Below are positions 1-64,000 of a DNA stretch of 64,000 nt, piece after piece. The stretch spans positions 621,844 to 685,843 of the forward strand of contig NZ_OCNH01000002.1 in assembly GCF_900230225.1 (NCBI RefSeq), read 5' to 3'. Under the pieces are notes generated by a model. It was not told the DNA's origin, searched no databases, and saw only the letters and a list, made by a program, of their open reading frames with translations. Position 1 is the stretch's first letter. Every line of letters begins with the position of its first letter. The translations under genes and the position numbers were made by a program. The stretch is from Spirosoma fluviale. Lineage in GTDB: Bacteria > Bacteroidota > Bacteroidia > Cytophagales > Spirosomataceae.

Positions 1-378
1 CACCCGCGCCGAAACGGTGGGCTGGGCAGGCTGCGGCAACTGCCCGACCGTAACGCTGGTTAACGCAGAACAGCCCGTCGCATGGGTCACCACGACCGTG
101 TAGGTACCAACTGTTGTGACCGTCAGCGCGGCCGTATTAGCCGTCAGTGATCCTGGTCCGCTCCAGCGATAGGCCGCAGCACCGGCGGGTGTAGCCGTCA
201 GCACCGTGCTGGTGCTGGCGCAGTAACTCAGACTGCCCGTAATTGCCACCGTGGGCAGGGCATTGACCGTCACGGCGGTGGTGCTGGTGGCCGAACAGCC
301 ACTGGTGTTGGCGACGACGACCGTGTAGGTGCCCCCCTGCGTAGGATTGATGGTAGCCGTGCTGGCTGCAAACCCTCC
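1..378 (-). pseudogene. 5'-truncated Ig-like/PKD-repeat adhesin fragment
   Basis: The minus strand reads open from 378 to the window edge. It encodes a Thr/Val-rich repeat protein with two modules carrying GTYTVVV followed by a SGC or TGC motif, typical of Ig-like or PKD-like repeats in large Bacteroidota surface proteins. The frame begins directly after an in-frame TAA (complement of 379-381), and there is no ATG or plausible start in the first 30 codons. The upstream neighbour, the PA14-OmpA gene, ends only 30 bp away. I read it as the downstream part of a large surface-protein gene that has lost its 5' end, continuing off the left edge. An assembly join inside repeated adhesin sequence is the alternative. 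The domain style is clear; the family is not exactly named. Confidence 0.6.
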
Positions 379-409
379 TTAAGATATGGCGTTTGACCTG
401 ATGTAAATT

Positions 410-1495
410 TTACCGAATTGTAATTTCGACGCGCCGGTTTTTCGCTCGTTCGCCTTCGGTGGTATTATCACCGATGGGGCGGGTGCCGCCGTAGCCGGTG
501 GTGGTGATGCGGTCTTCGGCAATACCCCGGCGTTTCAGGTAACTCGCCACCACTTTCGCGCGGTTTTCGGACAGGGCCAGGTTCAGGCGCGGGTCGCCAA
601 CGTTGTCGGTATGACCGGAAACTTCAATAGCCCGAGCCGGATTTTCCTTCATCGCTCGCACCAGTTTGTCCAGCTCGGCCGACGATTCGGGTACTAAGAT
701 GTAGCTGCTCTGCTCGAACTGTACATGGTGTAAAGTGAACGTTGTACCCGCGTTAAAGTCAGGTTTGTTAACAGGGGGGCTGGTTGCTGCGACCTGCGGT
801 GTATCCAATGCAATTGTAGGAAGAACAACCGCCTTTTGGGGTGCTGGTGGCTTGATGACCGGTTTCCTCACTACAACTTTGGCCTCTTTCGGGGGAATGG
901 TTTTGGGCGCAGTCGACGCGATGACCGGGGGCGTTGGCGCCGGCTTCTCGGGTGTTTTGGCCAGCGTTACCCGATTGGGGACGGCTTTTTGAAAAAAATG
1001 CTGTCCTGTGATCAACGTGCCGGATTCCGAGAATGGGTTGAGTGTATGTTGAGCATCGGGCCGTTGCCAGAAGAGTTGAATTTCGCCCTCCAGCATATCG
1101 TTGAAAAAATCGACCCGCAGATCATAGTATTTCCCGGCTTCCAGGATCACACGGCCGCCAAAACTTTCCGAGTCGTTGAGCTGCCAGGAATCCATCACTT
1201 TCTTGTTGCCCACCCACACCCGAATCCCGTCATCTACCTTAGCGTAAAACCGGTATTCGCCCGATGCCGGTGCCAGTAGTTTACCCGTCCAGCGGATAGA
1301 ATAGTAGGATTCGGGCATACCCGGACCAGGGCTTCGGCCCCGCCAGTTGAAGTTAAGTTGCGGGTCGATCCGGGTGAAAACTTTCCGCTCGAAATTCGTC
1401 CCTTCATAATAATCTCCTTTCAGGCCCTGCTGGGCCAGTGCCTGGCTTGCCACAAGCCAGGATATGATTCCGTTGAGTAGTCCGATCGCCTTCAT
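410..1495 (-). CDS. PA14 domain and OmpA-family C-terminal domain protein
   Basis: The 361-aa exported protein starts with a signal peptide (cleavage near ALA-QQ, residue 22). A PA14-type beta-barrel follows at about 24-150 (GLKGDYYEG, RWTGKL, GEYRFYAKVDDG, with late motifs around VWVGNKKVMDSW). A Pro/Ala/Lys-rich linker spans about 165-250 and an OmpA-like peptidoglycan-binding domain about 255-361, with the SGHTDNVG loop and LSENRAKVV helix that normally contact diaminopimelate. PA14 domains usually bind glycans, so the protein probably ties the outer envelope or a glycan ligand to the cell wall. It is transcribed away from P1 and sits 80 bp beyond that gene's end. Family assignment is secure; the ligand is not known. 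Confidence 0.9.
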   Translation of the reverse strand: MKAIGLLNGIISWLVASQALAQQGLKGDYYEGTNFERKVFTRIDPQLNFNWRGRSPGPGMPESYYSIRWTGKLLAPASGEYRFYAKVDDGIRVWVGNKKVMDSWQLNDSESFGGRVILEAGKYYDLRVDFFNDMLEGEIQLFWQRPDAQHTLNPFSESGTLITGQHFFQKAVPNRVTLAKTPEKPAPTPPVIASTAPKTIPPKEAKVVVRKPVIKPPAPQKAVVLPTIALDTPQVAATSPPVNKPDFNAGTTFTLHHVQFEQSSYILVPESSAELDKLVRAMKENPARAIEVSGHTDNVGDPRLNLALSENRAKVVASYLKRRGIAEDRITTTGYGGTRPIGDNTTEGERAKNRRVEITIR

Positions 1496-1575
1496 TGCTG
1501 CGCCATCTTCTGGTAAACATGACTAGTTTAGTCATCAATTCCGATCTGATAACCAGGAAAATGATGTATGGTCAA

Positions 1576-3981
1576 TCACTCATTTTGAAGGCTTTTTGCC
1601 GGGTTCATGCGGGCGGCTTTCAGCGACTCGTACCCAACTGTCAGGGCTGTGATCAAACTAGCTACAAGGAGCGTTCCGGCCAGTATCCATCCGCTGAAAT
1701 TGATGCGGTAGGCATACCCCTGCAACCAGCCGTTCATCAGAAACCAGCCCAGCGGAGCCGCCAGCGCAAAGCCGATCAGAAGGAGTCGGCTGAACTCACG
1801 GCCAAATAACCACAACAGTTGAGCGGCTGTAGCACCCAGCACTTTCCGAACGCCAATTTCTTTCGTCTTCGCTTCGGCCATGAACGCCACCAGACCGTAC
1901 AGACCCAGGCAACCGATCAATACAGCAATGAGCGAGAATACTTCCGCCAGCCCCAGCAGGATTTGCTCCGTCATGTAAAAATTGCTCAGCAGGTCGTCCA
2001 CAAAATCGGCTTTGAACACATGCTCCGGATATAGCTCATTCCAGGTTTGTTCAACGGCCTTCAGCGTTGCCGGAATGGATGCCGGGTCGAGTTTGAGGGA
2101 AGCCAGTTGATTCTCGCGGTAGTAGTTCAGCAGGGTGGCGGGTGGAATGTGCTGGGGTAGTCCGCTCAGGTGAAAATCACGTACGACGCCAACAATGGTT
2201 TTGTCGCCACCCCATAGATTGATGCGTTTACCGATTACGTTACCAGGTGAGCGCAGACCTAATTCCCGCACCATCGTTTCGTTCACGAGCGCTTCGTTGT
2301 TCGTTGTATCGTTGTTGCGGAAGTTGCGCCCGGCTACCAGTTTGATGCCGTAAACCGATACGTAGTTCTTATCGCCAACTTTAACCACCATGGGGAATTT
2401 CTCGGGCTGCGTATGGGTGTCATACGTGAACGGCACGGGCAGTCGCCGGTAAGCTGCGGGCGGGTCAGCACCCAGCGACACGGCTTCGACGCCCGCTATC
2501 TGTCCCATCCGGGCACGAACCACATCCTGCTTTAGTACATTGCCAGCGGGCACGGGCACCATCAAAATTGCTTCTTTCCGAAAACCCAAATCGGCTTTTT
2601 GCATGTGCCGCACCTGCGCCAGCATAACTAGTACGCCAATGATGAACAGTTGCGTGATGAAAAACTGCGTGACGATCAGCCCCCGCCGAACGAACACCCC
2701 GCCAACCTGCTGCGTCGTAAGTCGGCCGCGTAAAGCCGCCACCGGATTAAAGCGAGCCAGCACCAGCGACGGGTACAGACCCGCCAGCAGAATAACGCCG
2801 ACAATCAGAGCGACAAACCAGCGGAGCGAATCGGGCTGAAACAACCTCCCGATGGAAATGTCGGTGTTCATGATAGACAGGGCGCTGTTGAGCATAGGCA
2901 GGCAGAAGTAAGCCAGTGGTATTGCCAGTGCAACAGCCGCCAGCGTCACCAGCGTTGTCTCGACCATGAACTGCCCGATGAGTTGCCAGCGGGAACTGCC
3001 CACCGCTTTGCGGACCCCCACTTCTTTGGCCCGTTTGAGGGCGTGGGCGGTGGCAATATTGATAAAATTGATACAGGCCGCCAGCACCAGAAACAGCCCG
3101 ACAATAACGAGGGCGTACAAAATCAACTTCGGTGTCCGGCCGCCGTATTGGGGCATATGATCCAGATCCGGGAGAGGGATGGCATGAAAGTCCAGTTTCT
3201 TCGCTTCGGGCGTGGTCAGGTATTTCTTCCGAAGAATTGGAAATGCATCGAGCAGTCGTGCTACGGGCGTGCCTTCGCGGAGGGTAACGAAGCAAACGGT
3301 AAACACGTGAGTCCAGTCCTGCATGGCCTGTTTGCTCCCTTCGCCCATGAGCGTGGGCAGGGTCGCGTAGGAAATAAAAGCGTCGTACCGAAGCTTGGTA
3401 TTGGACGGCAGGTTTTTAATAAGGCCCGTAACGGTCAGGTTCGTCTGGTTATCGAAGCGTAGTACCTTTCCCATCGGATTGGCCGCACCAAAGTATTTCT
3501 GAGCATACCGTTCAGAGAGGACAACCGTGTTTGGTGCGGCCAACGCGGTTTTCGGATTGCCGCTTATCCATTTCGTATCAAAAATGTCGAAGTACTGTGG
3601 TTCAGTGAAACACAGGTTGCGTGATTCGTCAAACTTGGTCAAAAAACCGCCTTTACCATCGGGCACAGCCATTATGCGCCGGGAGACGTTTTCGAGCCGG
3701 GCCGCCGTTTCCACAAAGGGGAGTTCCTGCCGCAGCACATCACCCATTGGTCGGGGCGTGGCATCTGTTGGGACAATGTTTTCCTGCCGAATGTCGGTAA
3801 CTACCCAAAACGTTCGGTCAGCTTTGGCGTGGTACCGGTCGAAGCTGAACATGTAGCTGACCAGCAGAAACAGTACAAGGCCGCAGGCCAGCCCTATGGA
3901 AAGACCGACGATACTAATTGTGCTCACCTTCCGGTTTCGCCAGAGGTTGCGCAGGGAGATTTTGAGGTAGTTGCGAAGCAT
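1576..3981 (-). CDS. ABC-type FtsX/MacB-like permease P1
   Basis: An 801-aa permease with the architecture shared by all 14 paralogues here. A cytoplasmic start (MLRNYLKISLRNLWRNRK) leads to TM1 at about 20-40, a MacB-type extracytoplasmic domain to about 270, three helices of a first FtsX unit (ACINFINIATA then KEVGVRKAVGSS), another helix near 425-445, a second extracytoplasmic domain, and a second FtsX unit with TKEIGVRKVLGAT. Relatives with an ATPase move or extrude lipids, peptides or antibiotics, but no ATPase is encoded here. I chose the ATG at 3981 because the family starts M(L)xNYxK; an upstream ATG at 4047 would add 22 unrelated residues. The tail NPAKSLQNE matches P12 rather than the common NPVKSLRSE. 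No dyad operator lies upstream. Confidence 0.93.
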   Translation of the reverse strand: MLRNYLKISLRNLWRNRKVSTISIVGLSIGLACGLVLFLLVSYMFSFDRYHAKADRTFWVVTDIRQENIVPTDATPRPMGDVLRQELPFVETAARLENVSRRIMAVPDGKGGFLTKFDESRNLCFTEPQYFDIFDTKWISGNPKTALAAPNTVVLSERYAQKYFGAANPMGKVLRFDNQTNLTVTGLIKNLPSNTKLRYDAFISYATLPTLMGEGSKQAMQDWTHVFTVCFVTLREGTPVARLLDAFPILRKKYLTTPEAKKLDFHAIPLPDLDHMPQYGGRTPKLILYALVIVGLFLVLAACINFINIATAHALKRAKEVGVRKAVGSSRWQLIGQFMVETTLVTLAAVALAIPLAYFCLPMLNSALSIMNTDISIGRLFQPDSLRWFVALIVGVILLAGLYPSLVLARFNPVAALRGRLTTQQVGGVFVRRGLIVTQFFITQLFIIGVLVMLAQVRHMQKADLGFRKEAILMVPVPAGNVLKQDVVRARMGQIAGVEAVSLGADPPAAYRRLPVPFTYDTHTQPEKFPMVVKVGDKNYVSVYGIKLVAGRNFRNNDTTNNEALVNETMVRELGLRSPGNVIGKRINLWGGDKTIVGVVRDFHLSGLPQHIPPATLLNYYRENQLASLKLDPASIPATLKAVEQTWNELYPEHVFKADFVDDLLSNFYMTEQILLGLAEVFSLIAVLIGCLGLYGLVAFMAEAKTKEIGVRKVLGATAAQLLWLFGREFSRLLLIGFALAAPLGWFLMNGWLQGYAYRINFSGWILAGTLLVASLITALTVGYESLKAARMNPAKSLQNE

Positions 3982-4054
3982 GAGGATTGAGAGTTGATTG
4001 AGCATTGGGCTTAGATTGGCGCAGGTATCTATAGCTGGCGCGAGCATATAGAAA

Positions 4055-4062
4055 CAAATATA
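4055..4062 (-). promoter_or_regulatory. Candidate -7 box of a Bacteroidota housekeeping promoter for P1
   Basis: The minus strand reads TATATTTG, which fits the TAnnTTTG -7 box of Bacteroidota primary-sigma promoters, 74 bp before the P1 start codon. The surrounding sequence is very AT-rich and no convincing -33 TTTG was found, so the match could be chance. Confidence 0.3.
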
Positions 4063-4092
4063 TATAATTTTCTTATATATGAAAGGCCAAAT

Positions 4093-4126
4093 AAAGCGTG
4101 ATACGTACGTCTGTGTATCACGCTTT
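4093..4126 (-). terminator. Hairpin terminator after the 4144 gene
   Basis: Twelve-bp perfect arms (4093-4104 and 4115-4126, AAAGCGTGATAC) enclose a 10-nt loop, just past the stop codon of the 99-aa gene. It would end the P2-4144 transcript before P1, which fits P1 having its own promoter. Confidence 0.7.
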
Positions 4127-4143
4127 AATCAGGGGTTGAAAAA

Positions 4144-4443
4144 TCAGTTTCGCGACGATCTCAATAACGTCCGTTGTTTGACCAGGTCTTCTTTTCTAAC
4201 AAAGGTGATGGGCACAAATTCGTCGGTGGGGGAGCCGATGTAGTAGAGTGTCCAGTCCTGGTCGTACTCGGCCAGGAGCTGCCGGATGCACTCGACCCGG
4301 TCGAAGGTGGGTACGCGGCAGTCGCCCCAGTAAAATAACTCGACCCGATAGTGCAGAGCCTGCTTTTGCCCGTTGATGGTTACGTCGATTTCGATGTCCT
4401 GCTTACCGGGCAGCGAAGAGATGGGTATAGCGATGTACGACAT
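4144..4443 (-). CDS. Hypothetical protein, 99 aa, co-transcribed with P2
   Basis: A small cytoplasmic-looking protein with no signal peptide or membrane segment. It opens with MSYIAIPISSLPGKQDIEID and contains Trp/Tyr-rich stretches (ELFYWGDCR, DWTLYYIGS) and a basic C-terminus. I do not recognise a family. It starts 27 bp after the P2 stop codon on the same strand and is followed by a hairpin terminator, so it is probably the last gene of the operon driven by sigma-54 region A. It is the only small gene downstream of a permease in the array. The reading frame is well formed and the operon position supports it being real. Confidence 0.65.
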   Translation of the reverse strand: MSYIAIPISSLPGKQDIEIDVTINGQKQALHYRVELFYWGDCRVPTFDRVECIRQLLAEYDQDWTLYYIGSPTDEFVPITFVRKEDLVKQRTLLRSSRN

Positions 4444-4470
4444 AGTTTTAGGGGAAGGATTTAATGGACT

Positions 4471-6846
4471 TTATTCATTTCGAAGACTAGTCACCGGGTT
4501 TGTCAGCGCCGTACGGTACGTTCGCCAGCCAATGGTGAGGCCACCCAGCAGGAGCATCGTTCCAAAGCAACCACTTAACAGGCCAATGCCGACGGTGATG
4601 TGATGCGCAAACGTCATCAGGAAAAAGCTACTCGCCAGATACCCCAGCGGGAGAGCGATGGCTCCGGCAATGAGCAGCAACCGCATAAAATCCCACGACA
4701 GCAGCCACACAACCTGGCCCACGTTAGCACCCATCACTTTACGGACGCCCACCTCTTTGATGCGCAGGGCGGTGGTGTAAGTAACCATACCCAATAGGCC
4801 CAGGCAGGCAATCGACACGGCCAGGCCAAGGAGTAGGCCCATGAAATTCAGATCGTCGGTATGGCTGTGCCGATTATACAGAAAGTCGTCGTACCACTGC
4901 CCGGCGAAGGGTTCGTAGGGATTGAGTCGTTTCCAGATGCGGGCAATGTCGGCTTTGACGGCCTCGGGGTTTCCACCCGTAACTTTCACCGTCAGGTACC
5001 GGAAGTCGTTGGGTTGATAGCGGAGAATGAGCGGATGAATTTTCCAGACCAGCGTAGTAGACTGAAAGTCTTTCACAACACCGGCCACCTGAACATCCGT
5101 GCTATCGTTGAGCCAGAGCGTTTGTCCAACGGCCGCTTTTGGTTCGCCCAGTTTGAAGGCCCGCACCGCTTCTTCATTGATCAACACCAGCCGCGAGGCC
5201 GAATCCGACACGGATACCGGCAGGTTCTGACCCGCCAGCAGCGTTAACCCCGTTGTTGCAATCAGATTGGCATCGGCCGCGAAAACATCCGTGGCTGAGG
5301 AGTCGCCCCCGGCTTTCTGCCGATAGACCATCTGCCCGTTACCGCCATGATCACCAAACAGGGCTACCGTTGCCGATACGCGCTCTACACCCGCCAGTTG
5401 GCTAATGTCGGCCGAAAGCCGGGCCGGAGGGAAGCCGTTCAGGGGAATGGTCAGCAAACCGTCCCGCTTAAATCCGTAATCGGTCGTGGCCATAAAGTGT
5501 TGCTGCCGGGCCATGGCCAGCAGGGAGATCATGGCCAGCAGGGAAATGGAAAACTGGGCCACGATCAGTGATTTACGCAGGGTTATTCCCCTAAATACGT
5601 TTAGTCCCGTCTGGCTCCGAAGTACCTGTGCCGGTTGAAAGCCCGACAGGACGCGGGCCGGAAGTAGTCCCGCCAGTAAGCCCGTTACGACGCTGAACGC
5701 CACAAAAACCATCCATAACGTGCCGTTATTTTCCCATTGAACATCACCAATAAGCCATTGCTGCACAAAGGGCATGGGTTTTACCAGTTGCAGCATTCCG
5801 TACGCCAGCCCAAGCCCCAGCACCGACAGAATGACGGATTCGGCCATGAATTGTCCCATCAATTGCCAGCGCAATGCCCCCGCAACTTTCCGGATGCCCA
5901 CTTCGCGGGCGCGGCTCAACGACCGGGCCAGCGTGAGGTTGATGTAATTGAAAGCGGCCAGGAGTAGCGTCAGCAGGCCGACGCCCAGTTCGGCTTCCAG
6001 TTTTCCGATGGTGGGTTCATACGTGGAATGCATCAGGTCTTCACGCGAGGGCGACAGTTTGGTCAGCGCCTGGCTTCGGAAGGTGTAGCCCTTCTCGGCG
6101 GCAAACCGGATGCCCTTTGTTACCCGACTGGCTAGTCCGGGTAATGAAGCCTCCAGCGTTTCTATGGGTATACCCGCCTTGAGTCGGATATACGTATACC
6201 CCTGGGCGTACTGCTTCCAGTCGGTGAGTGCCCGTTGCCAGGCGGGAGTCGATAAGGTTGTCGTAGATACCACCATATCGAAATTAAGATGCGTTCGGGC
6301 CGGATGTTTAGTGAAAACACCCGAAATCGTCAGGGGACCGAATTCGGAATGGTCCATGACTTTGCCAACCGGGTTAGCGGTGCCGAAAAAGCGTTCAGCG
6401 GTCTGTTGCGTCAGGACAACCGTTTTGGGGGCAATGGCCGCCTGACCGGCTGCCAGTTTGAACCCAAAGATGTCGAAGAATCCCGAATCTACGGCGCTAC
6501 ACACTACCGGCAGTTGTTTCCGGTTGGCGGTGACTTCGCCATAAATTCGAACAACCCGCGTTACGGTCTCGACAAACGGGTAGTTACGAGCCAGGTCCTG
6601 GGCAAGGGGTAGGGGCGTGGTGGCGAATCCCTGCTCATCGTTTGTTTTATCGGTTACATCCGTTAGAATACGGTACGTCCGGTCGCGGTTGGGATGAAAC
6701 GAATCATAGTCGAAGGCTCCTTTAATGTCGATCATGGCCAGCAGACAAACCAGCATACCCGATGCCAGACCAAAGACATTGATGAAGGAAAACAGCTTGT
6801 GTTTCCATAATGTACGCAGGGCCGTTTTGAGGTAGTTTCGCAGCAT
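4471..6846 (-). CDS. ABC-type FtsX/MacB-like permease P2
   Basis: A 791-aa paralogue. The first FtsX unit carries AAFNYINLTLARSLSRAREVGIRKVAGALR; the second carries LRIKEVGVRKVMGAN, replacing the usual EQRTKEIG. The tail is NPVTSLRNE, one of the most divergent in the array. The start is the ATG at 6846 (MLRNYLKTALRTLWKHK). A longer reading from 6969 would only translate repeat R1 and the promoter, so it is rejected. The gene lies behind sigma-54 region A, with R1 forming almost all of its leader. It is followed at 27 bp by the 99-aa gene, forming a two-gene operon. Confidence 0.93.
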   Translation of the reverse strand: MLRNYLKTALRTLWKHKLFSFINVFGLASGMLVCLLAMIDIKGAFDYDSFHPNRDRTYRILTDVTDKTNDEQGFATTPLPLAQDLARNYPFVETVTRVVRIYGEVTANRKQLPVVCSAVDSGFFDIFGFKLAAGQAAIAPKTVVLTQQTAERFFGTANPVGKVMDHSEFGPLTISGVFTKHPARTHLNFDMVVSTTTLSTPAWQRALTDWKQYAQGYTYIRLKAGIPIETLEASLPGLASRVTKGIRFAAEKGYTFRSQALTKLSPSREDLMHSTYEPTIGKLEAELGVGLLTLLLAAFNYINLTLARSLSRAREVGIRKVAGALRWQLMGQFMAESVILSVLGLGLAYGMLQLVKPMPFVQQWLIGDVQWENNGTLWMVFVAFSVVTGLLAGLLPARVLSGFQPAQVLRSQTGLNVFRGITLRKSLIVAQFSISLLAMISLLAMARQQHFMATTDYGFKRDGLLTIPLNGFPPARLSADISQLAGVERVSATVALFGDHGGNGQMVYRQKAGGDSSATDVFAADANLIATTGLTLLAGQNLPVSVSDSASRLVLINEEAVRAFKLGEPKAAVGQTLWLNDSTDVQVAGVVKDFQSTTLVWKIHPLILRYQPNDFRYLTVKVTGGNPEAVKADIARIWKRLNPYEPFAGQWYDDFLYNRHSHTDDLNFMGLLLGLAVSIACLGLLGMVTYTTALRIKEVGVRKVMGANVGQVVWLLSWDFMRLLLIAGAIALPLGYLASSFFLMTFAHHITVGIGLLSGCFGTMLLLGGLTIGWRTYRTALTNPVTSLRNE

Positions 6847-6855
6847 GGGCGTTTG

Positions 6856-6925
6856 TGTAGAGACGCAACACTTTGCGTCTTTTTCCATCGAATAGCAAAA
6901 AGACGCAAAGTGTTGCGTCTCTACA
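6856..6925. repeat. Palindromic repeat R1, long perfect hairpin in the P2 leader
   Basis: Perfect inverted arms 6856-6884 and 6897-6925 (29 bp each) begin with TGTAGAGACGC and surround a 12-nt loop. The element ends 10 bp before the P2 ATG, and its distal end abuts the sigma-54 promoter at 6930. The predicted transcription start lies inside the outer arm. Confidence 0.9.
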
Positions 6926-6929
6926 GAAG

Positions 6930-6945
6930 CCCAAATGTTGTACCA
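6930..6945 (-). promoter_or_regulatory. Sigma-54-like promoter A (P2 operon)
   Basis: The minus strand reads TGGTACAACATTTGGG: the -24 GG is present and TTG is correctly placed for the -12 element, although the last C of GC is G. The 15 bases TGGTACRRCATTTGG match promoters F and G with only AA for GG at positions 7-8. The tandem dyad begins 52 bp upstream. Confidence 0.65.
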
Positions 6946-6997
6946 GTATTGTAAGTTATTGTGCGTCAATGGTATACGTGTAATTTTGAACGTCCGC

Positions 6998-7034
6998 TGT
7001 CCGGTATCGGACAGCGGACGTTCAGGAACGGACA
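6998..7034. promoter_or_regulatory. Tandem dyad enhancer site A
   Basis: Gene-proximal dyad 6998-7013 is a perfect TGTCC-N6-GGACA. The distal dyad 7019-7034 is CGTTC-N6-GGACA, 21 bp away start to start. The proximal dyad is nested in a 30-bp perfect palindrome, 6991-7020, so a third half-site CGTCC also lies on the gene side. Confidence 0.75.
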
Positions 7035-7074
7035 GGGGAGTTTACAGTTGGCCCGGCCATCGCGCTATAACAAA

Positions 7075-7099
7075 ACAGGCCACCCAGTAGGTGGCCTGT
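7075..7099 (-). terminator. Hairpin terminator after the 7161 gene
   Basis: Ten-bp arms ACAGGCCACC (7075-7084) and its complement (7090-7099) with a 5-nt loop follow the stop of the secreted-protein gene and precede enhancer site A. It would separate that gene from the P2 operon. Confidence 0.65.
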
Positions 7100-7160
7100 G
7101 TACAAAGAGGAAGATATAAACGGTGAAAAGAAACCAGAGTGAACAGGTAATCAGCCTCAT

Positions 7161-7736
7161 TTACTGATTTCCGGTTTTAATGCCGAAACTCCGTTCGGTG
7201 TCTTTGATGATGGCCTGTTTTTCGCGCTCGGTTTTACCAACCACATTGGCCGTCCGCTCGATGACCAACTCTTCGCCATCTTTCTGAAACGTGTACTGCA
7301 TCCAGAGTCGTCCGTTTTCCTTGTCTTCTTTGACTAATACCGACGAGGGTGCTATATCACTCGGCGACAAGCTCGACGATGCGTGGGCTTCCATGCGAGC
7401 CGCCCGGTTGTCTGAATCAGACGTGTAAATAATTGTATTCTCTTCTTTTTTCGTGCTCCGGCTACCACGCCTGGGTTCCGTTGCCACCACCAGAGAGCCC
7501 TCCGAGGAAACCCGGTCGAGGGAGTCGATGATGTGATTTTCGAGGGCTTTTACGGCTTTATCGTCCATATCCGTTACGTCGAACGAGCGACGGTAATGGA
7601 TGGAGCGATCAGGCTGCTCTATGTCAATGCGGATACGAAGTTGCCGACCATCGGTCGTGACGTGTTTGCTGGACGACCGTTGTGCGAACGCGCTGAAACC
7701 AACCGTAAGCAGTAACAGGGTAAATAGCGTTTTCAT
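7161..7736 (-). CDS. Secreted hypothetical protein, 191 aa
   Basis: A clear signal peptide (MKTLFTLLLLTVGFSAFAQ, cleavage after residue 18) precedes a charged, soluble domain with no Cys and no further membrane helix. The middle is rich in Arg and Ser (RRGSRSTKKEEN) and the C-terminal part has beta-like strands (RLWMQYTFQKDGEELVIE). I recognise no family. Its promoter is sigma-54 region B, the same dyad-plus-promoter element that drives the permeases, so it is probably a periplasmic or surface partner of that system rather than a bystander. It ends in a terminator at 7075-7099 and is therefore monocistronic. Confidence 0.8.
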   Translation of the reverse strand: MKTLFTLLLLTVGFSAFAQRSSSKHVTTDGRQLRIRIDIEQPDRSIHYRRSFDVTDMDDKAVKALENHIIDSLDRVSSEGSLVVATEPRRGSRSTKKEENTIIYTSDSDNRAARMEAHASSSLSPSDIAPSSVLVKEDKENGRLWMQYTFQKDGEELVIERTANVVGKTEREKQAIIKDTERSFGIKTGNQ

Positions 7737-7782
7737 AAAATCGGCAAAAATAGAGAGAAGATTAGGTAAGCATTTATATATT

Positions 7783-7798
7783 ATCCATGATCATGCCA
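7783..7798 (-). promoter_or_regulatory. Sigma-54-like promoter B (7161 gene)
   Basis: The minus strand reads TGGCATGATCATGGAT: the -24 element is good, but the -12 element is TGG instead of TTG, the weakest of the seven. Its gap to the dyads is exactly 52 bp, as in regions A and C. The predicted leader is about 37 nt. Confidence 0.55.
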
Positions 7799-7850
7799 GC
7801 TATATATCTTGTTGATTTATAGTCTGTTATTGGTTGTTATGTATGTTCTG

Positions 7851-7887
7851 TGTCCGCTATCGGACAAATTTTGTACGACAGCGGACA
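7851..7887. promoter_or_regulatory. Tandem dyad enhancer site B
   Basis: The proximal dyad 7851-7866 is a perfect TGTCC-N6-GGACA. The distal dyad 7872-7887 is TGTAC-N6-GGACA, after a 5-bp spacer. The TGTAC variant on the gene-facing half of the distal dyad recurs in sites D and E. The site begins 9 bp past the end of the deleted permease relic. Confidence 0.75.
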
Positions 7888-7896
7888 GGCCCGTTT

Positions 7897-8227
7897 CTAT
7901 TCCGATCGTAACGATTTTACCGGGTTCATCAGGGCGGCTTTTACGCTCGCGGCAGAACTCGGTTACTTCCGGAAATTCCCTTTTGGTGAGTGTGCCTATT
8001 GCCGGAGCCATGTCCGACCAGATGTCGCCCTCTTTGGTTTGCGTGAGCATTCGGTAGAGGGTTGGCAGGTTTTTGTGGAATGTATTTACCGACCGCTCGT
8101 AGGCAACATATTCCAGAATGAAAGCAAAGGTGGCAATACCCAACGCCAGCCCGGCCATGTTAATGAGCGAGAAGACCCGGCTTTTCCGGAGTGTACGCAG
8201 AGCAATTTTCAGGTAGTTAAGAAACAT
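7897..8227 (-). pseudogene. Internally deleted FtsX-like permease relic
   Basis: From the ATG at 8227 the frame encodes the first 95 or so residues of a permease: MFLNYLKIALRTLRKSR, TM1, then the start of the extracytoplasmic domain through EFPEVTEFCRE, like EVADFCRMQ in P3. It then jumps, out of frame, to the family C-terminus: the frame one base away reads VKAALMNPVKSLRSE and ends with TAG at 7897-7899. About 690 codons of a normal gene are missing and the junction breaks the frame. The original frame runs on through enhancer site B to 7817, which is not a credible protein end. Promoter C and its dyads are intact, so an N-terminal single-TM peptide could still be made. Confidence 0.9.
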
Positions 8228-8283
8228 AGGGCAGGTAGTTGGTGCGTAAACGGCTAAGTAAACGGGGCGGTTGATAACTGCTG

Positions 8284-8299
8284 TTCAACTCCTGTGCCA
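8284..8299 (-). promoter_or_regulatory. Sigma-54-like promoter C (permease relic)
   Basis: The minus strand reads TGGCACAGGAGTTGAA: a full TGGCAC -24 element and TTGAA for TTGCA, the closest match in the window to the sigma-54 consensus. The gap to the dyads is 52 bp and the predicted leader about 46 nt. Confidence 0.7.
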
Positions 8300-8351
8300 C
8301 ATCGTAAAATGACCGATTTCAGTCAACGAGGCCGCATTCGTGAGTAACCTA

Positions 8352-8388
8352 TGTCCGTAAATGGACAAGAACTGTCCGTTAATGAAAG
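8352..8388. promoter_or_regulatory. Tandem dyad enhancer site C
   Basis: The proximal dyad 8352-8367 is a perfect TGTCC-N6-GGACA. The distal dyad 8373-8388 keeps TGTCC but has GAAAG in the outer half. The 21-bp register is kept. Confidence 0.7.
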
Positions 8389-8611
8389 CACATCGGCCGT
8401 CTGCCTGATGCTGCCAGCGGATAGGTTATATTTTATTGATTACTACCCGGTTACTAAAATTAAGTAATATCAGGATTGGAGCTATGGTACCTTTAGAAAA
8501 CAGCCACTTGCTGCTAAACTACACCGCATCGTTGCCGAACCGTAGCCAGCGAACGCCATAAAGTCGCACTCATTCGGGTAATAGTTTACTTCACCAGTCA
8601 AAAAAAGAAAG
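8389..8611. other. Intergenic stretch upstream of the methyltransferase
   Basis: Together with region C this makes a 384-bp gap between divergent genes. Beyond the enhancer site I see AT-rich sequence around 8430-8470 that may hold the methyltransferase promoter, but no clear box, hairpin or reading frame. Confidence 0.4.
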
Positions 8612-9427
8612 ATGATGAATCCAAATCAAGCCTTGTGGGAGAAAGGAGACTTCACTCAAATTGCCGCAACCATGCGCGAAAGCGGGGCTGCATTGGTGGC
8701 CCAGCTAGGTATTACCGAGGGTCTTACCGTACTTGACCTCGGTTGCGGTGATGGTACCACGGCCATACCCGAAGCAAAACTTGGGGCTACCGTGTTGGGC
8801 GTCGACATTGCCCGGAATCTGGTTGAAGCAGGCAATAGGCGAGCCAATGCAGAAAGGCTGACAAACTGTACGTTTCAGGAAGGTGACGCCTGCAATTTAT
8901 CCGATCTGAACGATCATTCATTTGATCTGGTCGTGAGCATCTTTGGGGCCATGTTCGCGCCAAAGCCCTTTGATGTCGCAAAAGAAATGGTTCGGGTTAC
9001 GCGTCCGGGTGGACGAGTTGTGATGGGAAACTGGATTCCGGGCGATCCCACGTTGGTTGCCCAGGTACTAAAGATCAGCTCGGCTTATACACCGCCACCG
9101 CCGGAGGGTTTCCTGAGCCCTATGCTGTGGGGCATGGAAAACCATGTTATCGACCGGTTTAAACAAGCCGGTATCGCCAAAGAAAATATCACGTTCCTCC
9201 GCGATACGTTTACGTTCAACGCGCCTTATTCACCCTCTGAGTTCTTCAACACCTTCAAAAATTATTACGGGCCTACCATGAACGCGTTTGATGCCGCCGA
9301 AAAAAACGGCAAGGCAGCAGAACTGGATCAGGCGTTAGATGCCTTGTTCAACAGCCAGAACAAAAGCCCCGACACCACCACGACATCCATACCAGCCACG
9401 TTTTTACGCGTAACGGTTCAATGTTAA
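8612..9427 (+). CDS. Class I SAM-dependent methyltransferase
   Basis: A 271-aa cytoplasmic Rossmann-fold methyltransferase. Motif I is VLDLGCGDGTTAIPEA (about 41-56), the acidic end of beta-2 is VLGVD, EGDACNL follows, and motif IV-like FDLVVSIFGAMFAP leads to the RVTRPGGRVVMGNW post-motif, as in UbiE/Ubie-like methyltransferases. The substrate cannot be told from sequence; the C-terminal part with APYSPSEFFNTFKNYYGPT is likely the substrate cap. A second ATG one codon downstream (8615) is an alternative start. It is on the strand opposite the permeases, divergent from the relic and convergent with P3, and shows no link to their promoters. Confidence 0.88.
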   Translation: MMNPNQALWEKGDFTQIAATMRESGAALVAQLGITEGLTVLDLGCGDGTTAIPEAKLGATVLGVDIARNLVEAGNRRANAERLTNCTFQEGDACNLSDLNDHSFDLVVSIFGAMFAPKPFDVAKEMVRVTRPGGRVVMGNWIPGDPTLVAQVLKISSAYTPPPPEGFLSPMLWGMENHVIDRFKQAGIAKENITFLRDTFTFNAPYSPSEFFNTFKNYYGPTMNAFDAAEKNGKAAELDQALDALFNSQNKSPDTTTTSIPATFLRVTVQC

Positions 9428-9442
9428 TGAGATAAATCCAAC

Positions 9443-9470
9443 GTAGAGACAACGCATGCGTTGTCTCTAC
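9443..9470. repeat. Palindromic repeat R2, short form
   Basis: A 28-bp perfect palindrome beginning GTAGAGACAACGC and centred on ATGC/GCAT lies between the convergent methyltransferase and P3 genes. It is the minimal form of the GTAGAGAC repeat family and could also act as a bidirectional terminator. Confidence 0.8.
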
Positions 9471-9481
9471 ACCCCGTATCC

Positions 9482-11917
9482 CTATTCCGACCGTAACGAT
9501 TTCACAGGGTTCATCAGGGCGGCTCGTATACTCTGGAAACTCACCGTGAGCAGGGCGACACTCAGCACCGAGAGGCCAACCAGACCGAAGAGCCAGCCGG
9601 TCAACTCCATGCGATAGACGAAGGTATCGAGCCAGTGGCGGGCCGCGTACCAGCCGATGGGCGTGGCGATCAGAAAGGCGATCAATACTAACTTCAGGAA
9701 GTTGAGAGACAGCAACCGGGCTACCTCCAGCGTGCTGGCACCCAGTACTTTGCGAATGCCGATTTCTTTGGTGCGCTGTTCGATCATGAGCGATACCAGA
9801 CCAAACAAACCCAGTCCCGCAATCAGCACAGCCAGCAGGGCGGCATCGGTAACGAGTTCCTTCCAGCGGGCATCGTCGGCGTAGCTTTCCAGTCGGTCGT
9901 CTTCCATAAAGTGATAGCTGAAAGGCTGGTACGGAATCAGTTTTCGGAACGTACCCTCGACGGTTTGCAGCCCCGCCGATGTCTGGTTCGGGTCGAGTTT
10001 GACGTACAACTGGTTCATCTGCTCGGGTTTGCCCAGTTGCAGCAGAACGGGTTCGGGCTTGTCGCGGAGGGAGCGATACTGGTAATCCCGCACCACACCC
10101 ACCACCGTCAGGTTGTGCCGGGCGTTATTTTCCTCGCGCTGTACCACTTGCCCAAGGGCGGGCCGGTCGGCTGAAAGAAACTGCTTAACGAAGGTTTCGT
10201 TGACCAGAATGTTGGAAATGCTGTCTGTCGGGTTGACGTGGCTCAGGCCCCGCCCGGCCAGAACCGGCACATTGACGAAGGATAGGTACTGGTCATCAAT
10301 ATACTCATTGGCCGATTTGACGGGTTTGTTCTGAATGTAAAACGTGCCGGAGCGATGCCCGCCGGATTTTCGGGCCACAGCCTCGACGCCGGGTTGACCC
10401 CGCAGGGCTTGCTTCACGAGTTCGCCCTGTTTTTCCCGTCCCCACGGAACGTAAATTCTCGCCCGGTTGGCGCGTTCGTACCCCACATCGGCGGTTTGAA
10501 TATACTTGAATTGCCCATGCAACACCGCCGTTCCGATCAGCAGCACAATGGCGATCACGAACTGTAGAATTAGCAATGATTTGCCGACGTTGTTGCGCCC
10601 GGCCAGTTGTACCCGACCATATAGTACCTGCGTTGGGTTAAAACCCGACAGGACAAGTGCCGGATAGAAACCCGCCAGCAGCGTAACGAGAATGACCAGG
10701 CCACCAAACAGGCCGAGAGTTTGTGGATTAAGCAGAAACGCTAGTTGCAGAGCCTTGTTGGCGAGAGTCGAGAACTGGGGTAGCAGCGCGTAAACAAGGG
10801 CTATTGCCGGTGCGAACGCCAGCAACGTTAGCAGAAAAGTTTCACCCACAAACTGCCCAACGAGTTGAGCGCGGGTGCTGCCCGTTGCCTTCCGGATGCC
10901 GATCTCTTTCGTTCGGCGTAAGGACCGGGCCAGCGTCAGGTTGATGAAGTTGATACAGGCCAGCAGCAGGATCAGTCCGGCAATACCACTCAATACATAA
11001 GAATACACCGATGAGGAGCCTCGCATCAGTCCGTTACCCAACTCGTAGCGGTCGTTGAGGTGCATGTCGGTGAACGGCTGCAGGTGATAGGTCGAGCTAA
11101 AGGAGCCGTATTCGCTTTTGAGTTTAGCCAGTTGCTCACTGGCGCGACGGGTAAATACATCGGCCATTTTACGGTCAACCGTAGCCGGGTTGGCCGATAC
11201 GCCGTTCCGGTCGGCGCGCAACAGCACGAATGTATTCAGGAAGCCATCCGACCAGTCGTTCTCGTTCCAGTCTTTGCGATCTGGTGGCAACGACGCCACG
11301 AACGGGCGCAGCACATCGAAGCGGATACTCGAATTCATGGGGGGCGCTTTCACCACGCCCGTGATGCGGTAGTTTTCGAAACTGCCACCCGCGTCGATGG
11401 TCATGAACCGATTCAGAACATCGGTCGTACCGAAATACTTGCGGGCGATCTCATCCGTAACCACCACATTGCCCGGTTCATTCAGCAACGTGCGGGCATC
11501 TGGTCCGGCACTCCGGCCCGCCAATAACTCAAAACTAAATAATTGAAGAAACGATGGGTCTACGTACAGGACCTGCTGATAGATACCCTCGTCTTTGTGG
11601 CGAAACAGCATTTCGTACCCCTGCATCCGGCAAAAATCGGCCACTTCGGGCAGGTCGGCTTTGAACGCTGGCCCTTGTGGCAGGCCCGTTGCACCGGTCG
11701 AGACTTCAGCCCCGGCCGGGTTTGTCGTGTTCAGCACCACCCGGTACAGTTGGTCGCCCTGCTGGTGAAAGCGGTCGAACGAAAACTCGTCCTGTACGAA
11801 CAGCATAATGAACATGACGGCCGCCAGCCCCGCACTCAGACCAACGATATTGATCGTGCTGAGCGACCAGTTGCGAACCAGATTCCGCCAGGCAATTTTG
11901 AGGTAGTTAAGGAGCAT
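9482..11917 (-). CDS. ABC-type FtsX/MacB-like permease P3
   Basis: An 811-aa paralogue starting MLLNYLKIAWRNLVRNWS, with ACINFINLTLARSLRRTKEIGIRKATGST in the first FtsX unit and MIEQRTKEIGIRKVLGAS in the second. It ends ALMNPVKSLRSE. Its first extracytoplasmic domain contains EVADFCRMQGYEM, the segment shared with the deleted relic, which suggests the two are close relatives. It stands alone: the gene upstream is a divergent Uma2-like gene 59 bp away, and no tandem dyad precedes it. Its expression therefore probably differs from the operator-bearing paralogues. Confidence 0.93.
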   Translation of the reverse strand: MLLNYLKIAWRNLVRNWSLSTINIVGLSAGLAAVMFIMLFVQDEFSFDRFHQQGDQLYRVVLNTTNPAGAEVSTGATGLPQGPAFKADLPEVADFCRMQGYEMLFRHKDEGIYQQVLYVDPSFLQLFSFELLAGRSAGPDARTLLNEPGNVVVTDEIARKYFGTTDVLNRFMTIDAGGSFENYRITGVVKAPPMNSSIRFDVLRPFVASLPPDRKDWNENDWSDGFLNTFVLLRADRNGVSANPATVDRKMADVFTRRASEQLAKLKSEYGSFSSTYHLQPFTDMHLNDRYELGNGLMRGSSSVYSYVLSGIAGLILLLACINFINLTLARSLRRTKEIGIRKATGSTRAQLVGQFVGETFLLTLLAFAPAIALVYALLPQFSTLANKALQLAFLLNPQTLGLFGGLVILVTLLAGFYPALVLSGFNPTQVLYGRVQLAGRNNVGKSLLILQFVIAIVLLIGTAVLHGQFKYIQTADVGYERANRARIYVPWGREKQGELVKQALRGQPGVEAVARKSGGHRSGTFYIQNKPVKSANEYIDDQYLSFVNVPVLAGRGLSHVNPTDSISNILVNETFVKQFLSADRPALGQVVQREENNARHNLTVVGVVRDYQYRSLRDKPEPVLLQLGKPEQMNQLYVKLDPNQTSAGLQTVEGTFRKLIPYQPFSYHFMEDDRLESYADDARWKELVTDAALLAVLIAGLGLFGLVSLMIEQRTKEIGIRKVLGASTLEVARLLSLNFLKLVLIAFLIATPIGWYAARHWLDTFVYRMELTGWLFGLVGLSVLSVALLTVSFQSIRAALMNPVKSLRSE

Positions 11918-11937
11918 GCGTGTCTATTCTTTTTGGT

Positions 11938-11945
11938 TATCTTTG
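11938..11945 (+). promoter_or_regulatory. Candidate -7 box for the Uma2-like gene at 11977
   Basis: TATCTTTG matches TAnnTTTG, 31 bp before the ATG. The paralogue at 44642 has TAGATTTG at 19 bp before its ATG. No -33 element is obvious in the 59-bp divergent gap. Confidence 0.4.
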
Positions 11946-11976
11946 ATTAGTAATTGCATACAAAATCAGGCAGGCA

Positions 11977-12420
11977 ATGAATTACTCTATTCCGGTTCAC
12001 CAAAAGTCCCTTTTCAATGACGATGGCGTAAATGCCCCACTTTACCATCAGCAAATTATTTCTCGTCTCCATGTTGAATTAGGAATTCTTTACTATAAAC
12101 AGCACAGTATTCCCTACGAGCCACTCCCCGAAACTATGCTTACCGAAGGTTACGGCAATCCAGTTCCTGATATTTTGCTCTACGACCACGAAGCTGAAAA
12201 AACACGGGTCATCATCGAGGTTTGTCAGACGAGCGGAGAGAAAAGCGACCTTAGAAAGGTTATTCGATTGATTGAAGACGAAGACTATGGGATTCTGGAA
12301 GGCTTTGTCTTCAATTACAAAACCCAAACATGGGTACGGTATGGCAAAGGCGATGGAAATGTGGCGACAAATTCATCATTTTCAGAGGTGTTAAATCTTG
12401 ACTTAAGTCCTTTTATCTGA
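11977..12420 (+). CDS. Uma2-like PD-(D/E)XK-fold protein
   Basis: A 147-aa protein with LPETMLTEGYGNPVPDILLYD followed by VIIEVCQTSGEKSDLRKVIRLIE and DYGILEGFVFNYK. The order PD...(hydrophobic)IEV with Lys soon after is the Uma2/DUF820 restriction-endonuclease-like core, although the usual ExK lysine is replaced by Cys (EVC), so catalysis is doubtful. A same-length paralogue lies at 44642-45085 and shares most of these motifs. Both copies sit divergent from one permease and convergent with the next. The role is unknown; Uma2 families are abundant in bacteria with many mobile elements. Confidence 0.7.
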   Translation: MNYSIPVHQKSLFNDDGVNAPLYHQQIISRLHVELGILYYKQHSIPYEPLPETMLTEGYGNPVPDILLYDHEAEKTRVIIEVCQTSGEKSDLRKVIRLIEDEDYGILEGFVFNYKTQTWVRYGKGDGNVATNSSFSEVLNLDLSPFI

Positions 12421-12422
12421 TA

Positions 12423-12472
12423 CTCGATGGCGCTAGGCCAGAGCCAACGTGGCCCGGCCTCGCGCCATCGAG
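12423..12472. terminator. Bidirectional hairpin terminator
   Basis: Outer arms CTCGATGGCGC (12423-12433) and its complement (12462-12472) plus an inner AGGCC/GGCCT stem fill the gap between the convergent Uma2-like gene and P4. Confidence 0.65.
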
Positions 12473-12474
12473 AG

Positions 12475-14901
12475 TTATTCCGATCGCAAACTCTTCACCG
12501 GGTTCATCAGCGCAGCTTTGATGCTTTGAAAACTCACCGTTGCGAGGGCGATAAAGATGGCCGATAGTCCAACGCCGATGAAGACCCATGGGCTGATGTC
12601 GATGCGGTAGGAATAATTATTCAGCCAGGTTTGCATGCCAAACCACGCCAACGGCACGGCGATGCAGAGCGCAATCAGCACCAGTTTGACAAAGCCACGC
12701 GAGAGCATCAGGACGATGCCGGGAATGCTGGCCCCCATTACTTTTCGGATGCCGATCTCCTTGGTGCGCTGTTCGACCATGAGCAGGGCGATGGCAAACA
12801 AACCGATACACGACAGCAAAATAGCTACGCTCGACGCCAGACTCAATATCTGCGAAAGCTGCTCCTCGTTCTGATACCAGGCGTCCACATTCTCATCCAG
12901 AAACGAACCCATGAACTCCGATTGAGGAGCGACTTCGGTCCACACCTTTTGAAGTTTCTCCATGGCTCCACCCAGACTTTGCGGGGATACCCGGACAAAA
13001 ACGTAGTGAACAGGTTCGGTAGCCGACAGGTACATGGTGATTGGATTGGCGTTGTCGGCGACGGAATACAAGCGGAAATCGGGTACGACGCCGATGATCT
13101 GGGATTTGGTGCCGGTCGTGTCGTCGTCATCGCCAAGTAACATACCAACCGGGTTGGCCACGCCCATCATTTTGGCCATACTCTGCGTAACGATAACCCG
13201 ATTGACCGAATCGCTGGCGTAGGCCCGGTTAAAATCACGCCCGGCCAACAGCTTTATTTTGAGTGTTTTGAGGTAGTCATAGTCGATCATCAAAATGTCG
13301 GTGGAGATTTTTCGCCCCTTATTCGTGTACCCGACCGTCGATCGCGAACTAACGCGGTCTTTGCCTTTGCCGAGGTTCGTACTGGTGCCTGCCAGGGCGA
13401 GTACGGTTGGGTCATTGGCCAGTTTATTCCGCAGCCGCTGCAACACCTGCCGACCATCGACCTGCGTACCCACCGGAATACTGATCACCTGCTCTTTGTC
13501 GAAACCAAGCGGGCTCTGGCGCAGATGCCCCACCTGCTGGAAAGCAATGACGGTACAGCAAACCAGCAAACAGGACAATGTAAACTGGGTAACGATAAGC
13601 GCATTGCGCAACACCCCCGGCCGTTTGGTCGTCACTTTGCCTTTTAGCACATCGACTGTATTGAACTTCGCCATTTGCCAGGCCGGATAGCCGCCCGCCA
13701 CCAGCGTAACCAGCGCGATAACGAATCCGCACATGGCTATAAATCCGGGCTGGAGCGCATAGGCCAGTTGGAGTTTAGCGCCAAACTGGGCGTTGAAGGC
13801 GGGCATAAGCAGGTAAGCCAGCACGGCTCCGAACAGGAAACCCACGACGCAAATCAAGCCCGATTCGCTCCATATCTGGACGAACAAACTGCTTTTGAAC
13901 GCCCCCAGCGACTTCCGAACGCCAATTTCCCGCGCCCGGGTGAACGACCGGGCAATGCTCAGGTTGATGAAATTGATACAGGCAATAGCCAGAATAAAAA
14001 AGGCCATGCCCATCAGCACGTAGATCACCGCTACGGGCGTGCCTTTGCTGTCGCTTAAGTCCCGGTTGAAATGGATGTTGGCGAGCTTTTGTAATCGTAT
14101 GGCAAACAGATCACCGCGTGCATCGGGTTGGGCCTTTTTCTTTTTGAGTTCCTCGATAGTGCCTTGGTAATACTTTTGCGCAAAGGGTTTCAGCCGATCT
14201 TCAAACGCGGCCTGATCGACCTGTGCCGGTAATTTGACGAATACACTATGCGAATTAGCGTCCCATTTGTCTTTGCTGTCCTGATAATTCGGGGCGTTTT
14301 CAATACGCGCCAGGGCATCGAATCTAACGGATGAATTATCGGGTACATCGGCCACAATGCCCGTCACGACATAGTCTTTCTGACGGCCGTCATTTCCCAT
14401 TCGCAGGCGCTTTCCCACAGCGTTTGTCGTGCCAAACAGGTCTTTCGCCATGTTCTCGCTAATTACGATGCTACTCAACTCGCGCAGGACCGTTGCCCGA
14501 TTGCCGGCAAGGAGTGGAAAGGAGAAGATGTTCAGGAACGATGGGTCCGTGAAGTTGATCAGCTTGTCGAAATACTTGCCGTTGGCTTCGACCAGACTTT
14601 TCCGTCCGGTCATAATGCGGGTGGCTTCCAGTTCGGGGAAATCGGCGTGGAGGGCGGGGGCAAGGGGCAAAGGCATGTTTCCGCTTTTCGTCGGCTTTTC
14701 GGGGTCGTTGCTAAAGAGGTACGACTGGAAAATCCGGTCGCCATCCTGATGGAAGGAGTCAAACGTGAGATGCAGGTAGGCCGTCAGCAACAGAAAGGTG
14801 CAGATGCAGAAAGCCACACCCAGACCAACGACGTTGATAGCCGCATACCCCCGGTTTCTCCAGAGATTACGAAAAGCGATTTTGAGGTAGTTGGTTAGCA
14901 T
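12475..14901 (-). CDS. ABC-type FtsX/MacB-like permease P4
   Basis: An 808-aa paralogue starting MLTNYLKIAFRNLWRNRG. The first FtsX unit reads ACINFINLSIARSFTRAREIGVRKSLGAF and the second MVEQRTKEIGIRKVMGAS, ending ALMNPVKSLRSE. The first extracytoplasmic domain has a Lys-rich insert (EELKKKKAQPDARG) not seen in its neighbours. It lies 108 bp downstream of P5 on the same strand, with repeat R3 filling the junction and no promoter element of its own. It is therefore probably the second gene of the operon driven by region D. Confidence 0.93.
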   Translation of the reverse strand: MLTNYLKIAFRNLWRNRGYAAINVVGLGVAFCICTFLLLTAYLHLTFDSFHQDGDRIFQSYLFSNDPEKPTKSGNMPLPLAPALHADFPELEATRIMTGRKSLVEANGKYFDKLINFTDPSFLNIFSFPLLAGNRATVLRELSSIVISENMAKDLFGTTNAVGKRLRMGNDGRQKDYVVTGIVADVPDNSSVRFDALARIENAPNYQDSKDKWDANSHSVFVKLPAQVDQAAFEDRLKPFAQKYYQGTIEELKKKKAQPDARGDLFAIRLQKLANIHFNRDLSDSKGTPVAVIYVLMGMAFFILAIACINFINLSIARSFTRAREIGVRKSLGAFKSSLFVQIWSESGLICVVGFLFGAVLAYLLMPAFNAQFGAKLQLAYALQPGFIAMCGFVIALVTLVAGGYPAWQMAKFNTVDVLKGKVTTKRPGVLRNALIVTQFTLSCLLVCCTVIAFQQVGHLRQSPLGFDKEQVISIPVGTQVDGRQVLQRLRNKLANDPTVLALAGTSTNLGKGKDRVSSRSTVGYTNKGRKISTDILMIDYDYLKTLKIKLLAGRDFNRAYASDSVNRVIVTQSMAKMMGVANPVGMLLGDDDDTTGTKSQIIGVVPDFRLYSVADNANPITMYLSATEPVHYVFVRVSPQSLGGAMEKLQKVWTEVAPQSEFMGSFLDENVDAWYQNEEQLSQILSLASSVAILLSCIGLFAIALLMVEQRTKEIGIRKVMGASIPGIVLMLSRGFVKLVLIALCIAVPLAWFGMQTWLNNYSYRIDISPWVFIGVGLSAIFIALATVSFQSIKAALMNPVKSLRSE

Positions 14902-14914
14902 ATGTTTGTCTTTT

Positions 14915-15008
14915 GTAGAGACGCGACCCTTCGCGTCTCAGCACCCGGATGGTTTTGTTGGCGCTAAAATTGCTGACGCACAGGAGACGCGAAGGGTCGC
15001 GTCTCTAC
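14915..15008. repeat. Palindromic repeat R3 between P5 and P4
   Basis: Perfect 25-bp arms, 14915-14939 and 14984-15008, start GTAGAGACGCGACCC. The interior carries CACCCGGATGGT and GCTGACGCACAGG modules also seen in R9 and R10. The element stops 2 bp after the P5 stop codon and 14 bp before the P4 ATG. Confidence 0.9.
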
Positions 15009-15009
15009 A

Positions 15010-17409
15010 TTATTCTGATCGCAATGACCTTACCGGATTCATCAGGGCAGCTTTTACACTCTGGAAACTCACGGTTAGCAAGGCAATGCCGATGGCCAGC
15101 AAACCGGCCAGCGCGAAGACCCACCAGGCCATGTCGACCTTGTAGGCGAAATCCTGTAGCCATCTGTCCATAGCATACCAGGCCAGCGGTGAGGCAATGA
15201 CAATGGCGATAATCACCAGCTTTAGAAAGTCTTTGGAGAGTAGCGCAACAATACTCGTGACCGATGCCCCAAGTACTTTCCGGACGCCAATTTCTTTCGT
15301 GCGCTGCTCAGCCGTGAACGTCGCCAGCCCGAACAGACCCAGACAGGCGATAAAAATGGCCATGCTCGAAAAAGCCAGAAACAAGTTGCCTTTTCGCTCG
15401 TCGGCGCGGTACTGGTCGGCGAACGTCTGGTCCAGAAACGTGTAGTCAAAAGGCTGATTCGGGTTTATTGTTTTGTAAGTAGTCTCGACGGAAGCCAGTG
15501 CGGCCGCTACGTTCTGCGGCTTTACGCGAATTAGCAGTTTGTCGCCCCGATCTTCGTGTAGCACCAGAACTAAAGGCTCAATTTTATTCCGCAGAGAACG
15601 TAAATGAAAATCGCGGATGACGCCCGCAATGGGTATCCGCTTTTCGTTAAACTCCACCAAACCGGCCGTCCGATTTTTCCAGCCAAGCCGGTCAAGCATG
15701 GCTTCATTAACGAGCACTGCCCCTATCGAATCGCTCGCCAGATCGGGCGAGAAGTTGCGCCCCTCTTTTAGGCGGATCTGTAGGACGGCCAGAAAATCAT
15801 GATCCACGGAGAAATACTCGGTACTGACGGACTGTTCTTTGCCGCTTGCCGTGTAAAAACTAAAGGTGGTTTTGTCATTCATGTCGCCACCAACCGACCC
15901 ATTCGTCAGGCTAACCCGTTCAATGGCGGGGTTTTGTTGCAATTTCTCTTTCAGAACACCGACCGACCGCTGAACATCAGGAGATTTGAGCGATAGCGCA
16001 ATAACCTGTTCCTGATTAAAGCCTAGCTGTGTATGCCGCATATACTGCAACTGCCGATAGACGACGAGTGTACCCACGATCATGATGATCGATATCGTGA
16101 ACTGCAAAACAACCAGCGACTTTCGCAGTAAAAGCCCGCTACTGCTCGTAGAAAAGGCTCCTTTCAGCACCGTTACCGGATTGAATCGAGCTAGGAAAAA
16201 GGCGGGGTAAAGGCCACTAATCAGGCCGATCAGCAAACCGAAACCAAGGAGCAAACCAATAACTTGCGGCTGCCACAGGTCAATAGACAACGATTTGGCG
16301 GCCAGCGAATTGAAGAACGGCAGGATTGCCTGCATCAGTAGCAGACTAACGAGGAGAGCCAGCATCGTCAGCAGGGTCGATTCGGCGAGAAACTGTCCAA
16401 TCAACTGCCAGCGTAATGAACCAACTGCTTTCCGAATGCCGATTTCCCGGGCTCGCCCCGCCGACCGGGCCGTTGCCAGATTTACGTAATTGACAATAGC
16501 GATCAGCAGAATAAACAGACCAATAACTGAGAACGTATACACGTAGGCGATGTTTCCGCCGTTTCCTGCGCCCACCCCCATTAAGTGCGACGAGTGCAAA
16601 TGCATGGCTGACAGGGGTTGAAACGTCATCAGGAATGTAACCCCTTTACCCGTGTCATCACCGATGGCCCGGGCAATGTACTTTTTGTAGAAAGCGGGCA
16701 TCTTGCCTTCTAACTGGCGGGCATTGCTGTTGGGATGAAGCTGGACGTAAGTAGCTGATCCAAAATTATCCCACTTATCGATGTTGATCCTGTTGAGCCG
16801 CGTATTGCTGTAGGGTAGAATAGCCTCGAAGCTCAGGTGATGATTGGCCGGTACGTCGTCGAGCACACCAGCCACCGTTAGGAATTGTTCGTCTTTTACG
16901 CGGACCGGTTTACCAAGCAGCCCTGTGGTTCGACCAAAAAGAGCCATTGCCAGTTTACGGGTTAGCACGACACTATTGGGTGTCAATGTCGTGGTATGTG
17001 GACTACCCTCGATGAATGAATAGTCAAAAAAGGAGAATAGGGTTGAATCGGCATAGATGACGCTATTGGCATACAGGGCTTTGTTGCCTGTACGCAAGAG
17101 TAATCCATTATCCGTTTTGACCCGTAGTACGTTCCTGATCTCGGGGTATTCCTGCCGAAGCGTCGGCCCCATTGGCGCTGAACCAATGGCCATATTCATG
17201 TCATTGCCTTCCCATTTGACATTCACATTTAACCGGTAAATGTTGGCCGCGTTGGCGTGGTATTGGTCGAACGTTAGCTCGTCATAGACATAAAGCCCCA
17301 GCAGTAAAGCACAGGTCATGCCACTAGCCAGCCCCAATAGGGTAAGGGCGCTGTAGGTCTTGTTGCGAATAATATTTCGCCAGGCGATTTTAATGTAACT
17401 GGTTAGCAT
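15010..17409 (-). CDS. ABC-type FtsX/MacB-like permease P5
   Basis: A 799-aa paralogue starting MLTSYIKIAWRNIIRNKT. The first FtsX unit is AIVNYVNLATARSAGRAREIGIRKAVGSL, with Val-Asn-Tyr in place of the usual Ile-Asn-Phe; the second is TAEQRTKEIGVRKVLGAS. It ends ALMNPVRSLRSE with a TAA stop. It is the first gene behind sigma-54 region D, whose enhancer is one helical turn further away than in the other regions. The predicted leader is about 80 nt, longer than elsewhere. P4 follows through R3. Confidence 0.93.
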   Translation of the reverse strand: MLTSYIKIAWRNIIRNKTYSALTLLGLASGMTCALLLGLYVYDELTFDQYHANAANIYRLNVNVKWEGNDMNMAIGSAPMGPTLRQEYPEIRNVLRVKTDNGLLLRTGNKALYANSVIYADSTLFSFFDYSFIEGSPHTTTLTPNSVVLTRKLAMALFGRTTGLLGKPVRVKDEQFLTVAGVLDDVPANHHLSFEAILPYSNTRLNRINIDKWDNFGSATYVQLHPNSNARQLEGKMPAFYKKYIARAIGDDTGKGVTFLMTFQPLSAMHLHSSHLMGVGAGNGGNIAYVYTFSVIGLFILLIAIVNYVNLATARSAGRAREIGIRKAVGSLRWQLIGQFLAESTLLTMLALLVSLLLMQAILPFFNSLAAKSLSIDLWQPQVIGLLLGFGLLIGLISGLYPAFFLARFNPVTVLKGAFSTSSSGLLLRKSLVVLQFTISIIMIVGTLVVYRQLQYMRHTQLGFNQEQVIALSLKSPDVQRSVGVLKEKLQQNPAIERVSLTNGSVGGDMNDKTTFSFYTASGKEQSVSTEYFSVDHDFLAVLQIRLKEGRNFSPDLASDSIGAVLVNEAMLDRLGWKNRTAGLVEFNEKRIPIAGVIRDFHLRSLRNKIEPLVLVLHEDRGDKLLIRVKPQNVAAALASVETTYKTINPNQPFDYTFLDQTFADQYRADERKGNLFLAFSSMAIFIACLGLFGLATFTAEQRTKEIGVRKVLGASVTSIVALLSKDFLKLVIIAIVIASPLAWYAMDRWLQDFAYKVDMAWWVFALAGLLAIGIALLTVSFQSVKAALMNPVRSLRSE

Positions 17410-17500
17410 ATTTGCCTTTGTTGAGTTTTGGAAGCCTGCGAAAATTGGTTGCCGTTCTATACATCGGAGCTACATAAGCCTGTTTCTTCTATCGCAATGT

Positions 17501-17516
17501 GTCAAATGCTTTGCCA
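17501..17516 (-). promoter_or_regulatory. Sigma-54-like promoter D (P5-P4 operon)
   Basis: The minus strand reads TGGCAAAGCATTTGAC, with intact TGGCA and TTG elements in register. The gap to the dyads is 62 bp, ten more than in regions A-C. A hairpin terminator occupies most of that gap. Confidence 0.65.
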
Positions 17517-17523
17517 AACTATG

Positions 17524-17557
17524 AAAATAGCCCATCCGGTCTGGAATGGGCTATTTT
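17524..17557 (-). terminator. Hairpin between enhancer D and promoter D
   Basis: Arms AAAATAGCCCATCC (17524-17537) and its near complement (17543-17557, one bulged base) end in a T-run on both strands. It would stop readthrough from P6 just before promoter D. Confidence 0.7.
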
Positions 17558-17578
17558 TGAGAAAAGACGAATTTGCTT

Positions 17579-17615
17579 TGTCCAGAATCGGACAGGGTTT
17601 GTACGTTCGTGGACA
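17579..17615. promoter_or_regulatory. Tandem dyad enhancer site D
   Basis: The proximal dyad 17579-17594 is a perfect TGTCC-N6-GGACA. The distal dyad 17600-17615 is TGTAC-N6-GGACA. The site begins 24 bp beyond the P6 stop codon. Confidence 0.75.
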
Positions 17616-17639
17616 GGGTTATCCGTCGTATTTTCTCCC

Positions 17640-20261
17640 TTACTCCGACCGCAAACTTTTCACAGGGTCCGTCAACGCGGCTCTTACACTCTGGAAACTG
17701 ACCGTAAGCAACGTAAGCAATAACGTACCTGCACCCGTCAGGGCAAAGACCCACCACGCAATGGTGGTGCGATAGGTGTAATGCTGTAGCCAGTTGTTCA
17801 AAAGGTACCAGGCAATGGGCGTAGCAATGCCAATCGAAATCAGGACCAGCACGATAAAATCTCTGGAAAGCAGTCCCCATAGGTTCATCACCGAGGCTCC
17901 CAGCACTTTGCGGACACCGATCTCTTTGGTACGCTGCTCGGCTATAAAGGAAGCCAAACCGAAAATGCCAAGGCAGGAAATAAAGATAGCGAAGGCCGCA
18001 AAGATCATGGCCAGATTGCCGATACGGGTTTCTTTGCCAAATTTTTTGCCGTATTCATCATCCACAAACGTATACTCGAACGGAGCCGCCGGGTTGTATT
18101 GCTTGAACACCTCCGCCACTTTCTCAAGGGCCTGACTGGTTGCTACTTGTGGCGCTAGCTTAAGGGTGATGATGTTCACATTCCTGTAGTCTATTACGAA
18201 AAACGAAGGCTGTATCGCTTCAAACGGGTTGCCGTTGATAATGTCTTTCACGATGCCAATAACCCGGTATTCGCGGCCGCTTTGCTTGATCAACGTGCCG
18301 AGTGGCCGGGTCAGACCCATTAACTTCAGGGCCGATTCGTTCAGTATCATCGCCGATGAATCGGTGGTATACGCCCTTGAGAAATCGCGCCCGGCTGTCA
18401 GTTGCCAGTCTATGGTTTTGCCAAAATCGTGCGTAACCAGATTGGAAATAATCAAGGGGTGCATGTCGGGCGTTTTGCCCGGCCATGAAATATCGGTTGT
18501 GCCGCCGTAGTCCGCCGTTAACGACTTATCCGATTCCGACATGTTGGCAACGGCGCCCGTGTTTAGTAAATCGGTTCGCAACGGATTGTATCGGCCAACT
18601 AATTCGGGGGTATTTATCCTGACCTCAATGAGTCTGTTGCGGCTGTACCCAACCGGCCGATCTTTGGCAAACTCAATCTGGCGCAACACGATAATGGTGC
18701 CGATGATGAGTGTAATGGACACGGCAAACTGAAAAACGACCAGCACTTTACGGGGAATAGCCGCCAAACGCCCCATTCTGATGGTTCCTTTCAGGACTTT
18801 TATGGGCTGGAAAGACGACAGGTACAACGCCGGATAACTGGCCGCAATCAGCCCGGTGAGCAGCGTAAATCCCAGGCCGATCAACCAGAATATCGGGCTG
18901 AACCATAAAATCTGTACGTGTTTATCCGCAATGGTGTTAAACAGCGGCAGCGACAGCTGAACCAGCACCAGGGCCAGTACAAACGCTAGTCCCGTCACCA
19001 AAAGCGACTCGGCAAAAAACTGGCTGATGAGCTGTCCCCGTAGCGAACCAACGGCCTTGCGGATACCCACTTCTTTGGCGCGTTTCTCGCTTCGGGCCGT
19101 GCTCAGATTCATAAAGTTGATGCAGGCCAGCAGCAAGACGAACACCCCAATAATCCCAAACAGCCACACAAACTGAATGAGTCCACCCGTATTGACCCCG
19201 TTTTTGAAATCGGAGTACAAATGCCACTTCGCCATTGGGTGCAGAAAAAATTCGGGCTTGTAGGGCGGTGGATTTTCCCGTTTCATCCGAATATCCTTGA
19301 TTCTGGCCGAAGCCTGATCGGCCGAAACCCCGTTCTTGAGTTGTACATAAATCGGGAACCCATTACTGTCCCATTGATCTTGCTGGCCTTTCGCATTCTC
19401 GTTAATCGCCATCAACAGACGCCAGGGAGCCAGAAAAAGCGTGGCTTTAAAGCTGCTGTTCTGCGGGAAATCTTCGTAGATTCCCGTTACCCGAACGTTT
19501 ACCTTGTTGTCGAGTTTGATGAGCTTGTTGAGTGGATCAGCCGTACCGAATAAGGTTTTAGCGGTAGATGCCGATAGTAAAATGCTGTTGACATCCGTTA
19601 AGCCCCTGTAAGTACCGACCAGCATCTTCACCGACATCATCGGTAAGAAATCAGACTCCACATAGTTGCCCGTTTTAGTGAATCGGTTTTCGCCCGAAGC
19701 CAGCACCGCCGTACGATCGAATGAGGCCAGACTGACCAGGTCGAAATCGGGGTATTTGCTGCGAAGTTCCTGGGCTAGCGGGATGGGTAACGAATTGTAT
19801 GATGTCTTCTCGACATCGAACGTCACAAACTGCCAAAGCTGGGCAATGCGGTCGTAGTGTTTGGTTTGTCGGTCAAAAGACAGTTCGTCGTAAACCCACA
19901 GGCCAATCATGATCGTTACGGCCATGCCCGTTGCCAGTCCGCTAATGTTGATGAAGGAATAAATTTTGTTCTTGGTGAGGTTTCGCCAGGCGATTTTGAG
20001 ATAGTTGCGGATCATAGCGGGATGCAGGGGAGAATAGTGTTCGTATTGTTGTTTCGCTTGTTTTCGTCGTCGCACAAAAGGTGGTAGTACCGATACCACG
20101 TTGAGCACATACCGGAGCGTGGCCTGGGTCTTGCCCGCGCGGGTATGCCAGTGCGCATAGAGTTCGTCCAGATCGCCGGCCACTTCTTCGAGGGTATTCT
20201 CGGGGTGCAGTTGCCGGAGCAACCAGTGCACCCAGCGCGGTGGGGTAGGGTTGGATTTCAT
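17640..20261 (-). CDS. Permease P6 with N-terminal permease-prefix domain
   Basis: An 873-aa member with an extra cytoplasmic N-terminus of about 82 residues (PPRWVHWLLRQLHPENTLEEVAGDLDEL) that matches the permease prefix domain found in PadR-linked transporters. The normal family start (MIRNYLKIAWRNLTKNK) appears at residue 83. FtsX motifs are ACINFMNLSTARSEKRAKEVGIRKAVGSL and IAEQRTKEIGVRKVLGAS, with the tail ALTDPVKSLRSE. The ATG at 20261 overlaps the PadR stop as ATGA, which fixes the start and implies translational coupling. A start at 20303 would lie deep inside padR and is rejected. The prefix domain plus coupling suggests that PadR and P6 work as one regulatory-transport unit. Confidence 0.93.
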   Translation of the reverse strand: MKSNPTPPRWVHWLLRQLHPENTLEEVAGDLDELYAHWHTRAGKTQATLRYVLNVVSVLPPFVRRRKQAKQQYEHYSPLHPAMIRNYLKIAWRNLTKNKIYSFINISGLATGMAVTIMIGLWVYDELSFDRQTKHYDRIAQLWQFVTFDVEKTSYNSLPIPLAQELRSKYPDFDLVSLASFDRTAVLASGENRFTKTGNYVESDFLPMMSVKMLVGTYRGLTDVNSILLSASTAKTLFGTADPLNKLIKLDNKVNVRVTGIYEDFPQNSSFKATLFLAPWRLLMAINENAKGQQDQWDSNGFPIYVQLKNGVSADQASARIKDIRMKRENPPPYKPEFFLHPMAKWHLYSDFKNGVNTGGLIQFVWLFGIIGVFVLLLACINFMNLSTARSEKRAKEVGIRKAVGSLRGQLISQFFAESLLVTGLAFVLALVLVQLSLPLFNTIADKHVQILWFSPIFWLIGLGFTLLTGLIAASYPALYLSSFQPIKVLKGTIRMGRLAAIPRKVLVVFQFAVSITLIIGTIIVLRQIEFAKDRPVGYSRNRLIEVRINTPELVGRYNPLRTDLLNTGAVANMSESDKSLTADYGGTTDISWPGKTPDMHPLIISNLVTHDFGKTIDWQLTAGRDFSRAYTTDSSAMILNESALKLMGLTRPLGTLIKQSGREYRVIGIVKDIINGNPFEAIQPSFFVIDYRNVNIITLKLAPQVATSQALEKVAEVFKQYNPAAPFEYTFVDDEYGKKFGKETRIGNLAMIFAAFAIFISCLGIFGLASFIAEQRTKEIGVRKVLGASVMNLWGLLSRDFIVLVLISIGIATPIAWYLLNNWLQHYTYRTTIAWWVFALTGAGTLLLTLLTVSFQSVRAALTDPVKSLRSE

Positions 20262-20596
20262 ACCCCGCCGAGTTGGAGTGAGTGGGGTGGAACCAGCTGC
20301 CACAACTCCTGCCGAAGCTGCTGAATCTCCTGCAACGCCCGGCTACCCAAGGCCGTAACCCGGAACAGCCGCTTGCGCCGACCACCCCGTTCGGCGGTGG
20401 CTCCGCCCAGTTCAGAGTTCACAAAGCCTTTCTCTTCCAGCCTGATGAGGGTGTTGTGGACGGTCCCGAAAGTAACCACCCGGCCCGTGTGCTCTTCCAA
20501 TGCCTGACTGACCGTAACGCCGTAGCCTTCGCCATCCAGAATGGCTACCATCAGCAGTACCACTTCTTCAAACTCGCCTAAATAGGTTCGACGCAT
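20258..20596 (-). CDS. PadR-family winged-helix transcriptional regulator
   Basis: A 112-aa PadR protein: FEEVVLLMVAILDGEGYGVTVSQALEEHTGRVVTFGTVHNTLIRLEEKGFV is the typical winged helix, followed by the basic wing (ERGGRRKRLFRVTALG) and a short C-terminal helix. PadR proteins generally repress neighbouring transporter genes and are released by small ligands. Its stop overlaps the start of P6. It is the first gene behind sigma-54 region E, with a predicted leader of about 20 nt, so this regulator is itself under the array-wide activator. Its own operator is not identified here. Confidence 0.92.
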   Translation of the reverse strand: MRRTYLGEFEEVVLLMVAILDGEGYGVTVSQALEEHTGRVVTFGTVHNTLIRLEEKGFVNSELGGATAERGGRRKRLFRVTALGSRALQEIQQLRQELWQLVPPHSLQLGGV

Positions 20597-20626
20597 TGCC
20601 TCATCTGATTAGTTTATATTTTATCG

Positions 20627-20642
20627 TACAAATCAGTTGCCA
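20627..20642 (-). promoter_or_regulatory. Sigma-54-like promoter E (PadR-P6)
   Basis: The minus strand reads TGGCAACTGATTTGTA, a good -24/-12 pair (TGGCA and TTGTA). The gap to the dyads is 53 bp. Confidence 0.7.
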
Positions 20643-20649
20643 AAGCCAA

Positions 20650-20682
20650 AAAAGGGCTATTCCGTTGAGAAATAGCCCTTTT
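20650..20682 (-). terminator. Hairpin terminator between enhancer E and promoter E
   Basis: Perfect 12-bp arms AAAAGGGCTATT (20650-20661) and its complement (20671-20682), loop of 9 nt, followed on the minus strand by a T-run at 20648-20653. It would block transcripts arriving from P7 while leaving DNA looping possible. Confidence 0.75.
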
Positions 20683-20695
20683 AGGTAGTAGCTGT

Positions 20696-20732
20696 TGTCC
20701 GTTTTTGGACAGTTTTTGTACGATCCTGGACA
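20696..20732. promoter_or_regulatory. Tandem dyad enhancer site E
   Basis: The proximal dyad 20696-20711 is a perfect TGTCC-N6-GGACA. The distal dyad 20717-20732 is TGTAC-N6-GGACA, 21 bp apart start to start. Confidence 0.75.
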
Positions 20733-20765
20733 GACCATTTGTGTTGAGCAGGGCGTCAACGCGTG

Positions 20766-20793
20766 GTAGAGACAAGGCATGCCCTGTCTCTAC
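20766..20793. repeat. Palindromic repeat R4, short form
   Basis: A 28-bp near-perfect palindrome (one mismatched pair) starting GTAGAGACAAGGC, the same size and centre (GCATGC) as R2. It follows the P7 stop codon by 10 bp and may help end the five-permease transcript. Confidence 0.8.
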
Positions 20794-20803
20794 GTATGCA
20801 TGA

Positions 20804-23254
20804 TCATTCCGACCGCAACGATTTCACCGGATTCATCAGAGCTGCTTTGATACTCTGGAAACTCACGGTCAATAACGCGATGCCCACGGCCAGCAAACCT
20901 GCCAGCGCGAACATCCACCATTCGATGTCAATTTTATAGGTGAATTTTTGCAGCCATTTATCCATGACGTACCAGGCCACCGGCGAACTGATCACGAGAG
21001 CAATCAGCACGAGCCGGACGAAATCGAGGGAAAATAGGCCGAAGATGTGGGCCGTTGAAGCACCCAGCACTTTGCGTACACCTACTTCTTTGGTTCGGGT
21101 TTCGGCCATGAATGCCACGACGCCGTACAGACCTAAACAGCCGATAAACAGGGCAATCCCCGCCAGCAGCTGGAACAACGAATACACCTGTTCTTCGCTT
21201 TTGTAAAAGTTTGCCAGCGTTTCGTCCAGAAATTCGTAGCTGAAAACAAATTCGGGGAAGGTGGCTGTCCAGGCGGTTTCGACCTGTTTCATGAGTTGAC
21301 TGATAGCTGCTGTACCGCCCTGCCGGGTCGATAGCTTGAGGGCGATGGTGCGGTAGTTGCCAAGCTGGGTGGTCAGGACGCTTGGCTCGACCCGATCCCG
21401 CAACGAAAACATGTTGAAATCCTTCACCACACCCACAATAGGCTTTTTCACGTTCTCGCCCGCTACCGTCATCAGCTTGCCAATCACCTGTTCGGGTTTC
21501 TGAAAGCCCAGTCGTTTCATGAATGTCTCGTTGATGACCAGTTCGCGGATGGAGTCGGCGGGTTGGTACATGCGTCCGGCCAGGAGTTTCAGGCCATAGG
21601 TACGCACATAGGCGGTGTCGCCGGGGCGCATCAGTATGCCGAAGCCGGGGTCTTTGTCGTCGTTGCCGAAGCGGAATCCCGTAGTCCAGTTGCTAGTCGA
21701 GGAAGGGCTGGTCATGCCGAAGCTAATCGACTGTATGCCCGGCAAACCCGTAAGTTTGGCCCGTAAATTGGCGATCTTTCCCGCATCATTGTCGGGTAAG
21801 GGCATCGTCAGGACGGCGTCTTTGTCGTAGCCCAGATCTGCGGAGCGGAAATAGCTCATCTGATTATAGGCGATGATGGTGCCGATGATTAATAGCTGGG
21901 AAATAGCAAACTGGCCCACAATGAGTCCCCGTCGGAGCGTCAGGTACCGACCCGTTCCGGTTTCCCGAATTTTGCCTTTGAGGGCCAGAATGGGCTGATA
22001 GCCCGACAGCACCATCGCCGGATAAAAGCCCGCCAGTACGGTCGTCAGTACGCCTAACGCCAGCAAGAACCCAAGCACAGCCGGGCTGAATAAGGTCACG
22101 GAGCCCGGCTTGATGTTAAGGAGTTCACCGACATAAGGCAACGAAGCTTGGGCAACCAGCAACGCCAGAACAACCGCTACGCCGGTCAGTACGCTGGTTT
22201 CGCCCAGAAACTGCCGCACCAGTTGCTCCCGTGTGCTACCCAGCACTTTCCGAACGCCCACTTCCCGCGACCGGCGAATGGCCTGCGCCGTGGCCAGATT
22301 GATGAAGTTGATACAAGCCGTTCCCAAAATGAAGAGGCCGATGAGTACCATCGCCCAGATCATTTCGATACTAATGCTTCGCTGGGCATAATTCGAAATG
22401 TTGGTGGCGAAATGGATTTTCGTCAGCGGCTGTAACACGTACGCTAATGTTTTGGCATCCTCTGGATCGTGGTATTTGTTGACAAAACCCACCAACTGAC
22501 GTTCCATCCGGGCCGCTGGTGTTTCTGTTCCAGCCTGGGCCGGGGGCAGCATCATGTAAATCTGAGCCCCGCCATAGCTCGATTTCCAATCGTCGGGGGG
22601 TGAGGTGCTGCCATAGGCCAACACGGACGCGTGCGATAGGAACACATCGAACGGCATGCTGCTCGTCGGGAGCGGGTCCTGAATAACGCCCGTTACCACA
22701 AAGTCCATCCGGTTCTCCATCCGAATGGTTTTGCCCATTGGGTTGGCATCCCCGAAGTATTTATGGGCGATTCGCTCCGAAAGAACCACCGTATTTGGGT
22801 TGATAAGCGCCGTTTGCGGGCTCCCTTTTCTCCAGGTGTAATCGAAAAGAGTAAAGTACTCCGGTTCGGCAAACGCGATCACGCCATCCGTTTCCTGAAA
22901 TCGCTTTGTCTCGGTAGTCGCCTTGCCCGGTACCGCCACCACTGCGGCTTTGATCCGGGTAACTAGCGTGAGCTGGTGTTTCAACTCCGGAAAATCGTTG
23001 CGGAGCGCGGCCAGCGCCGGAAACGTGATGCCCGTATTCGGCTTGCCGTCGGGCTCCGTTTTGTTCGCGCCGAGCATACGGAAGATGCGGTCGGCGTTGG
23101 CATTGTGCTTGTCGAAGCTCAGTTCATAGCGAACGGCCACGAATAACAGCAGGCAACAGGCCAGACCCAGTGTCAGACCCAGCACATTGATGGTGGAGTA
23201 ACTCCAGTTGCGCTTCAACGCGCGGATGGCGGTAGTGAGATAGCTTTTTATCAT
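20804..23254 (-). CDS. ABC-type FtsX/MacB-like permease P7
   Basis: An 816-aa paralogue starting MIKSYLTTAIRALKRNWSYSTINVLGL. It has ACINFINLATAQAIRRSREVGVRKVLGST and MAETRTKEVGVRKVLGAS, ending ALMNPVKSLRSE. It closely resembles P9 over its whole length, including the unusual CCLLLF TM1, the YELS(F/Y)D motif and the FYPAMVLSGYQP segment. I place the start at 23254; the frame runs 49 codons further upstream, but that part is only translated repeat R5. It is the last gene of the five-permease run headed by P11. Confidence 0.93.
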   Translation of the reverse strand: MIKSYLTTAIRALKRNWSYSTINVLGLTLGLACCLLLFVAVRYELSFDKHNANADRIFRMLGANKTEPDGKPNTGITFPALAALRNDFPELKHQLTLVTRIKAAVVAVPGKATTETKRFQETDGVIAFAEPEYFTLFDYTWRKGSPQTALINPNTVVLSERIAHKYFGDANPMGKTIRMENRMDFVVTGVIQDPLPTSSMPFDVFLSHASVLAYGSTSPPDDWKSSYGGAQIYMMLPPAQAGTETPAARMERQLVGFVNKYHDPEDAKTLAYVLQPLTKIHFATNISNYAQRSISIEMIWAMVLIGLFILGTACINFINLATAQAIRRSREVGVRKVLGSTREQLVRQFLGETSVLTGVAVVLALLVAQASLPYVGELLNIKPGSVTLFSPAVLGFLLALGVLTTVLAGFYPAMVLSGYQPILALKGKIRETGTGRYLTLRRGLIVGQFAISQLLIIGTIIAYNQMSYFRSADLGYDKDAVLTMPLPDNDAGKIANLRAKLTGLPGIQSISFGMTSPSSTSNWTTGFRFGNDDKDPGFGILMRPGDTAYVRTYGLKLLAGRMYQPADSIRELVINETFMKRLGFQKPEQVIGKLMTVAGENVKKPIVGVVKDFNMFSLRDRVEPSVLTTQLGNYRTIALKLSTRQGGTAAISQLMKQVETAWTATFPEFVFSYEFLDETLANFYKSEEQVYSLFQLLAGIALFIGCLGLYGVVAFMAETRTKEVGVRKVLGASTAHIFGLFSLDFVRLVLIALVISSPVAWYVMDKWLQKFTYKIDIEWWMFALAGLLAVGIALLTVSFQSIKAALMNPVKSLRSE

Positions 23255-23262
23255 AAGTGTAT

Positions 23263-23417
23263 GTAGAGCCGCAACCCTTTGCGGCTCCTGTGCGTCAGCA
23301 ATTTTAGCGTCTACAAAGACCATCCGGTGTAAGAACCATCTGGATAGAACCATCTGGACAAAACCATCCGGTGTAAAAACCATCCGGTTGCCGAGACGCA
23401 AAGTATTGCGTCTCTAC
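23263..23417. repeat. Composite palindromic repeat R5 between P8 and P7
   Basis: The outer hairpins are GTAGAGCCGC... at the P7 end and ...GCGTCTCTAC at the P8 end. The interior holds five copies of ACCATCYGG (starts 23319, 23335, 23349, 23363, 23379) at 14-16-bp spacing, the longest such run in the repeat family. The element begins 9 bp from the P7 ATG. Confidence 0.85.
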
Positions 23418-23421
23418 ATAC

Positions 23422-25800
23422 CTATTCGCTCCGTAACGATTTCACCGGGTTCATCAATGCGGCTTTTACACTCTGGAAACTCACGGTTAACAGTGCGATT
23501 GCCACTGCCAGCAGGCCTACCACCGCAAAGACCCACCACGACAGGTCGACGCGGTACGCAAAATCCTGCAGCCACTGGTGCATCACATACCAGGCAATGG
23601 GGCTGGCAATGAGAATGGCAATGCCTACCGGTTTCAGAAAATCGCCGGAGAGCAGGCTGACGATACTGCCCACCGAGGCTCCCAACACTTTCCGGACGCC
23701 AATTTCTTTGGTACGCTGCTGGGCCGAAAAAGAGGCCAGACCAAACAAACCCATACAGGCGATGAAAATGGCTAAACCGGCAAAAACACGCATGATCGTT
23801 TGCTGACGCAGATCTGCCTGGTACATCTGGTCGAACTTCTGGTCTAAAAAGTGGTACTCGAACGGATAGGCCGGTCGTGTTTGAGCGTATAATCGCTGGA
23901 TGGTTTCGACCGTAGCGGGCAGGTTGCCGGGTTTCAGCCTGATCAGAGCCGCCCGTCGGTCGTCGTTGGGCGCAATCACCAATGGCTCGATGGCTTCTTT
24001 GAGAGAAAGAAAATTGAAATCCTCGACTACGCCAATGACCGTGCGGTTTGTGCTGTCACGTAAGGTGTTCTTCAGCCACTTGCCGATGGCGGCTTCCGGC
24101 GTCCAGCCTAGTCGGGCAGCCGCCGTTCGATTGATCAGGGCCGCCTGCGTCGTGTCGGAGGGGTACTGGGACGAGAAATCCCGGCCGGCAATGATTTTCA
24201 GCCCCAGGGTTTTTACATAATCGAAATCGGCAAACTCTGTCCGGGATTTCCATCGGTTAGGATGCGCTTCGACATCGAACATAAGCCCATCGAAAAAACC
24301 ACCCGGCTCACCCGACATCATCGACACGGCCTCCACCCGGCTCTGGGCCAGCAGTTCCGGTTTGTGTGTTAAGAAGAAATTATAGATGTCGTCATTATCG
24401 ATGGGGACAACCAGGGTTTGCTCTTTGTTGTAGCCAAGCTGTTTGCTTTTGAGGTAACTCATTTGCCGGGTGCCGATGGCTGTTCCGAGCATGAGTAATA
24501 TCGAAATGCTGAACTGCACCACCACCAGCACCTGCCTTAACGACGTACCGCCTTTCCCCAGCCGTAATTTACTTTTCAAGGCCTGGATGGGCGAAAAAGC
24601 GGCCAGCACAAAGGCCGGATAACTCCCCGACAGGAAACCCACCACCCCGATAATTCCGATGAGGAACAGCACGATCGGCCCGGCATAGACGGACAGGTTC
24701 AGGGGGTAACCCAGCAACTGTTTGTAGAAGGGAAACACCAGGGCCAGCAAGCCCAGCGAGAGCACGCACGAGAGGGTTGTCAGCAGGAGCGATTCGCCAA
24801 TGAACTGCCACACCAGGTGCGCTTTATAAGCCCCCAGCACTTTCCGGACACCAATTTCTTTCGACCGCTCCACCGCCCGAACCGTCGACAGATTCATAAA
24901 ATTGATGCAGGCCACCAGTAGAATGAGGATGGCAATCGACAGAAAGATATAGACGACTTTTTTGTCGCCGTGCTTTACGCTGTCAAAGGCTGACTGTTCA
25001 AAATAAATTTCCCGCAATGGCGTGAGCGATAGCGTAAAATGGTAGCCAGCCTGCTTCATGAGTTGCCCCATGTGTTTATCCATGAAGCGGGGAAAACTTC
25101 GCTCAACCTGCTCTTCGCTGACCGTTGGGGCCAACTGCACATAGGTGTAGAGGCCGTTGTTGATCCAGACGTTCATCCAGCTCCGGTCTTTGTAGTTTTC
25201 CAGCGGTATCACCAGGTCAAAATCCAGGTGCGAATTGGCGGGCACATCCTGCGCAATACCCGTAACTTTTAGCGGCAGGTTTTTGTCGACTTTAACGATT
25301 TTACCCATCGCATCGTCGATGCTGCCGAAATACTTTTTGGCCGTCGATTCGGTGAGTACGACGCTTGCAGGCTCTGTCAGTACCGTTGCCGGATCACCTT
25401 TCAGTAGCGGAAAAGTGAAAAACGTGAAGAAAGCAGAGTCGGCATTGATGATTTTTCGTTCATGGAACGACTTGTCCTGAGTAGTTACCAGCGCATCGGT
25501 CGAGTTTACGCGGACAGCCTGGGTGATTTGCCCCTTGAAATCAGTCAGTAGCGCCGGTGCATACGGCCCCGACAGGTAGGAGACTGAAATCTCTTTGCCT
25601 TCATTCTCTATACCCCGCATAACGCGGTAGATGCTTTTTCCATTCTTGTGGAAATTGTCCACGCTGAACTCATTGCTGATAAACAGGAAGATCAGCAGGC
25701 ATACGGTGATGCCGGTAGACAAGCCGAGCAGATTGATGACCGAAAAAACCTTATTTCGGGTCAGGTTGCGGAAGGCGATTTTGATGTAGTTGGTTAGCAT
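23422..25800 (-). CDS. ABC-type FtsX/MacB-like permease P8
   Basis: A 792-aa paralogue starting MLTNYIKIAFRNLTRNKV. FtsX motifs are ACINFMNLSTVRAVERSKEIGVRKVLGAY and SAQQRTKEIGVRKVLGAS, with the tail ALMNPVKSLRSE. The first extracytoplasmic domain has HKNGKSIYRVMRGIENEG where most paralogues have a shorter Asp/Arg motif. It is the fourth gene of the P11-to-P7 run, bounded by R6 upstream and R5 downstream. The gap to P9 is 102 bp, nearly all repeat, so it has no room for its own promoter and depends on region F or on a promoter inside the repeat. Confidence 0.93.
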   Translation of the reverse strand: MLTNYIKIAFRNLTRNKVFSVINLLGLSTGITVCLLIFLFISNEFSVDNFHKNGKSIYRVMRGIENEGKEISVSYLSGPYAPALLTDFKGQITQAVRVNSTDALVTTQDKSFHERKIINADSAFFTFFTFPLLKGDPATVLTEPASVVLTESTAKKYFGSIDDAMGKIVKVDKNLPLKVTGIAQDVPANSHLDFDLVIPLENYKDRSWMNVWINNGLYTYVQLAPTVSEEQVERSFPRFMDKHMGQLMKQAGYHFTLSLTPLREIYFEQSAFDSVKHGDKKVVYIFLSIAILILLVACINFMNLSTVRAVERSKEIGVRKVLGAYKAHLVWQFIGESLLLTTLSCVLSLGLLALVFPFYKQLLGYPLNLSVYAGPIVLFLIGIIGVVGFLSGSYPAFVLAAFSPIQALKSKLRLGKGGTSLRQVLVVVQFSISILLMLGTAIGTRQMSYLKSKQLGYNKEQTLVVPIDNDDIYNFFLTHKPELLAQSRVEAVSMMSGEPGGFFDGLMFDVEAHPNRWKSRTEFADFDYVKTLGLKIIAGRDFSSQYPSDTTQAALINRTAAARLGWTPEAAIGKWLKNTLRDSTNRTVIGVVEDFNFLSLKEAIEPLVIAPNDDRRAALIRLKPGNLPATVETIQRLYAQTRPAYPFEYHFLDQKFDQMYQADLRQQTIMRVFAGLAIFIACMGLFGLASFSAQQRTKEIGVRKVLGASVGSIVSLLSGDFLKPVGIAILIASPIAWYVMHQWLQDFAYRVDLSWWVFAVVGLLAVAIALLTVSFQSVKAALMNPVKSLRSE

Positions 25801-25804
25801 ATGT

Positions 25805-25896
25805 GTAGAGCCGCAATACCTTGCGGCTGTTTTTGGCGATACCTTGCGGCAATAAAAACCATCCGGATGCTGAGACGCAAGGTATTGCGTCTCTAC
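25805..25896. repeat. Composite palindromic repeat R6 between P9 and P8
   Basis: The left arm starts GTAGAGCCGCAATACC and the right arm is ...GGTATTGCGTCTCTAC, so the two ends pair except for CC/AC changes and look chimeric. AACCATCCGGATGCTG is inside. It ends 6 bp before the P9 stop and begins 5 bp from the P8 ATG. Confidence 0.87.
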
Positions 25897-25902
25897 TCGT
25901 CC

Positions 25903-28323
25903 CTATTCCGATTTCAACGATTTTACGGGGTTGACTAGCGCGGCTTTCACGCTTTGGAAACTGACCGTCAATAGGGCGATGCCGGTGGCCAGTACGCCCG
26001 CCAGGGCGAACATCCACCAGGCAATGTCAACTTTATAAGGGAAGTCGGCGAGCCACTGGCTCATCACATACCAGGCTATGGGCGAGGCAATGAGCAACGC
26101 GATAAAGACCAGCTTCACAAAATCCGCCGAAAACAGGCTCACGATATTACCGACCGACGCGCCCAGCACTTTGCGGATGCCCACCTCTTTGGTACGCGCT
26201 TCGGCCATAAACGCTACTACGCCGTAAAGCCCTAGACAGCCGATGAAAATGGCAATACCCGCCAGCAGCCGGAACAGCGCATACATACGCTCTTCGCTTC
26301 GGTAAAAATTGTCGAGCGTCTTGTCCAGAAACTCGTATTTGAATACGAAATCGGGGAAGGTGGCATTCCAGTTGCGCTCGACCTCGCCAATGAGTTGGCG
26401 GAGGGCTTCCGTGCCGCCCTGTTGGGTCGATAGTTTAATGCCGAGCGAATGATAGGCGTCCCGGCGCGTAGTGAGTACGCAGGGGTTGGTTTCCTGATGA
26501 AGCGAGAACGTATTGAAATCGCGGACGACGCCCACAATCTGCTTTTTAGGGCTATTCATGCCAATTTGGATGTGTTTGCCGAGAACCTGATTTGGATCGC
26601 GCAAGCCCATTTTCTTGACAAAGGACTCATTCACGACCATCTCCCGGGTGGTGTCGGACTGCTGATAAAGGCGTCCGGCAATCAGTTTCAGTCCGTAGGT
26701 GTTGATGTAGGCCGTATCGGCAAAGCGCATCACGATGCTGAAATCGGCGTCCTTGTCGGCATTTTCGTAGCGGAAGCCACTCCACCAGTTGCCATCCGAC
26801 GACGGTACCGAAATACCGTAACTCAACGATTTTACCTTGGGCAGAGCCGCCAGATTCGCCTTGAGGGTTTCCAGTTGCCCCGGTTTCCGGTCGGGTATAT
26901 TGACCGTCAGCACGGCCTCTTTGTCGTAGCCCAGATCGGCCGATCGGAAGTACTGCATCTGGCTGTAAGCGATAATGGTGCCGATCACGAGCATCTGCGA
27001 AATAGCAAACTGAAAAACGATCAGGCCCCGGCGGAGGGTTAGCTGATTACTGCCTGTCATGCGTATGTTGCCCCGCAACGCCAGCACCGGCTGATAACCC
27101 GACAATACTAGCGCCGGATAAAAACCCGCCAGCACCGTTGTCAGCAGGGCTAATCCGAGCAGAAACCCGATCACGACCGGATCGAGCAGCACCAGCGAAC
27201 GAGGGTTGATGTCGAGCAATTGCGACACGTAGGGCAGGGATGAATTGGCCACAACGAACGCCAACACAATAGCTATACCCGTTAGCAAGCCGGTTTCGCT
27301 CAGAAACTGCCGGACCAGCTGCGCCCGCGAACTGCCGAGTACTTTCCGAACGCCTACTTCTTTGGCCCGCCGAATGGCCTGCGCCGTAGCCAGGTTGATG
27401 AAGTTGACACAGGCGGTTACCAGAATGAACAACCCGATCAGGGCCATCGCCCAGATCATCTGTTTGCTAACGGTGCGGTTGGCCGAGTTGCCCGTACGGG
27501 TGTCGAAATGGATATTGGTTAGTGGCTGTAACTCGTATTGGCGGTTTTTGGCATCTTCCGGACGAATGTATTTCTGAACGAAGGGCACGAGCTTTCGCTC
27601 CATCTGTGCCGATGTCACGTTTGCCGGTAAAGCCATGTAAATCTGTGCACCGCTATAGTCCGATCCCCAGTCGTCCCAATCGCCATTGGCTCCGTATTGT
27701 TTAAGCGACGCAAACGACAGCATGACCTCAAATGGCAGACTACTGGTGGTGGGTGGATTCTGAACGACGCCTGTCACGACAAAATCCATTTTGTTCTCAA
27801 TGCGAATGGTTTTGCCCAGTGGGTTAACCTCGCCAAAGTACTTACGCGCCATCTGCTCCGACAGTACTGCCGTTTGCGGGTTAGTTACTGCCGTTTTGGG
27901 GTTGCCGCTGGTCCATTTGTAATCGAACAGCCGAAAATAGTCCGGCTCTACAAAAGCAATGACGCCACTCTCTTCCTGAAACTTGCTGGCTTTCCGGTCA
28001 CGCACGCGCACCAGCCCGCCGTAAAGTTCATAGGCCATCGTTACCTGCGGCAACTCCGGGAAGTCGTTCCGCAGGGCCGCCAGTGCCGGTAAGGAAATGC
28101 CCGTATTGCGGCCGTCGCCCCCCGAGTTCCGATTGTAGGTGATGATTCGGTACGTTCGGTCGGCGTTGGCGTGGTGCCGGTCGTAACTCAGCTCGTAGCG
28201 GATCGCCAGAAACAGGACAAGACAGCACGCCAGGCCAAACGTCAGCCCGACAACGTTGATAACGGTATAATTCCAGTTGCGCTTCAGCGTGCGCAGGGCG
28301 GTGGTGAAATAGTTTTTTAACAT
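25903..28323 (-). CDS. ABC-type FtsX/MacB-like permease P9
   Basis: An 806-aa paralogue starting MLKNYFTTALRTLKRNWNY, with ACVNFINLATAQAIRRAKEVGVRKVLGSS, MAEARTKEVGIRKVLGAS and the tail ALVNPVKSLKSE. Two codons of the tail (Val and Lys variants) are shared only with the adjacent P10, while the body is closest to P7. This pattern suggests exchange of 3' ends between neighbours. Start 28323 was chosen over 28410, which would add 29 residues of translated repeat R7. It is the third gene of the P11-P7 run. Confidence 0.93.
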   Translation of the reverse strand: MLKNYFTTALRTLKRNWNYTVINVVGLTFGLACCLVLFLAIRYELSYDRHHANADRTYRIITYNRNSGGDGRNTGISLPALAALRNDFPELPQVTMAYELYGGLVRVRDRKASKFQEESGVIAFVEPDYFRLFDYKWTSGNPKTAVTNPQTAVLSEQMARKYFGEVNPLGKTIRIENKMDFVVTGVVQNPPTTSSLPFEVMLSFASLKQYGANGDWDDWGSDYSGAQIYMALPANVTSAQMERKLVPFVQKYIRPEDAKNRQYELQPLTNIHFDTRTGNSANRTVSKQMIWAMALIGLFILVTACVNFINLATAQAIRRAKEVGVRKVLGSSRAQLVRQFLSETGLLTGIAIVLAFVVANSSLPYVSQLLDINPRSLVLLDPVVIGFLLGLALLTTVLAGFYPALVLSGYQPVLALRGNIRMTGSNQLTLRRGLIVFQFAISQMLVIGTIIAYSQMQYFRSADLGYDKEAVLTVNIPDRKPGQLETLKANLAALPKVKSLSYGISVPSSDGNWWSGFRYENADKDADFSIVMRFADTAYINTYGLKLIAGRLYQQSDTTREMVVNESFVKKMGLRDPNQVLGKHIQIGMNSPKKQIVGVVRDFNTFSLHQETNPCVLTTRRDAYHSLGIKLSTQQGGTEALRQLIGEVERNWNATFPDFVFKYEFLDKTLDNFYRSEERMYALFRLLAGIAIFIGCLGLYGVVAFMAEARTKEVGIRKVLGASVGNIVSLFSADFVKLVFIALLIASPIAWYVMSQWLADFPYKVDIAWWMFALAGVLATGIALLTVSFQSVKAALVNPVKSLKSE

Positions 28324-28331
28324 GTGTTTAT

Positions 28332-28426
28332 GTAGAGCCGCAATACCTTGCGGCTCCTGTGCGTCAGCAATTTTAGCGTCTACAAAAACCATCCGGTTGC
28401 CAAGACGCAAAGTATTGCGTCTCTAC
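28332..28426. repeat. Composite palindromic repeat R7 between P10 and P9
   Basis: The head is GTAGAGCCGCAATACC, the interior GCGTCAGCAATTTTAGCG and ACCATCCGGTTG, and the tail hairpin ends GCGTCTCTAC. Its interior is almost identical to the first part of R5. It starts 9 bp from the P9 ATG and ends 4 bp before the P10 stop codon. Confidence 0.87.
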
Positions 28427-28430
28427 ATAC

Positions 28431-30869
28431 CTATTCCGATTTCAACGATTTTACGGGGTTCACCAGCGCGGCTTTTACGCTTTGGTAACTGACTGTCAGC
28501 AGGGTAATGGCAATGGCCAGCACGCCCGCTAAGGCGAACATCCACCAGGCTATGTCAATTTTATACGCGAAACCCTGTAGCCATTGGGTCATGACCCACC
28601 AGGATACGGGCACCGCCAGCAGCAGGGCAATACCCACGAGTTTCAGAAAATCTCTCGACAGTAACGACACAATACCAGCTACGGATGCGCCGAGGACTTT
28701 GCGCACGCCAATCTCTTTGGTGCGTTGCTCCGCCGTGAACATGGCCAGCCCAAACAGGCCCAGACAGGCGACAAAAATCGTCAGACCGGCAAAAATGCCC
28801 AGGATAAGCCCCGTTTTCTGTTCGGCGCGGTAGGTGGTGTTGAAGCGTTCGTCGAGGAAAGCATAATTGAACGGGGCATCGGTGGTGAACTGATTCCACT
28901 GGGTTTTCAACGAGGCCAGTAACCCGGAAATATCCTTGGCCTTGACCTTTATGATCACCGTGCCCCCCGTGTGGCCCAGCGTCATCACCAGCGGAGAGAT
29001 GCGCTCATGCAGCGATTTGAAGTGGAAGTCTTTCACCACGCCAATGACCCGGTAGGTCATGACCTTGCCGTCCTGATTTGCCCGGCTTACAGTATGCCCC
29101 AGTGCATTTTTCGCCCAGCCCAACGTTCGGGCCGCCGTTTCGTTCAGAATGATCCCCGACGAGTCGGTACCGTATGTTTTGGCGAAATTACGCCCGGCCG
29201 CCAGTTGAATGCCCAGCGTTGGGATGTAGTCGTAATCGACATCGTACCGAAGTGTTTTGACGATCTGGGTTGTATTGGATTCCGGGTAAACGAAGAAATT
29301 GTTGTTATTGCCGGGACCAGCGGGCAGGTAACCCGACGTGCTGACGTTCACCACCCGCGAATCCTGCATGAGTTGATTCCGGAATGCCTCTTCGTTCTTA
29401 CCCAGCAGCCAGGTTTCGGGCAGTACCAGCACCTGATCTTTGTCGTAGCCCAGTTTCTTGTTCTGGATGTAGCCAAGCTGCCGGTACACCACCGTCGTGC
29501 TGACCATGAGCGTGATGGAGATAAAAAACTGAACCACCACTAGCCCGCTCCGTAAGCTGAGGCTGTTGCGGCCACCCGTAAATCGGGTGCCTTTGAGTAC
29601 CGATATGGGTTTGAACGACGAGAGGAAGAACGCCGGATAACTGCCCGCCAGCAGCCCAACCAGCAAGCCAAAGAGCAATAGACCCGGCACCAGCCAGGGC
29701 GACGCCGTAAAGTTCAGCGTCAGGTTTTTCTCCGCCAGTTCATTGAAGGCGGGGAGCGCCAGATAGACCAGACCAATAGCGAGCAGCAGCGAAATGGCCG
29801 TCAGCAAGAGGGATTCGACCAGGAATTGGACTGTCAGCGCTTGTTTTACCGACCCCAGCACTTTCCGGATACCCACCTCTTTGGCGCGTTTGGAAGCACC
29901 GGCCGTAGACAGGTTCATGAAATTGATGCACGCAATGAGCAGGATAAACAGCGCGATAGCGCCGGAAATGTAAACGTACTGGATATTCCCGCTCGGGCTC
30001 AGGTCGTAGGCAAAATCGGAACGCAGGTGAATATCCGTCAGCGGTTGCAGATACAAGCCAATATCATTGCCCTTCTGCCGGAACTGCGCCAGCGTCATGC
30101 CCATTGACTTCTGGAGTTGCGGCCCCATGTATTTCTCGACAACCTGCGGTAGTTTGGCTTCGAGTTGCTTGTAGTCGTAGCCTTTGGGTAATACCAGATA
30201 GGTGAAAAATTCCGATGTCATCCAGGAAGTGCTTTTGGCTTCCGGCAAGCTGGTCATAGACAGAAACAGGTCGAAATGAAAGTGCGAATTGGTGGGAACC
30301 TGATCGATGACCCCCGTTATCTGATACGTAGCATTCCAGCTTTTCAGGGTAATCACCTTCCCGATGGGGTCCTGATTGCCGAAATACTTGCTGGCCATTG
30401 CCTGCGTAATAACCGCCGTGTTGGGTCGGGTCAAAGCCGTTTTGGCGTTCGATCCGGCATCCTGACCCCTGAGCAGGGGTACCGTGAACACCTGGAAAAA
30501 GTTGGAGTCGACAAATGCCGTAGCCGCATCCCTGAACGTCCGGTTATTCACCGTTATGACCGGATTGCCCGCCAAACGCAGCCGGGTAGCTTCCTCTACT
30601 TCGGGGTAATCGGCTTTGAGGGTCTGGGCCGTGGGCGGCATCACGTGCGCTTCGTTCATCTTGCCCCCCGCCGACGAGCCCCGGAAAACCACCCGCACAA
30701 TCCGGTCGGCCTTTTCGTTGAAGCGGTCGTAGCTCAGTTCGTCGAGCACGAACAGGCTGATGAGCAGGCACGTCGCCAGCCCAATGGCCAACCCCGCGAT
30801 GTTGATCGCCGAGAAGGCTTTGTTGCGGATCAGATTCCGCCAGGCGATTTTGATGTAGTTTGTGAGCAT
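28431..30869 (-). CDS. ABC-type FtsX/MacB-like permease P10
   Basis: An 812-aa paralogue starting MLTNYIKIAWRNLIRNKA, with ACINFMNLSTAGASKRAKEVGIRKVLGSV, TAEQRTKEIGVRKVLGAS and the tail SYQSVKAALVNPVKSLKSE (Tyr for the usual Phe). The first extracytoplasmic domain is longer than average in the segment around QLQKSMGMTLAQFRQKGND. It is the second gene of the P11-P7 run, 96 bp after P11 with R8 filling the junction. R8 begins 5 bp from its ATG, so the hairpin foot would sit at the ribosome-binding region. Confidence 0.93.
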   Translation of the reverse strand: MLTNYIKIAWRNLIRNKAFSAINIAGLAIGLATCLLISLFVLDELSYDRFNEKADRIVRVVFRGSSAGGKMNEAHVMPPTAQTLKADYPEVEEATRLRLAGNPVITVNNRTFRDAATAFVDSNFFQVFTVPLLRGQDAGSNAKTALTRPNTAVITQAMASKYFGNQDPIGKVITLKSWNATYQITGVIDQVPTNSHFHFDLFLSMTSLPEAKSTSWMTSEFFTYLVLPKGYDYKQLEAKLPQVVEKYMGPQLQKSMGMTLAQFRQKGNDIGLYLQPLTDIHLRSDFAYDLSPSGNIQYVYISGAIALFILLIACINFMNLSTAGASKRAKEVGIRKVLGSVKQALTVQFLVESLLLTAISLLLAIGLVYLALPAFNELAEKNLTLNFTASPWLVPGLLLFGLLVGLLAGSYPAFFLSSFKPISVLKGTRFTGGRNSLSLRSGLVVVQFFISITLMVSTTVVYRQLGYIQNKKLGYDKDQVLVLPETWLLGKNEEAFRNQLMQDSRVVNVSTSGYLPAGPGNNNNFFVYPESNTTQIVKTLRYDVDYDYIPTLGIQLAAGRNFAKTYGTDSSGIILNETAARTLGWAKNALGHTVSRANQDGKVMTYRVIGVVKDFHFKSLHERISPLVMTLGHTGGTVIIKVKAKDISGLLASLKTQWNQFTTDAPFNYAFLDERFNTTYRAEQKTGLILGIFAGLTIFVACLGLFGLAMFTAEQRTKEIGVRKVLGASVAGIVSLLSRDFLKLVGIALLLAVPVSWWVMTQWLQGFAYKIDIAWWMFALAGVLAIAITLLTVSYQSVKAALVNPVKSLKSE

Positions 30870-30873
30870 ATGT

Positions 30874-30961
30874 GTAGAGCCGCAATATCTTGCGGCTGTT
30901 TCTGGTCTATTGTCTGGTAAAAACCATCCGGGTGCTGAGACGCAAAGTATTGCGTCTCTAC
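30874..30961. repeat. Composite palindromic repeat R8 between P11 and P10
   Basis: The head is GTAGAGCCGCAATATC, the interior AACCATCCGGGTGCTG, and the tail ...GCGTCTCTAC. It is organised like R6 and starts 5 bp from the P10 ATG; the tail ends 4 bp before the P11 stop codon. Confidence 0.87.
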
Positions 30962-30965
30962 ATGC

Positions 30966-33371
30966 CTATTCCGACCGTAACGATTTGACCGGATTCATCA
31001 GGGCTGCTTTCACGCTTTGAAAACTTACGGTTAATAAGGCTATAAAAATTGTCAGGCTACCGGCCAGCAGGAACACCCACCAATGGATATCGGTGCGGTA
31101 GGCGAAGTCGCTGAGCCAGGTATGCATGGCGTACCAGGCAACGGGCGAGGCAATGACCAGCGCTATCAAGACCAGTTTCATAAAATCCTGGGAGAACAGC
31201 GCTACCAGACTCGCTTCCGATGCGCCGAGTACTTTCCGAATCCCGATCTCCTTGGTGCGCTGCTCCGCCATGAACATCGACAGGCCAAACAAACCGAGGC
31301 ACGAAATTAAGATAGCCACCCCTGCGAAGATGCTGAATAGCGTTTGCTGCGTTTGCTCGCGGGCGTAGAGCCGGTCGAAACGGGTATCCAGAAACTGGTA
31401 ATCGAACGGACGTTGTGGGAAATAGCTTTTCCAGACCGATTCGACCTGTTGAATACCCGCTGTAACATTTCCTTTGAGCGGGATGGAAATCCAATTAAGT
31501 TGACGGGGCGTCAGAATCATAGCCAGTGCGGCTACCTGCTGGTGCAAAGACTCGAAGTGATAATCTTTCGTGACGCCGATGATCTGGCCTTTGGCGGGGC
31601 CATACTGAAACGGCTTGCCGATGGCCTGTTCGGGTGTCCAGCCCAACTGACGCGCGGCCGTCTCGTTCAGCACCACCATCGAGGTATCGGTGGAGTAATC
31701 GCGGGAGAAGTTGCGCCCGGCGGCCATGCCGATCTGATAGGCGGGAATAAAGTCGTAATCGACGCGTAGTCCCCGCAGGTTGATTTTCACCGGGGCCATG
31801 CTGTCCCCTTTCATGGCCATTGCACCGTACGAATCGAGCAGCCGACCCGACGGTACCCGCGACGAGCGGCCCATGTCGCGCACGGCACCCGTTCGCAGGA
31901 GTTGCTGTTTGAGGGTTTCGTAATTCGTTGTCGAATCGCCAATGTCGGGCATGAGCAGCACCTGATCTTTCGCGTAGCCTAGGCGGTAATTCTGAATGTA
32001 CTTCATCTGGTTATAAACAACCGCCGTGCTGATAATGAGCGCGATGGCAATGGCGAACTGCGTGACGACCAGCACCTGACGCAGTTTACCCGTCCGCATG
32101 GTCGACGCAATCTGCCCTTTCAGTACGCCCAACGGCCGGAAGGAGGTGAGGAAGAAAGCGGGGTAACTACCGGCCACCAAGCCTGTCAGCAACGTAATGC
32201 CAACCAGAACACTTAAGAAGACGGGGTCGAGCAGTTGCTGAAACGACAGTTGTTTCTGGGTGAAGGCGTTCAGGGCCGGGAGGCACAGGATCAACAATAG
32301 GATGGCAATGCCTAAGGCAAACGTGACGAGGAGAATGGATTCGCTCAAAAACTGCCCAATGAGTTGGGAACGCAAAGCCCCTACAACCTTGCGCATCCCA
32401 ACCTCTTTGGCCCGCCCCGCCGACCGGGCTGTTGCCAGATTCATGTAGTTGATGCAGGCAATGAGCAGAATGAATAAACCAATGGCCGAAAATAAATAGA
32501 TATAACTCATGTCGCCGGTCGGTTCTATCTCCGAATCGGTATGCGACTTCAGGTGAATATCCGTGAGTTTTTGCAGGTTCAGCACCGAAAAAGCGGAGGC
32601 CTTGCGCCCTTCTTCGGCCGGAACATACTTGTCCTGAAAGCTCGGAAACGCAGCTTCCATTCGCTGTGGATTAGCATTGGGCTTCAGGAGCACGTAGGTA
32701 TTAAATGAGTTGTTGCTCCAACTGGTCCGAAGCTGTTCAGCGCCGTAAACGCGGTTGTCGTTGAAGGTCGAAAACGACAGTAAAAAGCTGGGGTGAAAAT
32801 GCGATTGCGCGGGCAAGGGTTCAAACACGCCCGTTACGGTCAGGTCGAACTGGTCATTCAGCCGAACGGTTTTACCGACTGGATTTTCGTTACCAAAATA
32901 CTTCTCCGCCATGGGCCGCGAGAACATAATTGAAAACGGATTTACCAGGGCCTGATCCGGGTTGCCGCTAATCAGGTCAAAATCGAACACCTTGAACAGA
33001 TTCGCTTCGGCAAAGAACATATCGTCCTCATTGAACGAGTGTTCGCCGTATTTGACCAGCCCCCCATTGTCAATCGTTCGTACAACCTGTTCGGCTTCGG
33101 GAAAGTCCTGTTTTATAAGCGGGCCAAAAGGTGGTGCCGCCTGCGCCAGCCGCAGGGAAGCCGTACCTTCCGATGACAGGAACGTTCGCGTAAGGCGGTA
33201 CGTCCGGTCGGCATGTGTGTTGTAGCGGTCGTAACTGAGTGCGTCCTGCACATACAGCGCAATGAGCAGGAAACACGCCAGCCCTACCGCAACGCCCGTA
33301 ATGTTGATGAAGCTGAATGATTTATGTTTCCGCAAATTGCGAAAGGCGATGAGGAAATAGTTTCGCAGCAT
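30966..33371 (-). CDS. ABC-type FtsX/MacB-like permease P11
   Basis: An 801-aa paralogue starting MLRNYFLIAFRNLRKHKS, with ACINYMNLATARSAGRAKEVGMRKVVGAL, MAEQRTKEIGIRKVLGAS and the tail ALMNPVKSLRSE. It is the first gene behind sigma-54 region F, with a leader of only about 27 nt and no palindromic repeat before the start. It heads the longest uninterrupted permease run in the window (P11, P10, P9, P8, P7), about 12.6 kb. All five are on one strand, with junctions of 95-170 bp that are mostly repeats and contain no further dyad or -24/-12 element. Confidence 0.93.
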   Translation of the reverse strand: MLRNYFLIAFRNLRKHKSFSFINITGVAVGLACFLLIALYVQDALSYDRYNTHADRTYRLTRTFLSSEGTASLRLAQAAPPFGPLIKQDFPEAEQVVRTIDNGGLVKYGEHSFNEDDMFFAEANLFKVFDFDLISGNPDQALVNPFSIMFSRPMAEKYFGNENPVGKTVRLNDQFDLTVTGVFEPLPAQSHFHPSFLLSFSTFNDNRVYGAEQLRTSWSNNSFNTYVLLKPNANPQRMEAAFPSFQDKYVPAEEGRKASAFSVLNLQKLTDIHLKSHTDSEIEPTGDMSYIYLFSAIGLFILLIACINYMNLATARSAGRAKEVGMRKVVGALRSQLIGQFLSESILLVTFALGIAILLLILCLPALNAFTQKQLSFQQLLDPVFLSVLVGITLLTGLVAGSYPAFFLTSFRPLGVLKGQIASTMRTGKLRQVLVVTQFAIAIALIISTAVVYNQMKYIQNYRLGYAKDQVLLMPDIGDSTTNYETLKQQLLRTGAVRDMGRSSRVPSGRLLDSYGAMAMKGDSMAPVKINLRGLRVDYDFIPAYQIGMAAGRNFSRDYSTDTSMVVLNETAARQLGWTPEQAIGKPFQYGPAKGQIIGVTKDYHFESLHQQVAALAMILTPRQLNWISIPLKGNVTAGIQQVESVWKSYFPQRPFDYQFLDTRFDRLYAREQTQQTLFSIFAGVAILISCLGLFGLSMFMAEQRTKEIGIRKVLGASEASLVALFSQDFMKLVLIALVIASPVAWYAMHTWLSDFAYRTDIHWWVFLLAGSLTIFIALLTVSFQSVKAALMNPVKSLRSE

Positions 33372-33408
33372 AATCAGGCAGAGTTGAGCAGGGTACGCTG
33401 TACCCTAT

Positions 33409-33424
33409 GCCAAATGCCGTACCA
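33409..33424 (-). promoter_or_regulatory. Sigma-54-like promoter F (P11-P7 run)
   Basis: The minus strand reads TGGTACGGCATTTGGC, identical to promoter G. The gap to the dyads is 53 bp. Confidence 0.65.
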
Positions 33425-33477
33425 GAAATATAAGTAATTGGTAAATAGTGGATTAGGTGTAGTGGGTTGGGGCGGTG

Positions 33478-33514
33478 TGTCCGCAAACGGACGCTGGACG
33501 TACAGTTGCGGACA
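33478..33514. promoter_or_regulatory. Tandem dyad enhancer site F
   Basis: The proximal dyad 33478-33493 is TGTCC-N6-GGACG and the distal dyad 33499-33514 is CGTAC-N6-GGACA, spacer 5 bp. All 37 bp are identical to site G. Confidence 0.75.
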
Positions 33515-33578
33515 ATGTAGTGCCGACCGTCCCGGTCAGATTTGACTAGTCTTTTATCCCCTAATGGACTAGTAGAAA

Positions 33579-33644
33579 CTACCCTGGCCTCAACGACTTT
33601 GGGGGAATAATCAAGTTCGCTTTCAACGTCTGAAAACGCTCTTT
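33579..33644 (-). pseudogene. C-terminal scrap of a lost permease
   Basis: In one minus-strand frame the last 21 codons read KERFQTLKANLIIPPKSLRPG before TAG (33579-33581). This aligns without gaps to the family tail SFQSVKAALMNPVKSLRSE, with about ten identical positions. An in-frame stop lies just upstream, so nothing longer remains. It sits 64 bp behind enhancer site F, the position that an upstream permease's end has in regions B and D. It is best explained as the remnant of a deleted permease next to the LRR-Roc-COR gene. Confidence 0.7.
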
Positions 33645-33726
33645 CCTTATCTAATTTCTTACGCTTCTGGTTATAAAAAATTCACTACAATTTTTTAGTA
33701 CTTTAGTTTTTAGAAATATACATTCT

Positions 33727-36700
33727 ATGTCCACCCTAGCACTGAATCAAATCCAGCAAGCCAAACAAAGCCGCGCTACGTTTCTTGACTTAGGTAACTG
33801 CGGCCTTACAGAACTACCAGATAGCCTGTTGGATCTGACTTTTCTTGAGGGGTTAAACTTGGGTACTTTTTATCGCGATAAAGAGACTAAGGGGTGGATC
33901 GAGTCAGGTAATAAGGGCAATAGTAATGAGTTAGAGCCAACTGCCTTAATAAAGCTGTCGCGTCTCCCCCGGCTTCAGTCCCTGTCTCTGATGCGCACGG
34001 GCATTACCGACATTGGCGTGCTGGCCCAACTTCCCCGGCTTCAGTCCTTGGATCTGAGCGGCAATAGTAACCTGAGCGACATTGGCGTGCTGGCCCAACT
34101 CCCCCGGCTTCAGTCCCTGGATCTGAGACTCACGGGCATTACCGACATTGGCGTGCTGGCCCATCTCCCCCAGCTTCAGTCCCTAGAACTGAGCGGCAAT
34201 AGTAACCTGAGCGATATTGGCGTGCTGGCCCAACTCCCCCGGCTTCAGTCCTTGGATCTGAGCTTCACGGGCATTACCGACATTGGCGTGCTGGTCCAAC
34301 TGCCCCAGCTTCAGTCCCTGGATCTGAGCGGCAATAGTGACCTGAGCGACATTGGCGTGCTGGCCCAACTCCCCCAGCTTCGGTCCCTGTATCTGATGCG
34401 CACGGGCGTTACCGACCTTGGCGTGCTGGCCCAACTGCCCCAGCTTCAGTCCCTGAATCTGAGCTACAATAGTGACCTGAGCGACCTTGGCGTGCTGGCC
34501 CAACTCCCTCAGCTTCAGTCCTTGGATTTGAGCCACACGGGCATTATCGATATTGTTGTGCTGGCCCAACTCTCCCAGCTTCAATTCCTGGATCTGAGCG
34601 ACACGCGCATTACCGACATTTCTCCTTTACGTTCTTTGTTTCAGGCAGGTCTTGACGTGAAATGGAGTGATTACTATTGGAAAGAAAATGGTATCTATGT
34701 TAAAGATTGTCCGTTGCTAATTCCCCCTGTTGCTATTGTACAGGAAGGTAATGCGGCCATTCTTAACTTTTTTCGGCAGATCGACGAGCAGGGCGGCACT
34801 GTTCCCTTATATGAAGCGAAACTCATTATGGTGGGTGAGCCGGGAGCCGGCAAAACATCGCTTACGGAGAAACTGATCGATGAGACGCATCAGGTACTTG
34901 TCGATGACCCTAAAAAGAAATCGACTTTGGGTATCAACGTTCGTGAAAACTGGCGGTTTACGGATTGCCTGCGGCCTAATGAGACCTTCACCGCCCACAT
35001 TTGGGACTTTGGCGGGCAGGAAATTCAATACATGACGCACCAGTTTTTCTTGACGCCCGAGTCGCTCTATGTGCTGGTCGCCGATGACCGTAAACAGCAT
35101 ACACTTTTCCCATACTGGTTTGAAGTTATCCAGTTGTTAGGGAAAGATGAGTCAGGTACTAATAGCCCGGTGCTGGTTGTCCTGAACGAGCGGAACCATA
35201 AATCCATTTCCAATTTCGACCTGAATGAGTACCGGCGTAAATATCCGGGCATTCAGATTGATGTACTGGAAGTTGATTTGTCAGAGCCTAATCTCAATCG
35301 GTTTAAACTGGTCAGAGACAAAATTCAGCACTTGTTATGCACACTTACGCATGTTGGCCGTCAGTTGCCAAAAAAGTGGCCCATCATACGTAAAGCCATT
35401 ATTGAACGTAGCGCTACACAAAACCACATCAGCGAGAAGGAATTTGCCGAAATTTGCGCTCAGTCTACCATCACGCGGCCAGAGGACCAGCAATTGATCA
35501 GTAAATACCTGCATCAGTTGGGCGTCATTCTGCATTTTCAGCATGATCGTCAATTGCGCGATTTTATCATCATCAACCCAACCTGGGCGCTCAAAGCCGT
35601 CTATGCGGTTCTGGAAGATAAAGACGTGCTGAAACGACATGGTCGATTTACCGACGCAGACCTCGATCGGTATTGGGAAAGCCTGACGGCTGAGGAGCGA
35701 ATTAAAATTCTGAGCCTGATGGCGAAAGATAGCTTCGAGATTTGCTATCCCGTTGACAAACAGACGTACATTGATAAACAGACGTACATTGCTCCCCAGC
35801 TACTGTCAGACAAACGACCTGATTTTGTCTGGAACAATCGCGAGAGCTTGAAATGTCATTTTTTTTATCGCTTCATGCCGAAGGGTATTATGACCCGGCT
35901 GATTGTCCGCAAACATGAGGACCTGAAAAATGAAGAACTGGTTTGGGCGCGTGGCGCTGTTTTTCATCGCTTCGAATGCGATATGCTGGTAACCGAAGAC
36001 GAAACAGAGCGCAATGGATTAATTGCCATTGAAATAAGTGGCCCGGCCAGCAGTCGAATTCGCGCCCTGAATTTTATCCGGGACGAAATAGAGGATATCC
36101 ACCGAGCCTGGTTTCCCAATATCGAGTACGAGGAGCGAGCCCCCTGCAATTGTAAAGACTGTTTCCAGTCGCCAACGCCTACGTTTTTTAGCTGGACTAG
36201 TTTGAGTAAGTATGTCGAACAGAACATAAAAACAATAAACTGCGAAAATGGACTTATTAAGGGCGTGCCCGTTATCCCTTTACTCGAAGGTATTTATGAC
36301 AAAGAGCGAATCAATAGTATTCAACGAGCCAGAAAGGAGCGGATGAGTCTGGGTGATGTCTATCCGTTTTCTGGTGATGTACCTGATCGTTCGCCAAAAA
36401 ATGAGCGTATTGCTGGTCCATCTGTTAAGGAGGAGACTATAAAAGAAGACGCCAAAATTCCTGATCAACAAGTCGATAACCTACCAACACCAACCCTATT
36501 TGAGAAAATGAAAACGAACAGTTGGCAGGTTGCTGTCATTGCCGCCATTGTAGCCGCCCTTTTCTTTGTGTTTGCCAAGTCAAACAGTGAAGTTGACTTT
36601 TTGGGATTATTTCACGCCAAACAGGGGCAGGACACGGCCACACAAAAGCCCGAAGCAGTTCTAAAACCTGAAGCACCTACAACGGCTACGATCGTAGGAC

Positions 36701-37038
36701 GTATAAAAATTAATAATCGGAATGCACGCGCCGAAGATGTCGAACAGGTGTATATCGTGGAGCAAGCGGCAGGGCAACCGGCATCGTTAGCTAATAATTC
36801 ATTCAAACTTGACCGAGTAAAGATTCCTAAAACCCGACTCGTTACAATTGCTATAAATTTATCTGGAGGGCGGAGTTCGTCGCAGCTTCATGATTTACCT
36901 CAGGCCGATGAGAATAACGTGATTGATTTGGGTGAGGTACTATTATTCACCAGAGCTGATCGGGCACCTGCAACGACCGGAAAGCGTAACGGCCCATCCA
37001 TCATTATCAACAACCTGAATAGTCAGCAGACCCAATAA
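33727..37038 (+). CDS. LRR-Roc-COR (ROCO) GTPase with a C-terminal membrane anchor
   Basis: An 1103-aa protein. An N-terminal LRR-like start (FLDLGNCGLTELPDSLLDL) leads to ten near-identical leucine-rich repeats (residues about 80-303). A Roc GTPase domain follows with P-loop GEPGAGKTS at 370-378, switch II DFGGQE at 427-432 and NERN in place of the usual NKxD near 487. A COR region covers about 540-860. A single TM helix at about 933-952 (WQVAVIAAIVAALFFVFA) and a C-terminal domain of about 145 residues of unknown type complete it. ROCO proteins are dimeric GTPases; their bacterial roles are poorly known. The membrane anchor would leave the LRR-GTPase on one side and the C-terminal domain on the other, suggesting signal relay. 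It lies opposite to the permeases and is convergent with P12 (25-bp gap). Confidence 0.92.
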   Translation: MSTLALNQIQQAKQSRATFLDLGNCGLTELPDSLLDLTFLEGLNLGTFYRDKETKGWIESGNKGNSNELEPTALIKLSRLPRLQSLSLMRTGITDIGVLAQLPRLQSLDLSGNSNLSDIGVLAQLPRLQSLDLRLTGITDIGVLAHLPQLQSLELSGNSNLSDIGVLAQLPRLQSLDLSFTGITDIGVLVQLPQLQSLDLSGNSDLSDIGVLAQLPQLRSLYLMRTGVTDLGVLAQLPQLQSLNLSYNSDLSDLGVLAQLPQLQSLDLSHTGIIDIVVLAQLSQLQFLDLSDTRITDISPLRSLFQAGLDVKWSDYYWKENGIYVKDCPLLIPPVAIVQEGNAAILNFFRQIDEQGGTVPLYEAKLIMVGEPGAGKTSLTEKLIDETHQVLVDDPKKKSTLGINVRENWRFTDCLRPNETFTAHIWDFGGQEIQYMTHQFFLTPESLYVLVADDRKQHTLFPYWFEVIQLLGKDESGTNSPVLVVLNERNHKSISNFDLNEYRRKYPGIQIDVLEVDLSEPNLNRFKLVRDKIQHLLCTLTHVGRQLPKKWPIIRKAIIERSATQNHISEKEFAEICAQSTITRPEDQQLISKYLHQLGVILHFQHDRQLRDFIIINPTWALKAVYAVLEDKDVLKRHGRFTDADLDRYWESLTAEERIKILSLMAKDSFEICYPVDKQTYIDKQTYIAPQLLSDKRPDFVWNNRESLKCHFFYRFMPKGIMTRLIVRKHEDLKNEELVWARGAVFHRFECDMLVTEDETERNGLIAIEISGPASSRIRALNFIRDEIEDIHRAWFPNIEYEERAPCNCKDCFQSPTPTFFSWTSLSKYVEQNIKTINCENGLIKGVPVIPLLEGIYDKERINSIQRARKERMSLGDVYPFSGDVPDRSPKNERIAGPSVKEETIKEDAKIPDQQVDNLPTPTLFEKMKTNSWQVAVIAAIVAALFFVFAKSNSEVDFLGLFHAKQGQDTATQKPEAVLKPEAPTTATIVGRIKINNRNARAEDVEQVYIVEQAAGQPASLANNSFKLDRVKIPKTRLVTIAINLSGGRSSSQLHDLPQADENNVIDLGEVLLFTRADRAPATTGKRNGPSIIINNLNSQQTQ
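33964..34640 (+). repeat. Tandem LRR-coding repeats with a 135-bp higher-order unit
   Basis: Ten leucine-rich repeats alternate between 22 codons (LxLxxTGITDIGVLAQ type) and 23 codons (LSGNSxLSDIGVLAQ type). The real repeating unit is thus about 45 codons. Copies are nearly identical at the DNA level, which points to recent expansion or gene conversion. Confidence 0.9.
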
Positions 37039-37063
37039 GGCAGAAATCAGGATTTGCACCACG

Positions 37064-39445
37064 CTATTCATTTTGCAACGACTTGGCCGGATTCATCAGG
37101 GCGGCTTTCACACTCTGGAAACTCACCGTCAACAGGGCGATACTAACCGCCAGCAGCCCCGCCAGCGCAAAGACCCACCAGTCGATACTGATTTTATAGG
37201 CGAAATCCTGTAGCCATTGGGTCATGAGCCACCAGGAAACAGGCACGGCCAGGACAATGGCAATGCACACGGGTTTTAGAAAATCTCTCGATAGCAACGA
37301 CACAATGCTTGTTGCCGAGGCCCCCAGCACTTTGCGAACGCCAATCTCTTTGGTGCGACTTTCGGCAATAAAGGTAGCCAGCCCAAACAAACCCAGACAC
37401 GAAATCAGCACGGCCAGGGCTGCAAACAGACCAAACACCTGCCCCGTACGGACGTCGGTGCGGTAGGTGCGGGTGAAAAAATCATCAATAAACTCATAAT
37501 CGAAGGGCCAGTCGGGAAACGATTGCTTCCAAAGTCCTTCGATTTGCCGGACGGTAGCGGGCACAGCCCCCGGCCGTACTTTCACGGAGAGCATCCCCGC
37601 TGCACCGTCGGCTAATGAAAACGTCAGTGGCTCAATGGTATTCCTGAGGTTTTTCTGGTGGTAATCGGCCACCACGCCCACTACCGGGCCACGCTGCGGC
37701 ACTTCGCGGTAATTGCCGGTCTGGTCGTATTCAAAGGTGTAGTAGCCGAGCATCTTTCCCTTCAGGTTTTTCCAGCCGAAATACGCCATGGCTGCTTCGT
37801 TCACCAGAAATGCTTTTCGGTCGGCGGGGCGGCTGGCGTCCAGATTACGGCCCTGTTTCAGTTTAATATCGAATGTATTCAGGAAATCGTCGTCGATCAT
37901 CTGGCGGCTCATGCTTAAATCCGTAACCCCCGCCGGTGCGTAGTCGCTGACCAGTTTATCACCGATCAATGCGCCACTACCCGGTACACTATAACTCCGG
38001 GATGCCACGACAACGCCTGCTAATCGGTTTACCTGTTCCTTGAAACGCAGCTTGACCGGCTCTGCCGCATCGCGCAAGTCCATCACCAATACCTGTTCGC
38101 GGTTGTACCCCAACTGCTTATGCTGAATGTAGTCCAGTTGGGTATACACGACCAGCGTAGCCACAATCATGACAATCGACACGGCAAACTGCCCGATTAC
38201 CAGCGACTGCCGGAGTAAGGGCGTTTTGCGGCTCGTTGCCTGCCCTACGGCTCCTTTGAGAACCGAAGCGGGTCGGAATGACGAGAGCACAAAGGCGGGA
38301 TACCCCCCCGCCATCAGGCACAGCAGGCCGATACCTACCAGCAGCCAAAGTCCGTACGTGGGTGTAAACAGCGTCGACAGGACCAGATTTTTTTCGGCCA
38401 GTTGATTGAATGCGGGCACTAACGCTGGAACAATCAGCGCGGTAAGGGACAGCGCGAGCAGGATAAAGAGCAGCGTTTCGCCCATGAACTGGCGGGTCAG
38501 TTGCCCGAATGTAGAGCCGAGAACTTTCCGAACCCCCACTTCCTTCGCTCGTCCGGTAGCACGGGCCGTAGCCAGGTTTACGTAATTAAACGCGGCCAAC
38601 AGCAAAACCAGCAGGGCCACTATTGAAAAAATGGTGACGTAGGTTAGCCGGTTTGGGGCAATCAGATCGGTTTTGAGGTAGAGGTCGGTTAGCGGAATGA
38701 GGTGTAGTTTCCAAACGCCCACATTGGGGTCGTTAAGTTGTTTGAGATAGGCTGGAAACTGCGCTTCAACGGCTTCGGGTTTCGTGCCGGGGGCCAGCAG
38801 CAGGTACGTCCAGGCACTCCCGCCCCATAGATTGGTGGTTACGTCGTAGCCAACCAATTCATTGGCGTTGGCATAATTGGCCAGAAAGTCGATGTGGTGA
38901 TGCGAATTGCCCGGCAGGTTGCGCATAACCCCCGTTACGTGCAGGGTGTGTTTGGCGTCGTAGCGGATTCGCTGGCCGAGCGGGTTCTGACCCGGAAAGT
39001 ATTTCTGCGCCATGGCTTCGGAGATCACGACACCATACTGTTCCGTTAGCGCCGTGCGTGAATTTCCCTGGACAAGCGGCAATGTAAACACATCAAAGGC
39101 GGTGCTATCGGCAAAAAAGAAGTTGTCTTCGTAGGCGGATGTTGTTTGATGGGTAAGTAACGGACGTACTTTTTTGAGACGTACCACCTGCTCTACCTGG
39201 GCAAAACGTTGTTTGATGTCAGTGCCTAATTTCCCTCCGGATGTGGCATTGTTCTCGAATTGCTGGAGCAAAACAATCCGGTCGGCGTTCTGGTGGAATC
39301 GGTCGTAGGTAAGCTCATCGAATACATAAGCCGTAATCAGTAGGCCGCAGGTTAGTCCCAGCGTCAGGCCAATCAAATTGATAACGGTATACAGCTTATA
39401 CCGGTACAGGCTCCGCAGCGTGATTTTGATATAGTTTGTAAACAT
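37064..39445 (-). CDS. ABC-type FtsX/MacB-like permease P12
   Basis: A 793-aa paralogue starting MFTNYIKITLRSLYRYKL; the frame extends to 39499 but that extension is leader. It has AAFNYVNLATARATGRAKEVGVRKVLGST and IAESRTKEIGVRKVLGAS. The tail is ALMNPAKSLQNE, shared only with P1. It stands alone behind sigma-54 region G with a leader of about 55 nt. Its promoter region is a near-copy of that of P11, although the coding sequences differ considerably. P12 is separated from the rest of the array by the LRR-Roc-COR gene. Confidence 0.93.
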   Translation of the reverse strand: MFTNYIKITLRSLYRYKLYTVINLIGLTLGLTCGLLITAYVFDELTYDRFHQNADRIVLLQQFENNATSGGKLGTDIKQRFAQVEQVVRLKKVRPLLTHQTTSAYEDNFFFADSTAFDVFTLPLVQGNSRTALTEQYGVVISEAMAQKYFPGQNPLGQRIRYDAKHTLHVTGVMRNLPGNSHHHIDFLANYANANELVGYDVTTNLWGGSAWTYLLLAPGTKPEAVEAQFPAYLKQLNDPNVGVWKLHLIPLTDLYLKTDLIAPNRLTYVTIFSIVALLVLLLAAFNYVNLATARATGRAKEVGVRKVLGSTFGQLTRQFMGETLLFILLALSLTALIVPALVPAFNQLAEKNLVLSTLFTPTYGLWLLVGIGLLCLMAGGYPAFVLSSFRPASVLKGAVGQATSRKTPLLRQSLVIGQFAVSIVMIVATLVVYTQLDYIQHKQLGYNREQVLVMDLRDAAEPVKLRFKEQVNRLAGVVVASRSYSVPGSGALIGDKLVSDYAPAGVTDLSMSRQMIDDDFLNTFDIKLKQGRNLDASRPADRKAFLVNEAAMAYFGWKNLKGKMLGYYTFEYDQTGNYREVPQRGPVVGVVADYHQKNLRNTIEPLTFSLADGAAGMLSVKVRPGAVPATVRQIEGLWKQSFPDWPFDYEFIDDFFTRTYRTDVRTGQVFGLFAALAVLISCLGLFGLATFIAESRTKEIGVRKVLGASATSIVSLLSRDFLKPVCIAIVLAVPVSWWLMTQWLQDFAYKISIDWWVFALAGLLAVSIALLTVSFQSVKAALMNPAKSLQNE

Positions 39446-39511
39446 CGTAATGCCGACCGTTCCGGTTGGGTGTAAGTGGAACACATAGGAACAACGCAAC
39501 GATACCCCTAT

Positions 39512-39527
39512 GCCAAATGCCGTACCA
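39512..39527 (-). promoter_or_regulatory. Sigma-54-like promoter G (P12)
   Basis: The minus strand reads TGGTACGGCATTTGGC, the same 16 bases as promoter F, with a 53-bp gap to the dyads. Confidence 0.65.
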
Positions 39528-39580
39528 GTTTAATAACTAATTGGTTAGTAGTGGATTAGGTGTGGTAGGCTAGGGCGGAT

Positions 39581-39617
39581 TGTCCGCAAACGGACGCTGG
39601 ACGTACAGTTGCGGACA
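39581..39617. promoter_or_regulatory. Tandem dyad enhancer site G
   Basis: Proximal dyad 39581-39596 and distal dyad 39602-39617, identical over 37 bp to site F. The flanks are also alike on both sides, including AGTGCCGACCG downstream. Confidence 0.75.
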
Positions 39618-39704
39618 GTGTGGGGTGTAGTGCCGACCGCCGATACGTCGGACCGCTCGGTCAGGTGAGACAGGGTAATGAGTGGGTGACACGACTGGCG
39701 AGTT

Positions 39705-39748
39705 TAGCCTAGTTTTTGCTCAGTAAACAAACCTGCTTCGAACGTCTA
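39705..39748 (-). pseudogene. Possible decayed C-terminal permease scrap
   Basis: The minus strand reads TFEAGLFTEQKLG before TAA, at the place corresponding to the scrap behind site F (TLKANLIIPPKSL). The DNA shares AGACGTT-N-RAAGC and TTG-N-TTA in the same spacing. The likeness is weak on its own and rests on the shared position. I see no other structure in the remainder of the 402-bp gap up to the DUF5916 gene. Confidence 0.35.
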
Positions 39749-39847
39749 TAGTCGGTTGTAAGATTTACCTATCCGCAATACTAATTCATTGATCATAGCC
39801 GTACAATTAATCATTTTGCAGACTTTTGTTGCCATAAATTTCTGTCA

Positions 39848-42055
39848 ATGAAAATACTGTCTACGCTATTACTTCTGATTTCCCTTCGTTCGTTTGCCCA
39901 GGATGCGACCATTTTTAAGCCCGATTCGGTTCGGCGGGTGATTGAAGCGGTACAAATTACATCGTCTCTGAAAGTTGAGGGACTATTGAACGACGCGGAG
40001 TGGAAGAAAACCAAACCGTCGCCCGGCTTTATCCAGATTGAACCGTATCAGGGTAAAAGCCCCAATCACCAAACGGACGTGCGGGTGCTTTATAACAAGC
40101 AGTTTCTTTATTTCGGAATCTTCATGCGGGATTCGCTGGGCAAAAAAGCCATTCGGGCCACCGATTTCAAGCGCGATTTCAACTACATGCAGCACGATCT
40201 GGTCAACCTCTCGTTCGATGGGTTCAACGACCGGCGCAATGCCATGGCCTTTGCCACCAACCCCTATGGCGTGCAGCGCGATTTCCTGTCCTTCGATGAT
40301 ATCTATTACGATTTCGACTGGGATGGTCTGTGGCGGGTGCGTACCACGCGGAGTGATTCGGGTTGGGTGGCCGAAATAGCCATTCCGTGGCAAACACTGC
40401 GCTACCCGAAAACGACCGAAGCGGTTCAGAACTGGGGATTCAATATGTACCGCAATCGGCGCTTAACGAACGAAATCTCGGCGTTTTCGCCTTATCCGCG
40501 CTCGTTTTCGTCGTTTCGGATGGATTACGCGGGTATGCTGGCTAACCTACAGCCGCCACCGCCGAAACCGAACATCCGCATTCAGCCGTATGTCCTGACG
40601 TCTTACGACCGATATACTGGTTTCGATGCGGCTGTAAAACCCGAAGAAACGCAGGTTAAATTCGGGGGCGAACTCAAATGGGCCATTAACCCCAATACCG
40701 TGCTGGACCTGACCGCCAACACGGATTTTGCCCAGGCGGACGCCGACCGGCAGGTGAACAACGTAAGCCGGTTTTCGGTGTTTTTCCCCGAACGGCGCCA
40801 GTTCTTTCTGGAAAATGCCTCGCTCTTTGGCGTAGGTATCAGCCGGAACTTGGATGAGTCGGGCGGGAATATGCGCATCCAGCCGTTCTTTAGCCGCCGG
40901 ATTGGGCTGGACGATAGCGGTAATCCCATTCCGATTGATGTGGGTGGGCGGTTTGTGTATCGGTCCCTGAAACGAAACATCGGCGCTATTTTGATGCGGC
41001 AGCGGGGTGTTGGCGATACGCCCGCGACCAATTTTTTTGTCGGGCGTTTCTCGGAGAATTTCGGCAAACAGCACCATATCGGGGGCTTGCTGACGGTGAA
41101 AGATCGGCCCGATGGCTCGAATATCGTTGGTACAGTAGATGGCTTTTTCCGACTGGGCGAATCGCACTCGCTCAATACGCTGGCGTCTTACTCAACCTCG
41201 GCCCGAACGGGCAAACAGGGTTTCTCGGCTTATGCGCAGTATTTTTATGTCAGCAATCAGTTCAAAATCTGGTGGACCCAGTCCATTGTTACCAAAGATT
41301 ATGATCCTGAACTGGGGTTTGTCTCGCGTAACGATGTCATCGCCACCACGCCCGGTGTCTTCTGGTGGTATCGCGGTCGGCGTCTGCCGTTCAAGAAGTG
41401 GCTGCGGGCCTGGGAGCCGAGCGTTTTCCCGGAGTTTTATCACCAGGCATCAACCGGCAAACTCATCGAACGCACTTGGACGGTTTACCCGGTCTGGCTG
41501 AATCTCCAGAGTGGGGCCTATGTTGGGTACAGTGTCACGCCCACTTACCAGCAACTAACGGAGGTGTTTGAGCCGCTGGGCGTCAAAATCGAAACGGGTC
41601 AGTTCAATTATGTGCGTCACCAGATCTACGCCAGCACCGACCCTTCCCGCATCCTCAACCTACAAACGATTTACAACTGGGGGACTTATTTTGGCGGAAA
41701 ACTCAACTCGGGCGACTGGACGTTGCAGTTTGCGCCTATTCCGCATTTCTCGCTGTCGGGGCGTTTTAACCGGAACCGCTTCGTTGAGGTGGGCGAGGAT
41801 AAAACCAGCACAACCGTCGATTTGTATTCCATCGAAGGGCGATTTGCCTTGAACCCGCGCCTTCAGTTGATCGGGTTTTACCAGCGCAATTCCGAAAACC
41901 AGTTGCAGAATTACAACATCCGTCTGTCGTGGGAGTACCAGCCGTTGTCATACATCTATCTGGTTTTCAACCACCGGGGTTTCCAGAATCTACAACAGCG
42001 AGCCCAGACCGAAGACCACGCCATTGCCAAGATCAGCTATCTGAAACAGTTTTGA
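39848..42055 (+). CDS. DUF5916 outer-membrane protein with CBM9-like N-terminus
   Basis: A 735-aa exported protein with a signal peptide (MKILSTLLLLISLRSFAQ, cleavage after residue 18). A carbohydrate-binding-family-9-like domain covers about 35-230 (KVEGLLNDAEWKKTK, VRVLYNKQFLYFGIFMRDS, WVAEIAIPWQTLRYP). A long beta-rich DUF5916 region follows (FFPERRQFFLENASLFG, TDFAQADADRQVNNVSRFSVF) and ends in amphipathic strands that look like an outer-membrane barrel. Such proteins are common in Bacteroidota and presumed to act at the outer membrane, ligand unknown. It lies on the plus strand between P12 and P13, with no dyad or sigma-54 element facing it. Confidence 0.88.
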   Translation: MKILSTLLLLISLRSFAQDATIFKPDSVRRVIEAVQITSSLKVEGLLNDAEWKKTKPSPGFIQIEPYQGKSPNHQTDVRVLYNKQFLYFGIFMRDSLGKKAIRATDFKRDFNYMQHDLVNLSFDGFNDRRNAMAFATNPYGVQRDFLSFDDIYYDFDWDGLWRVRTTRSDSGWVAEIAIPWQTLRYPKTTEAVQNWGFNMYRNRRLTNEISAFSPYPRSFSSFRMDYAGMLANLQPPPPKPNIRIQPYVLTSYDRYTGFDAAVKPEETQVKFGGELKWAINPNTVLDLTANTDFAQADADRQVNNVSRFSVFFPERRQFFLENASLFGVGISRNLDESGGNMRIQPFFSRRIGLDDSGNPIPIDVGGRFVYRSLKRNIGAILMRQRGVGDTPATNFFVGRFSENFGKQHHIGGLLTVKDRPDGSNIVGTVDGFFRLGESHSLNTLASYSTSARTGKQGFSAYAQYFYVSNQFKIWWTQSIVTKDYDPELGFVSRNDVIATTPGVFWWYRGRRLPFKKWLRAWEPSVFPEFYHQASTGKLIERTWTVYPVWLNLQSGAYVGYSVTPTYQQLTEVFEPLGVKIETGQFNYVRHQIYASTDPSRILNLQTIYNWGTYFGGKLNSGDWTLQFAPIPHFSLSGRFNRNRFVEVGEDKTSTTVDLYSIEGRFALNPRLQLIGFYQRNSENQLQNYNIRLSWEYQPLSYIYLVFNHRGFQNLQQRAQTEDHAIAKISYLKQF

Positions 42056-42071
42056 GGGTTATCCATGTTAT

Positions 42072-42209
42072 GTAGAGCCGCAACCCTTTGCGGCTCCTGT
42101 GCGTCAGCAACCTCTTGCGGCTCAGCACCCGGATGATTTTTGCTGACGTAAGGGATTGCTGACGCTAAAATTGCTGACGCACAGGAGACGCGAGGGGTCG
42201 CGTCTCTAC
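42072..42209. repeat. Composite palindromic repeat R9
   Basis: The longest full composite without the ACCATC run: head GTAGAGCCGCAACCC, repeated GCTGACG/CGTCAGC modules, CACCCGGATG, then tail ...GTCGCGTCTCTAC. Its last bases overlap the TAG stop of P13 (42206-42208), so the repeat supplies that stop codon. Confidence 0.87.
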
Positions 42210-44602
42210 TCGCTACGCAACGACTTCACCGGATTCGCCAGCGCGGCTTTCACGCTCTGGAAACTGACCGTCAACAGGGCAATACTCTCTGCCAGCAGCC
42301 CCGCCAGCGCAAACACCCACCAGGCAATGTCGGTTTTGTAGGCGAAATCCTGTAGCCATTGGGTCATCACCCACCACGCCAGCGGACTGGCAATGCCAAT
42401 GGCCACCAGCACCAGTTTCAAAAACTCGGTGGAGAGTAAGCCTACAATGCTGGCGACACTCGCGCCCAGTACTTTCCGGATGCCGATTTCTTTGGTACGT
42501 TGCCCAACGCTGTGTAGTACCAGGCCATACAGACCCAGACAACAGATCAGGATGGCAACACCGGTGAAGGCGTTGATGAGCCGGGCAGTCAGGTCTTCTG
42601 TCTGGTAAAACCGCGCTACCTGTTCGTCCATAAACTGGTATTCAAATACTTCATCGGGGAACAACTGCTGCCAGGTTTGTCGGATGTGCTGGAGCGTTTG
42701 TGCTGGATGATGGCCCGCAATCCGGATACCCGCCCGGGCGTACCAATCGGCTTTGCTGGCAATCAGGCAGGGGCTTATCGCTTCCCGGAGCGATTTCTGA
42801 TGGAAGTCTTTTACAACCCCTACAATGGGCAACTGCACCGGCGAGTGATAATACTGTAGTTTTTTGCCCAATATCTGCTGTGGATTGCTGAACCCAAGCT
42901 GATGGACGAGGGATTCATTAATGAGGTATTCGCGGATGGTATCGCTGGGGGCTATGTTCCGGCCGGCCATCAATGTCAACCCATAGGTGCGGACAAAGTC
43001 GGCATCGGCCAGCCGGTCACGAACGGGGAACACCGACCAGTCGTTGCTGCCGTTGAATTTAATGGAGCCGCCAAATAGCTGGTCGCTGGCGGGTGGGCGG
43101 TGACTAAGACTCACCGACAGCACATCGGCATACTGCGAAAGCTGCTTCTTGAAGGCTTCCTGCCGGGCTTGCTGTTTGGCGGGTACGGTAACTAGCACGA
43201 CATTGTCTTTCGTAAAGCCAAGGTCGGCCTGCTGGATGTACCGAATCTGACTGGCTACCACCAGCGACCCAATGATCAGTGCCTGACAAACCGCAAACTG
43301 CGTCACGACTAGTGCCCGCTGAACCGTAAAGCCTCGCCCGGAAGCACCCGTAAGGGTACCTTTCAGAGCCGCCCAAGGCGAAACGCCGGACAATACCAAC
43401 GCTGGATACCCACCCGCAATCAGGATGATGCCTGCCAGCAGCGAGCCAATGAATAAGATCGTTGGCCCATCGAGCCGGAAGGTTAATGCCAATTGGACCC
43501 AATCGGAGAACAAGGGAAGCAGAATCGTAACCAGTAACAGGGCCAGCGCGGATGATGTGAAAACGATCAGGCTTGTTTCCAGCATAAACTGGCTAATCAA
43601 CTGCCCGCGCGAACTGCCCAGTGTTTTACGAACACCCACCTCTTTTCCCCGCCGGAGGGCCTGCGCCGTGGCCAGGTTGATAAAGTTGATACAGGCTGCC
43701 ACAATCAGCAACACACCAATGATCCCCAGCGACCAGAGTAACGAAGCCCGAATCGTTTCGCCACCCCGCTTTATATCCGTGTGGATGTCGCATAGGGGTT
43801 GGGCGTGAAACTGAAAAACCTTCGCGTCGACGCCGTAATGCTTTTTGGCCAGTGCCGGAAACGACTGTTCGAGGCTTAGGGCCGCTTCCGGATTTTTGAG
43901 TGCCACATACACCCGGTTAGTACTGTTGAGGAACCACCAGTTGTCAACTTCATTCGCCGGGTCGAGTTGCTTTAGCGTGGCCATCGACACAAACAGACCA
44001 AGGTTAGTGTCGGTCATGGGCGGTGGGTCGGCCAGAATGCCCGTGATGGTTACGCCGGTTTTGTTATTGAGGGTTAGCGTTTGCCCGATTGGGTTGACAT
44101 CGCCGAAATACTTTTTCGCCCATGATTGAAGCAAAACAGCGCTGTTGGGCTGACGCAGCGCTGTTTTTGGATTGCCCTGTAACCAGGTGTAATCGACTAT
44201 ATTAAACCATTCCGGCTCTACCAGCCCCGTGCCTTTATGCTCCAGAAATCGCCGGGGCGCAGTTTGCCCCGATTGCCTGATGCTAACGGTCAGTTCGCGG
44301 TTCATCATCAGAAAAGCCGCCTGTTCTACCTGAGAGTAGTCGTTGCGCAGGGCTTCGGCCAGGGGCAGGGGCGACTCCGGATTGTACTCAATGGAGCCAT
44401 CGTCGAGGTGCATATCCGTGTTAATGCGGAAGATGCGGTCGAGTTTGGCGTGGTGCCGGTCGATGCTGAGGTGGTGGCGCAGAAACAGGAAAATGAGCAA
44501 GGCTCCCGCCATGCCAACGGACAGGCCAATGACGTTTAGCAGGGTGTAACTGCGTTGCGAACGGAGGTTCCGGAGGGCGATTTTGAGGTAGGAGCGAAGC
44601 AT
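42206..44602 (-). CDS. ABC-type FtsX/MacB-like permease P13
   Basis: A 798-aa paralogue starting MLRSYLKIALRNLRSQRS (ATG at 44602; the in-frame GTG one codon earlier is less likely). It has ACINFINLATAQALRRGKEVGVRKTLGSS and SVGQRTKEIGIRKVLGAS, ending ALANPVKSLRSE. It stands alone: the gene upstream is the divergent Uma2-like gene at 44642, with only 39 bp between start codons and no dyad. Its stop codon lies within repeat R9. The arrangement permease, divergent Uma2, then another permease repeats that of P3 and P4. Confidence 0.93.
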   Translation of the reverse strand: MLRSYLKIALRNLRSQRSYTLLNVIGLSVGMAGALLIFLFLRHHLSIDRHHAKLDRIFRINTDMHLDDGSIEYNPESPLPLAEALRNDYSQVEQAAFLMMNRELTVSIRQSGQTAPRRFLEHKGTGLVEPEWFNIVDYTWLQGNPKTALRQPNSAVLLQSWAKKYFGDVNPIGQTLTLNNKTGVTITGILADPPPMTDTNLGLFVSMATLKQLDPANEVDNWWFLNSTNRVYVALKNPEAALSLEQSFPALAKKHYGVDAKVFQFHAQPLCDIHTDIKRGGETIRASLLWSLGIIGVLLIVAACINFINLATAQALRRGKEVGVRKTLGSSRGQLISQFMLETSLIVFTSSALALLLVTILLPLFSDWVQLALTFRLDGPTILFIGSLLAGIILIAGGYPALVLSGVSPWAALKGTLTGASGRGFTVQRALVVTQFAVCQALIIGSLVVASQIRYIQQADLGFTKDNVVLVTVPAKQQARQEAFKKQLSQYADVLSVSLSHRPPASDQLFGGSIKFNGSNDWSVFPVRDRLADADFVRTYGLTLMAGRNIAPSDTIREYLINESLVHQLGFSNPQQILGKKLQYYHSPVQLPIVGVVKDFHQKSLREAISPCLIASKADWYARAGIRIAGHHPAQTLQHIRQTWQQLFPDEVFEYQFMDEQVARFYQTEDLTARLINAFTGVAILICCLGLYGLVLHSVGQRTKEIGIRKVLGASVASIVGLLSTEFLKLVLVAIGIASPLAWWVMTQWLQDFAYKTDIAWWVFALAGLLAESIALLTVSFQSVKAALANPVKSLRSE

Positions 44603-44614
44603 CACTTTTTTCGT

Positions 44615-44622
44615 TAGATTTG
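44615..44622 (+). promoter_or_regulatory. Candidate -7 box for the Uma2-like gene at 44642
   Basis: TAGATTTG matches TAnnTTTG in the 39-bp divergent gap, 19 bp before the ATG. The corresponding box before the paralogue supports it. Confidence 0.4.
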
Positions 44623-44641
44623 TTTACATCTTTCTGGCACT

Positions 44642-45085
44642 ATGTATAACCCAGGCACCTTCGAATTTGCTCTTGTTCATGACGACATGAGCGTTTATGG
44701 CCCTAAAGCGCATCAACGGGTCATTTCTAAACTAAATTCAGGGCTTGGCCCTCTATTCTACCGCGAACAGACTATTCAACTGGAACCACTACCCGAAACC
44801 ATGCTCGATGATGGGCAGGCAAGCCCTGTCCCCGATTTGATCCTGTATGATAACGAGGCTCGTTTAACACCCATTATTATTGAGATTTGTCATTCTGAAG
44901 GTCTTCGTAAAGACCTCAAGAAAGTGATTACGCTGCTTGAATCGGATGATTACGGCATTCGGGAAGGATTTGTGTACGATTATGTGGCCAGCCTCTGGTT
45001 TCGTTACACCAAAGGCGATGGCGGATTAACTCAGTCAACGTCCTTCTCCGAAATCCTGCAACTGGACCTGAATCAGTTTTTGTAG
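44642..45085 (+). CDS. Uma2-like PD-(D/E)XK-fold protein, second paralogue
   Basis: A 147-aa protein, the same length as the one at 11977, sharing LEPLPETML, SPVPDLILYD, IIIEICHSEGLRKDLKKVI, DYGIREGFVYDY, RYTKGDGG and SFSEILQLDL. As in the paralogue, the expected catalytic Lys of ExK is Cys (EIC), a shared change that argues for a conserved non-nuclease role or a shifted active site. The stop TAG (45083-45085) is part of repeat R10, which abuts the gene. It is convergent with P14 and divergent from P13. Confidence 0.7.
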   Translation: MYNPGTFEFALVHDDMSVYGPKAHQRVISKLNSGLGPLFYREQTIQLEPLPETMLDDGQASPVPDLILYDNEARLTPIIIEICHSEGLRKDLKKVITLLESDDYGIREGFVYDYVASLWFRYTKGDGGLTQSTSFSEILQLDLNQFL

Positions 45086-45160
45086 AGACGCAATACCTTG
45101 CGTCTCAGCACCCGGATGGTTTTGCTGACGCACAGGAGACGCGAAGTATCGCGTCTCTAC
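45082..45160. repeat. Composite palindromic repeat R10
   Basis: The head GTAGAGACGCAATACC overlaps the stop of the Uma2-like gene. The interior is CACCCGGATGGT and GCTGACGCACAGG, and the tail ...GCGTCTCTAC ends just before the P14 stop codon. It is close to R3 in plan. Confidence 0.87.
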
Positions 45161-45161
45161 A

Positions 45162-47588
45162 TCATTCACTCCGTAACGACTTCACCGGATTCGCCAAGGC
45201 TGCTTTAATCGTTTGCGTACTGACCACCGCTCCCGTTAACAAAGCCAGCACGAACGCTACCAGCGCAAAAGGCCACCACGATAAATCGGTTCGATAGGCG
45301 AAGCGCGTGAGCCAGTCGCTGAGCAGGTAATACGCTGCGGGCCAGGCAATGACATTGGCGATGACGAGAATCAGCACAAATTCCTTCATAAACAGGTTGA
45401 CAATGCCGAGCGTCGAGGAACCCAGTACCTTTCGGATGCCGATCTCTTTTGTCCGGTGGGTCACGTTCAGCGACACCAGTCCCAACACCCCTAAAAAGAC
45501 GATAATCAGCGCCAGTGAGGTGGCCAGCCGGGATGCCTTCTGCAATTGAATCTCGGTCTTGTAGAGTTTCTGGAGCGTATCGTCCATGAATGAGTAGTCG
45601 AAGGGTGCATCGGGAAACAGCCGCGCCCATTCGTTGCCAATGGCGGCTACCGTTTCGGGCAAACTGGCCCCTGCCTGCCTGCCGGGCGCGATTTTAATGG
45701 ATAAATAGCGATAGATAGGATCTTTCCGAACGGGAATGAACACCAGCGGCCGGATGGTTTCGCGGAGTGAGCCGAAGTGAAAATCGGTCAGGACACCACG
45801 AATGCGGAAGGTGCCGCCACGAAACACAACCTGCTGTCCCAGCGCCTTCTCCGGACGGGTCCAGCCCAGCGCTTTCGTCGCCGATTCGTTCATGACCACC
45901 GAAAGGGAGTCATACCCCCCGCCGTCAGCATTGAAAAACCGGCCCGCTTTCAGTGTCAAGCCATAGGTTTGCGCGTACCATTCGTCGGTTGTGATCGAAT
46001 TGGCCGTAATGGCCTGTGTGCTATCCTGCCCCTGCGCAACCATACTGACACTCCCGCTACTGGCACCATCGGGAATCTCGAACGAGAGGCTTACACCGGC
46101 CACCCCCGGAACGCGGGCCAGTTGATTTCGGATACCTGCCATGCGCTGCACACCGGCCGTCGACCAATCACGCGGGACGGACTTGATCGCCAGAATCTGG
46201 TCTTTCTGATAGCCTAAATTCTTGCTGAAAAAGAAGGAAACCTGACGGTTAATAACGATAGCTCCCACAAAAACCAGAATGGCCACCGTAAACTGAAAGA
46301 CAATCAGCGCCCGCCGAAAGCCAACGCCTTTCTGCACGGATGCTACCAGTTTCCCTTTAAGTGAATCGACCGACGGCAACCCCGACAGGACAAAGGCGGG
46401 GTAACTGCCCGCCAGTAGGCCAATCACAAATACAAGTACTGCCAAACCCAGAAATGCATAGGGCGACCAACTCAGCAGCGACGGTATTGGTTTTTCCAGC
46501 ACTGTAGCGAACGTTGACCGGAAGAGTTCGTAACACCCCAATGCCAGCAAGGCAGCGCCAGCCGTTAACAGCACCGCTTCGACCAGAAACTGGGCAATGA
46601 CCTGTTGCTTGAGACCCCCCAGCACTTTCCGGACACCAATTTCCCGCAACCGCGTTGCCGACATGCCGATGGTGATATTAACAAAATTCACCACCGCCAT
46701 CAGCAGGATAAACAACGCGACAACCGTCAGGGTGAGGAGCATCTTCCCGACCAGCTCATTGTCCGCTTTCAGGTGAAAACTACGGAGCGGGCTTAGGAAA
46801 GGCTGTAAATTGCCCCGAATATCGGGGGGCGCGTGTGTCTTTAGCAACTGGGCGAAGGGTTGCGTCAGTTGTTCGGCTGAGGTGCCCGGCTGTAGCTCCA
46901 GATACGTAACAATGCTCCGGTTTTCCCAGGCGTTCAGGCCCTTTGCGTCGGAGAAATACCCAAAGTTGCGCAAGGAGATGAACAACTGCTCCGGCTGGTC
47001 GAACAGGTGCGTGACACTGTTGTCGGGTTGATTACTCAGCACCCCCGTAATGGTAAACACCTGTTTGCCAGCCCCCGGCGTCTGGATGGTCAGTTGCCGC
47101 CGGAGGACATTGGTTTGCTGGAAATATTTTTGGGCCAATGCCGCCGTAACTACCACCGTATTGGGTTCGCTGAGGGCCGTTTTCGGATCGCCATAGGCCA
47201 GCGGAAAACCAAACATAGACAGCAGCGTAGAGTCGCCCACCTGCATCGGCTCTCGAAAGTGTTTCTCACCGCTGGACACGATGGCATTTACGCCGTAGGT
47301 GCGGTAGTAATTAGCCACCAGATTAGGATAGGATTGCCTGAGTGCCGGTCCCATAGGTGCCAGCGAGCCGATCTCACTGCCCATGTCCGTTACCCTCCAG
47401 CGGCTTTGCAACAGGTACTGCCGGTCTACATGCCGAAGGGTTGTGTTCACGGCCAGTTCGCCCTGAATGTAACTGCCGATCAGCAGCAGAAACGTAATGC
47501 CTACCGTTAGTCCGAATAAGGTTACCAGCGCGTAGAATCGCCTTCGGGCGAGGTTGCGCAGGGCGATCTTGAGGTAATTTTGTAGCAT
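45162..47588 (-). CDS. ABC-type FtsX/MacB-like permease P14
   Basis: An 808-aa paralogue and the most divergent in the array. It starts MLQNYLKIALRNLARRRF; the first FtsX unit is AVVNFVNITIGMSATRLREIGVRKVLGGL, lacking the usual LATAR. The second has VTHRTKEIGIRKVLGSS and it ends ALANPVKSLRSE after STQTIKA (Thr for the usual Phe). It is the most upstream permease in the array. Only a half repeat (R11) precedes it; I found no dyad or -24/-12 element in the 520 bp upstream, so its promoter is unknown. Confidence 0.92.
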   Translation of the reverse strand: MLQNYLKIALRNLARRRFYALVTLFGLTVGITFLLLIGSYIQGELAVNTTLRHVDRQYLLQSRWRVTDMGSEIGSLAPMGPALRQSYPNLVANYYRTYGVNAIVSSGEKHFREPMQVGDSTLLSMFGFPLAYGDPKTALSEPNTVVVTAALAQKYFQQTNVLRRQLTIQTPGAGKQVFTITGVLSNQPDNSVTHLFDQPEQLFISLRNFGYFSDAKGLNAWENRSIVTYLELQPGTSAEQLTQPFAQLLKTHAPPDIRGNLQPFLSPLRSFHLKADNELVGKMLLTLTVVALFILLMAVVNFVNITIGMSATRLREIGVRKVLGGLKQQVIAQFLVEAVLLTAGAALLALGCYELFRSTFATVLEKPIPSLLSWSPYAFLGLAVLVFVIGLLAGSYPAFVLSGLPSVDSLKGKLVASVQKGVGFRRALIVFQFTVAILVFVGAIVINRQVSFFFSKNLGYQKDQILAIKSVPRDWSTAGVQRMAGIRNQLARVPGVAGVSLSFEIPDGASSGSVSMVAQGQDSTQAITANSITTDEWYAQTYGLTLKAGRFFNADGGGYDSLSVVMNESATKALGWTRPEKALGQQVVFRGGTFRIRGVLTDFHFGSLRETIRPLVFIPVRKDPIYRYLSIKIAPGRQAGASLPETVAAIGNEWARLFPDAPFDYSFMDDTLQKLYKTEIQLQKASRLATSLALIIVFLGVLGLVSLNVTHRTKEIGIRKVLGSSTLGIVNLFMKEFVLILVIANVIAWPAAYYLLSDWLTRFAYRTDLSWWPFALVAFVLALLTGAVVSTQTIKAALANPVKSLRSE

Positions 47589-47592
47589 ATAT

Positions 47593-47616
47593 GTAGAGCC
47601 ACAAGGGATTGCGGCT
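47593..47616. repeat. Half palindromic repeat R11
   Basis: Only the head arm is present (GTAGAGCCACAAGGG...GCGGCT), 5 bp from the P14 ATG. The usual interior modules and tail are missing, so the element is truncated at the edge of the array. Confidence 0.7.
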
Positions 47617-48110
47617 TTGTTCGCATTACAGACAAGTTGTGGCTGAAACGAGCCGTTTACAGTTCTGAGATGCCGTAGACAATGGAGAAGAATTTGCTGC
47701 CGTGAAGGTATTCAGGAATGCGGTTTGTTCTCGCTTTGGGCTGGTTAGCAGGTCGTTAAAAAATGTTAAGCTTTTTACTGGTTACCTCACCTGCTCCCGG
47801 AATATCCAGATAGTTCGACTGCGTAGTAATTCGATCGCCCAAAATGACTCACGGGTTCTTGGTCAAAGTAGGATAAAAACAAGATGAGTGGTTTGTCCGC
47901 CAGTCTGAATTATAGGAAAGCATCTGTTTATTTGGCTACCTGACAGATGAGACGCCCAGAGGGGAAAAACTATTAAAATAGCGATTAAGTATACTATTGA
48001 ATACCAGACTGTTTAGTTGTAAATAAATAGTTACACATATAAAGCTTTGCGGTTTGTATTATTGATGCTATTAATATATTTATGCATTTCACCGTAAATG
48101 TACTTAATAT
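47617..48110. other. Gene-free stretch upstream of the beta-helix gene
   Basis: About 490 bp between divergent genes. It becomes strongly AT-rich from 47960 on and probably holds the promoter of the 48111 gene. I see no clear promoter box, hairpin, repeat or frame. Confidence 0.4.
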
Positions 48111-49826
48111 ATGTCGATGATCTATTTATGTTTATTTAGAATTAAAAATAGTCTGATTCTGTTAACTAAGCAAGCGCTAAGGTTAAACTATGTATGTAAG
48201 TTTGCGCTATCCCTTCTGTTAGCTTTTACTCTGATGCTAACTAGTCAGTCTCTGGTAGCTCAAACATGTAATTGTAACATCACTATCTCGAAAGCAGCCA
48301 TGTACGATGGCAAGGCGCTGGGCTACAAACCAGGCCAGACAATTTGCATTGCAGCCGGTAACTATTCGTACCTCTACTTCAAAAATATTGTTGGTTCTGC
48401 TACCCAGCCCATTAAGATCATTAACTGCGGTGGGCTGGTTACGATTGGCACCTCGACCGGTACAAATGGTATCCAGTTTTATGACAGCAAATTTGTCAAA
48501 CTGACCGGCTCGGGCGATAGCCGCTATAAATATGGCATTAACCTGAATAAGACTCCCAGTGGAGCATCGGGCATCAATGTAACGGGCTTCAGCTCCGATT
48601 TCGAGATTGAGCGGGTTGAGGTCTCGGGCACGGGCTTCGCCGGAATCATGATCAAGATGGACCCTACCTGCAACCCGGCCACCTGGCGGGGTAATTTCAG
48701 CATGTACAACATCAAAGTCCACGACAACTACGTGCATGATACTTACGGGGAGGGCATGTACATTGGGAACTCCTTCTGGAACAGCGGCATCACCAAAACC
48801 TGCGATGGCGTAAGCAAAGTGGTGTATCCGCACAACATTTATGGTCTGGCCATTTACAACAACCTGGTCGAACGCACCGGTGCCGAAGGTATTCAGTATG
48901 CCTGTGCACCGGACTATCAGGTGTATAACAATGTGATCAACTATGCCGGTATCTCGCCATTTCAGCAGTATCAGAACAATGGCATTCAGGCCTCGGGGGG
49001 CTCTTCGGGTCAACTGTACAACAACATTGTGCGTAATGTGGGTGGAAATGGAATCATCTTCGTTGGCCACTCCGGTAAAAATACAATTTACAATAACCTG
49101 GTTACGGATGTAGGAGGGTACGGTTTATTCTGCGACAACCGGGCCGGAACACCCAGCGGTAATCCCCTGATCGTGACCAATAATACCTTTATCAAGTCGG
49201 CTCAGGATGGTTTATGTTTCTATAACAAGCTGGATAAAACCACCGTCACTAACAATGCGGTAATTCAGGCAGGAACGGGTAAGATAATTAAGCTCATAAC
49301 CGGTTACCAGATAACGCAGTCTACCAATTATTACGGGTCTTCGCTAAGTACAGCGCTGACAACAAATGTTTTTGATATAAACTACCGGCCACAGAAAGGC
49401 TCTCCGCTGGTCGATAAAGGAGTTCTGAATACATCCTGCACCTTGACCACTGATCTTGCCGGTAACGGGCGCCCCAAAGGAATGGCTATCGACATTGGGG
49501 CGTATGAGTTTCAACCGGTGGCTGGCGCACGGGAAGGCGCTGAACTACGGGGGCTAACCGAAGGGCTGGAAACAACGGTGCGGGAAATTTCCTCATCGCC
49601 CTCGCCTTGTGTCGACGAAATAGTTCTTCGCCTGACAAACCCGGATCTGACCATGTCGGAAGTAAGTATCTATTCGATCGACGGCCAGCGAGTCAACCAC
49701 ATAATACCAGCTACACCCGCCAACGAAGTTCGTGTAGAAACGGCGATGTTACCGACTGGCCTTTACGTGTATCAGGTCATCACCCCCGATCTTAAGCTGC
49801 TGAAAGGTCGGTTTATTAAAAAGTAA
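48111..49826 (+). CDS. Secreted right-handed beta-helix protein with type IX sorting domain
   Basis: A 571-aa protein with a long N-terminus and signal peptide ending SLVAQ (about residue 51). A parallel beta-helix follows (about 60-430) made of short NN-containing rungs such as GIMIKMD, LYNNIVRNVGGNGIIFVG and TIYNNLVTDVGGYGLF. The final 80 residues form a type A C-terminal sorting domain (VSIYSIDGQRV ... LPTGLYVYQVI ... LKGRFIKK), so it should cross the outer membrane by the type IX system. Beta-helix proteins of this kind bind or cleave polysaccharide, but no catalytic residues are identified. A start at a later in-frame ATG is possible because the signal peptide is unusually far in. Confidence 0.88.
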   Translation: MSMIYLCLFRIKNSLILLTKQALRLNYVCKFALSLLLAFTLMLTSQSLVAQTCNCNITISKAAMYDGKALGYKPGQTICIAAGNYSYLYFKNIVGSATQPIKIINCGGLVTIGTSTGTNGIQFYDSKFVKLTGSGDSRYKYGINLNKTPSGASGINVTGFSSDFEIERVEVSGTGFAGIMIKMDPTCNPATWRGNFSMYNIKVHDNYVHDTYGEGMYIGNSFWNSGITKTCDGVSKVVYPHNIYGLAIYNNLVERTGAEGIQYACAPDYQVYNNVINYAGISPFQQYQNNGIQASGGSSGQLYNNIVRNVGGNGIIFVGHSGKNTIYNNLVTDVGGYGLFCDNRAGTPSGNPLIVTNNTFIKSAQDGLCFYNKLDKTTVTNNAVIQAGTGKIIKLITGYQITQSTNYYGSSLSTALTTNVFDINYRPQKGSPLVDKGVLNTSCTLTTDLAGNGRPKGMAIDIGAYEFQPVAGAREGAELRGLTEGLETTVREISSSPSPCVDEIVLRLTNPDLTMSEVSIYSIDGQRVNHIIPATPANEVRVETAMLPTGLYVYQVITPDLKLLKGRFIKK

Positions 49827-49841
49827 GTAGTAAGGCAAATT

Positions 49842-49893
49842 AAGATTGAACACATCGAACCGCAGCCGTAGACGGTCCTATGTGTTCAATCTT
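49842..49893. terminator. Bidirectional hairpin terminator
   Basis: Perfect 14-bp arms AAGATTGAACACAT (49842-49855) and complement (49880-49893) lie between the convergent beta-helix and hybrid-kinase genes. Confidence 0.75.
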
Positions 49894-49947
49894 GTTTGTT
49901 CCGTTACCTAAGAAACTCGTTGAAGATGCTGGTTGAACCAAAGCCCT

Positions 49948-51939
49948 CTACGCTTTTGCCAGGATAGCAAAGTCTTTGGGTGTAATTTGGTAAAGCTCCT
50001 TGAAACACTGACCAAAATACGAAGGCGTATCGAAGCCGACCATGTAAGCCGTTTCGGATACACCGTGTCCAGCTCGCAGCAGATCGACGGCTTTGCGTAA
50101 CCGGTACCGGCGAACCAGATCGTTGGTCGACAGTTGCGTGAGCGCCTGCACTTTGCGGAGCAACGTTTTACTACTCAGCGCCATGCATTCGGCCAGTCGC
50201 TCAACGCTGAACGACGAGTCGTCGAGGTGCTCATCCAACACGGTAAACAGCGTTCTTAACCACCCATCCTGAACGGTTTCTATGGGTTGGGGAAGTTCCG
50301 GCCGGGCTAGTTGTTGCTGGTAAAGTGTCCGCAACCGTTGCTGACGAGCCAGCAGGTTTCGGAGTCGCAGCACTAGTTCCTCAATGACAAAAGGCTTGGT
50401 CAGGTAATCGTCGGCACCGTGTTGCAGGCCGGTAAGCCGACTATCGTCGGCCGCTTTGGCGGTGAGTAAAATAACCGCAATATGATCGGTAGCCGGTGTG
50501 GTTTTAATGCGGTGCGTTAAGGCATATCCGTCCATTCCCGGCATCATGATGTCGGAAATGACAACGTCGGGTAATTCGGTTTGAATGATTGTCCAGCCCT
50601 GTTCGCCCGAAGCCGCCGTAAGTACCCGGTACTGATGAGCCAGTTCTTCGGCTAAAAACGTGCGTAATTCATCATTATCTTCAACAACCACAACGAGTGG
50701 AGCATCGTTTGGAGGAACTACGGCCGCCAGTTCCGTATTTAATTCGGTTACCCGCAACGGAAACCAGTCCTGTAAAGGAAAACTGTCGTCGACTACGCCC
50801 TCATCGGTCACTAGAGGACTAATCGGTAACTCCACAACGAAGGTGCTGCCAGATGGTGTTGTGGCAGTGCCCGTATGGCTGCTGACTGATACGGTACCGC
50901 CCATGAGTTCGGTAAGTTCCTTAACCATCGACAAGCCAATGCCCGTGCCGGGTTCCAGCGGCCGTGCCAGCGAATCGACCTGATAAAAACGATCAAAAAT
51001 ATGAGGTAAATGAGCGGGTGCAATTCCGATGCCTGTATCTGAAACCAACAACCGAACGGGTGAGCCGTTTGTCAATTGAATTGTAACCTGCCCGGAGCCA
51101 GCTTTCTGAGTTGCCAATCCGGTTGTGAACTTAATGGCGTTCGCCAGCAGATTATACCCGATCTGGCCAATTTTTTCCGAATCGAACAGCCACATTCCCG
51201 ACACATCGGTATGGTAGGTGAGGGTAATCCCGCGTTGCTCAGCCACGGGGATAAAAGCCTGTACCAATTGCTCAATAAACTCACCCAGGTAACCCGGCTG
51301 TTCGTTTACCTGAAGGTGGCCTACCTCCAGTTTGGCCAGGTCGAGAAGCTGGTTGACGAGCCGGAGTAACTGGCGGGCGTTTCGGTCAATGGCCACCAGG
51401 TCCCGGTGCGTACCCTGGTTTTCGCTCCCCTGGCGCAGTAGCCGCTCAACAGGGGCCAGAATAAGGGTTAACGGCGTTCGGAACTCGTGCGTTATGTTAT
51501 CGAAGAAGTGGGTTTTTAAGTCGGCAATTAGTTTCGTTCTGGCCGATTCACGCAATTGGCGAACGTGACGCGCGGTTTTCTCAACGGTTAATTCCAGATC
51601 TTTGAAGTCGATTGGTTTACAGACGAAGTCAAACGCCCCCCGATTCATAGCCGTCCGTATGTTATCCATATCGCCATAGGCGGATACCATCACCGCCCGC
51701 CCATTAGGTAACAGATCGGGTAGATAGCCGAGCAGGGTCAGCCCGTCCATGTCCCGCATGTTGATGTCGACTAACAATACGTCGTAGTCCGGTTCGGCCT
51801 CAATCAGGGAGAGGGCTTCATAGCCTCCTCTGGCGAACCGGAACTGGTAGGTACCTTCTCTGATGGTAAGCCAAAACCGCTGCAGGAGCAGCGGTTCAAT
51901 GTCGGGTTCATCATCAATGACCAGGATCTTGGTGCTCAT
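49948..51939 (-). CDS. Hybrid REC-histidine kinase-REC-AraC signalling protein
   Basis: A 663-aa soluble protein: receiver domain 1 (phosphoacceptor Asp58, Lys108), HisKA with His151 in FFDNITHEFRTPLT, HATPase with the N box NLLANAIKF and G boxes DTGIGI and GTGIGLSMV, receiver 2 (VEDNDE, Asp463 in VVISDIMMPGMDG, Lys515), and an AraC-type helix-turn-helix at about 570-660. It resembles Bacteroidota hybrid two-component systems but has a receiver in place of the periplasmic sensor, so its input is probably phosphotransfer from another kinase. Its start overlaps the 51914 response regulator by 26 bp, implying a coupled pair. The target genes are unknown. Confidence 0.92.
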   Translation of the reverse strand: MSTKILVIDDEPDIEPLLLQRFWLTIREGTYQFRFARGGYEALSLIEAEPDYDVLLVDINMRDMDGLTLLGYLPDLLPNGRAVMVSAYGDMDNIRTAMNRGAFDFVCKPIDFKDLELTVEKTARHVRQLRESARTKLIADLKTHFFDNITHEFRTPLTLILAPVERLLRQGSENQGTHRDLVAIDRNARQLLRLVNQLLDLAKLEVGHLQVNEQPGYLGEFIEQLVQAFIPVAEQRGITLTYHTDVSGMWLFDSEKIGQIGYNLLANAIKFTTGLATQKAGSGQVTIQLTNGSPVRLLVSDTGIGIAPAHLPHIFDRFYQVDSLARPLEPGTGIGLSMVKELTELMGGTVSVSSHTGTATTPSGSTFVVELPISPLVTDEGVVDDSFPLQDWFPLRVTELNTELAAVVPPNDAPLVVVVEDNDELRTFLAEELAHQYRVLTAASGEQGWTIIQTELPDVVISDIMMPGMDGYALTHRIKTTPATDHIAVILLTAKAADDSRLTGLQHGADDYLTKPFVIEELVLRLRNLLARQQRLRTLYQQQLARPELPQPIETVQDGWLRTLFTVLDEHLDDSSFSVERLAECMALSSKTLLRKVQALTQLSTNDLVRRYRLRKAVDLLRAGHGVSETAYMVGFDTPSYFGQCFKELYQITPKDFAILAKA

Positions 51940-52312
51940 GCGCCGTCAGGTCTTTGAGTTTGGTTTTGAGTAGCTTGAAATCCAGCGGTTTGGTTAGAAA
52001 GTCATCGGCACCGGCACGCATGGCCTGCTGGTAGTTTTCATCATCACCATAGGCCGTTACCATCATGATGGCTGGTGGCTGTTTTGGGTACTTTTGCCGG
52101 ATTCGGCGCAGTAACTCCAGCCCATCCATGCCCGGCATGTTAATGTCTGACAGAATCAGCCCAACTTCCGAGTTTGCCAATCCTCCCAGCGCTTCTTCGC
52201 CCGAATGGGCAAAACTAAGATCTACCTGCTGGCTTAAAATTTCACGGGCAAACCGTTGTTCGTATAAGGGCTTGATGTCCAGTTCGTCATCGACAATTAA
52301 AATTTTTAGCAT
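51914..52312 (-). CDS. Single-domain response regulator
   Basis: A 132-aa receiver with no output domain: acidic pocket VDDE, phosphoacceptor Asp56 in LILSDINMPGMDG, and a Thr followed by AYGDDENY and a conserved Lys in FLTKPLDF. The ATG at 52312 (MLKILIVDDE) begins the receiver fold exactly; an earlier frame start at 52366 adds 18 unrelated residues. It overlaps and precedes the hybrid kinase, so it is likely a phosphate donor, acceptor or sink for that protein. Confidence 0.9.
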   Translation of the reverse strand: MLKILIVDDELDIKPLYEQRFAREILSQQVDLSFAHSGEEALGGLANSEVGLILSDINMPGMDGLELLRRIRQKYPKQPPAIMMVTAYGDDENYQQAMRAGADDFLTKPLDFKLLKTKLKDLTAHEHQDPGH

Positions 52313-53003
52313 ATGTTGATGTTTAGTATAGGGTAAGAGGGTTTTCCGTCTGGTGAACAATGCCAACCACCAGGTTGTCTGGTGTGCAACTAAATGTAGG
52401 CATTGTCCAGCCCTTAATCAGCAATATCCTTAAATGGAATAATTTAATTGGCCGGATACTACCTGCTTGTGTATCGACAGGCGGGTATCCGTATTTTATA
52501 TGTTGAGTTAGTGAACAGTCGTTGCCTTGTTAAAAAGCATCATTTATAGTCTGGCCGACTGTAGAGCGGGTAAAGGTGCTGACGAAGTTGAACGCTGGTT
52601 TTGGATAAGGTGCTTTTGGTGAAACGTTATCTCGTTTTATGCGGATGGTCGAATTTTGACTCCGATAAACTAAATAAGCAAAACAAAATAAATGGTTAAG
52701 TAAACGTTGCCAAAAGGGATATTTTATTAATAAAAACGCTTAATAATTGCGTAATATGACTGTTTTTGTTTAAAATTCAAAGTATATTAATTTTCAGGCA
52801 TGGGTACTGTCGTGTCTTGTTTTGAATCGAAATCATCTCGCTGTTTGCCAACGGCCGTGTGAGAATAGCTAGCCTCTCTGGAAGCTTGCGTACTAGACTT
52901 TAAAAGATGTTGATCTATCGGGAGGGGGATTGTTTTTGAACCAGACCAGGATATGCTGGTCAGATCAGGTTAGCACAGATGCGGGGAGACCTGAAAAGCA
53001 AAA
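52313..53003. other. Gene-free stretch
   Basis: About 690 bp, AT-rich at 52650-52800. The first 100 bp presumably holds the promoter of the response-regulator pair. I see no reading frame with protein-like composition, no repeat and no RNA gene. Confidence 0.4.
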
Positions 53004-53023
53004 GGCGACCGTTTCGGGTCGCC
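52995..53023 (-). terminator. Hairpin terminator downstream of the cytochrome-like gene
   Basis: The stem GGCGACC/GGTCGCC (53004-53010 and 53017-53023) has a 6-nt loop and is followed on the minus strand by a T-rich tail (TTTTGCTTTTC). Confidence 0.6.
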
Positions 53024-53097
53024 ACAACTTTCCTCTTGCTAGTTTTTTCTGCCTGAATTCGCGGGGGCGTGAATGAGTTCGTAGGCTCCTGGCCCTA

Positions 53098-53601
53098 TTA
53101 CATTGACGATGTTTTGGCGAAAGGAATGATGAGGTGTTTGTAGACCATATGCTCGGTTGACGATCTGTCGGTAAACTGATCGATGTACTGCAGGAGCGTA
53201 TCGGAGTTGGAGTGGCTGTCGGCGGCACAGTCGTACAGAAACCATTGAGATGCTTTGCCATCCGGTTCGTGCGCCGAAGTGTTCGGTATAACGCTTGGTC
53301 TGTTATTGGTCAGGTTCCTGCCTTTGAGAATTTCGTTATGACAGGATGTGCAGTTGGGGCCCATCGACCTGTAACTGATGGGCCATTCGGCCGGCCCCAC
53401 TGGCAGCTTGTGCCCTTCTTTGAAAACAGGTTCCGGCGAGCGGTAGCCTTCTTCGCCATTGCCGGGTAGTTTTTCTGTTAAAAGGGTGGGTAGTACGTCG
53501 AAAATATGAATCAGCCCGTCGGGAGCGGGGATAGCGAAACCCAGATTCAGGACAATACCCAGCCAAACCGTACGGCAATACCCAACAAGTAGCGTGTTCA
53601 T
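53098..53601 (-). CDS. Exported cytochrome c-like protein, possibly truncated
   Basis: A 167-aa protein with an N-terminal hydrophobic export signal (TVWLGIVLNLGFAIPAP) and one haem-binding CTSCH motif near residue 83, preceded by GPN as in monohaem cytochromes. It lacks a clear distal Met ligand segment. The protein ends abruptly at FAKTSSM; in the next frame an open stretch (NVIGPGAYELIHAPANSGRKN) runs to a stop at 53039, close to the terminator. A frameshift near 53110 could have removed the true C-terminus. Function and redox partner are unknown. Confidence 0.6.
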   Translation of the reverse strand: MNTLLVGYCRTVWLGIVLNLGFAIPAPDGLIHIFDVLPTLLTEKLPGNGEEGYRSPEPVFKEGHKLPVGPAEWPISYRSMGPNCTSCHNEILKGRNLTNNRPSVIPNTSAHEPDGKASQWFLYDCAADSHSNSDTLLQYIDQFTDRSSTEHMVYKHLIIPFAKTSSM

Positions 53602-53652
53602 GACAAGTTTACGGGAAAGAAGAGAGTTAGGATCTCTTGATCGATTTGCTCC

Positions 53653-53675
53653 AGCCCACTACAGTGTAGTGGGCT
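53653..53675. repeat. Short perfect hairpin
   Basis: Ten-bp arms AGCCCACTAC and complement with a 3-nt loop, 52 bp upstream of the cytochrome-like start. Its role is unclear; it has no T-run on the minus strand. Confidence 0.5.
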
Positions 53676-53909
53676 TTCATCGCATCAGGAGAGTTGGATA
53701 AAGTTTTCACGGTTGGAGTTAGGAATAAGTCGTACCTGAGCCGGGTGCTCGACCCAGGTACGGCGATTAAAAAGAAGAAATCGGGTGTGGTTAAAGGTTA
53801 ATTTTTAATGGTATGCGTTTAAGCTGGTGTGGTAAGAAGCAGCAACGTATTGGTTCTGGCTGTGTGTCATTGACAGTAGCAAAGTTGGGGCATCTGTCCA
53901 GCAGGCGCG

Positions 53910-53945
53910 CTCACATTTCGGACAAACACACTCACATTTCGGACA
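53910..53945. promoter_or_regulatory. Two direct repeats with the 21-bp period of the enhancer sites
   Basis: CTCACATTTCGGACA occurs at 53910 and 53931, giving GGACA half-sites exactly 21 bp apart, as in sites A-G. The matching TGTCC halves are absent, so this is at best a degenerate site. The sequence 52 bp toward the cytochrome gene has TTGCT but lacks the -24 GG. Confidence 0.25.
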
Positions 53946-54003
53946 TCCGTTTAGGAGACTTACTTCTTTAAGCATTCTCCCGAAAAATTAAAGTACACCC
54001 CAT

Positions 54004-54040
54004 AAAAAATCCGCCGATCGATGAAGTCATCAATCAGCGG
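54004..54040 (-). terminator. Terminator after the formaldehyde dehydrogenase gene
   Basis: Fourteen-bp arms with two imperfect pairs (54011-54024 and 54027-54040), 2-nt loop, followed on the minus strand by ATTTTTT (54004-54010). Confidence 0.7.
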
Positions 54041-54095
54041 ACATCCGTTTGGTTTGAGTCCGGGTCAACCTCATGGCGAACCGGTTATCCCTTAT

Positions 54096-55286
54096 CTAGT
54101 TTGGGATCATTCCGTGGGGATCGATGACGAATTTCTTGGCGGCTCCTTTGTCGAAATCCTGATAGCCTTTTGGGGCTTTGTCCAGGCTGATCACTTCCAC
54201 ATTGACGGCTTTGGCAATCTGTATTTTGTCGTACAGAATGGCGTTCATCAACTGCCGGTGGTATTTCATGACCGGACACTGACCCGTGTAGAACGAGTGC
54301 GACTTTGCCCAGCCCAGGCCGATGCGTATGTTCAGGTTTCCTTCTTTAGCGGCTTCTGTCGATGCACCGGGATCGCCCGTTACGTACAGGCCGGGAATAC
54401 CAATGGCCCCGCCCGCGCGGGTAATGGTCATGGCGGCATTCAATACGGTGGCCGGTTGCTCGGTAGCGGCATCGGCACCGTGGCCGCGTGCCTCAAAGCC
54501 CACGCAGTCGACGGCCGAATCTACTTCGGGTACGCCAATGATTTCGGCGATCTGATCGGCCAGAGAGGCTTCGTTGCGGAGGTCGATCGTTTCGCAGCCG
54601 AAGCTTCTGGCCTGCTCCAGCCGCTCGGGAATCATGTCGCCAACAATAACGACGGCGGCTCCGAGCAAATGGCAGGAGGCCGCACAGGCCAGCCCAACGG
54701 GTCCGGCTCCGGCAACGTACACAATTGACCCCGGCCCTACCCCGGCCATAACAGCTCCGTGGTAGCCCGTCGGGAAAATGTCGGACAGGAGCGTCAGGTC
54801 GCGTATTTTGGCCATCGCCTGGTCTTTATCCGGAAACTTCAGCAGGTTAAAATCGGCGTAGGGTATCATCACGTATTCGGCCTGTCCGCCAACCCAGCCG
54901 CCCATATCGACATAGCCATAGGCCGCACCGGGCCGGGCGGGATTAACATTCAGGCAAATACCCGTTTGGCCTACTTTGCAGTTGCGACAACGTCCACAGG
55001 CGATATTGAATGGCACCGATACCAGATCACCTTCCTTAATAAACTCCACATCGCGACCGGCCTCAATGACCAGCCCCGTTATCTCGTGTCCCAGCACCAG
55101 TCCGGCGGGTGCCGTTGTCCGACCCCGAACCATGTGTTGATCGCTGCCGCAGATGTTGGTTGAAACGATTTGCAGAATTACCCCATGGTGGCATTTCCGG
55201 TCGCCCAGGGCCAGCTTTGGGTACTCAATAGATTGTACTTCAACCACACCGGGTTTAATGTACGCAACACCGTGATTTTGACACAT
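54096..55286 (-). CDS. fdhA: Glutathione-independent formaldehyde dehydrogenase
   Basis: A 396-aa zinc- and NAD-dependent MDR enzyme. Catalytic zinc ligands are in NICGSDQH and LGHEITG; the structural zinc loop is CGRCRNCKVGQTGIC; and the nucleotide-binding motif is YVAGAGPVGLACAASC. The sequence follows the Pseudomonas putida FdhA type: long VNPARPGAAYGYVDMGGW and DFNLLKFPDKDQA segments and the C-terminal GQCPVMKYHRQLM. It oxidises formaldehyde to formate without added glutathione. The frame is closed by a good terminator. Just upstream of the ATG lies a heptamer tandem repeat, and a hairpin separates it from the GlcG-like gene. Confidence 0.93.
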   Translation of the reverse strand: MCQNHGVAYIKPGVVEVQSIEYPKLALGDRKCHHGVILQIVSTNICGSDQHMVRGRTTAPAGLVLGHEITGLVIEAGRDVEFIKEGDLVSVPFNIACGRCRNCKVGQTGICLNVNPARPGAAYGYVDMGGWVGGQAEYVMIPYADFNLLKFPDKDQAMAKIRDLTLLSDIFPTGYHGAVMAGVGPGSIVYVAGAGPVGLACAASCHLLGAAVVIVGDMIPERLEQARSFGCETIDLRNEASLADQIAEIIGVPEVDSAVDCVGFEARGHGADAATEQPATVLNAAMTITRAGGAIGIPGLYVTGDPGASTEAAKEGNLNIRIGLGWAKSHSFYTGQCPVMKYHRQLMNAILYDKIQIAKAVNVEVISLDKAPKGYQDFDKGAAKKFVIDPHGMIPN

Positions 55287-55329
55287 AGGGTTAGGGGTTA
55301 GGAGTTAGTAGTTAGTAGTTAGTAGTTAA
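55287..55329. repeat. Heptamer tandem repeat at the fdhA start
   Basis: About six copies of a GTTAGTA-type heptamer (drifting to GTTAGGG near the gene) lie directly against the fdhA start codon. Copy-number change would alter the distance and sequence of the translation start region. Confidence 0.85.
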
Positions 55330-55332
55330 GAG

Positions 55333-55369
55333 GTGGCTGACGCGAGTACATTGTTCTCGTGTCAGCCAC
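55333..55369 (-). terminator. Hairpin after the GlcG-like gene
   Basis: Arms GTGGCTGAC (55333-55341) and complement (55361-55369) with an additional CGAG/CTCG inner stem, 31 bp past the stop. It separates the GlcG-like gene from fdhA. Confidence 0.55.
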
Positions 55370-55400
55370 GTATTGACTTAATTGACTTACTTCACTTTTT

Positions 55401-55802
55401 TTAACCAAATGCATCGACGCCTGCCTGGGCAACGATGTGGTCATTTTCGACGGTGCTACCGGAGACGCCGATGGCACCAATGATCTCACCTTCAGTATTT
55501 TTGATCGGTATGCCGCCGGGAAAGGTGATAAGCCCGCCATTGGAGTGCTCTATGTTATAGAGTGATCCGCCCGGCTGCGATAGTTTACCAATTTCGCCCG
55601 TTGGCATATCGAAGTAGCGGGCGGTTCTGGCTTTCTTCTGCGAAATGTCAATCGACCCCAGCCAGGCACCGTCCATGTGGGCAAAGGCAGTGAGGTTTGC
55701 TCCTGCATCGACGATGGCAATGTTCATTAGGGTTCCTAATTCGGTTGCTTTGGCTTTGGCTGCCTGTACTGCTGTTTCGGCTTGTGCTAACGTAATGTTC
55801 AT
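55401..55802 (-). CDS. GlcG/HbpS-family protein
   Basis: A 133-aa single-domain protein: [39 protein letters not shown] and a Gly-rich C-terminus ([33 protein letters not shown]) match GlcG/HbpS proteins, which bind haem or small organic ligands or assist redox enzymes. It has no signal peptide and so is likely cytosolic, unlike secreted HbpS. It lies just before fdhA on the same strand, but a hairpin and the heptamer repeat make co-transcription uncertain. The specific ligand is not determinable. Confidence 0.88.
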
Positions 55803-56134
55803 AATCTGGTTTTAAATAACGACGAGTAAATTGGGCAGTTTGCCCTGATTTAAGCAAAACTAGAGAATAAGTAGGAGATGTGCCAGCACAATAATACCAA
55901 TAAATAATACAATTATTTTAAGGGAGCCAGATTCTTTAGCAATTGGTTAACCGTATGGTAAGAATTGTGAAAGGGCGGCTTTGGTCCGTACCTCTACACT
56001 AACCAACTAATGTCTACCCCGCTCCACCTCGTAGTTGGTATGCCCAGTTCCGGGCTTTTATATTTTACGATCACCTTCGAACCGGTTATTAAGAGCCTTA
56101 TAGATTATCTCTAATCGTATAAACGGCCCGGCGA

Positions 56135-56287
56135 GTGTCATGTGGCACTTTCGCTTTATGGCTGATGAGTGCGCTGAGTCTACGGGCTCAAACGGTGTAT
56201 GTTACCCCCGATGGAGCGGGCCTAGGGCTGTTGCAGGTTAGCTCACCTACCCGCCACCAGACCGTTGAGGTACTCAAATCGAATTAA
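56135..56287 (+). CDS. Possible small secreted peptide or gene fragment
   Basis: A 50-aa frame from a GTG (or from the ATG at 56165) has a hydrophobic Ala/Leu-rich stretch (FALWLMSALSLRAQ) resembling a signal peptide cleaved before QTVYVTPDG, then a short tail. The N-terminal style is that of secreted Bacteroidota proteins, so it may be the start of a lost larger gene. No ribosome-binding site is evident. It ends 7 bp before the large hairpin. Confidence 0.25.
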   Translation: MSCGTFALWLMSALSLRAQTVYVTPDGAGLGLLQVSSPTRHQTVEVLKSN

Positions 56288-56293
56288 ACTTGC

Positions 56294-56360
56294 AGGCAAT
56301 TGTGCGAGCGAGCCTCCTCTTCTTAACTGAAGAAGAGGAGGCTCGCTCGCACAATTGCCT
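56294..56360. repeat. Perfect 31-bp inverted repeat
   Basis: Arms 56294-56324 and 56330-56360 are perfectly complementary (31 bp) around a 5-nt loop, with GCGAGCGAGCCTCC in the arm. It differs from the GTAGAG repeats. It could be a strong bidirectional terminator, a small mobile-element end or an RNA hairpin. Confidence 0.9.
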
Positions 56361-56706
56361 CAATTATTTTCAGGACCTGATTCAATTATAACGTAAATTC
56401 GGGGTTGTAAATGGCCCTGACGGGCCAACTAAACTTAAGTAAATAATGAATTCATTTAGTAGACCGACGACAAAACAAGACCTTTTTCCTTCACTTCTCA
56501 AGTGTATTTACTGTTGATGTTCAGCACCTTAAACGACCATTGAAACCGATACAACTAATTGCAAGGACCTAATAGCTACTAAAAAGAAACTTGTTCGTAC
56601 TGGATTCTCTGTTTAAACAATTATGTCTATTCATATGTTAGTTAATTGTATACTTGAGGGTAGCCAAGCCGAGTAGTTAAAAGAGCCGGTGCCTGTTTGC
56701 AAAACA

Positions 56707-57114
56707 ATGATGAAGATTAAGACTCCGCTTATCTACATGGTGGATGATGACGAACACCAACTCGACTTGGTTAAACACATTTTTGGCCGCTATCATGCGG
56801 ATTGCCGCTTTCGTAGTTTTCGCGATGGGGCAGATTTAATCATCCACCTAACTCACCGGCTGGATAAGCAGTTACCCGATTTGATTATTCTGGACTGGAG
56901 TATGCCGATTCTGTCAGGAAAGCATATTCTGGAATTATTGAATATGGATCAGGAGTGGCGCCACATCCCGGTTGTGGTGCTGAGTGCCTCCGAACTGGAC
57001 GAACACCGGACGCTGAGTTACAAACTGGGCAGTAAAGCCTTCATTGCAAAAGCCGAAACATTACAGGAATTGACTGATACTATCGCTCTGATTCGTGAGC
57101 TGTGGCTCGACTAA
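56707..57114 (+). CDS. Single-domain response regulator
   Basis: A 135-aa receiver (ATG 56707; a GTG at 56689 is a weaker alternative): MVDDDEHQ acidic pocket, phosphoacceptor Asp63 in LIILDWSMPILSG, VVLSASE and a Lys-bearing SKAFIAKAE loop. No output domain. It resembles CheY-like or Rcp1-type regulators that pair with PAS or phytochrome kinases, and the large PAS kinase 1 kb downstream is a candidate partner. A strong terminator follows at once. Confidence 0.88.
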   Translation: MMKIKTPLIYMVDDDEHQLDLVKHIFGRYHADCRFRSFRDGADLIIHLTHRLDKQLPDLIILDWSMPILSGKHILELLNMDQEWRHIPVVVLSASELDEHRTLSYKLGSKAFIAKAETLQELTDTIALIRELWLD

Positions 57115-57117
57115 CCT

Positions 57118-57146
57118 AAAAACCTCCGATCAAGGAGGTTTTTTTT
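57118..57146 (+). terminator. Rho-independent terminator after the response regulator
   Basis: Stem AACCTCC/GGAGGTT with a 6-nt loop followed by eight T residues: a textbook intrinsic terminator just after the stop codon. Confidence 0.85.
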
Positions 57147-57222
57147 AGCCTATTCAGCTTTGCTAAGTCGGTAACGCACACGAGTGCCGGAACGCCTTAC
57201 TCACGAACCCATCAGTTAAAAA

Positions 57223-57570
57223 CTACTTCTTAGTTGGGTCATGGCCCCAGTTCTTGAGCGAATACATCCAGTTAGAGTCCTCTACCTGAGCAGGGCGCTG
57301 GGCCAGATGACGCTTAATGTAGCTAACCACCCGCTTCATCTGGCTAATGTCTGCCTCCGACATAGCCTTGCCTTTCTTGCCCAAAATCTCGACGATCTCT
57401 TCACCCGATTGGTGGCCCGTTGATTCCCTGGCACCATCTTTTTTTTGACCTACCGATTTTGACTCTTCCGTAGTTAACCACTTCTTTAATTCAGAAGCTG
57501 ACATATTGACGAGTTTATCGAACTCCTCTTGTGTTGTTTGCTCTTCCGGGTGATCTGTCTTGGTTGCCAT
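57223..57570 (-). CDS. DUF3140 domain protein
   Basis: A 115-aa cytoplasmic protein whose order of motifs (FDKLVNMSASELKKWL, SVGQ, GHQSGEEIVEIL, ISQMKRVVSYIKRHLAQRP, WMYSLKNWGHDP) fits DUF3140, a family of unknown function related by sequence to DNA-binding proteins with a Trp/His-rich C-terminus. Lys-rich composition is consistent with nucleic-acid binding. Its promoter probably lies within 57571-57700. Confidence 0.85.
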   Translation of the reverse strand: MATKTDHPEEQTTQEEFDKLVNMSASELKKWLTTEESKSVGQKKDGARESTGHQSGEEIVEILGKKGKAMSEADISQMKRVVSYIKRHLAQRPAQVEDSNWMYSLKNWGHDPTKK

Positions 57571-58128
57571 ACTGGTATATGTTAGTTTTTGTCTGCTTCA
57601 CTAGCTGTGCATTTGCCCTGTTTTCATCAACGTTTCATTCAACATCATAGCCTTCACGATAAGAAGGGGACAACTCGTTGATTTCTTCAATAAAGCAGTG
57701 TTTGGAATAAGTGTTTCAAAAAAATAGATTTACAAACCAGAAGTTTCAATCATTTTCTGAATGGCGTGATTCTCGAAACGACGAATCTTCGGCTTGGAAA
57801 ACAACGTTTGTCTGTGGTATGTTTATAACAACCGGCAACGGGACGGTATAATCAATAATCCGCTTTATGTTACCGGTTTGGATTCAATAAGCCGTATTAT
57901 TTTCTCGTATTTCCAAAAAAAAGAAATAGGTAACACCAACTCTCTGCCGATAGTAGAAGTTGGGATTGGGAATAGGCAGGTTCTGTTTTAACTGAAGGCT
58001 GATTAGGCGTTAATAAGGCTAGCTTGTCGATTCAAAAAGTGGGTTATAATTAGTTACATTTGTTTACAATAAGGCCACAATAATGTATTTGTGCCTAACT
58101 CCGTAACTGACGATTTTACCCCAGTGTT
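57571..58128. other. Gene-free promoter region between divergent genes
   Basis: About 560 bp of AT-rich sequence. It should contain promoters for the DUF3140 gene and the PAS kinase; TACATTTG at 58055-58062 fits a -7 box for the latter, but the -33 element is unclear. A 65-codon plus-strand frame at 57794 looks spurious. Confidence 0.4.
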
Positions 58129-61100
58129 ATGATACCAGTATCTGCTTCCTCTAACGCACTGCATAAACCGGACCTAAGCTCCTCCTTCAACAGTACAGTA
58201 CTATACCATGCCCGGCGTGGTGCCGATGGAAAGATTACGGATTTCAGCCTGGTTATGCTCAACTCCTCCGCCCAGGAGATGTGGGGATATTCACAGCATG
58301 AACTGGCGGGGCGTTCGATCAGTCAACTTTTTGCGGAAACAGACTGGCAGTTCTTACTACACCAATTCAGCCTTGTGGTGGAGTATGGGCGCTCTGTCCG
58401 GTTCGAGATGGAGCATAGCTGGCAACGGGACCCGTCAGTACATCGGTACGATATGCTGGTAACGAAGCTGGAAGACGGTGTACTGGTGTGCTACAGCGCA
58501 ATTGTCCTCCCTGCCCAAACGGAACCGGTACAGCAACAGACAGATTTGCTCCGGAAACTCTTCGACGACTCCTCCTGCCTGATGCAAATGCTGGAAGCGG
58601 TGCGTGATGAGGCTGGTGAAATTGTGGACTTCGTTTGCCGAATGGTTAATCAGCCCTGTCTGGATCAGATGAGACTTGCTGAAAGCCAAGTGGTTGGCCA
58701 GCGGATGTTGCCCCTCTTTCCCGGCCTGTTGCCGTCAGGCGCGTTTGCCAATTGGGTAGCCGTAATGGAAACGGGCGAGACCCGGCAGCAGGAACTTTAT
58801 TGCAACGCTAATGGCTACGAAGTCTGGGTCGATGCCAGGTACATCCGGCATAACGATGGTGTGATTGCTACGGGGTTTGATCTGACAGCTACCCGTCTTG
58901 CCGAACGGAAGCATCAACAGCAGGCCGAACTTTATAAAACTATTCTGGATACAGCGTTGACATCCATCACCGTACTGGAAGCTGTGCGGAATACTGATGG
59001 CAAAATTATTGACCTGCGCTACACCCTGATCAATCAGGAGCGGTTGCGGTTGGCCGGTAAGTCCGAATCCTTTTTTATGGGCAAACGCCTGACGGAGGTC
59101 TACCCCGGAATGGTGGAGTCGGGCGTGTTTGACCGGTGGGTCGAAGTGATCGAAACCCGGCAACCCCAAAAATTCGAAGTAAACTACCACTACGATGGGT
59201 TCGACGACTGGAGCCTCTGTCTGGGGTCGCCTTTTGGGGATGGGATAGTTGTTTCGTATACGGATATCACCAAACAAAAGGAGGATGAGTTGCAGGCCCG
59301 CCAGCAGGCTGACTTGCTGAACAGCATTCAGAATACGTCGCAGATAGGCATTTCGGCCTGCAAATCCATTCGCGATGCGGCTGGTACAATTATTGACTTT
59401 CAGCCTGTATTCCGGAATGCGACGGCCTCCCATTTGCATCGTCATCCACCGAACGAGCCAATTAAAGCTACCCTGCTTGAAGATATGCCCAGCCTGAAAC
59501 CGTCAGGCGTGTTTGATCGCTATGTACGGGTGGTCGAAAGTGGCCAGCCCGATCAATTTGAACAGCACTTTAGTAGTGGTGGTCTTGATGGCTGGTTTGA
59601 GTTTTCGGTGCAGCCCTGGGAGGATGGATTCGTTCTGAATATACTCGATACAACCAGTTTGCGGCAAGCCGAACGGGAAAAAGTAAAACAGAGTACCATA
59701 CTTCAGCAGGTTGTTGACAATTCCCAGGCGGGCCTGGTGCTGGCGCGGCCCCTGCGCAACGAATTGGGTACGATCATCGACTTTCGCTATGTATTGACAA
59801 ACGAGTACAACGCCCGCATAACGGGCTGGACGGTAGCGGCAATGGCAGATGCCCTGGTGAGCGACCTGTTTCCCGGCTGGCAGAGTTCGGACCTGTTCCG
59901 TCGGTACGCCGAGGTAGTTGAGAGTGGTCAGCCGCAACGGCTAACCTTTCCGTACGAAGCTTATGGGATGGAAGGCTGGTTCGATGGGTCGTTTAGCTGC
60001 GTAGATGGCTGTTTGCTTTATACGTATACGGACGTAACCCCCCTGAAAGAAGCCGAGCTGGCTCAGCAACAATATGCCAGCTTACTGGAACAGGTCATGA
60101 ACATGACGCCTGCTGCCATTGTACTGAACGAAAGTATCCGAAATGAAGCCGGAGAAATTGTTGATCTGCGCATGACGAAGTTGAACCAGATGGCGGTCGA
60201 CCTGCTTAGGAATCCGATTGAAAAAGTCCAGTTTCGGCGTGTCTCCAACTACATTCCCGGTTCGCTGGACACGCCCCTGTTCGCGCAGTGTAAAGGGGTT
60301 ATTGAAACAGGTAACCCTGCCCGCCTGGAAGTTCCCTGGGGCGACCGTTGGTATGATTTCTCCCTGGCCCGTTTTGGCGATGGCGTTGTGCTCACCGTAC
60401 ATGACATTACCCCCATGCGCGAATACCGGCAGAAACTGGAACTGGCCAATCTCGAACTGAAGCGGTCCAATGAAAATCTTCAATCATTTGCCTTCGTTTC
60501 CTCGCACGATTTGCAGGAGCCACTTCGGAAAATAATTTCCTTTGCCGATATACTGACTACCCAGTATGCCGGGCAGTTCGATGCACCGGCTACCGATATT
60601 GTGAAGCGAATCAACACGTCGGCCAACCGGATGCGGCTGCTTATTCAGGATTTGCTGGCCTACTCGCAGGTAGACACGCGTCAGGATTCGTTCGAGCCGG
60701 TCAATCTTACCCGGTTGATTGGGGAGTTACAGGAACATGAACTCTGGATGACGATTCAGCAAAGTAACGCCGAAATCCACCTCGGTGAGTTGCCAACCCT
60801 CATGGCCGACCGCCTGCAAATGCGGCAACTGTTCCAGAATTTACTGTCTAATGCCATTAAATTTTGCCCGAAAGGTGATACACCCAGTATCACCGTGAGC
60901 AGTCGACTGGTCAAACGCTCCGACCTATCAGTGCAGTTGATGTCGTCCAAACTGGAAAAGGATCAGGCAACGGAAACGTTGTTTGCTGAAATTTCGGTAG
61001 CCGACAATGGCATTGGCTTCGATGAAAAGTACCTGGACCGCATCTTTCAGGTCTTCCAGCGGCTACACGGCCGAAGTCAGTACAGCGGGTCGGGTATTGG

Positions 61101-61212
61101 GCTGGCTATTTGTTACAAGATCGCTGAGCGACACAACGGAGCCATTACTGCCAGCAGCCAACCCGGACAGGGCAGTACATTCCGGGTATATCTGCCCGTC
61201 AGGAAGGGTTGA
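58129..61212 (+). CDS. Six-PAS sensor histidine kinase
   Basis: A 1027-aa soluble kinase with no transmembrane segment. Six consecutive PAS-like units of about 120 residues fill residues 20-760; several share the same ending, e.g. SGVFDRWVEVIETRQPQKFE and DGIVVSYTDITKQK, suggesting internal duplication. Then come a coiled linker, HisKA with His793 in FAFVSSHDLQEPLRKI, and a HATPase (NLLSNAIKF, ADNGIGFD, GSGIGLAIC). The SSHDLQEPL motif is that of light- and redox-type cytosolic kinases, which phosphorylate stand-alone receivers; the 56707 regulator is the nearest candidate. The ligands of the PAS units are unknown. Confidence 0.92.
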   Translation: MIPVSASSNALHKPDLSSSFNSTVLYHARRGADGKITDFSLVMLNSSAQEMWGYSQHELAGRSISQLFAETDWQFLLHQFSLVVEYGRSVRFEMEHSWQRDPSVHRYDMLVTKLEDGVLVCYSAIVLPAQTEPVQQQTDLLRKLFDDSSCLMQMLEAVRDEAGEIVDFVCRMVNQPCLDQMRLAESQVVGQRMLPLFPGLLPSGAFANWVAVMETGETRQQELYCNANGYEVWVDARYIRHNDGVIATGFDLTATRLAERKHQQQAELYKTILDTALTSITVLEAVRNTDGKIIDLRYTLINQERLRLAGKSESFFMGKRLTEVYPGMVESGVFDRWVEVIETRQPQKFEVNYHYDGFDDWSLCLGSPFGDGIVVSYTDITKQKEDELQARQQADLLNSIQNTSQIGISACKSIRDAAGTIIDFQPVFRNATASHLHRHPPNEPIKATLLEDMPSLKPSGVFDRYVRVVESGQPDQFEQHFSSGGLDGWFEFSVQPWEDGFVLNILDTTSLRQAEREKVKQSTILQQVVDNSQAGLVLARPLRNELGTIIDFRYVLTNEYNARITGWTVAAMADALVSDLFPGWQSSDLFRRYAEVVESGQPQRLTFPYEAYGMEGWFDGSFSCVDGCLLYTYTDVTPLKEAELAQQQYASLLEQVMNMTPAAIVLNESIRNEAGEIVDLRMTKLNQMAVDLLRNPIEKVQFRRVSNYIPGSLDTPLFAQCKGVIETGNPARLEVPWGDRWYDFSLARFGDGVVLTVHDITPMREYRQKLELANLELKRSNENLQSFAFVSSHDLQEPLRKIISFADILTTQYAGQFDAPATDIVKRINTSANRMRLLIQDLLAYSQVDTRQDSFEPVNLTRLIGELQEHELWMTIQQSNAEIHLGELPTLMADRLQMRQLFQNLLSNAIKFCPKGDTPSITVSSRLVKRSDLSVQLMSSKLEKDQATETLFAEISVADNGIGFDEKYLDRIFQVFQRLHGRSQYSGSGIGLAICYKIAERHNGAITASSQPGQGSTFRVYLPVRKG

Positions 61213-61239
61213 TGAGGCCGGAAGTGGATAAACGTCTTA

Positions 61240-62604
61240 TCAATGATTCACCCTGGGTACCCCCACCTGGTCGGCCAGGCGGTTGATCTCATCGTAAATC
61301 AGGTTGGGTACAGAAGCGGCCCAGGGACTTGGCAGGCCATAGACCATTTGGGAAGATGCGCCTTCGTAACCGCCTTCCAGCAAAATGGTGGCCGAGGGAA
61401 TGTATCCCATCACATCGTTGGCATAGCCCATCACGAAAATATCCGGACCAAAACGTTTTTTGCAGACGAGGGCGTATTCGATAACGAGTTCTCCCCCGAA
61501 GCTCAGAATGGGTTGATTCCCCAGTTGCCAGACCTGCAACGGATACGGATAATGAGTCAGAAAGGGTTTGCCCTGCTTCATCTCAGTCAGCATCCGGTTT
61601 GCCCACCGCGTTATATGTGGCGGACCGTCGATGGTCAGTTTGGTTAAGTCAGCCGCCGTCGGTGGGGCCGATAGCGGCAGGTCGATCTCCGAATACGCCG
61701 TGCGGAGTTGGGCCGGTAAACTGCGCATGGGTTCGTCGAGCACCCGGTCGACGGCAGCGGCCAGCTCCCGCCCGTACTGACGCGCCAGCGAGATCGTCCG
61801 GCGGGGGAGTGGGTTCTGATCGCCTGCCGCTCCCTGAAAGAAAAGGGCCGTAACGCCGGGGTGCTCTTGCTCCAGAGCCAGTTGCGCAAAACCGGCGTAG
61901 TCGCCCGACCACTGGTACAGATCCAGCACGGTAGGGTGACAGGCATAGCCAAAGACAATGGCTTTCAATGTGCCAGTGGCCGTCAGCACTTTAATGACCG
62001 GCACGGCATAGTCGTTGGGGCCTTTCAGTTCGGTTTGTTCCAGCAGCGCACCTTCCTTGTTGTTGCGCCGGTTCACCTGAAAACGGGTGACGCCATTCTG
62101 CGCGAAAAGCGTCACCGGCTCCATCGTCCGCAAAGCCTCGCCCACCAACGAAATAATCTGCGCTTCGAACTGCCGGGAATACCGGTCAATGATCGCCTGC
62201 TGGGCAGCGTCGAGCGGGTACACATCCTGAAGGCTGCGGTCGAGCACCGGCCCCGAATGTGTGTGCGAACTGTTCAGAATGATCTGCGCTTTCGACAACC
62301 TGAATTGGCTGTTCAGCCGGTCGCGAATCCGATCCGACATCGCTTTGGGGAAACCCAGCATATCGGTGGTGACGAGGACGGCCTGTTTGCCGTTTTCATC
62401 TTCCAGCGCCACCGCTTTAGCCCATAAGTCGTGAAGTTTACCGTCCGAGGCATGCGTTCGGGAAGCATAACCAGCCAGCCACTGCGCCGTTGTCGGGGTA
62501 ATGACCACGCGGGCGACACCGGCTTTCCAGCCTTTTGCCAGGGCGGAGCTACCCGGCAGCCCGATCAATACTATGAGCCAGATGAACCGGAGCTGTTGTT
62601 TCAT
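61240..62604 (-). CDS. Neutral/alkaline ceramidase-like protein
   Basis: A 454-aa exported protein (signal peptide to about residue 23) with the neutral ceramidase N-terminal catalytic domain: VARVVITPTTAQWLAGYASRTH, VTTDMLGF and LNSSHTHSGPVLDRS, the last containing His residues for the catalytic zinc, and GAAGDQNP. It ends where the C-terminal Ig-like domain of full-length ceramidases would start, so it is the short single-domain form; hydrolysis of sphingolipid-type or other amides is inferred. It starts by ATGA overlap with the aminotransferase gene upstream, indicating coupled translation. Confidence 0.9.
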   Translation of the reverse strand: MKQQLRFIWLIVLIGLPGSSALAKGWKAGVARVVITPTTAQWLAGYASRTHASDGKLHDLWAKAVALEDENGKQAVLVTTDMLGFPKAMSDRIRDRLNSQFRLSKAQIILNSSHTHSGPVLDRSLQDVYPLDAAQQAIIDRYSRQFEAQIISLVGEALRTMEPVTLFAQNGVTRFQVNRRNNKEGALLEQTELKGPNDYAVPVIKVLTATGTLKAIVFGYACHPTVLDLYQWSGDYAGFAQLALEQEHPGVTALFFQGAAGDQNPLPRRTISLARQYGRELAAAVDRVLDEPMRSLPAQLRTAYSEIDLPLSAPPTAADLTKLTIDGPPHITRWANRMLTEMKQGKPFLTHYPYPLQVWQLGNQPILSFGGELVIEYALVCKKRFGPDIFVMGYANDVMGYIPSATILLEGGYEGASSQMVYGLPSPWAASVPNLIYDEINRLADQVGVPRVNH

Positions 62605-64000
62605 TTCTGACTCAGCAGTTTATCGGCCTGTGTATAGATTTTCTCGATGGCATTGGCAATTTCATCCATATCGGCCTGCGTGCCCAGCAGCATATTTTGC
62701 GTGAACCACACGGCTTCTTCGTTGCAGAGCCGGTCGTTTTGCGGGCAGTGGTTCCGCTCGACGTACCCCTTGAAATTCAGCATGGCTTTGGGATACATTT
62801 TCTGGTAGTTTTTCGACCGAAAGGCGTCGTCCAGATATGGCATGTTATTCAGCGTGGCATACCCTTTTGAGCAGGGAATACCTTCGGCCGCCAGCGCTTT
62901 TAGGAACATCTCGCGGGGTAATCCCTTGAACGCTTCTTTCTGGTACCGGAAAGGGAAAAGGTGAAAAGCCGCCCGCGTTACATTGTCGTATAGTTTATAG
63001 GGTACGATACCCGGAATGGAACGGATCTTCGCTTTCAGGTAAGCTGCATTGGTATTGCGGGTGGTGGTTTCGGCATCGAGCCGTTTCAACTGTGCCAGAC
63101 CAATCGCGGCTTGGTATTCTGTCAGCCGCATTTTTGTGCCCTGAATCAGCGTGCCCGCGCCAATCACGCCGGATACCATACCGTAGGGATTTCCGTAGTT
63201 GTGGTACGAAAAACAGCGATCCATAAACGCGTCGTCGTTGCTCACCACGGCTCCCCCTTCGCCAATGGCTAGGTTCTTCGAGTTCTGAAAGCTGAAGCAG
63301 CCCGCATCGCCAAAGGTGCCCACTTTCTGATGGTCAATCTCGGCCAGATGCGCCTGACAGGCATCTTCAATAACCACTAGATTATGCTTTTTGGCAATCG
63401 CAAGAATCTGGGGCATGTTGGCCGGTAGCCCCAGGATATGCACCGGAATAATGGCTTTAGTCCGCGACGTGATTTTAGCTTCGATGTTGGCCGGGTTCAT
63501 CTGGAACGTTTCGGGATCGACATCGACGAAAACGGGCATGGCTCCCGTTGCCAATACGGGTGCCACCGTACCGATAAAGGTGTAGGGCGGCACCAGCACC
63601 TCGTCGCCCCCGCGAACGTCCAGCTGCGCCAGCGCGGCAATGAGGGCATTGGTTCCATTCACGACCGCCAGCGAGCGTTTCACCCCCAGCGTAGCGGCCC
63701 ATTGAGCCTCAAACTCACTAACGACCGTTGCCCGCGACCAGATGCCGCTGCGAATCACCTCCAGTAATTGTTTCTCGTCCTGCTCCGGTTTCCAAATCGG
63801 CCAGACTGGCCATTGTTTACTTCGGATGGGTTTCCCGCCCAGCAGCGCCAGCGGCTCCGCCAGCGAGGAGGACGTTGGTAACGCCGGGCTGGATGAACCA
63901 CTGGCTGACGTACCCGTGAGTACGGCAGGGGCCAGCACGGCACCGAGTCCCGTTAGCGAATTGCGCCGGATAAATTCACGTCTGGAAAACTTGTTGGTTG
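62601..64000 (-). CDS. DegT/DnrJ/EryC1-family aminotransferase with Tat signal, 5' partial
   Basis: The frame runs in from the right edge and encodes a twin-arginine motif (SRREFI followed by LTGLGAVLAPAVL) before a PLP-dependent sugar-aminotransferase fold: VVNGTNALIAAL, PPYTFIGTVAPVL, VVIEDACQAHLA and the Schiff-base Lys in SFQNSKNLAIGEGGAVV. An internal GTG at 63938 could be taken as the start, but it would cut the Tat signal in half, so the true start is off the window. Exported versions of this normally cytosolic family are unusual; Tat would carry it folded with PLP bound. It overlaps the ceramidase gene by 4 bp, suggesting joint action on an amide- or amino-sugar-containing envelope substrate. 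Confidence 0.88.
   Translation of the reverse strand, partial: TNKFSRREFIRRNSLTGLGAVLAPAVLTGTSASGSSSPALPTSSSLAEPLALLGGKPIRSKQWPVWPIWKPEQDEKQLLEVIRSGIWSRATVVSEFEAQWAATLGVKRSLAVVNGTNALIAALAQLDVRGGDEVLVPPYTFIGTVAPVLATGAMPVFVDVDPETFQMNPANIEAKITSRTKAIIPVHILGLPANMPQILAIAKKHNLVVIEDACQAHLAEIDHQKVGTFGDAGCFSFQNSKNLAIGEGGAVVSNDDAFMDRCFSYHNYGNPYGMVSGVIGAGTLIQGTKMRLTEYQAAIGLAQLKRLDAETTTRNTNAAYLKAKIRSIPGIVPYKLYDNVTRAAFHLFPFRYQKEAFKGLPREMFLKALAAEGIPCSKGYATLNNMPYLDDAFRSKNYQKMYPKAMLNFKGYVERNHCPQNDRLCNEEAVWFTQNMLLGTQADMDEIANAIEKIYTQADKLLSQK

Follow-up and report, generated by a model that had tools for sequence, protein, structure and literature searches.

NtrC-type activators combine a receiver, an AAA+ domain and a Fis-type helix-turn-helix (HTH), and two dyads lie upstream of the -24/-12 promoters that they serve. 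To our knowledge, no function has been assigned to ADOP-like permeases, and they lack a neighbouring ATPase. They can be abundant, with 28 and 33 copies (RAST annotation) reported in two Dyadobacter genomes (PMC11573002). In the PrsK/PrsR system, whose regulator was found by co-occurrence, a PEP-CTERM regulon of many genes is marked by a 17-nt motif, a spacer with a mean of 62.8 nt and a -24/-12 motif (PMC1569441). The locus described here is similar in that it joins a candidate sigma-54 response regulator to an upstream motif, a spacer, a -24/-12 element and many dispersed genes, whereas PrsR belongs to Proteobacteria, targets PEP-CTERM genes and has a motif 1 that ends in TTTACA and is repeated only sometimes (PMC1569441). 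CbrB of Pseudomonas putida is likewise a sigma-54 activator with several subsites, their centres 20-25 bp apart on one helix face, but these are non-palindromic (TGTTAC/GTAACA) and variably spaced (PMC6296734). For COG0577 FtsX-like permeases, sigma-54 promoter enrichment has been reported in several classes, Bacteroidia among them, and was called the first such evidence; the accessible portion of that survey gives no operator, cognate regulator or regulon, and the word Spirosoma was not found in its main text (PMC12316311).

The 64-kb stretch of Spirosoma fluviale DNA analysed here (the window) carries modules whose mechanism is of this known kind, while a search of the literature found no account of the regulator (EBP-A), the operator or the regulon. 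The earlier note knew of no description of the operator, and the open-licence literature, among the matches listed, likewise held none of the operator, of the regulator or of sigma-54 in Spirosoma.

Tandem-dyad modules in the window

Seven tandem dyads, all in minus-strand orientation, were read directly from the window (Table 1), and each has a TGGYAN-N5-TTG-like element 52-62 bp away, just as the earlier note had described, although the -12 part is weak in the second module (TGGCATGATCATGGAT). The single dyad is not enriched: 26.45 matches with 2 or fewer mismatches would be expected, and there are 24. When tandem dyads and -24/-12 were sought together in a relaxed scan, it returned exactly these seven sites, each with at most 3 mismatches, and no others, whereas the same scan of 20 dinucleotide shuffles gave none at up to 5 mismatches and 14 at 6. 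Thus, it is the combination of dyads and -24/-12 that is enriched, and this anatomy exceeds chance.

Some details of the operator needed revision. The sequence TGTCC-N6-GGACA, claimed for all seven, is exact in operators 1-5, and operators 6 and 7 end in GGACG instead. The gene-facing half of the second dyad, said to be often TGTAC, has that form in three (operators 2, 4 and 5) and is CGTAC in operators 6 and 7, CGTTC in operator 1 and TGTCC in operator 3, whose outer half, GAAAG, is degenerate. The offset between dyad starts is 21 bp at every window site, but the claim that this always holds fails elsewhere, where 22, 20 and 31 bp also occur beside a majority at 21.

Table 1. Features of the window and candidate regulatory genes beyond its end (all window features on the minus strand; distances run from operator to -24/-12-like element)
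Feature	Coordinates	Distance	Remarks
Tandem-dyad operator 1	6998..7034 (-)		gene orientation: TGTCC-N6-GAACG-N5-TGTCC-N6-GGACA
-24/-12-like element	6930..6945 (-)	52 bp	TGGTACAACATTTGGG
ADOP-like MacB_PCD/FtsX permease	4471..6969 (-)		behind operator 1; TTG ORF start
Tandem-dyad operator 2	7851..7887 (-)		
-24/-12-like element	7783..7798 (-)	52 bp	TGGCATGATCATGGAT; weak -12
191-aa protein	7161..7736 (-)		first gene behind operator 2; start resembles a signal peptide (by eye); no match in Pfam
Tandem-dyad operator 3	8352..8388 (-)		degenerate distal dyad
-24/-12-like element	8284..8299 (-)	52 bp	TGGCACAGGAGTTGAA
ADOP-like permease remnant	7817..8227 (-)		behind operator 3; 136-aa ORF; MacB_PCD match below cut-off
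Tandem-dyad operator 4	17579..17615 (-)		hairpin between operator and element
-24/-12-like element	17501..17516 (-)	62 bp	TGGCAAAGCATTTGAC
ADOP-like permease	15010..17409 (-)		behind operator 4; 12475-14901 next, same strand
Tandem-dyad operator 5	20696..20732 (-)		terminator-like hairpin between operator and element
-24/-12-like element	20627..20642 (-)	53 bp	TGGCAACTGATTTGTA
PadR-like regulator	20258..20596 (-)		first gene behind operator 5
ADOP-like permease	17640..20303 (-)		after PadR gene; permease prefix domain 2
Tandem-dyad operator 6	33478..33514 (-)		
-24/-12-like element	33409..33424 (-)	53 bp	TGGTACGGCATTTGGC
Five ADOP-like permeases	20804..33371 (-)		behind operator 6; 30966-33371, 28431-30869, 25903-28410, 23422-25800, 20804-23401; gaps 20-102 bp
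Tandem-dyad operator 7	39581..39617 (-)		37-bp site identical to operator 6
-24/-12-like element	39512..39527 (-)	53 bp	TGGTACGGCATTTGGC
ADOP-like permease	37064..39499 (-)		behind operator 7
EBP-A, NtrC-type response regulator	C8:702216-703637		~16 kb beyond window end
HK-A, related histidine kinase	C8:706062-707489		2.5 kb beyond EBP-A

Because the TTG at 6969 lies on the upstream side of its promoter, that ORF must really start further in. The five permeases behind operator 6 may form one operon, judging from their common strand and short gaps; the window permeases at 42206-44605 and 45162-47588 have no operator site. The flanks of operators 6 and 7 are also alike (134 of 227 bases identical, ungapped), and this pair is probably a duplication, which leaves at most six independent sites. 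One could suppose from such copies that the modules were inherited by gene duplication along with the permeases and have no current function, the more so as operator 3 precedes a permease remnant and a site elsewhere in the genome (C16:272518) precedes what appears by eye to be the remnant of a small secreted-protein gene. Yet across 54 non-redundant sites the half-sites hardly change, in contrast to most of the letters that separate them, and the module recurs before unrelated genes and in many genera, so that this explanation seems scarcely credible.

Distribution and target genes of the operator

Pattern searches of the genome and its relatives found 14 operator sites in the genome itself; C4:1639265 and C4:1684665 match the pattern with 3 mismatches. 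The pattern is present in 32 of 36 genomes of the genus Spirosoma and in 57 of 150 genomes of a family sample; the reversed pattern gave no match in the genome itself, in any of the 36 or in the family sample. A variant class of direct TGTCCC repeats 21 bp apart (C4:37268, C8:910191 and C8:911022) was rejected: a good -24/-12 is missing where one would be expected, and one of the three adjoins an AraC-type gene.

The targets were surveyed at 73 sites from 65 loci in 20 genomes. Thirty-two sites stand before a PadR gene (with or without a following permease) and 18 before a permease, including the window remnant; eight precede a small DUF3244-like secreted protein, three an adaptor, three an ATPase, one EBP-A and one the 191-aa protein of the window. 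The seven other sites include two before an opposite-strand permease (L173 and L176, which were automatically oriented in the direction opposite to the permease), one before an apparent gene remnant and one cut by the locus end. A weak site at L031 was scanned but fell under the threshold and is outside the 73. The dyads are therefore not equally common before unrelated genes, since permease and PadR(+permease) targets dominate. The idea of a permease regulon holds to that extent, but it is too narrow: adaptor, ATPase and small secreted-protein genes are also members, and some targets are not exporter genes.

Scored against a consensus, a good -24/-12 (score of at least 15) is present at 66 of the 73 sites and absent at seven. 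Offsets to the -24 are bimodal among these 66, with 41 at 52-55, 24 at 62-66 and one at 43, and none at 56-61. The dyads are asymmetric, in that the distal inner half alone deviates in 22 of 31 sites of an unbiased subset from three genomes; a count of 55/60 over all sites was set aside because the family pattern let only that half-site vary. Sigma-54 is present, with one RpoN gene in the genome.

With a PadR gene directly behind 32 of the 73 sites, the dyads could be operators of PadR-like proteins from the same operons, and the -24/-12 likeness incidental. For the other 41, however, no PadR gene lies within 700 bp downstream, the sites do not cover the -24/-12 but stand upstream of it at two set distances that keep the helical phase, and the same module stands before adaptor operons adjoining EBP-A in many Bacteroidota. 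We consider a PadR operator very unlikely.

The exporter genes resemble known families at a distance. The permeases are called ADOP-like because they align over nearly the full length of TIGR03434 with a score under the cut-off (best 349.7 against 622.3 bits). The PadR-like protein at 20258-20596 passes the Pfam PadR cut-off and scores 31.3 bits against a cut-off of 101.8 with TIGR03433, the PadR of ADOP loci. The adaptor and ATPase likewise stay below the curated cut-offs for DarC (NF038010; 201.2 against 450 bits) and DarD (NF038007; 277.1 against 375 bits). Despite this likeness to DarBCD and ADOP proteins, many permeases are found here with one ATPase. The genome encodes 16 relatives of the regulon ATPase, a single one of them within the permease clusters.

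The candidate regulator EBP-A and its proposed role

The earlier note had placed the regulator outside the window, and comparative evidence now points to EBP-A, most probably the regulator of all seven modules. It has a receiver, a sigma-54 AAA+ domain (Sigma54_activat) and a Fis-type HTH, and HK-A has HATPase_c and PAS domains. This domain set and the two upstream dyads match the NtrC class, while the operator and targets differ and EBP-A, like 77 of its 80 best relatives (of 582), has GAFTDA in place of GAFTGA. The best NCBIfam match of EBP-A is the PEP-CTERM response regulator TIGR02915, with a score of 365 bits where the cut-off is 502.6.

Comparison among genomes links EBP-A to the operator across Bacteroidota. 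In two other genera (g16 and g31), 9/9 and 11/13 genomes, respectively, have a perfect operator at a distance of 109-149 bp from the EBP-A match. Among 20 EBP-A loci of 7-8.5 kb each from 17 further genera, tandem dyads plus -24/-12 occur at 14 and the other six have no match; a divergent adaptor gene is found at 14 and an HK-A homologue at 15. Among the best 80 of 582 relatives, all of them named, the module in a looser TGTNC form lies about 300 bp or less upstream of the EBP-A match in 49, compared with a single match when 307,733 bases from within and downstream of genes were scanned alike; the 31 without it include Spirosoma and Fibrisoma records. In seven of the 49 the best match faces EBP-A itself, mostly at a shorter offset. 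All 57 operator-positive genomes of the family sample are among the 118 in which EBP-A has a match at E <= 1e-110; the operator occurs in none of the 32 without one (Fisher p = 2e-8, phylogeny ignored); the strict site is absent from 61 of the 118. In the genome itself, the operator site closest to EBP-A, C8:700258, is a weak one: it has 3 or 4 mismatches by scan, falls below the threshold of the 73-site scan and is separated from EBP-A by a glycosyltransferase-like gene; HK-A does not adjoin EBP-A here or in four other genomes of the genus.

It is highly probable that the seven modules are sigma-54 promoters under this one NtrC-type response regulator, which would switch on an exporter regulon; the NtrC-class and sigma-54 architecture that the earlier note proposed thus gains comparative support. 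In the proposed scheme, HK-A would phosphorylate EBP-A, which would assemble on the two dyads, two helical turns apart, with one dimer per dyad. Placed some 55 or 65 bp before the -24, it would contact and open sigma-54 RNA polymerase. EBP-A may in this way turn on two genes in its own neighbourhood, for an HlyD/DarC-like adaptor and for a DarD-like ABC ATPase (C8:697967-698746), and, chromosome-wide, many ADOP-like double permeases without an adjoining ATPase, plus small secreted proteins. The type of exporter invites the guess that the signal is envelope stress or a toxic compound.

The shared regulator and operator would link ADOP-like permeases to one adaptor and one ATPase, which offers a handle on the timing of their production and on their source of energy; the permeases may use the co-regulated ATPase. 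A bolder and distinctly tentative reading is a modular exporter, in which one adaptor and one ATPase form a shared engine for about 26 interchangeable orphan permeases under a single sigma-54 two-component system, old in Bacteroidota, whose regulon underwent a great expansion in Spirosoma and related genera.

The paralogue EBP-B and site choice

Another of the genome's eight sigma-54 activators might read these sites, for example the paralogue EBP-B, which shares 44% identity and a closely similar HTH with EBP-A, is encoded at a locus with a MacAB-like exporter and a kinase, and has counterparts (44-47% identical to EBP-A) in 31 of 36 genus genomes, among the matches listed. The TGTCC module is, however, linked to EBP-A, and TGTCC tandem sites occur at none of 21 EBP-B loci, where TGTGC-type dyads precede the adaptor gene at 15. 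This count came from a search for single dyads, their halves slightly loosened, across 330 bp in front of the adaptor match, and its control, TGTCC dyads only, gave 0/21. From this comparison, which covers EBP-A and EBP-B among the eight, another activator as the reader of the sites is very unlikely.

The tandem TGTGC form was found at only four of the 21 EBP-B loci. When TGTGC was sought at EBP-A loci as a swap control, 8/20 matched at up to 4 mismatches; these sites also fit TGTCC with 1-3 mismatches, so the two forms are not sharply separate in distant members. The pairing of EBP-A with TGTCC and EBP-B with TGTGC would provide a natural test of how a Fis-type recognition helix chooses its site. 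That helix reads SRQALYRR or SRAALYRR in 24 of 29 EBP-A loci and TRFALYRR in 19 of 21 EBP-B loci.

The tandem operator and its promoter element

The earlier note had described seven tandem-dyad sites with starts 21 bp apart, each followed by a -24/-12-like element, and this arrangement can be read in the window sequence at all seven sites. Each consists of paired 16-bp dyads, the first of the TGTCC-N6-GGACA type, with a TGGYA...TTG-like element on the minus strand 52, 52, 52, 62, 53, 53, and 53 bp past the respective sites, although its -12 part is poor at site 7851. A duplication probably accounts for sites 33478 and 39581. Taken singly, the dyad is no commoner in the window than chance would predict. 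A relaxed scan of the whole window for tandem dyads with a -24/-12 element, scored on the sigma-54 consensus, returned exactly the seven sites, and 20 shuffles of the window gave no such match with five or fewer mismatches.

In the genus, a scan of the genomes listed through G029, permitting 0-25 bp between dyads and counting both-strand matches once, located at least 135 places, with a spacer of 5 bp in at least 111, 6 bp in at least 22, and 4 and 15 bp in at least one each. With these spacers, the dyads lie approximately two or three whole helical turns apart. Among the 66 sites scoring at least 15 (seven lower scorers were excluded), the distance from dyad to -24 is bimodal, with 41 sites at 52-55 bp, 24 at 62-66 bp, one at 43 bp, and none at 56-61 bp; these sites include orthologues and are not all independent, 54 being left once near-identical ones are removed. 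The gap between operator and promoter is occupied by a hairpin, mostly terminator-like, in 10/66 sites as opposed to 0/66 shuffled spacers, and at these sites the enhancer would therefore fall within the preceding gene's 3' untranslated region.

The strict TGTCC tandem pattern occurs in 16 of 194 genomes of an order-wide sample (reversed control, 0), and a looser TGTNC form reaches further, together with relatives of the candidate regulator EBP-A.

Coordinates of operator-associated features (C, contigs of the genome; L, loci of this or related genomes)
Feature	Location	Remarks
EBP-A	C8:702216-703637	receiver, AAA+, and HTH_8 domains
EBP-B	C4:2346518-2347870	in adaptor-TolC-ATPase-permease locus with its own kinase
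Tandem pattern beyond the window	C4:638241; C4:645133; C16:272518; C10:949890; C8:700258	each with -24/-12-like element in one direction
Small secreted-protein family (124-133 aa)	L166; L168; L164; L163; L158; L152; L150; L034:9046-9447	commonest non-exporter target, 8/73 sites
Gap hairpins, window	17517-17578; 20643-20695	
Gap hairpins elsewhere	L032; L155; L157; L169; L183; L191; L194; L195	one site each
Window permeases not behind any site	42206-44605; 45162-47588	
TGTCCC direct repeats, 21 bp apart	C4:37268; C8:910191; C8:911022 (L035, L036)	good -24/-12 absent
Operator and promoter before apparent gene remnant	L033:10519 (C16:272518)	
LRR-Roc-COR (ROCO-type) protein	window 33727-37038	1103 aa
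Permease, 147-aa plus-strand ORF, permease	window 9482-14901; 42206-47588	equal layout
Protein with TNT-domain match	L044:15951-19781	1276 aa, just upstream of the window

Target genes and the permeases of the genome

The target genes of 73 sites (65 loci, 20 genomes) were PadR with a permease (32), a permease (18), an adaptor (3), an ATPase (3), EBP-A (1), a small secreted protein (8), the window's 191-aa protein (1), and others (7), among which were a DUF4097 protein and, in two cases, a permease lying on the opposite strand. In the one small secreted protein scanned, a DUF3244 match fell below the cut-off. Most loci were selected for holding the operator and not by gene content; the dyads are therefore not equally common before unrelated genes, and the permease-dominated regulon proposed earlier is supported at these sites.

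The window occupies C8:621844-685843 of the 7.8-Mb genome (18 contigs), which holds 14 operator sites in all, including two further sites in the C4 cluster (L032) with spacers of 4 and 6. The genome encodes 26 long matches to ADOP-like (MacB_PCD/FtsX double) permeases, the four shortest of 30 matches being excluded: 14 in the window, four just past it, six in the C4 cluster, and two elsewhere. Within the window, 11 or 12 of the 14 lie behind a site, directly or through same-strand runs taken as operons. The system's DarD-like ABC ATPase is one of 16 relatives in the genome at E < 1e-20; the other 15 are all located outside the window, the stretch just past it, and the C4 cluster.

EBP-A as the candidate regulator

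Sigma-54 two-component regulons are textbook systems. The genome has one RpoN gene and 13 Sigma54_activat matches, eight of them above 200 bits. The regulator, which the earlier note had placed outside the window, has a candidate there, about 16 kb past the window end, in EBP-A, an NtrC-type response regulator linked to the operator by comparative sequence. Site C8:700258 lies about 2 kb from EBP-A, separated from it by a glycosyltransferase-like gene, and faces an operon of adaptor (HlyD/DarC-like), ATPase, and permeases. The candidate histidine kinase HK-A, about 2.5 kb downstream of EBP-A, is the closest relative elsewhere in the genome of the kinase of EBP-B, a paralogue of EBP-A. Many genera elsewhere show a simpler arrangement: HK-A, EBP-A, operator, and then adaptor, ATPase, and permease in the opposite direction. 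Among 20 EBP-A loci from 17 other genera, an adaptor is present in at least 14 and an HK-A homologue in at least 15, which are lower bounds because the loci spanned 7-8.5 kb. In 20 genomes from two genera (9/9 and 11/13 sampled), the EBP-A match has a perfect operator 109-149 bp away. In a family sample, 57 of the 118 EBP-A-positive genomes had a strict site versus none of the 32 lacking a match, and a looser module lies just upstream in 49 of 80 named EBP-A relatives (best 80 of 582; Spirosomataceae, Chitinophaga, Saprospiraceae, Bacteroidales, and others) versus one match in 307,733 control bases. The Spirosoma records among these 80 gave no module match.

In the loop that contacts sigma-54, GAFTDA replaces GAFTGA in EBP-A, EBP-B, and 77 of these best 80 relatives; the genome's other six activators have GAFTGA or GSFTGA.

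The paralogue bears on specificity. The TGTCC tandem site is absent from all 21 EBP-B loci, 15 of which have TGTGC-N6-GCACA-type dyads ahead of the adaptor gene; a tandem TGTGC pair was seen in just four of the 21. The swap control is not clean, as 8/20 EBP-A loci pass with TGTGC at four or fewer mismatches, at sites better fitted by TGTCC. The recognition helix reads SRQ or SRA in 24/29 EBP-A loci and TRF in 19/21 EBP-B loci, with few positions differing; its pairing with the dyads amounts to a correlation rather than a proven code.

The module, its conservation and phasing, its target classes, and its linkage to EBP-A are evident at the level of sequence. In the proposed mechanism, HK-A would phosphorylate EBP-A, two EBP-A dimers would occupy the two dyads, and EBP-A would open the sigma-54 promoter. 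A single ATPase may then be common to many permeases, which is the boldest and least supported step. A 2025 survey (PMC12316311) has already connected sigma-54 promoters in Bacteroidia with FtsX-like permeases. Among the literature matches listed from one library, none describes the EBP-A regulator, the operator and its phasing, or the link from orphan permeases (no adjoining ATPase) to one engine.

Other sites and neighboring genes

Of the TGTCCC direct repeats, two precede collagen-repeat genes and one adjoins an AraC-type gene; this class is probably a similar-looking site of a separate regulator. The apparent remnant in L033, judged by eye, looks like a short piece of a gene of the small secreted-protein family. 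The ROCO-type gene is divergent from the permease run, and one of the two 147-aa ORFs has a Uma2 match below the cut-off.
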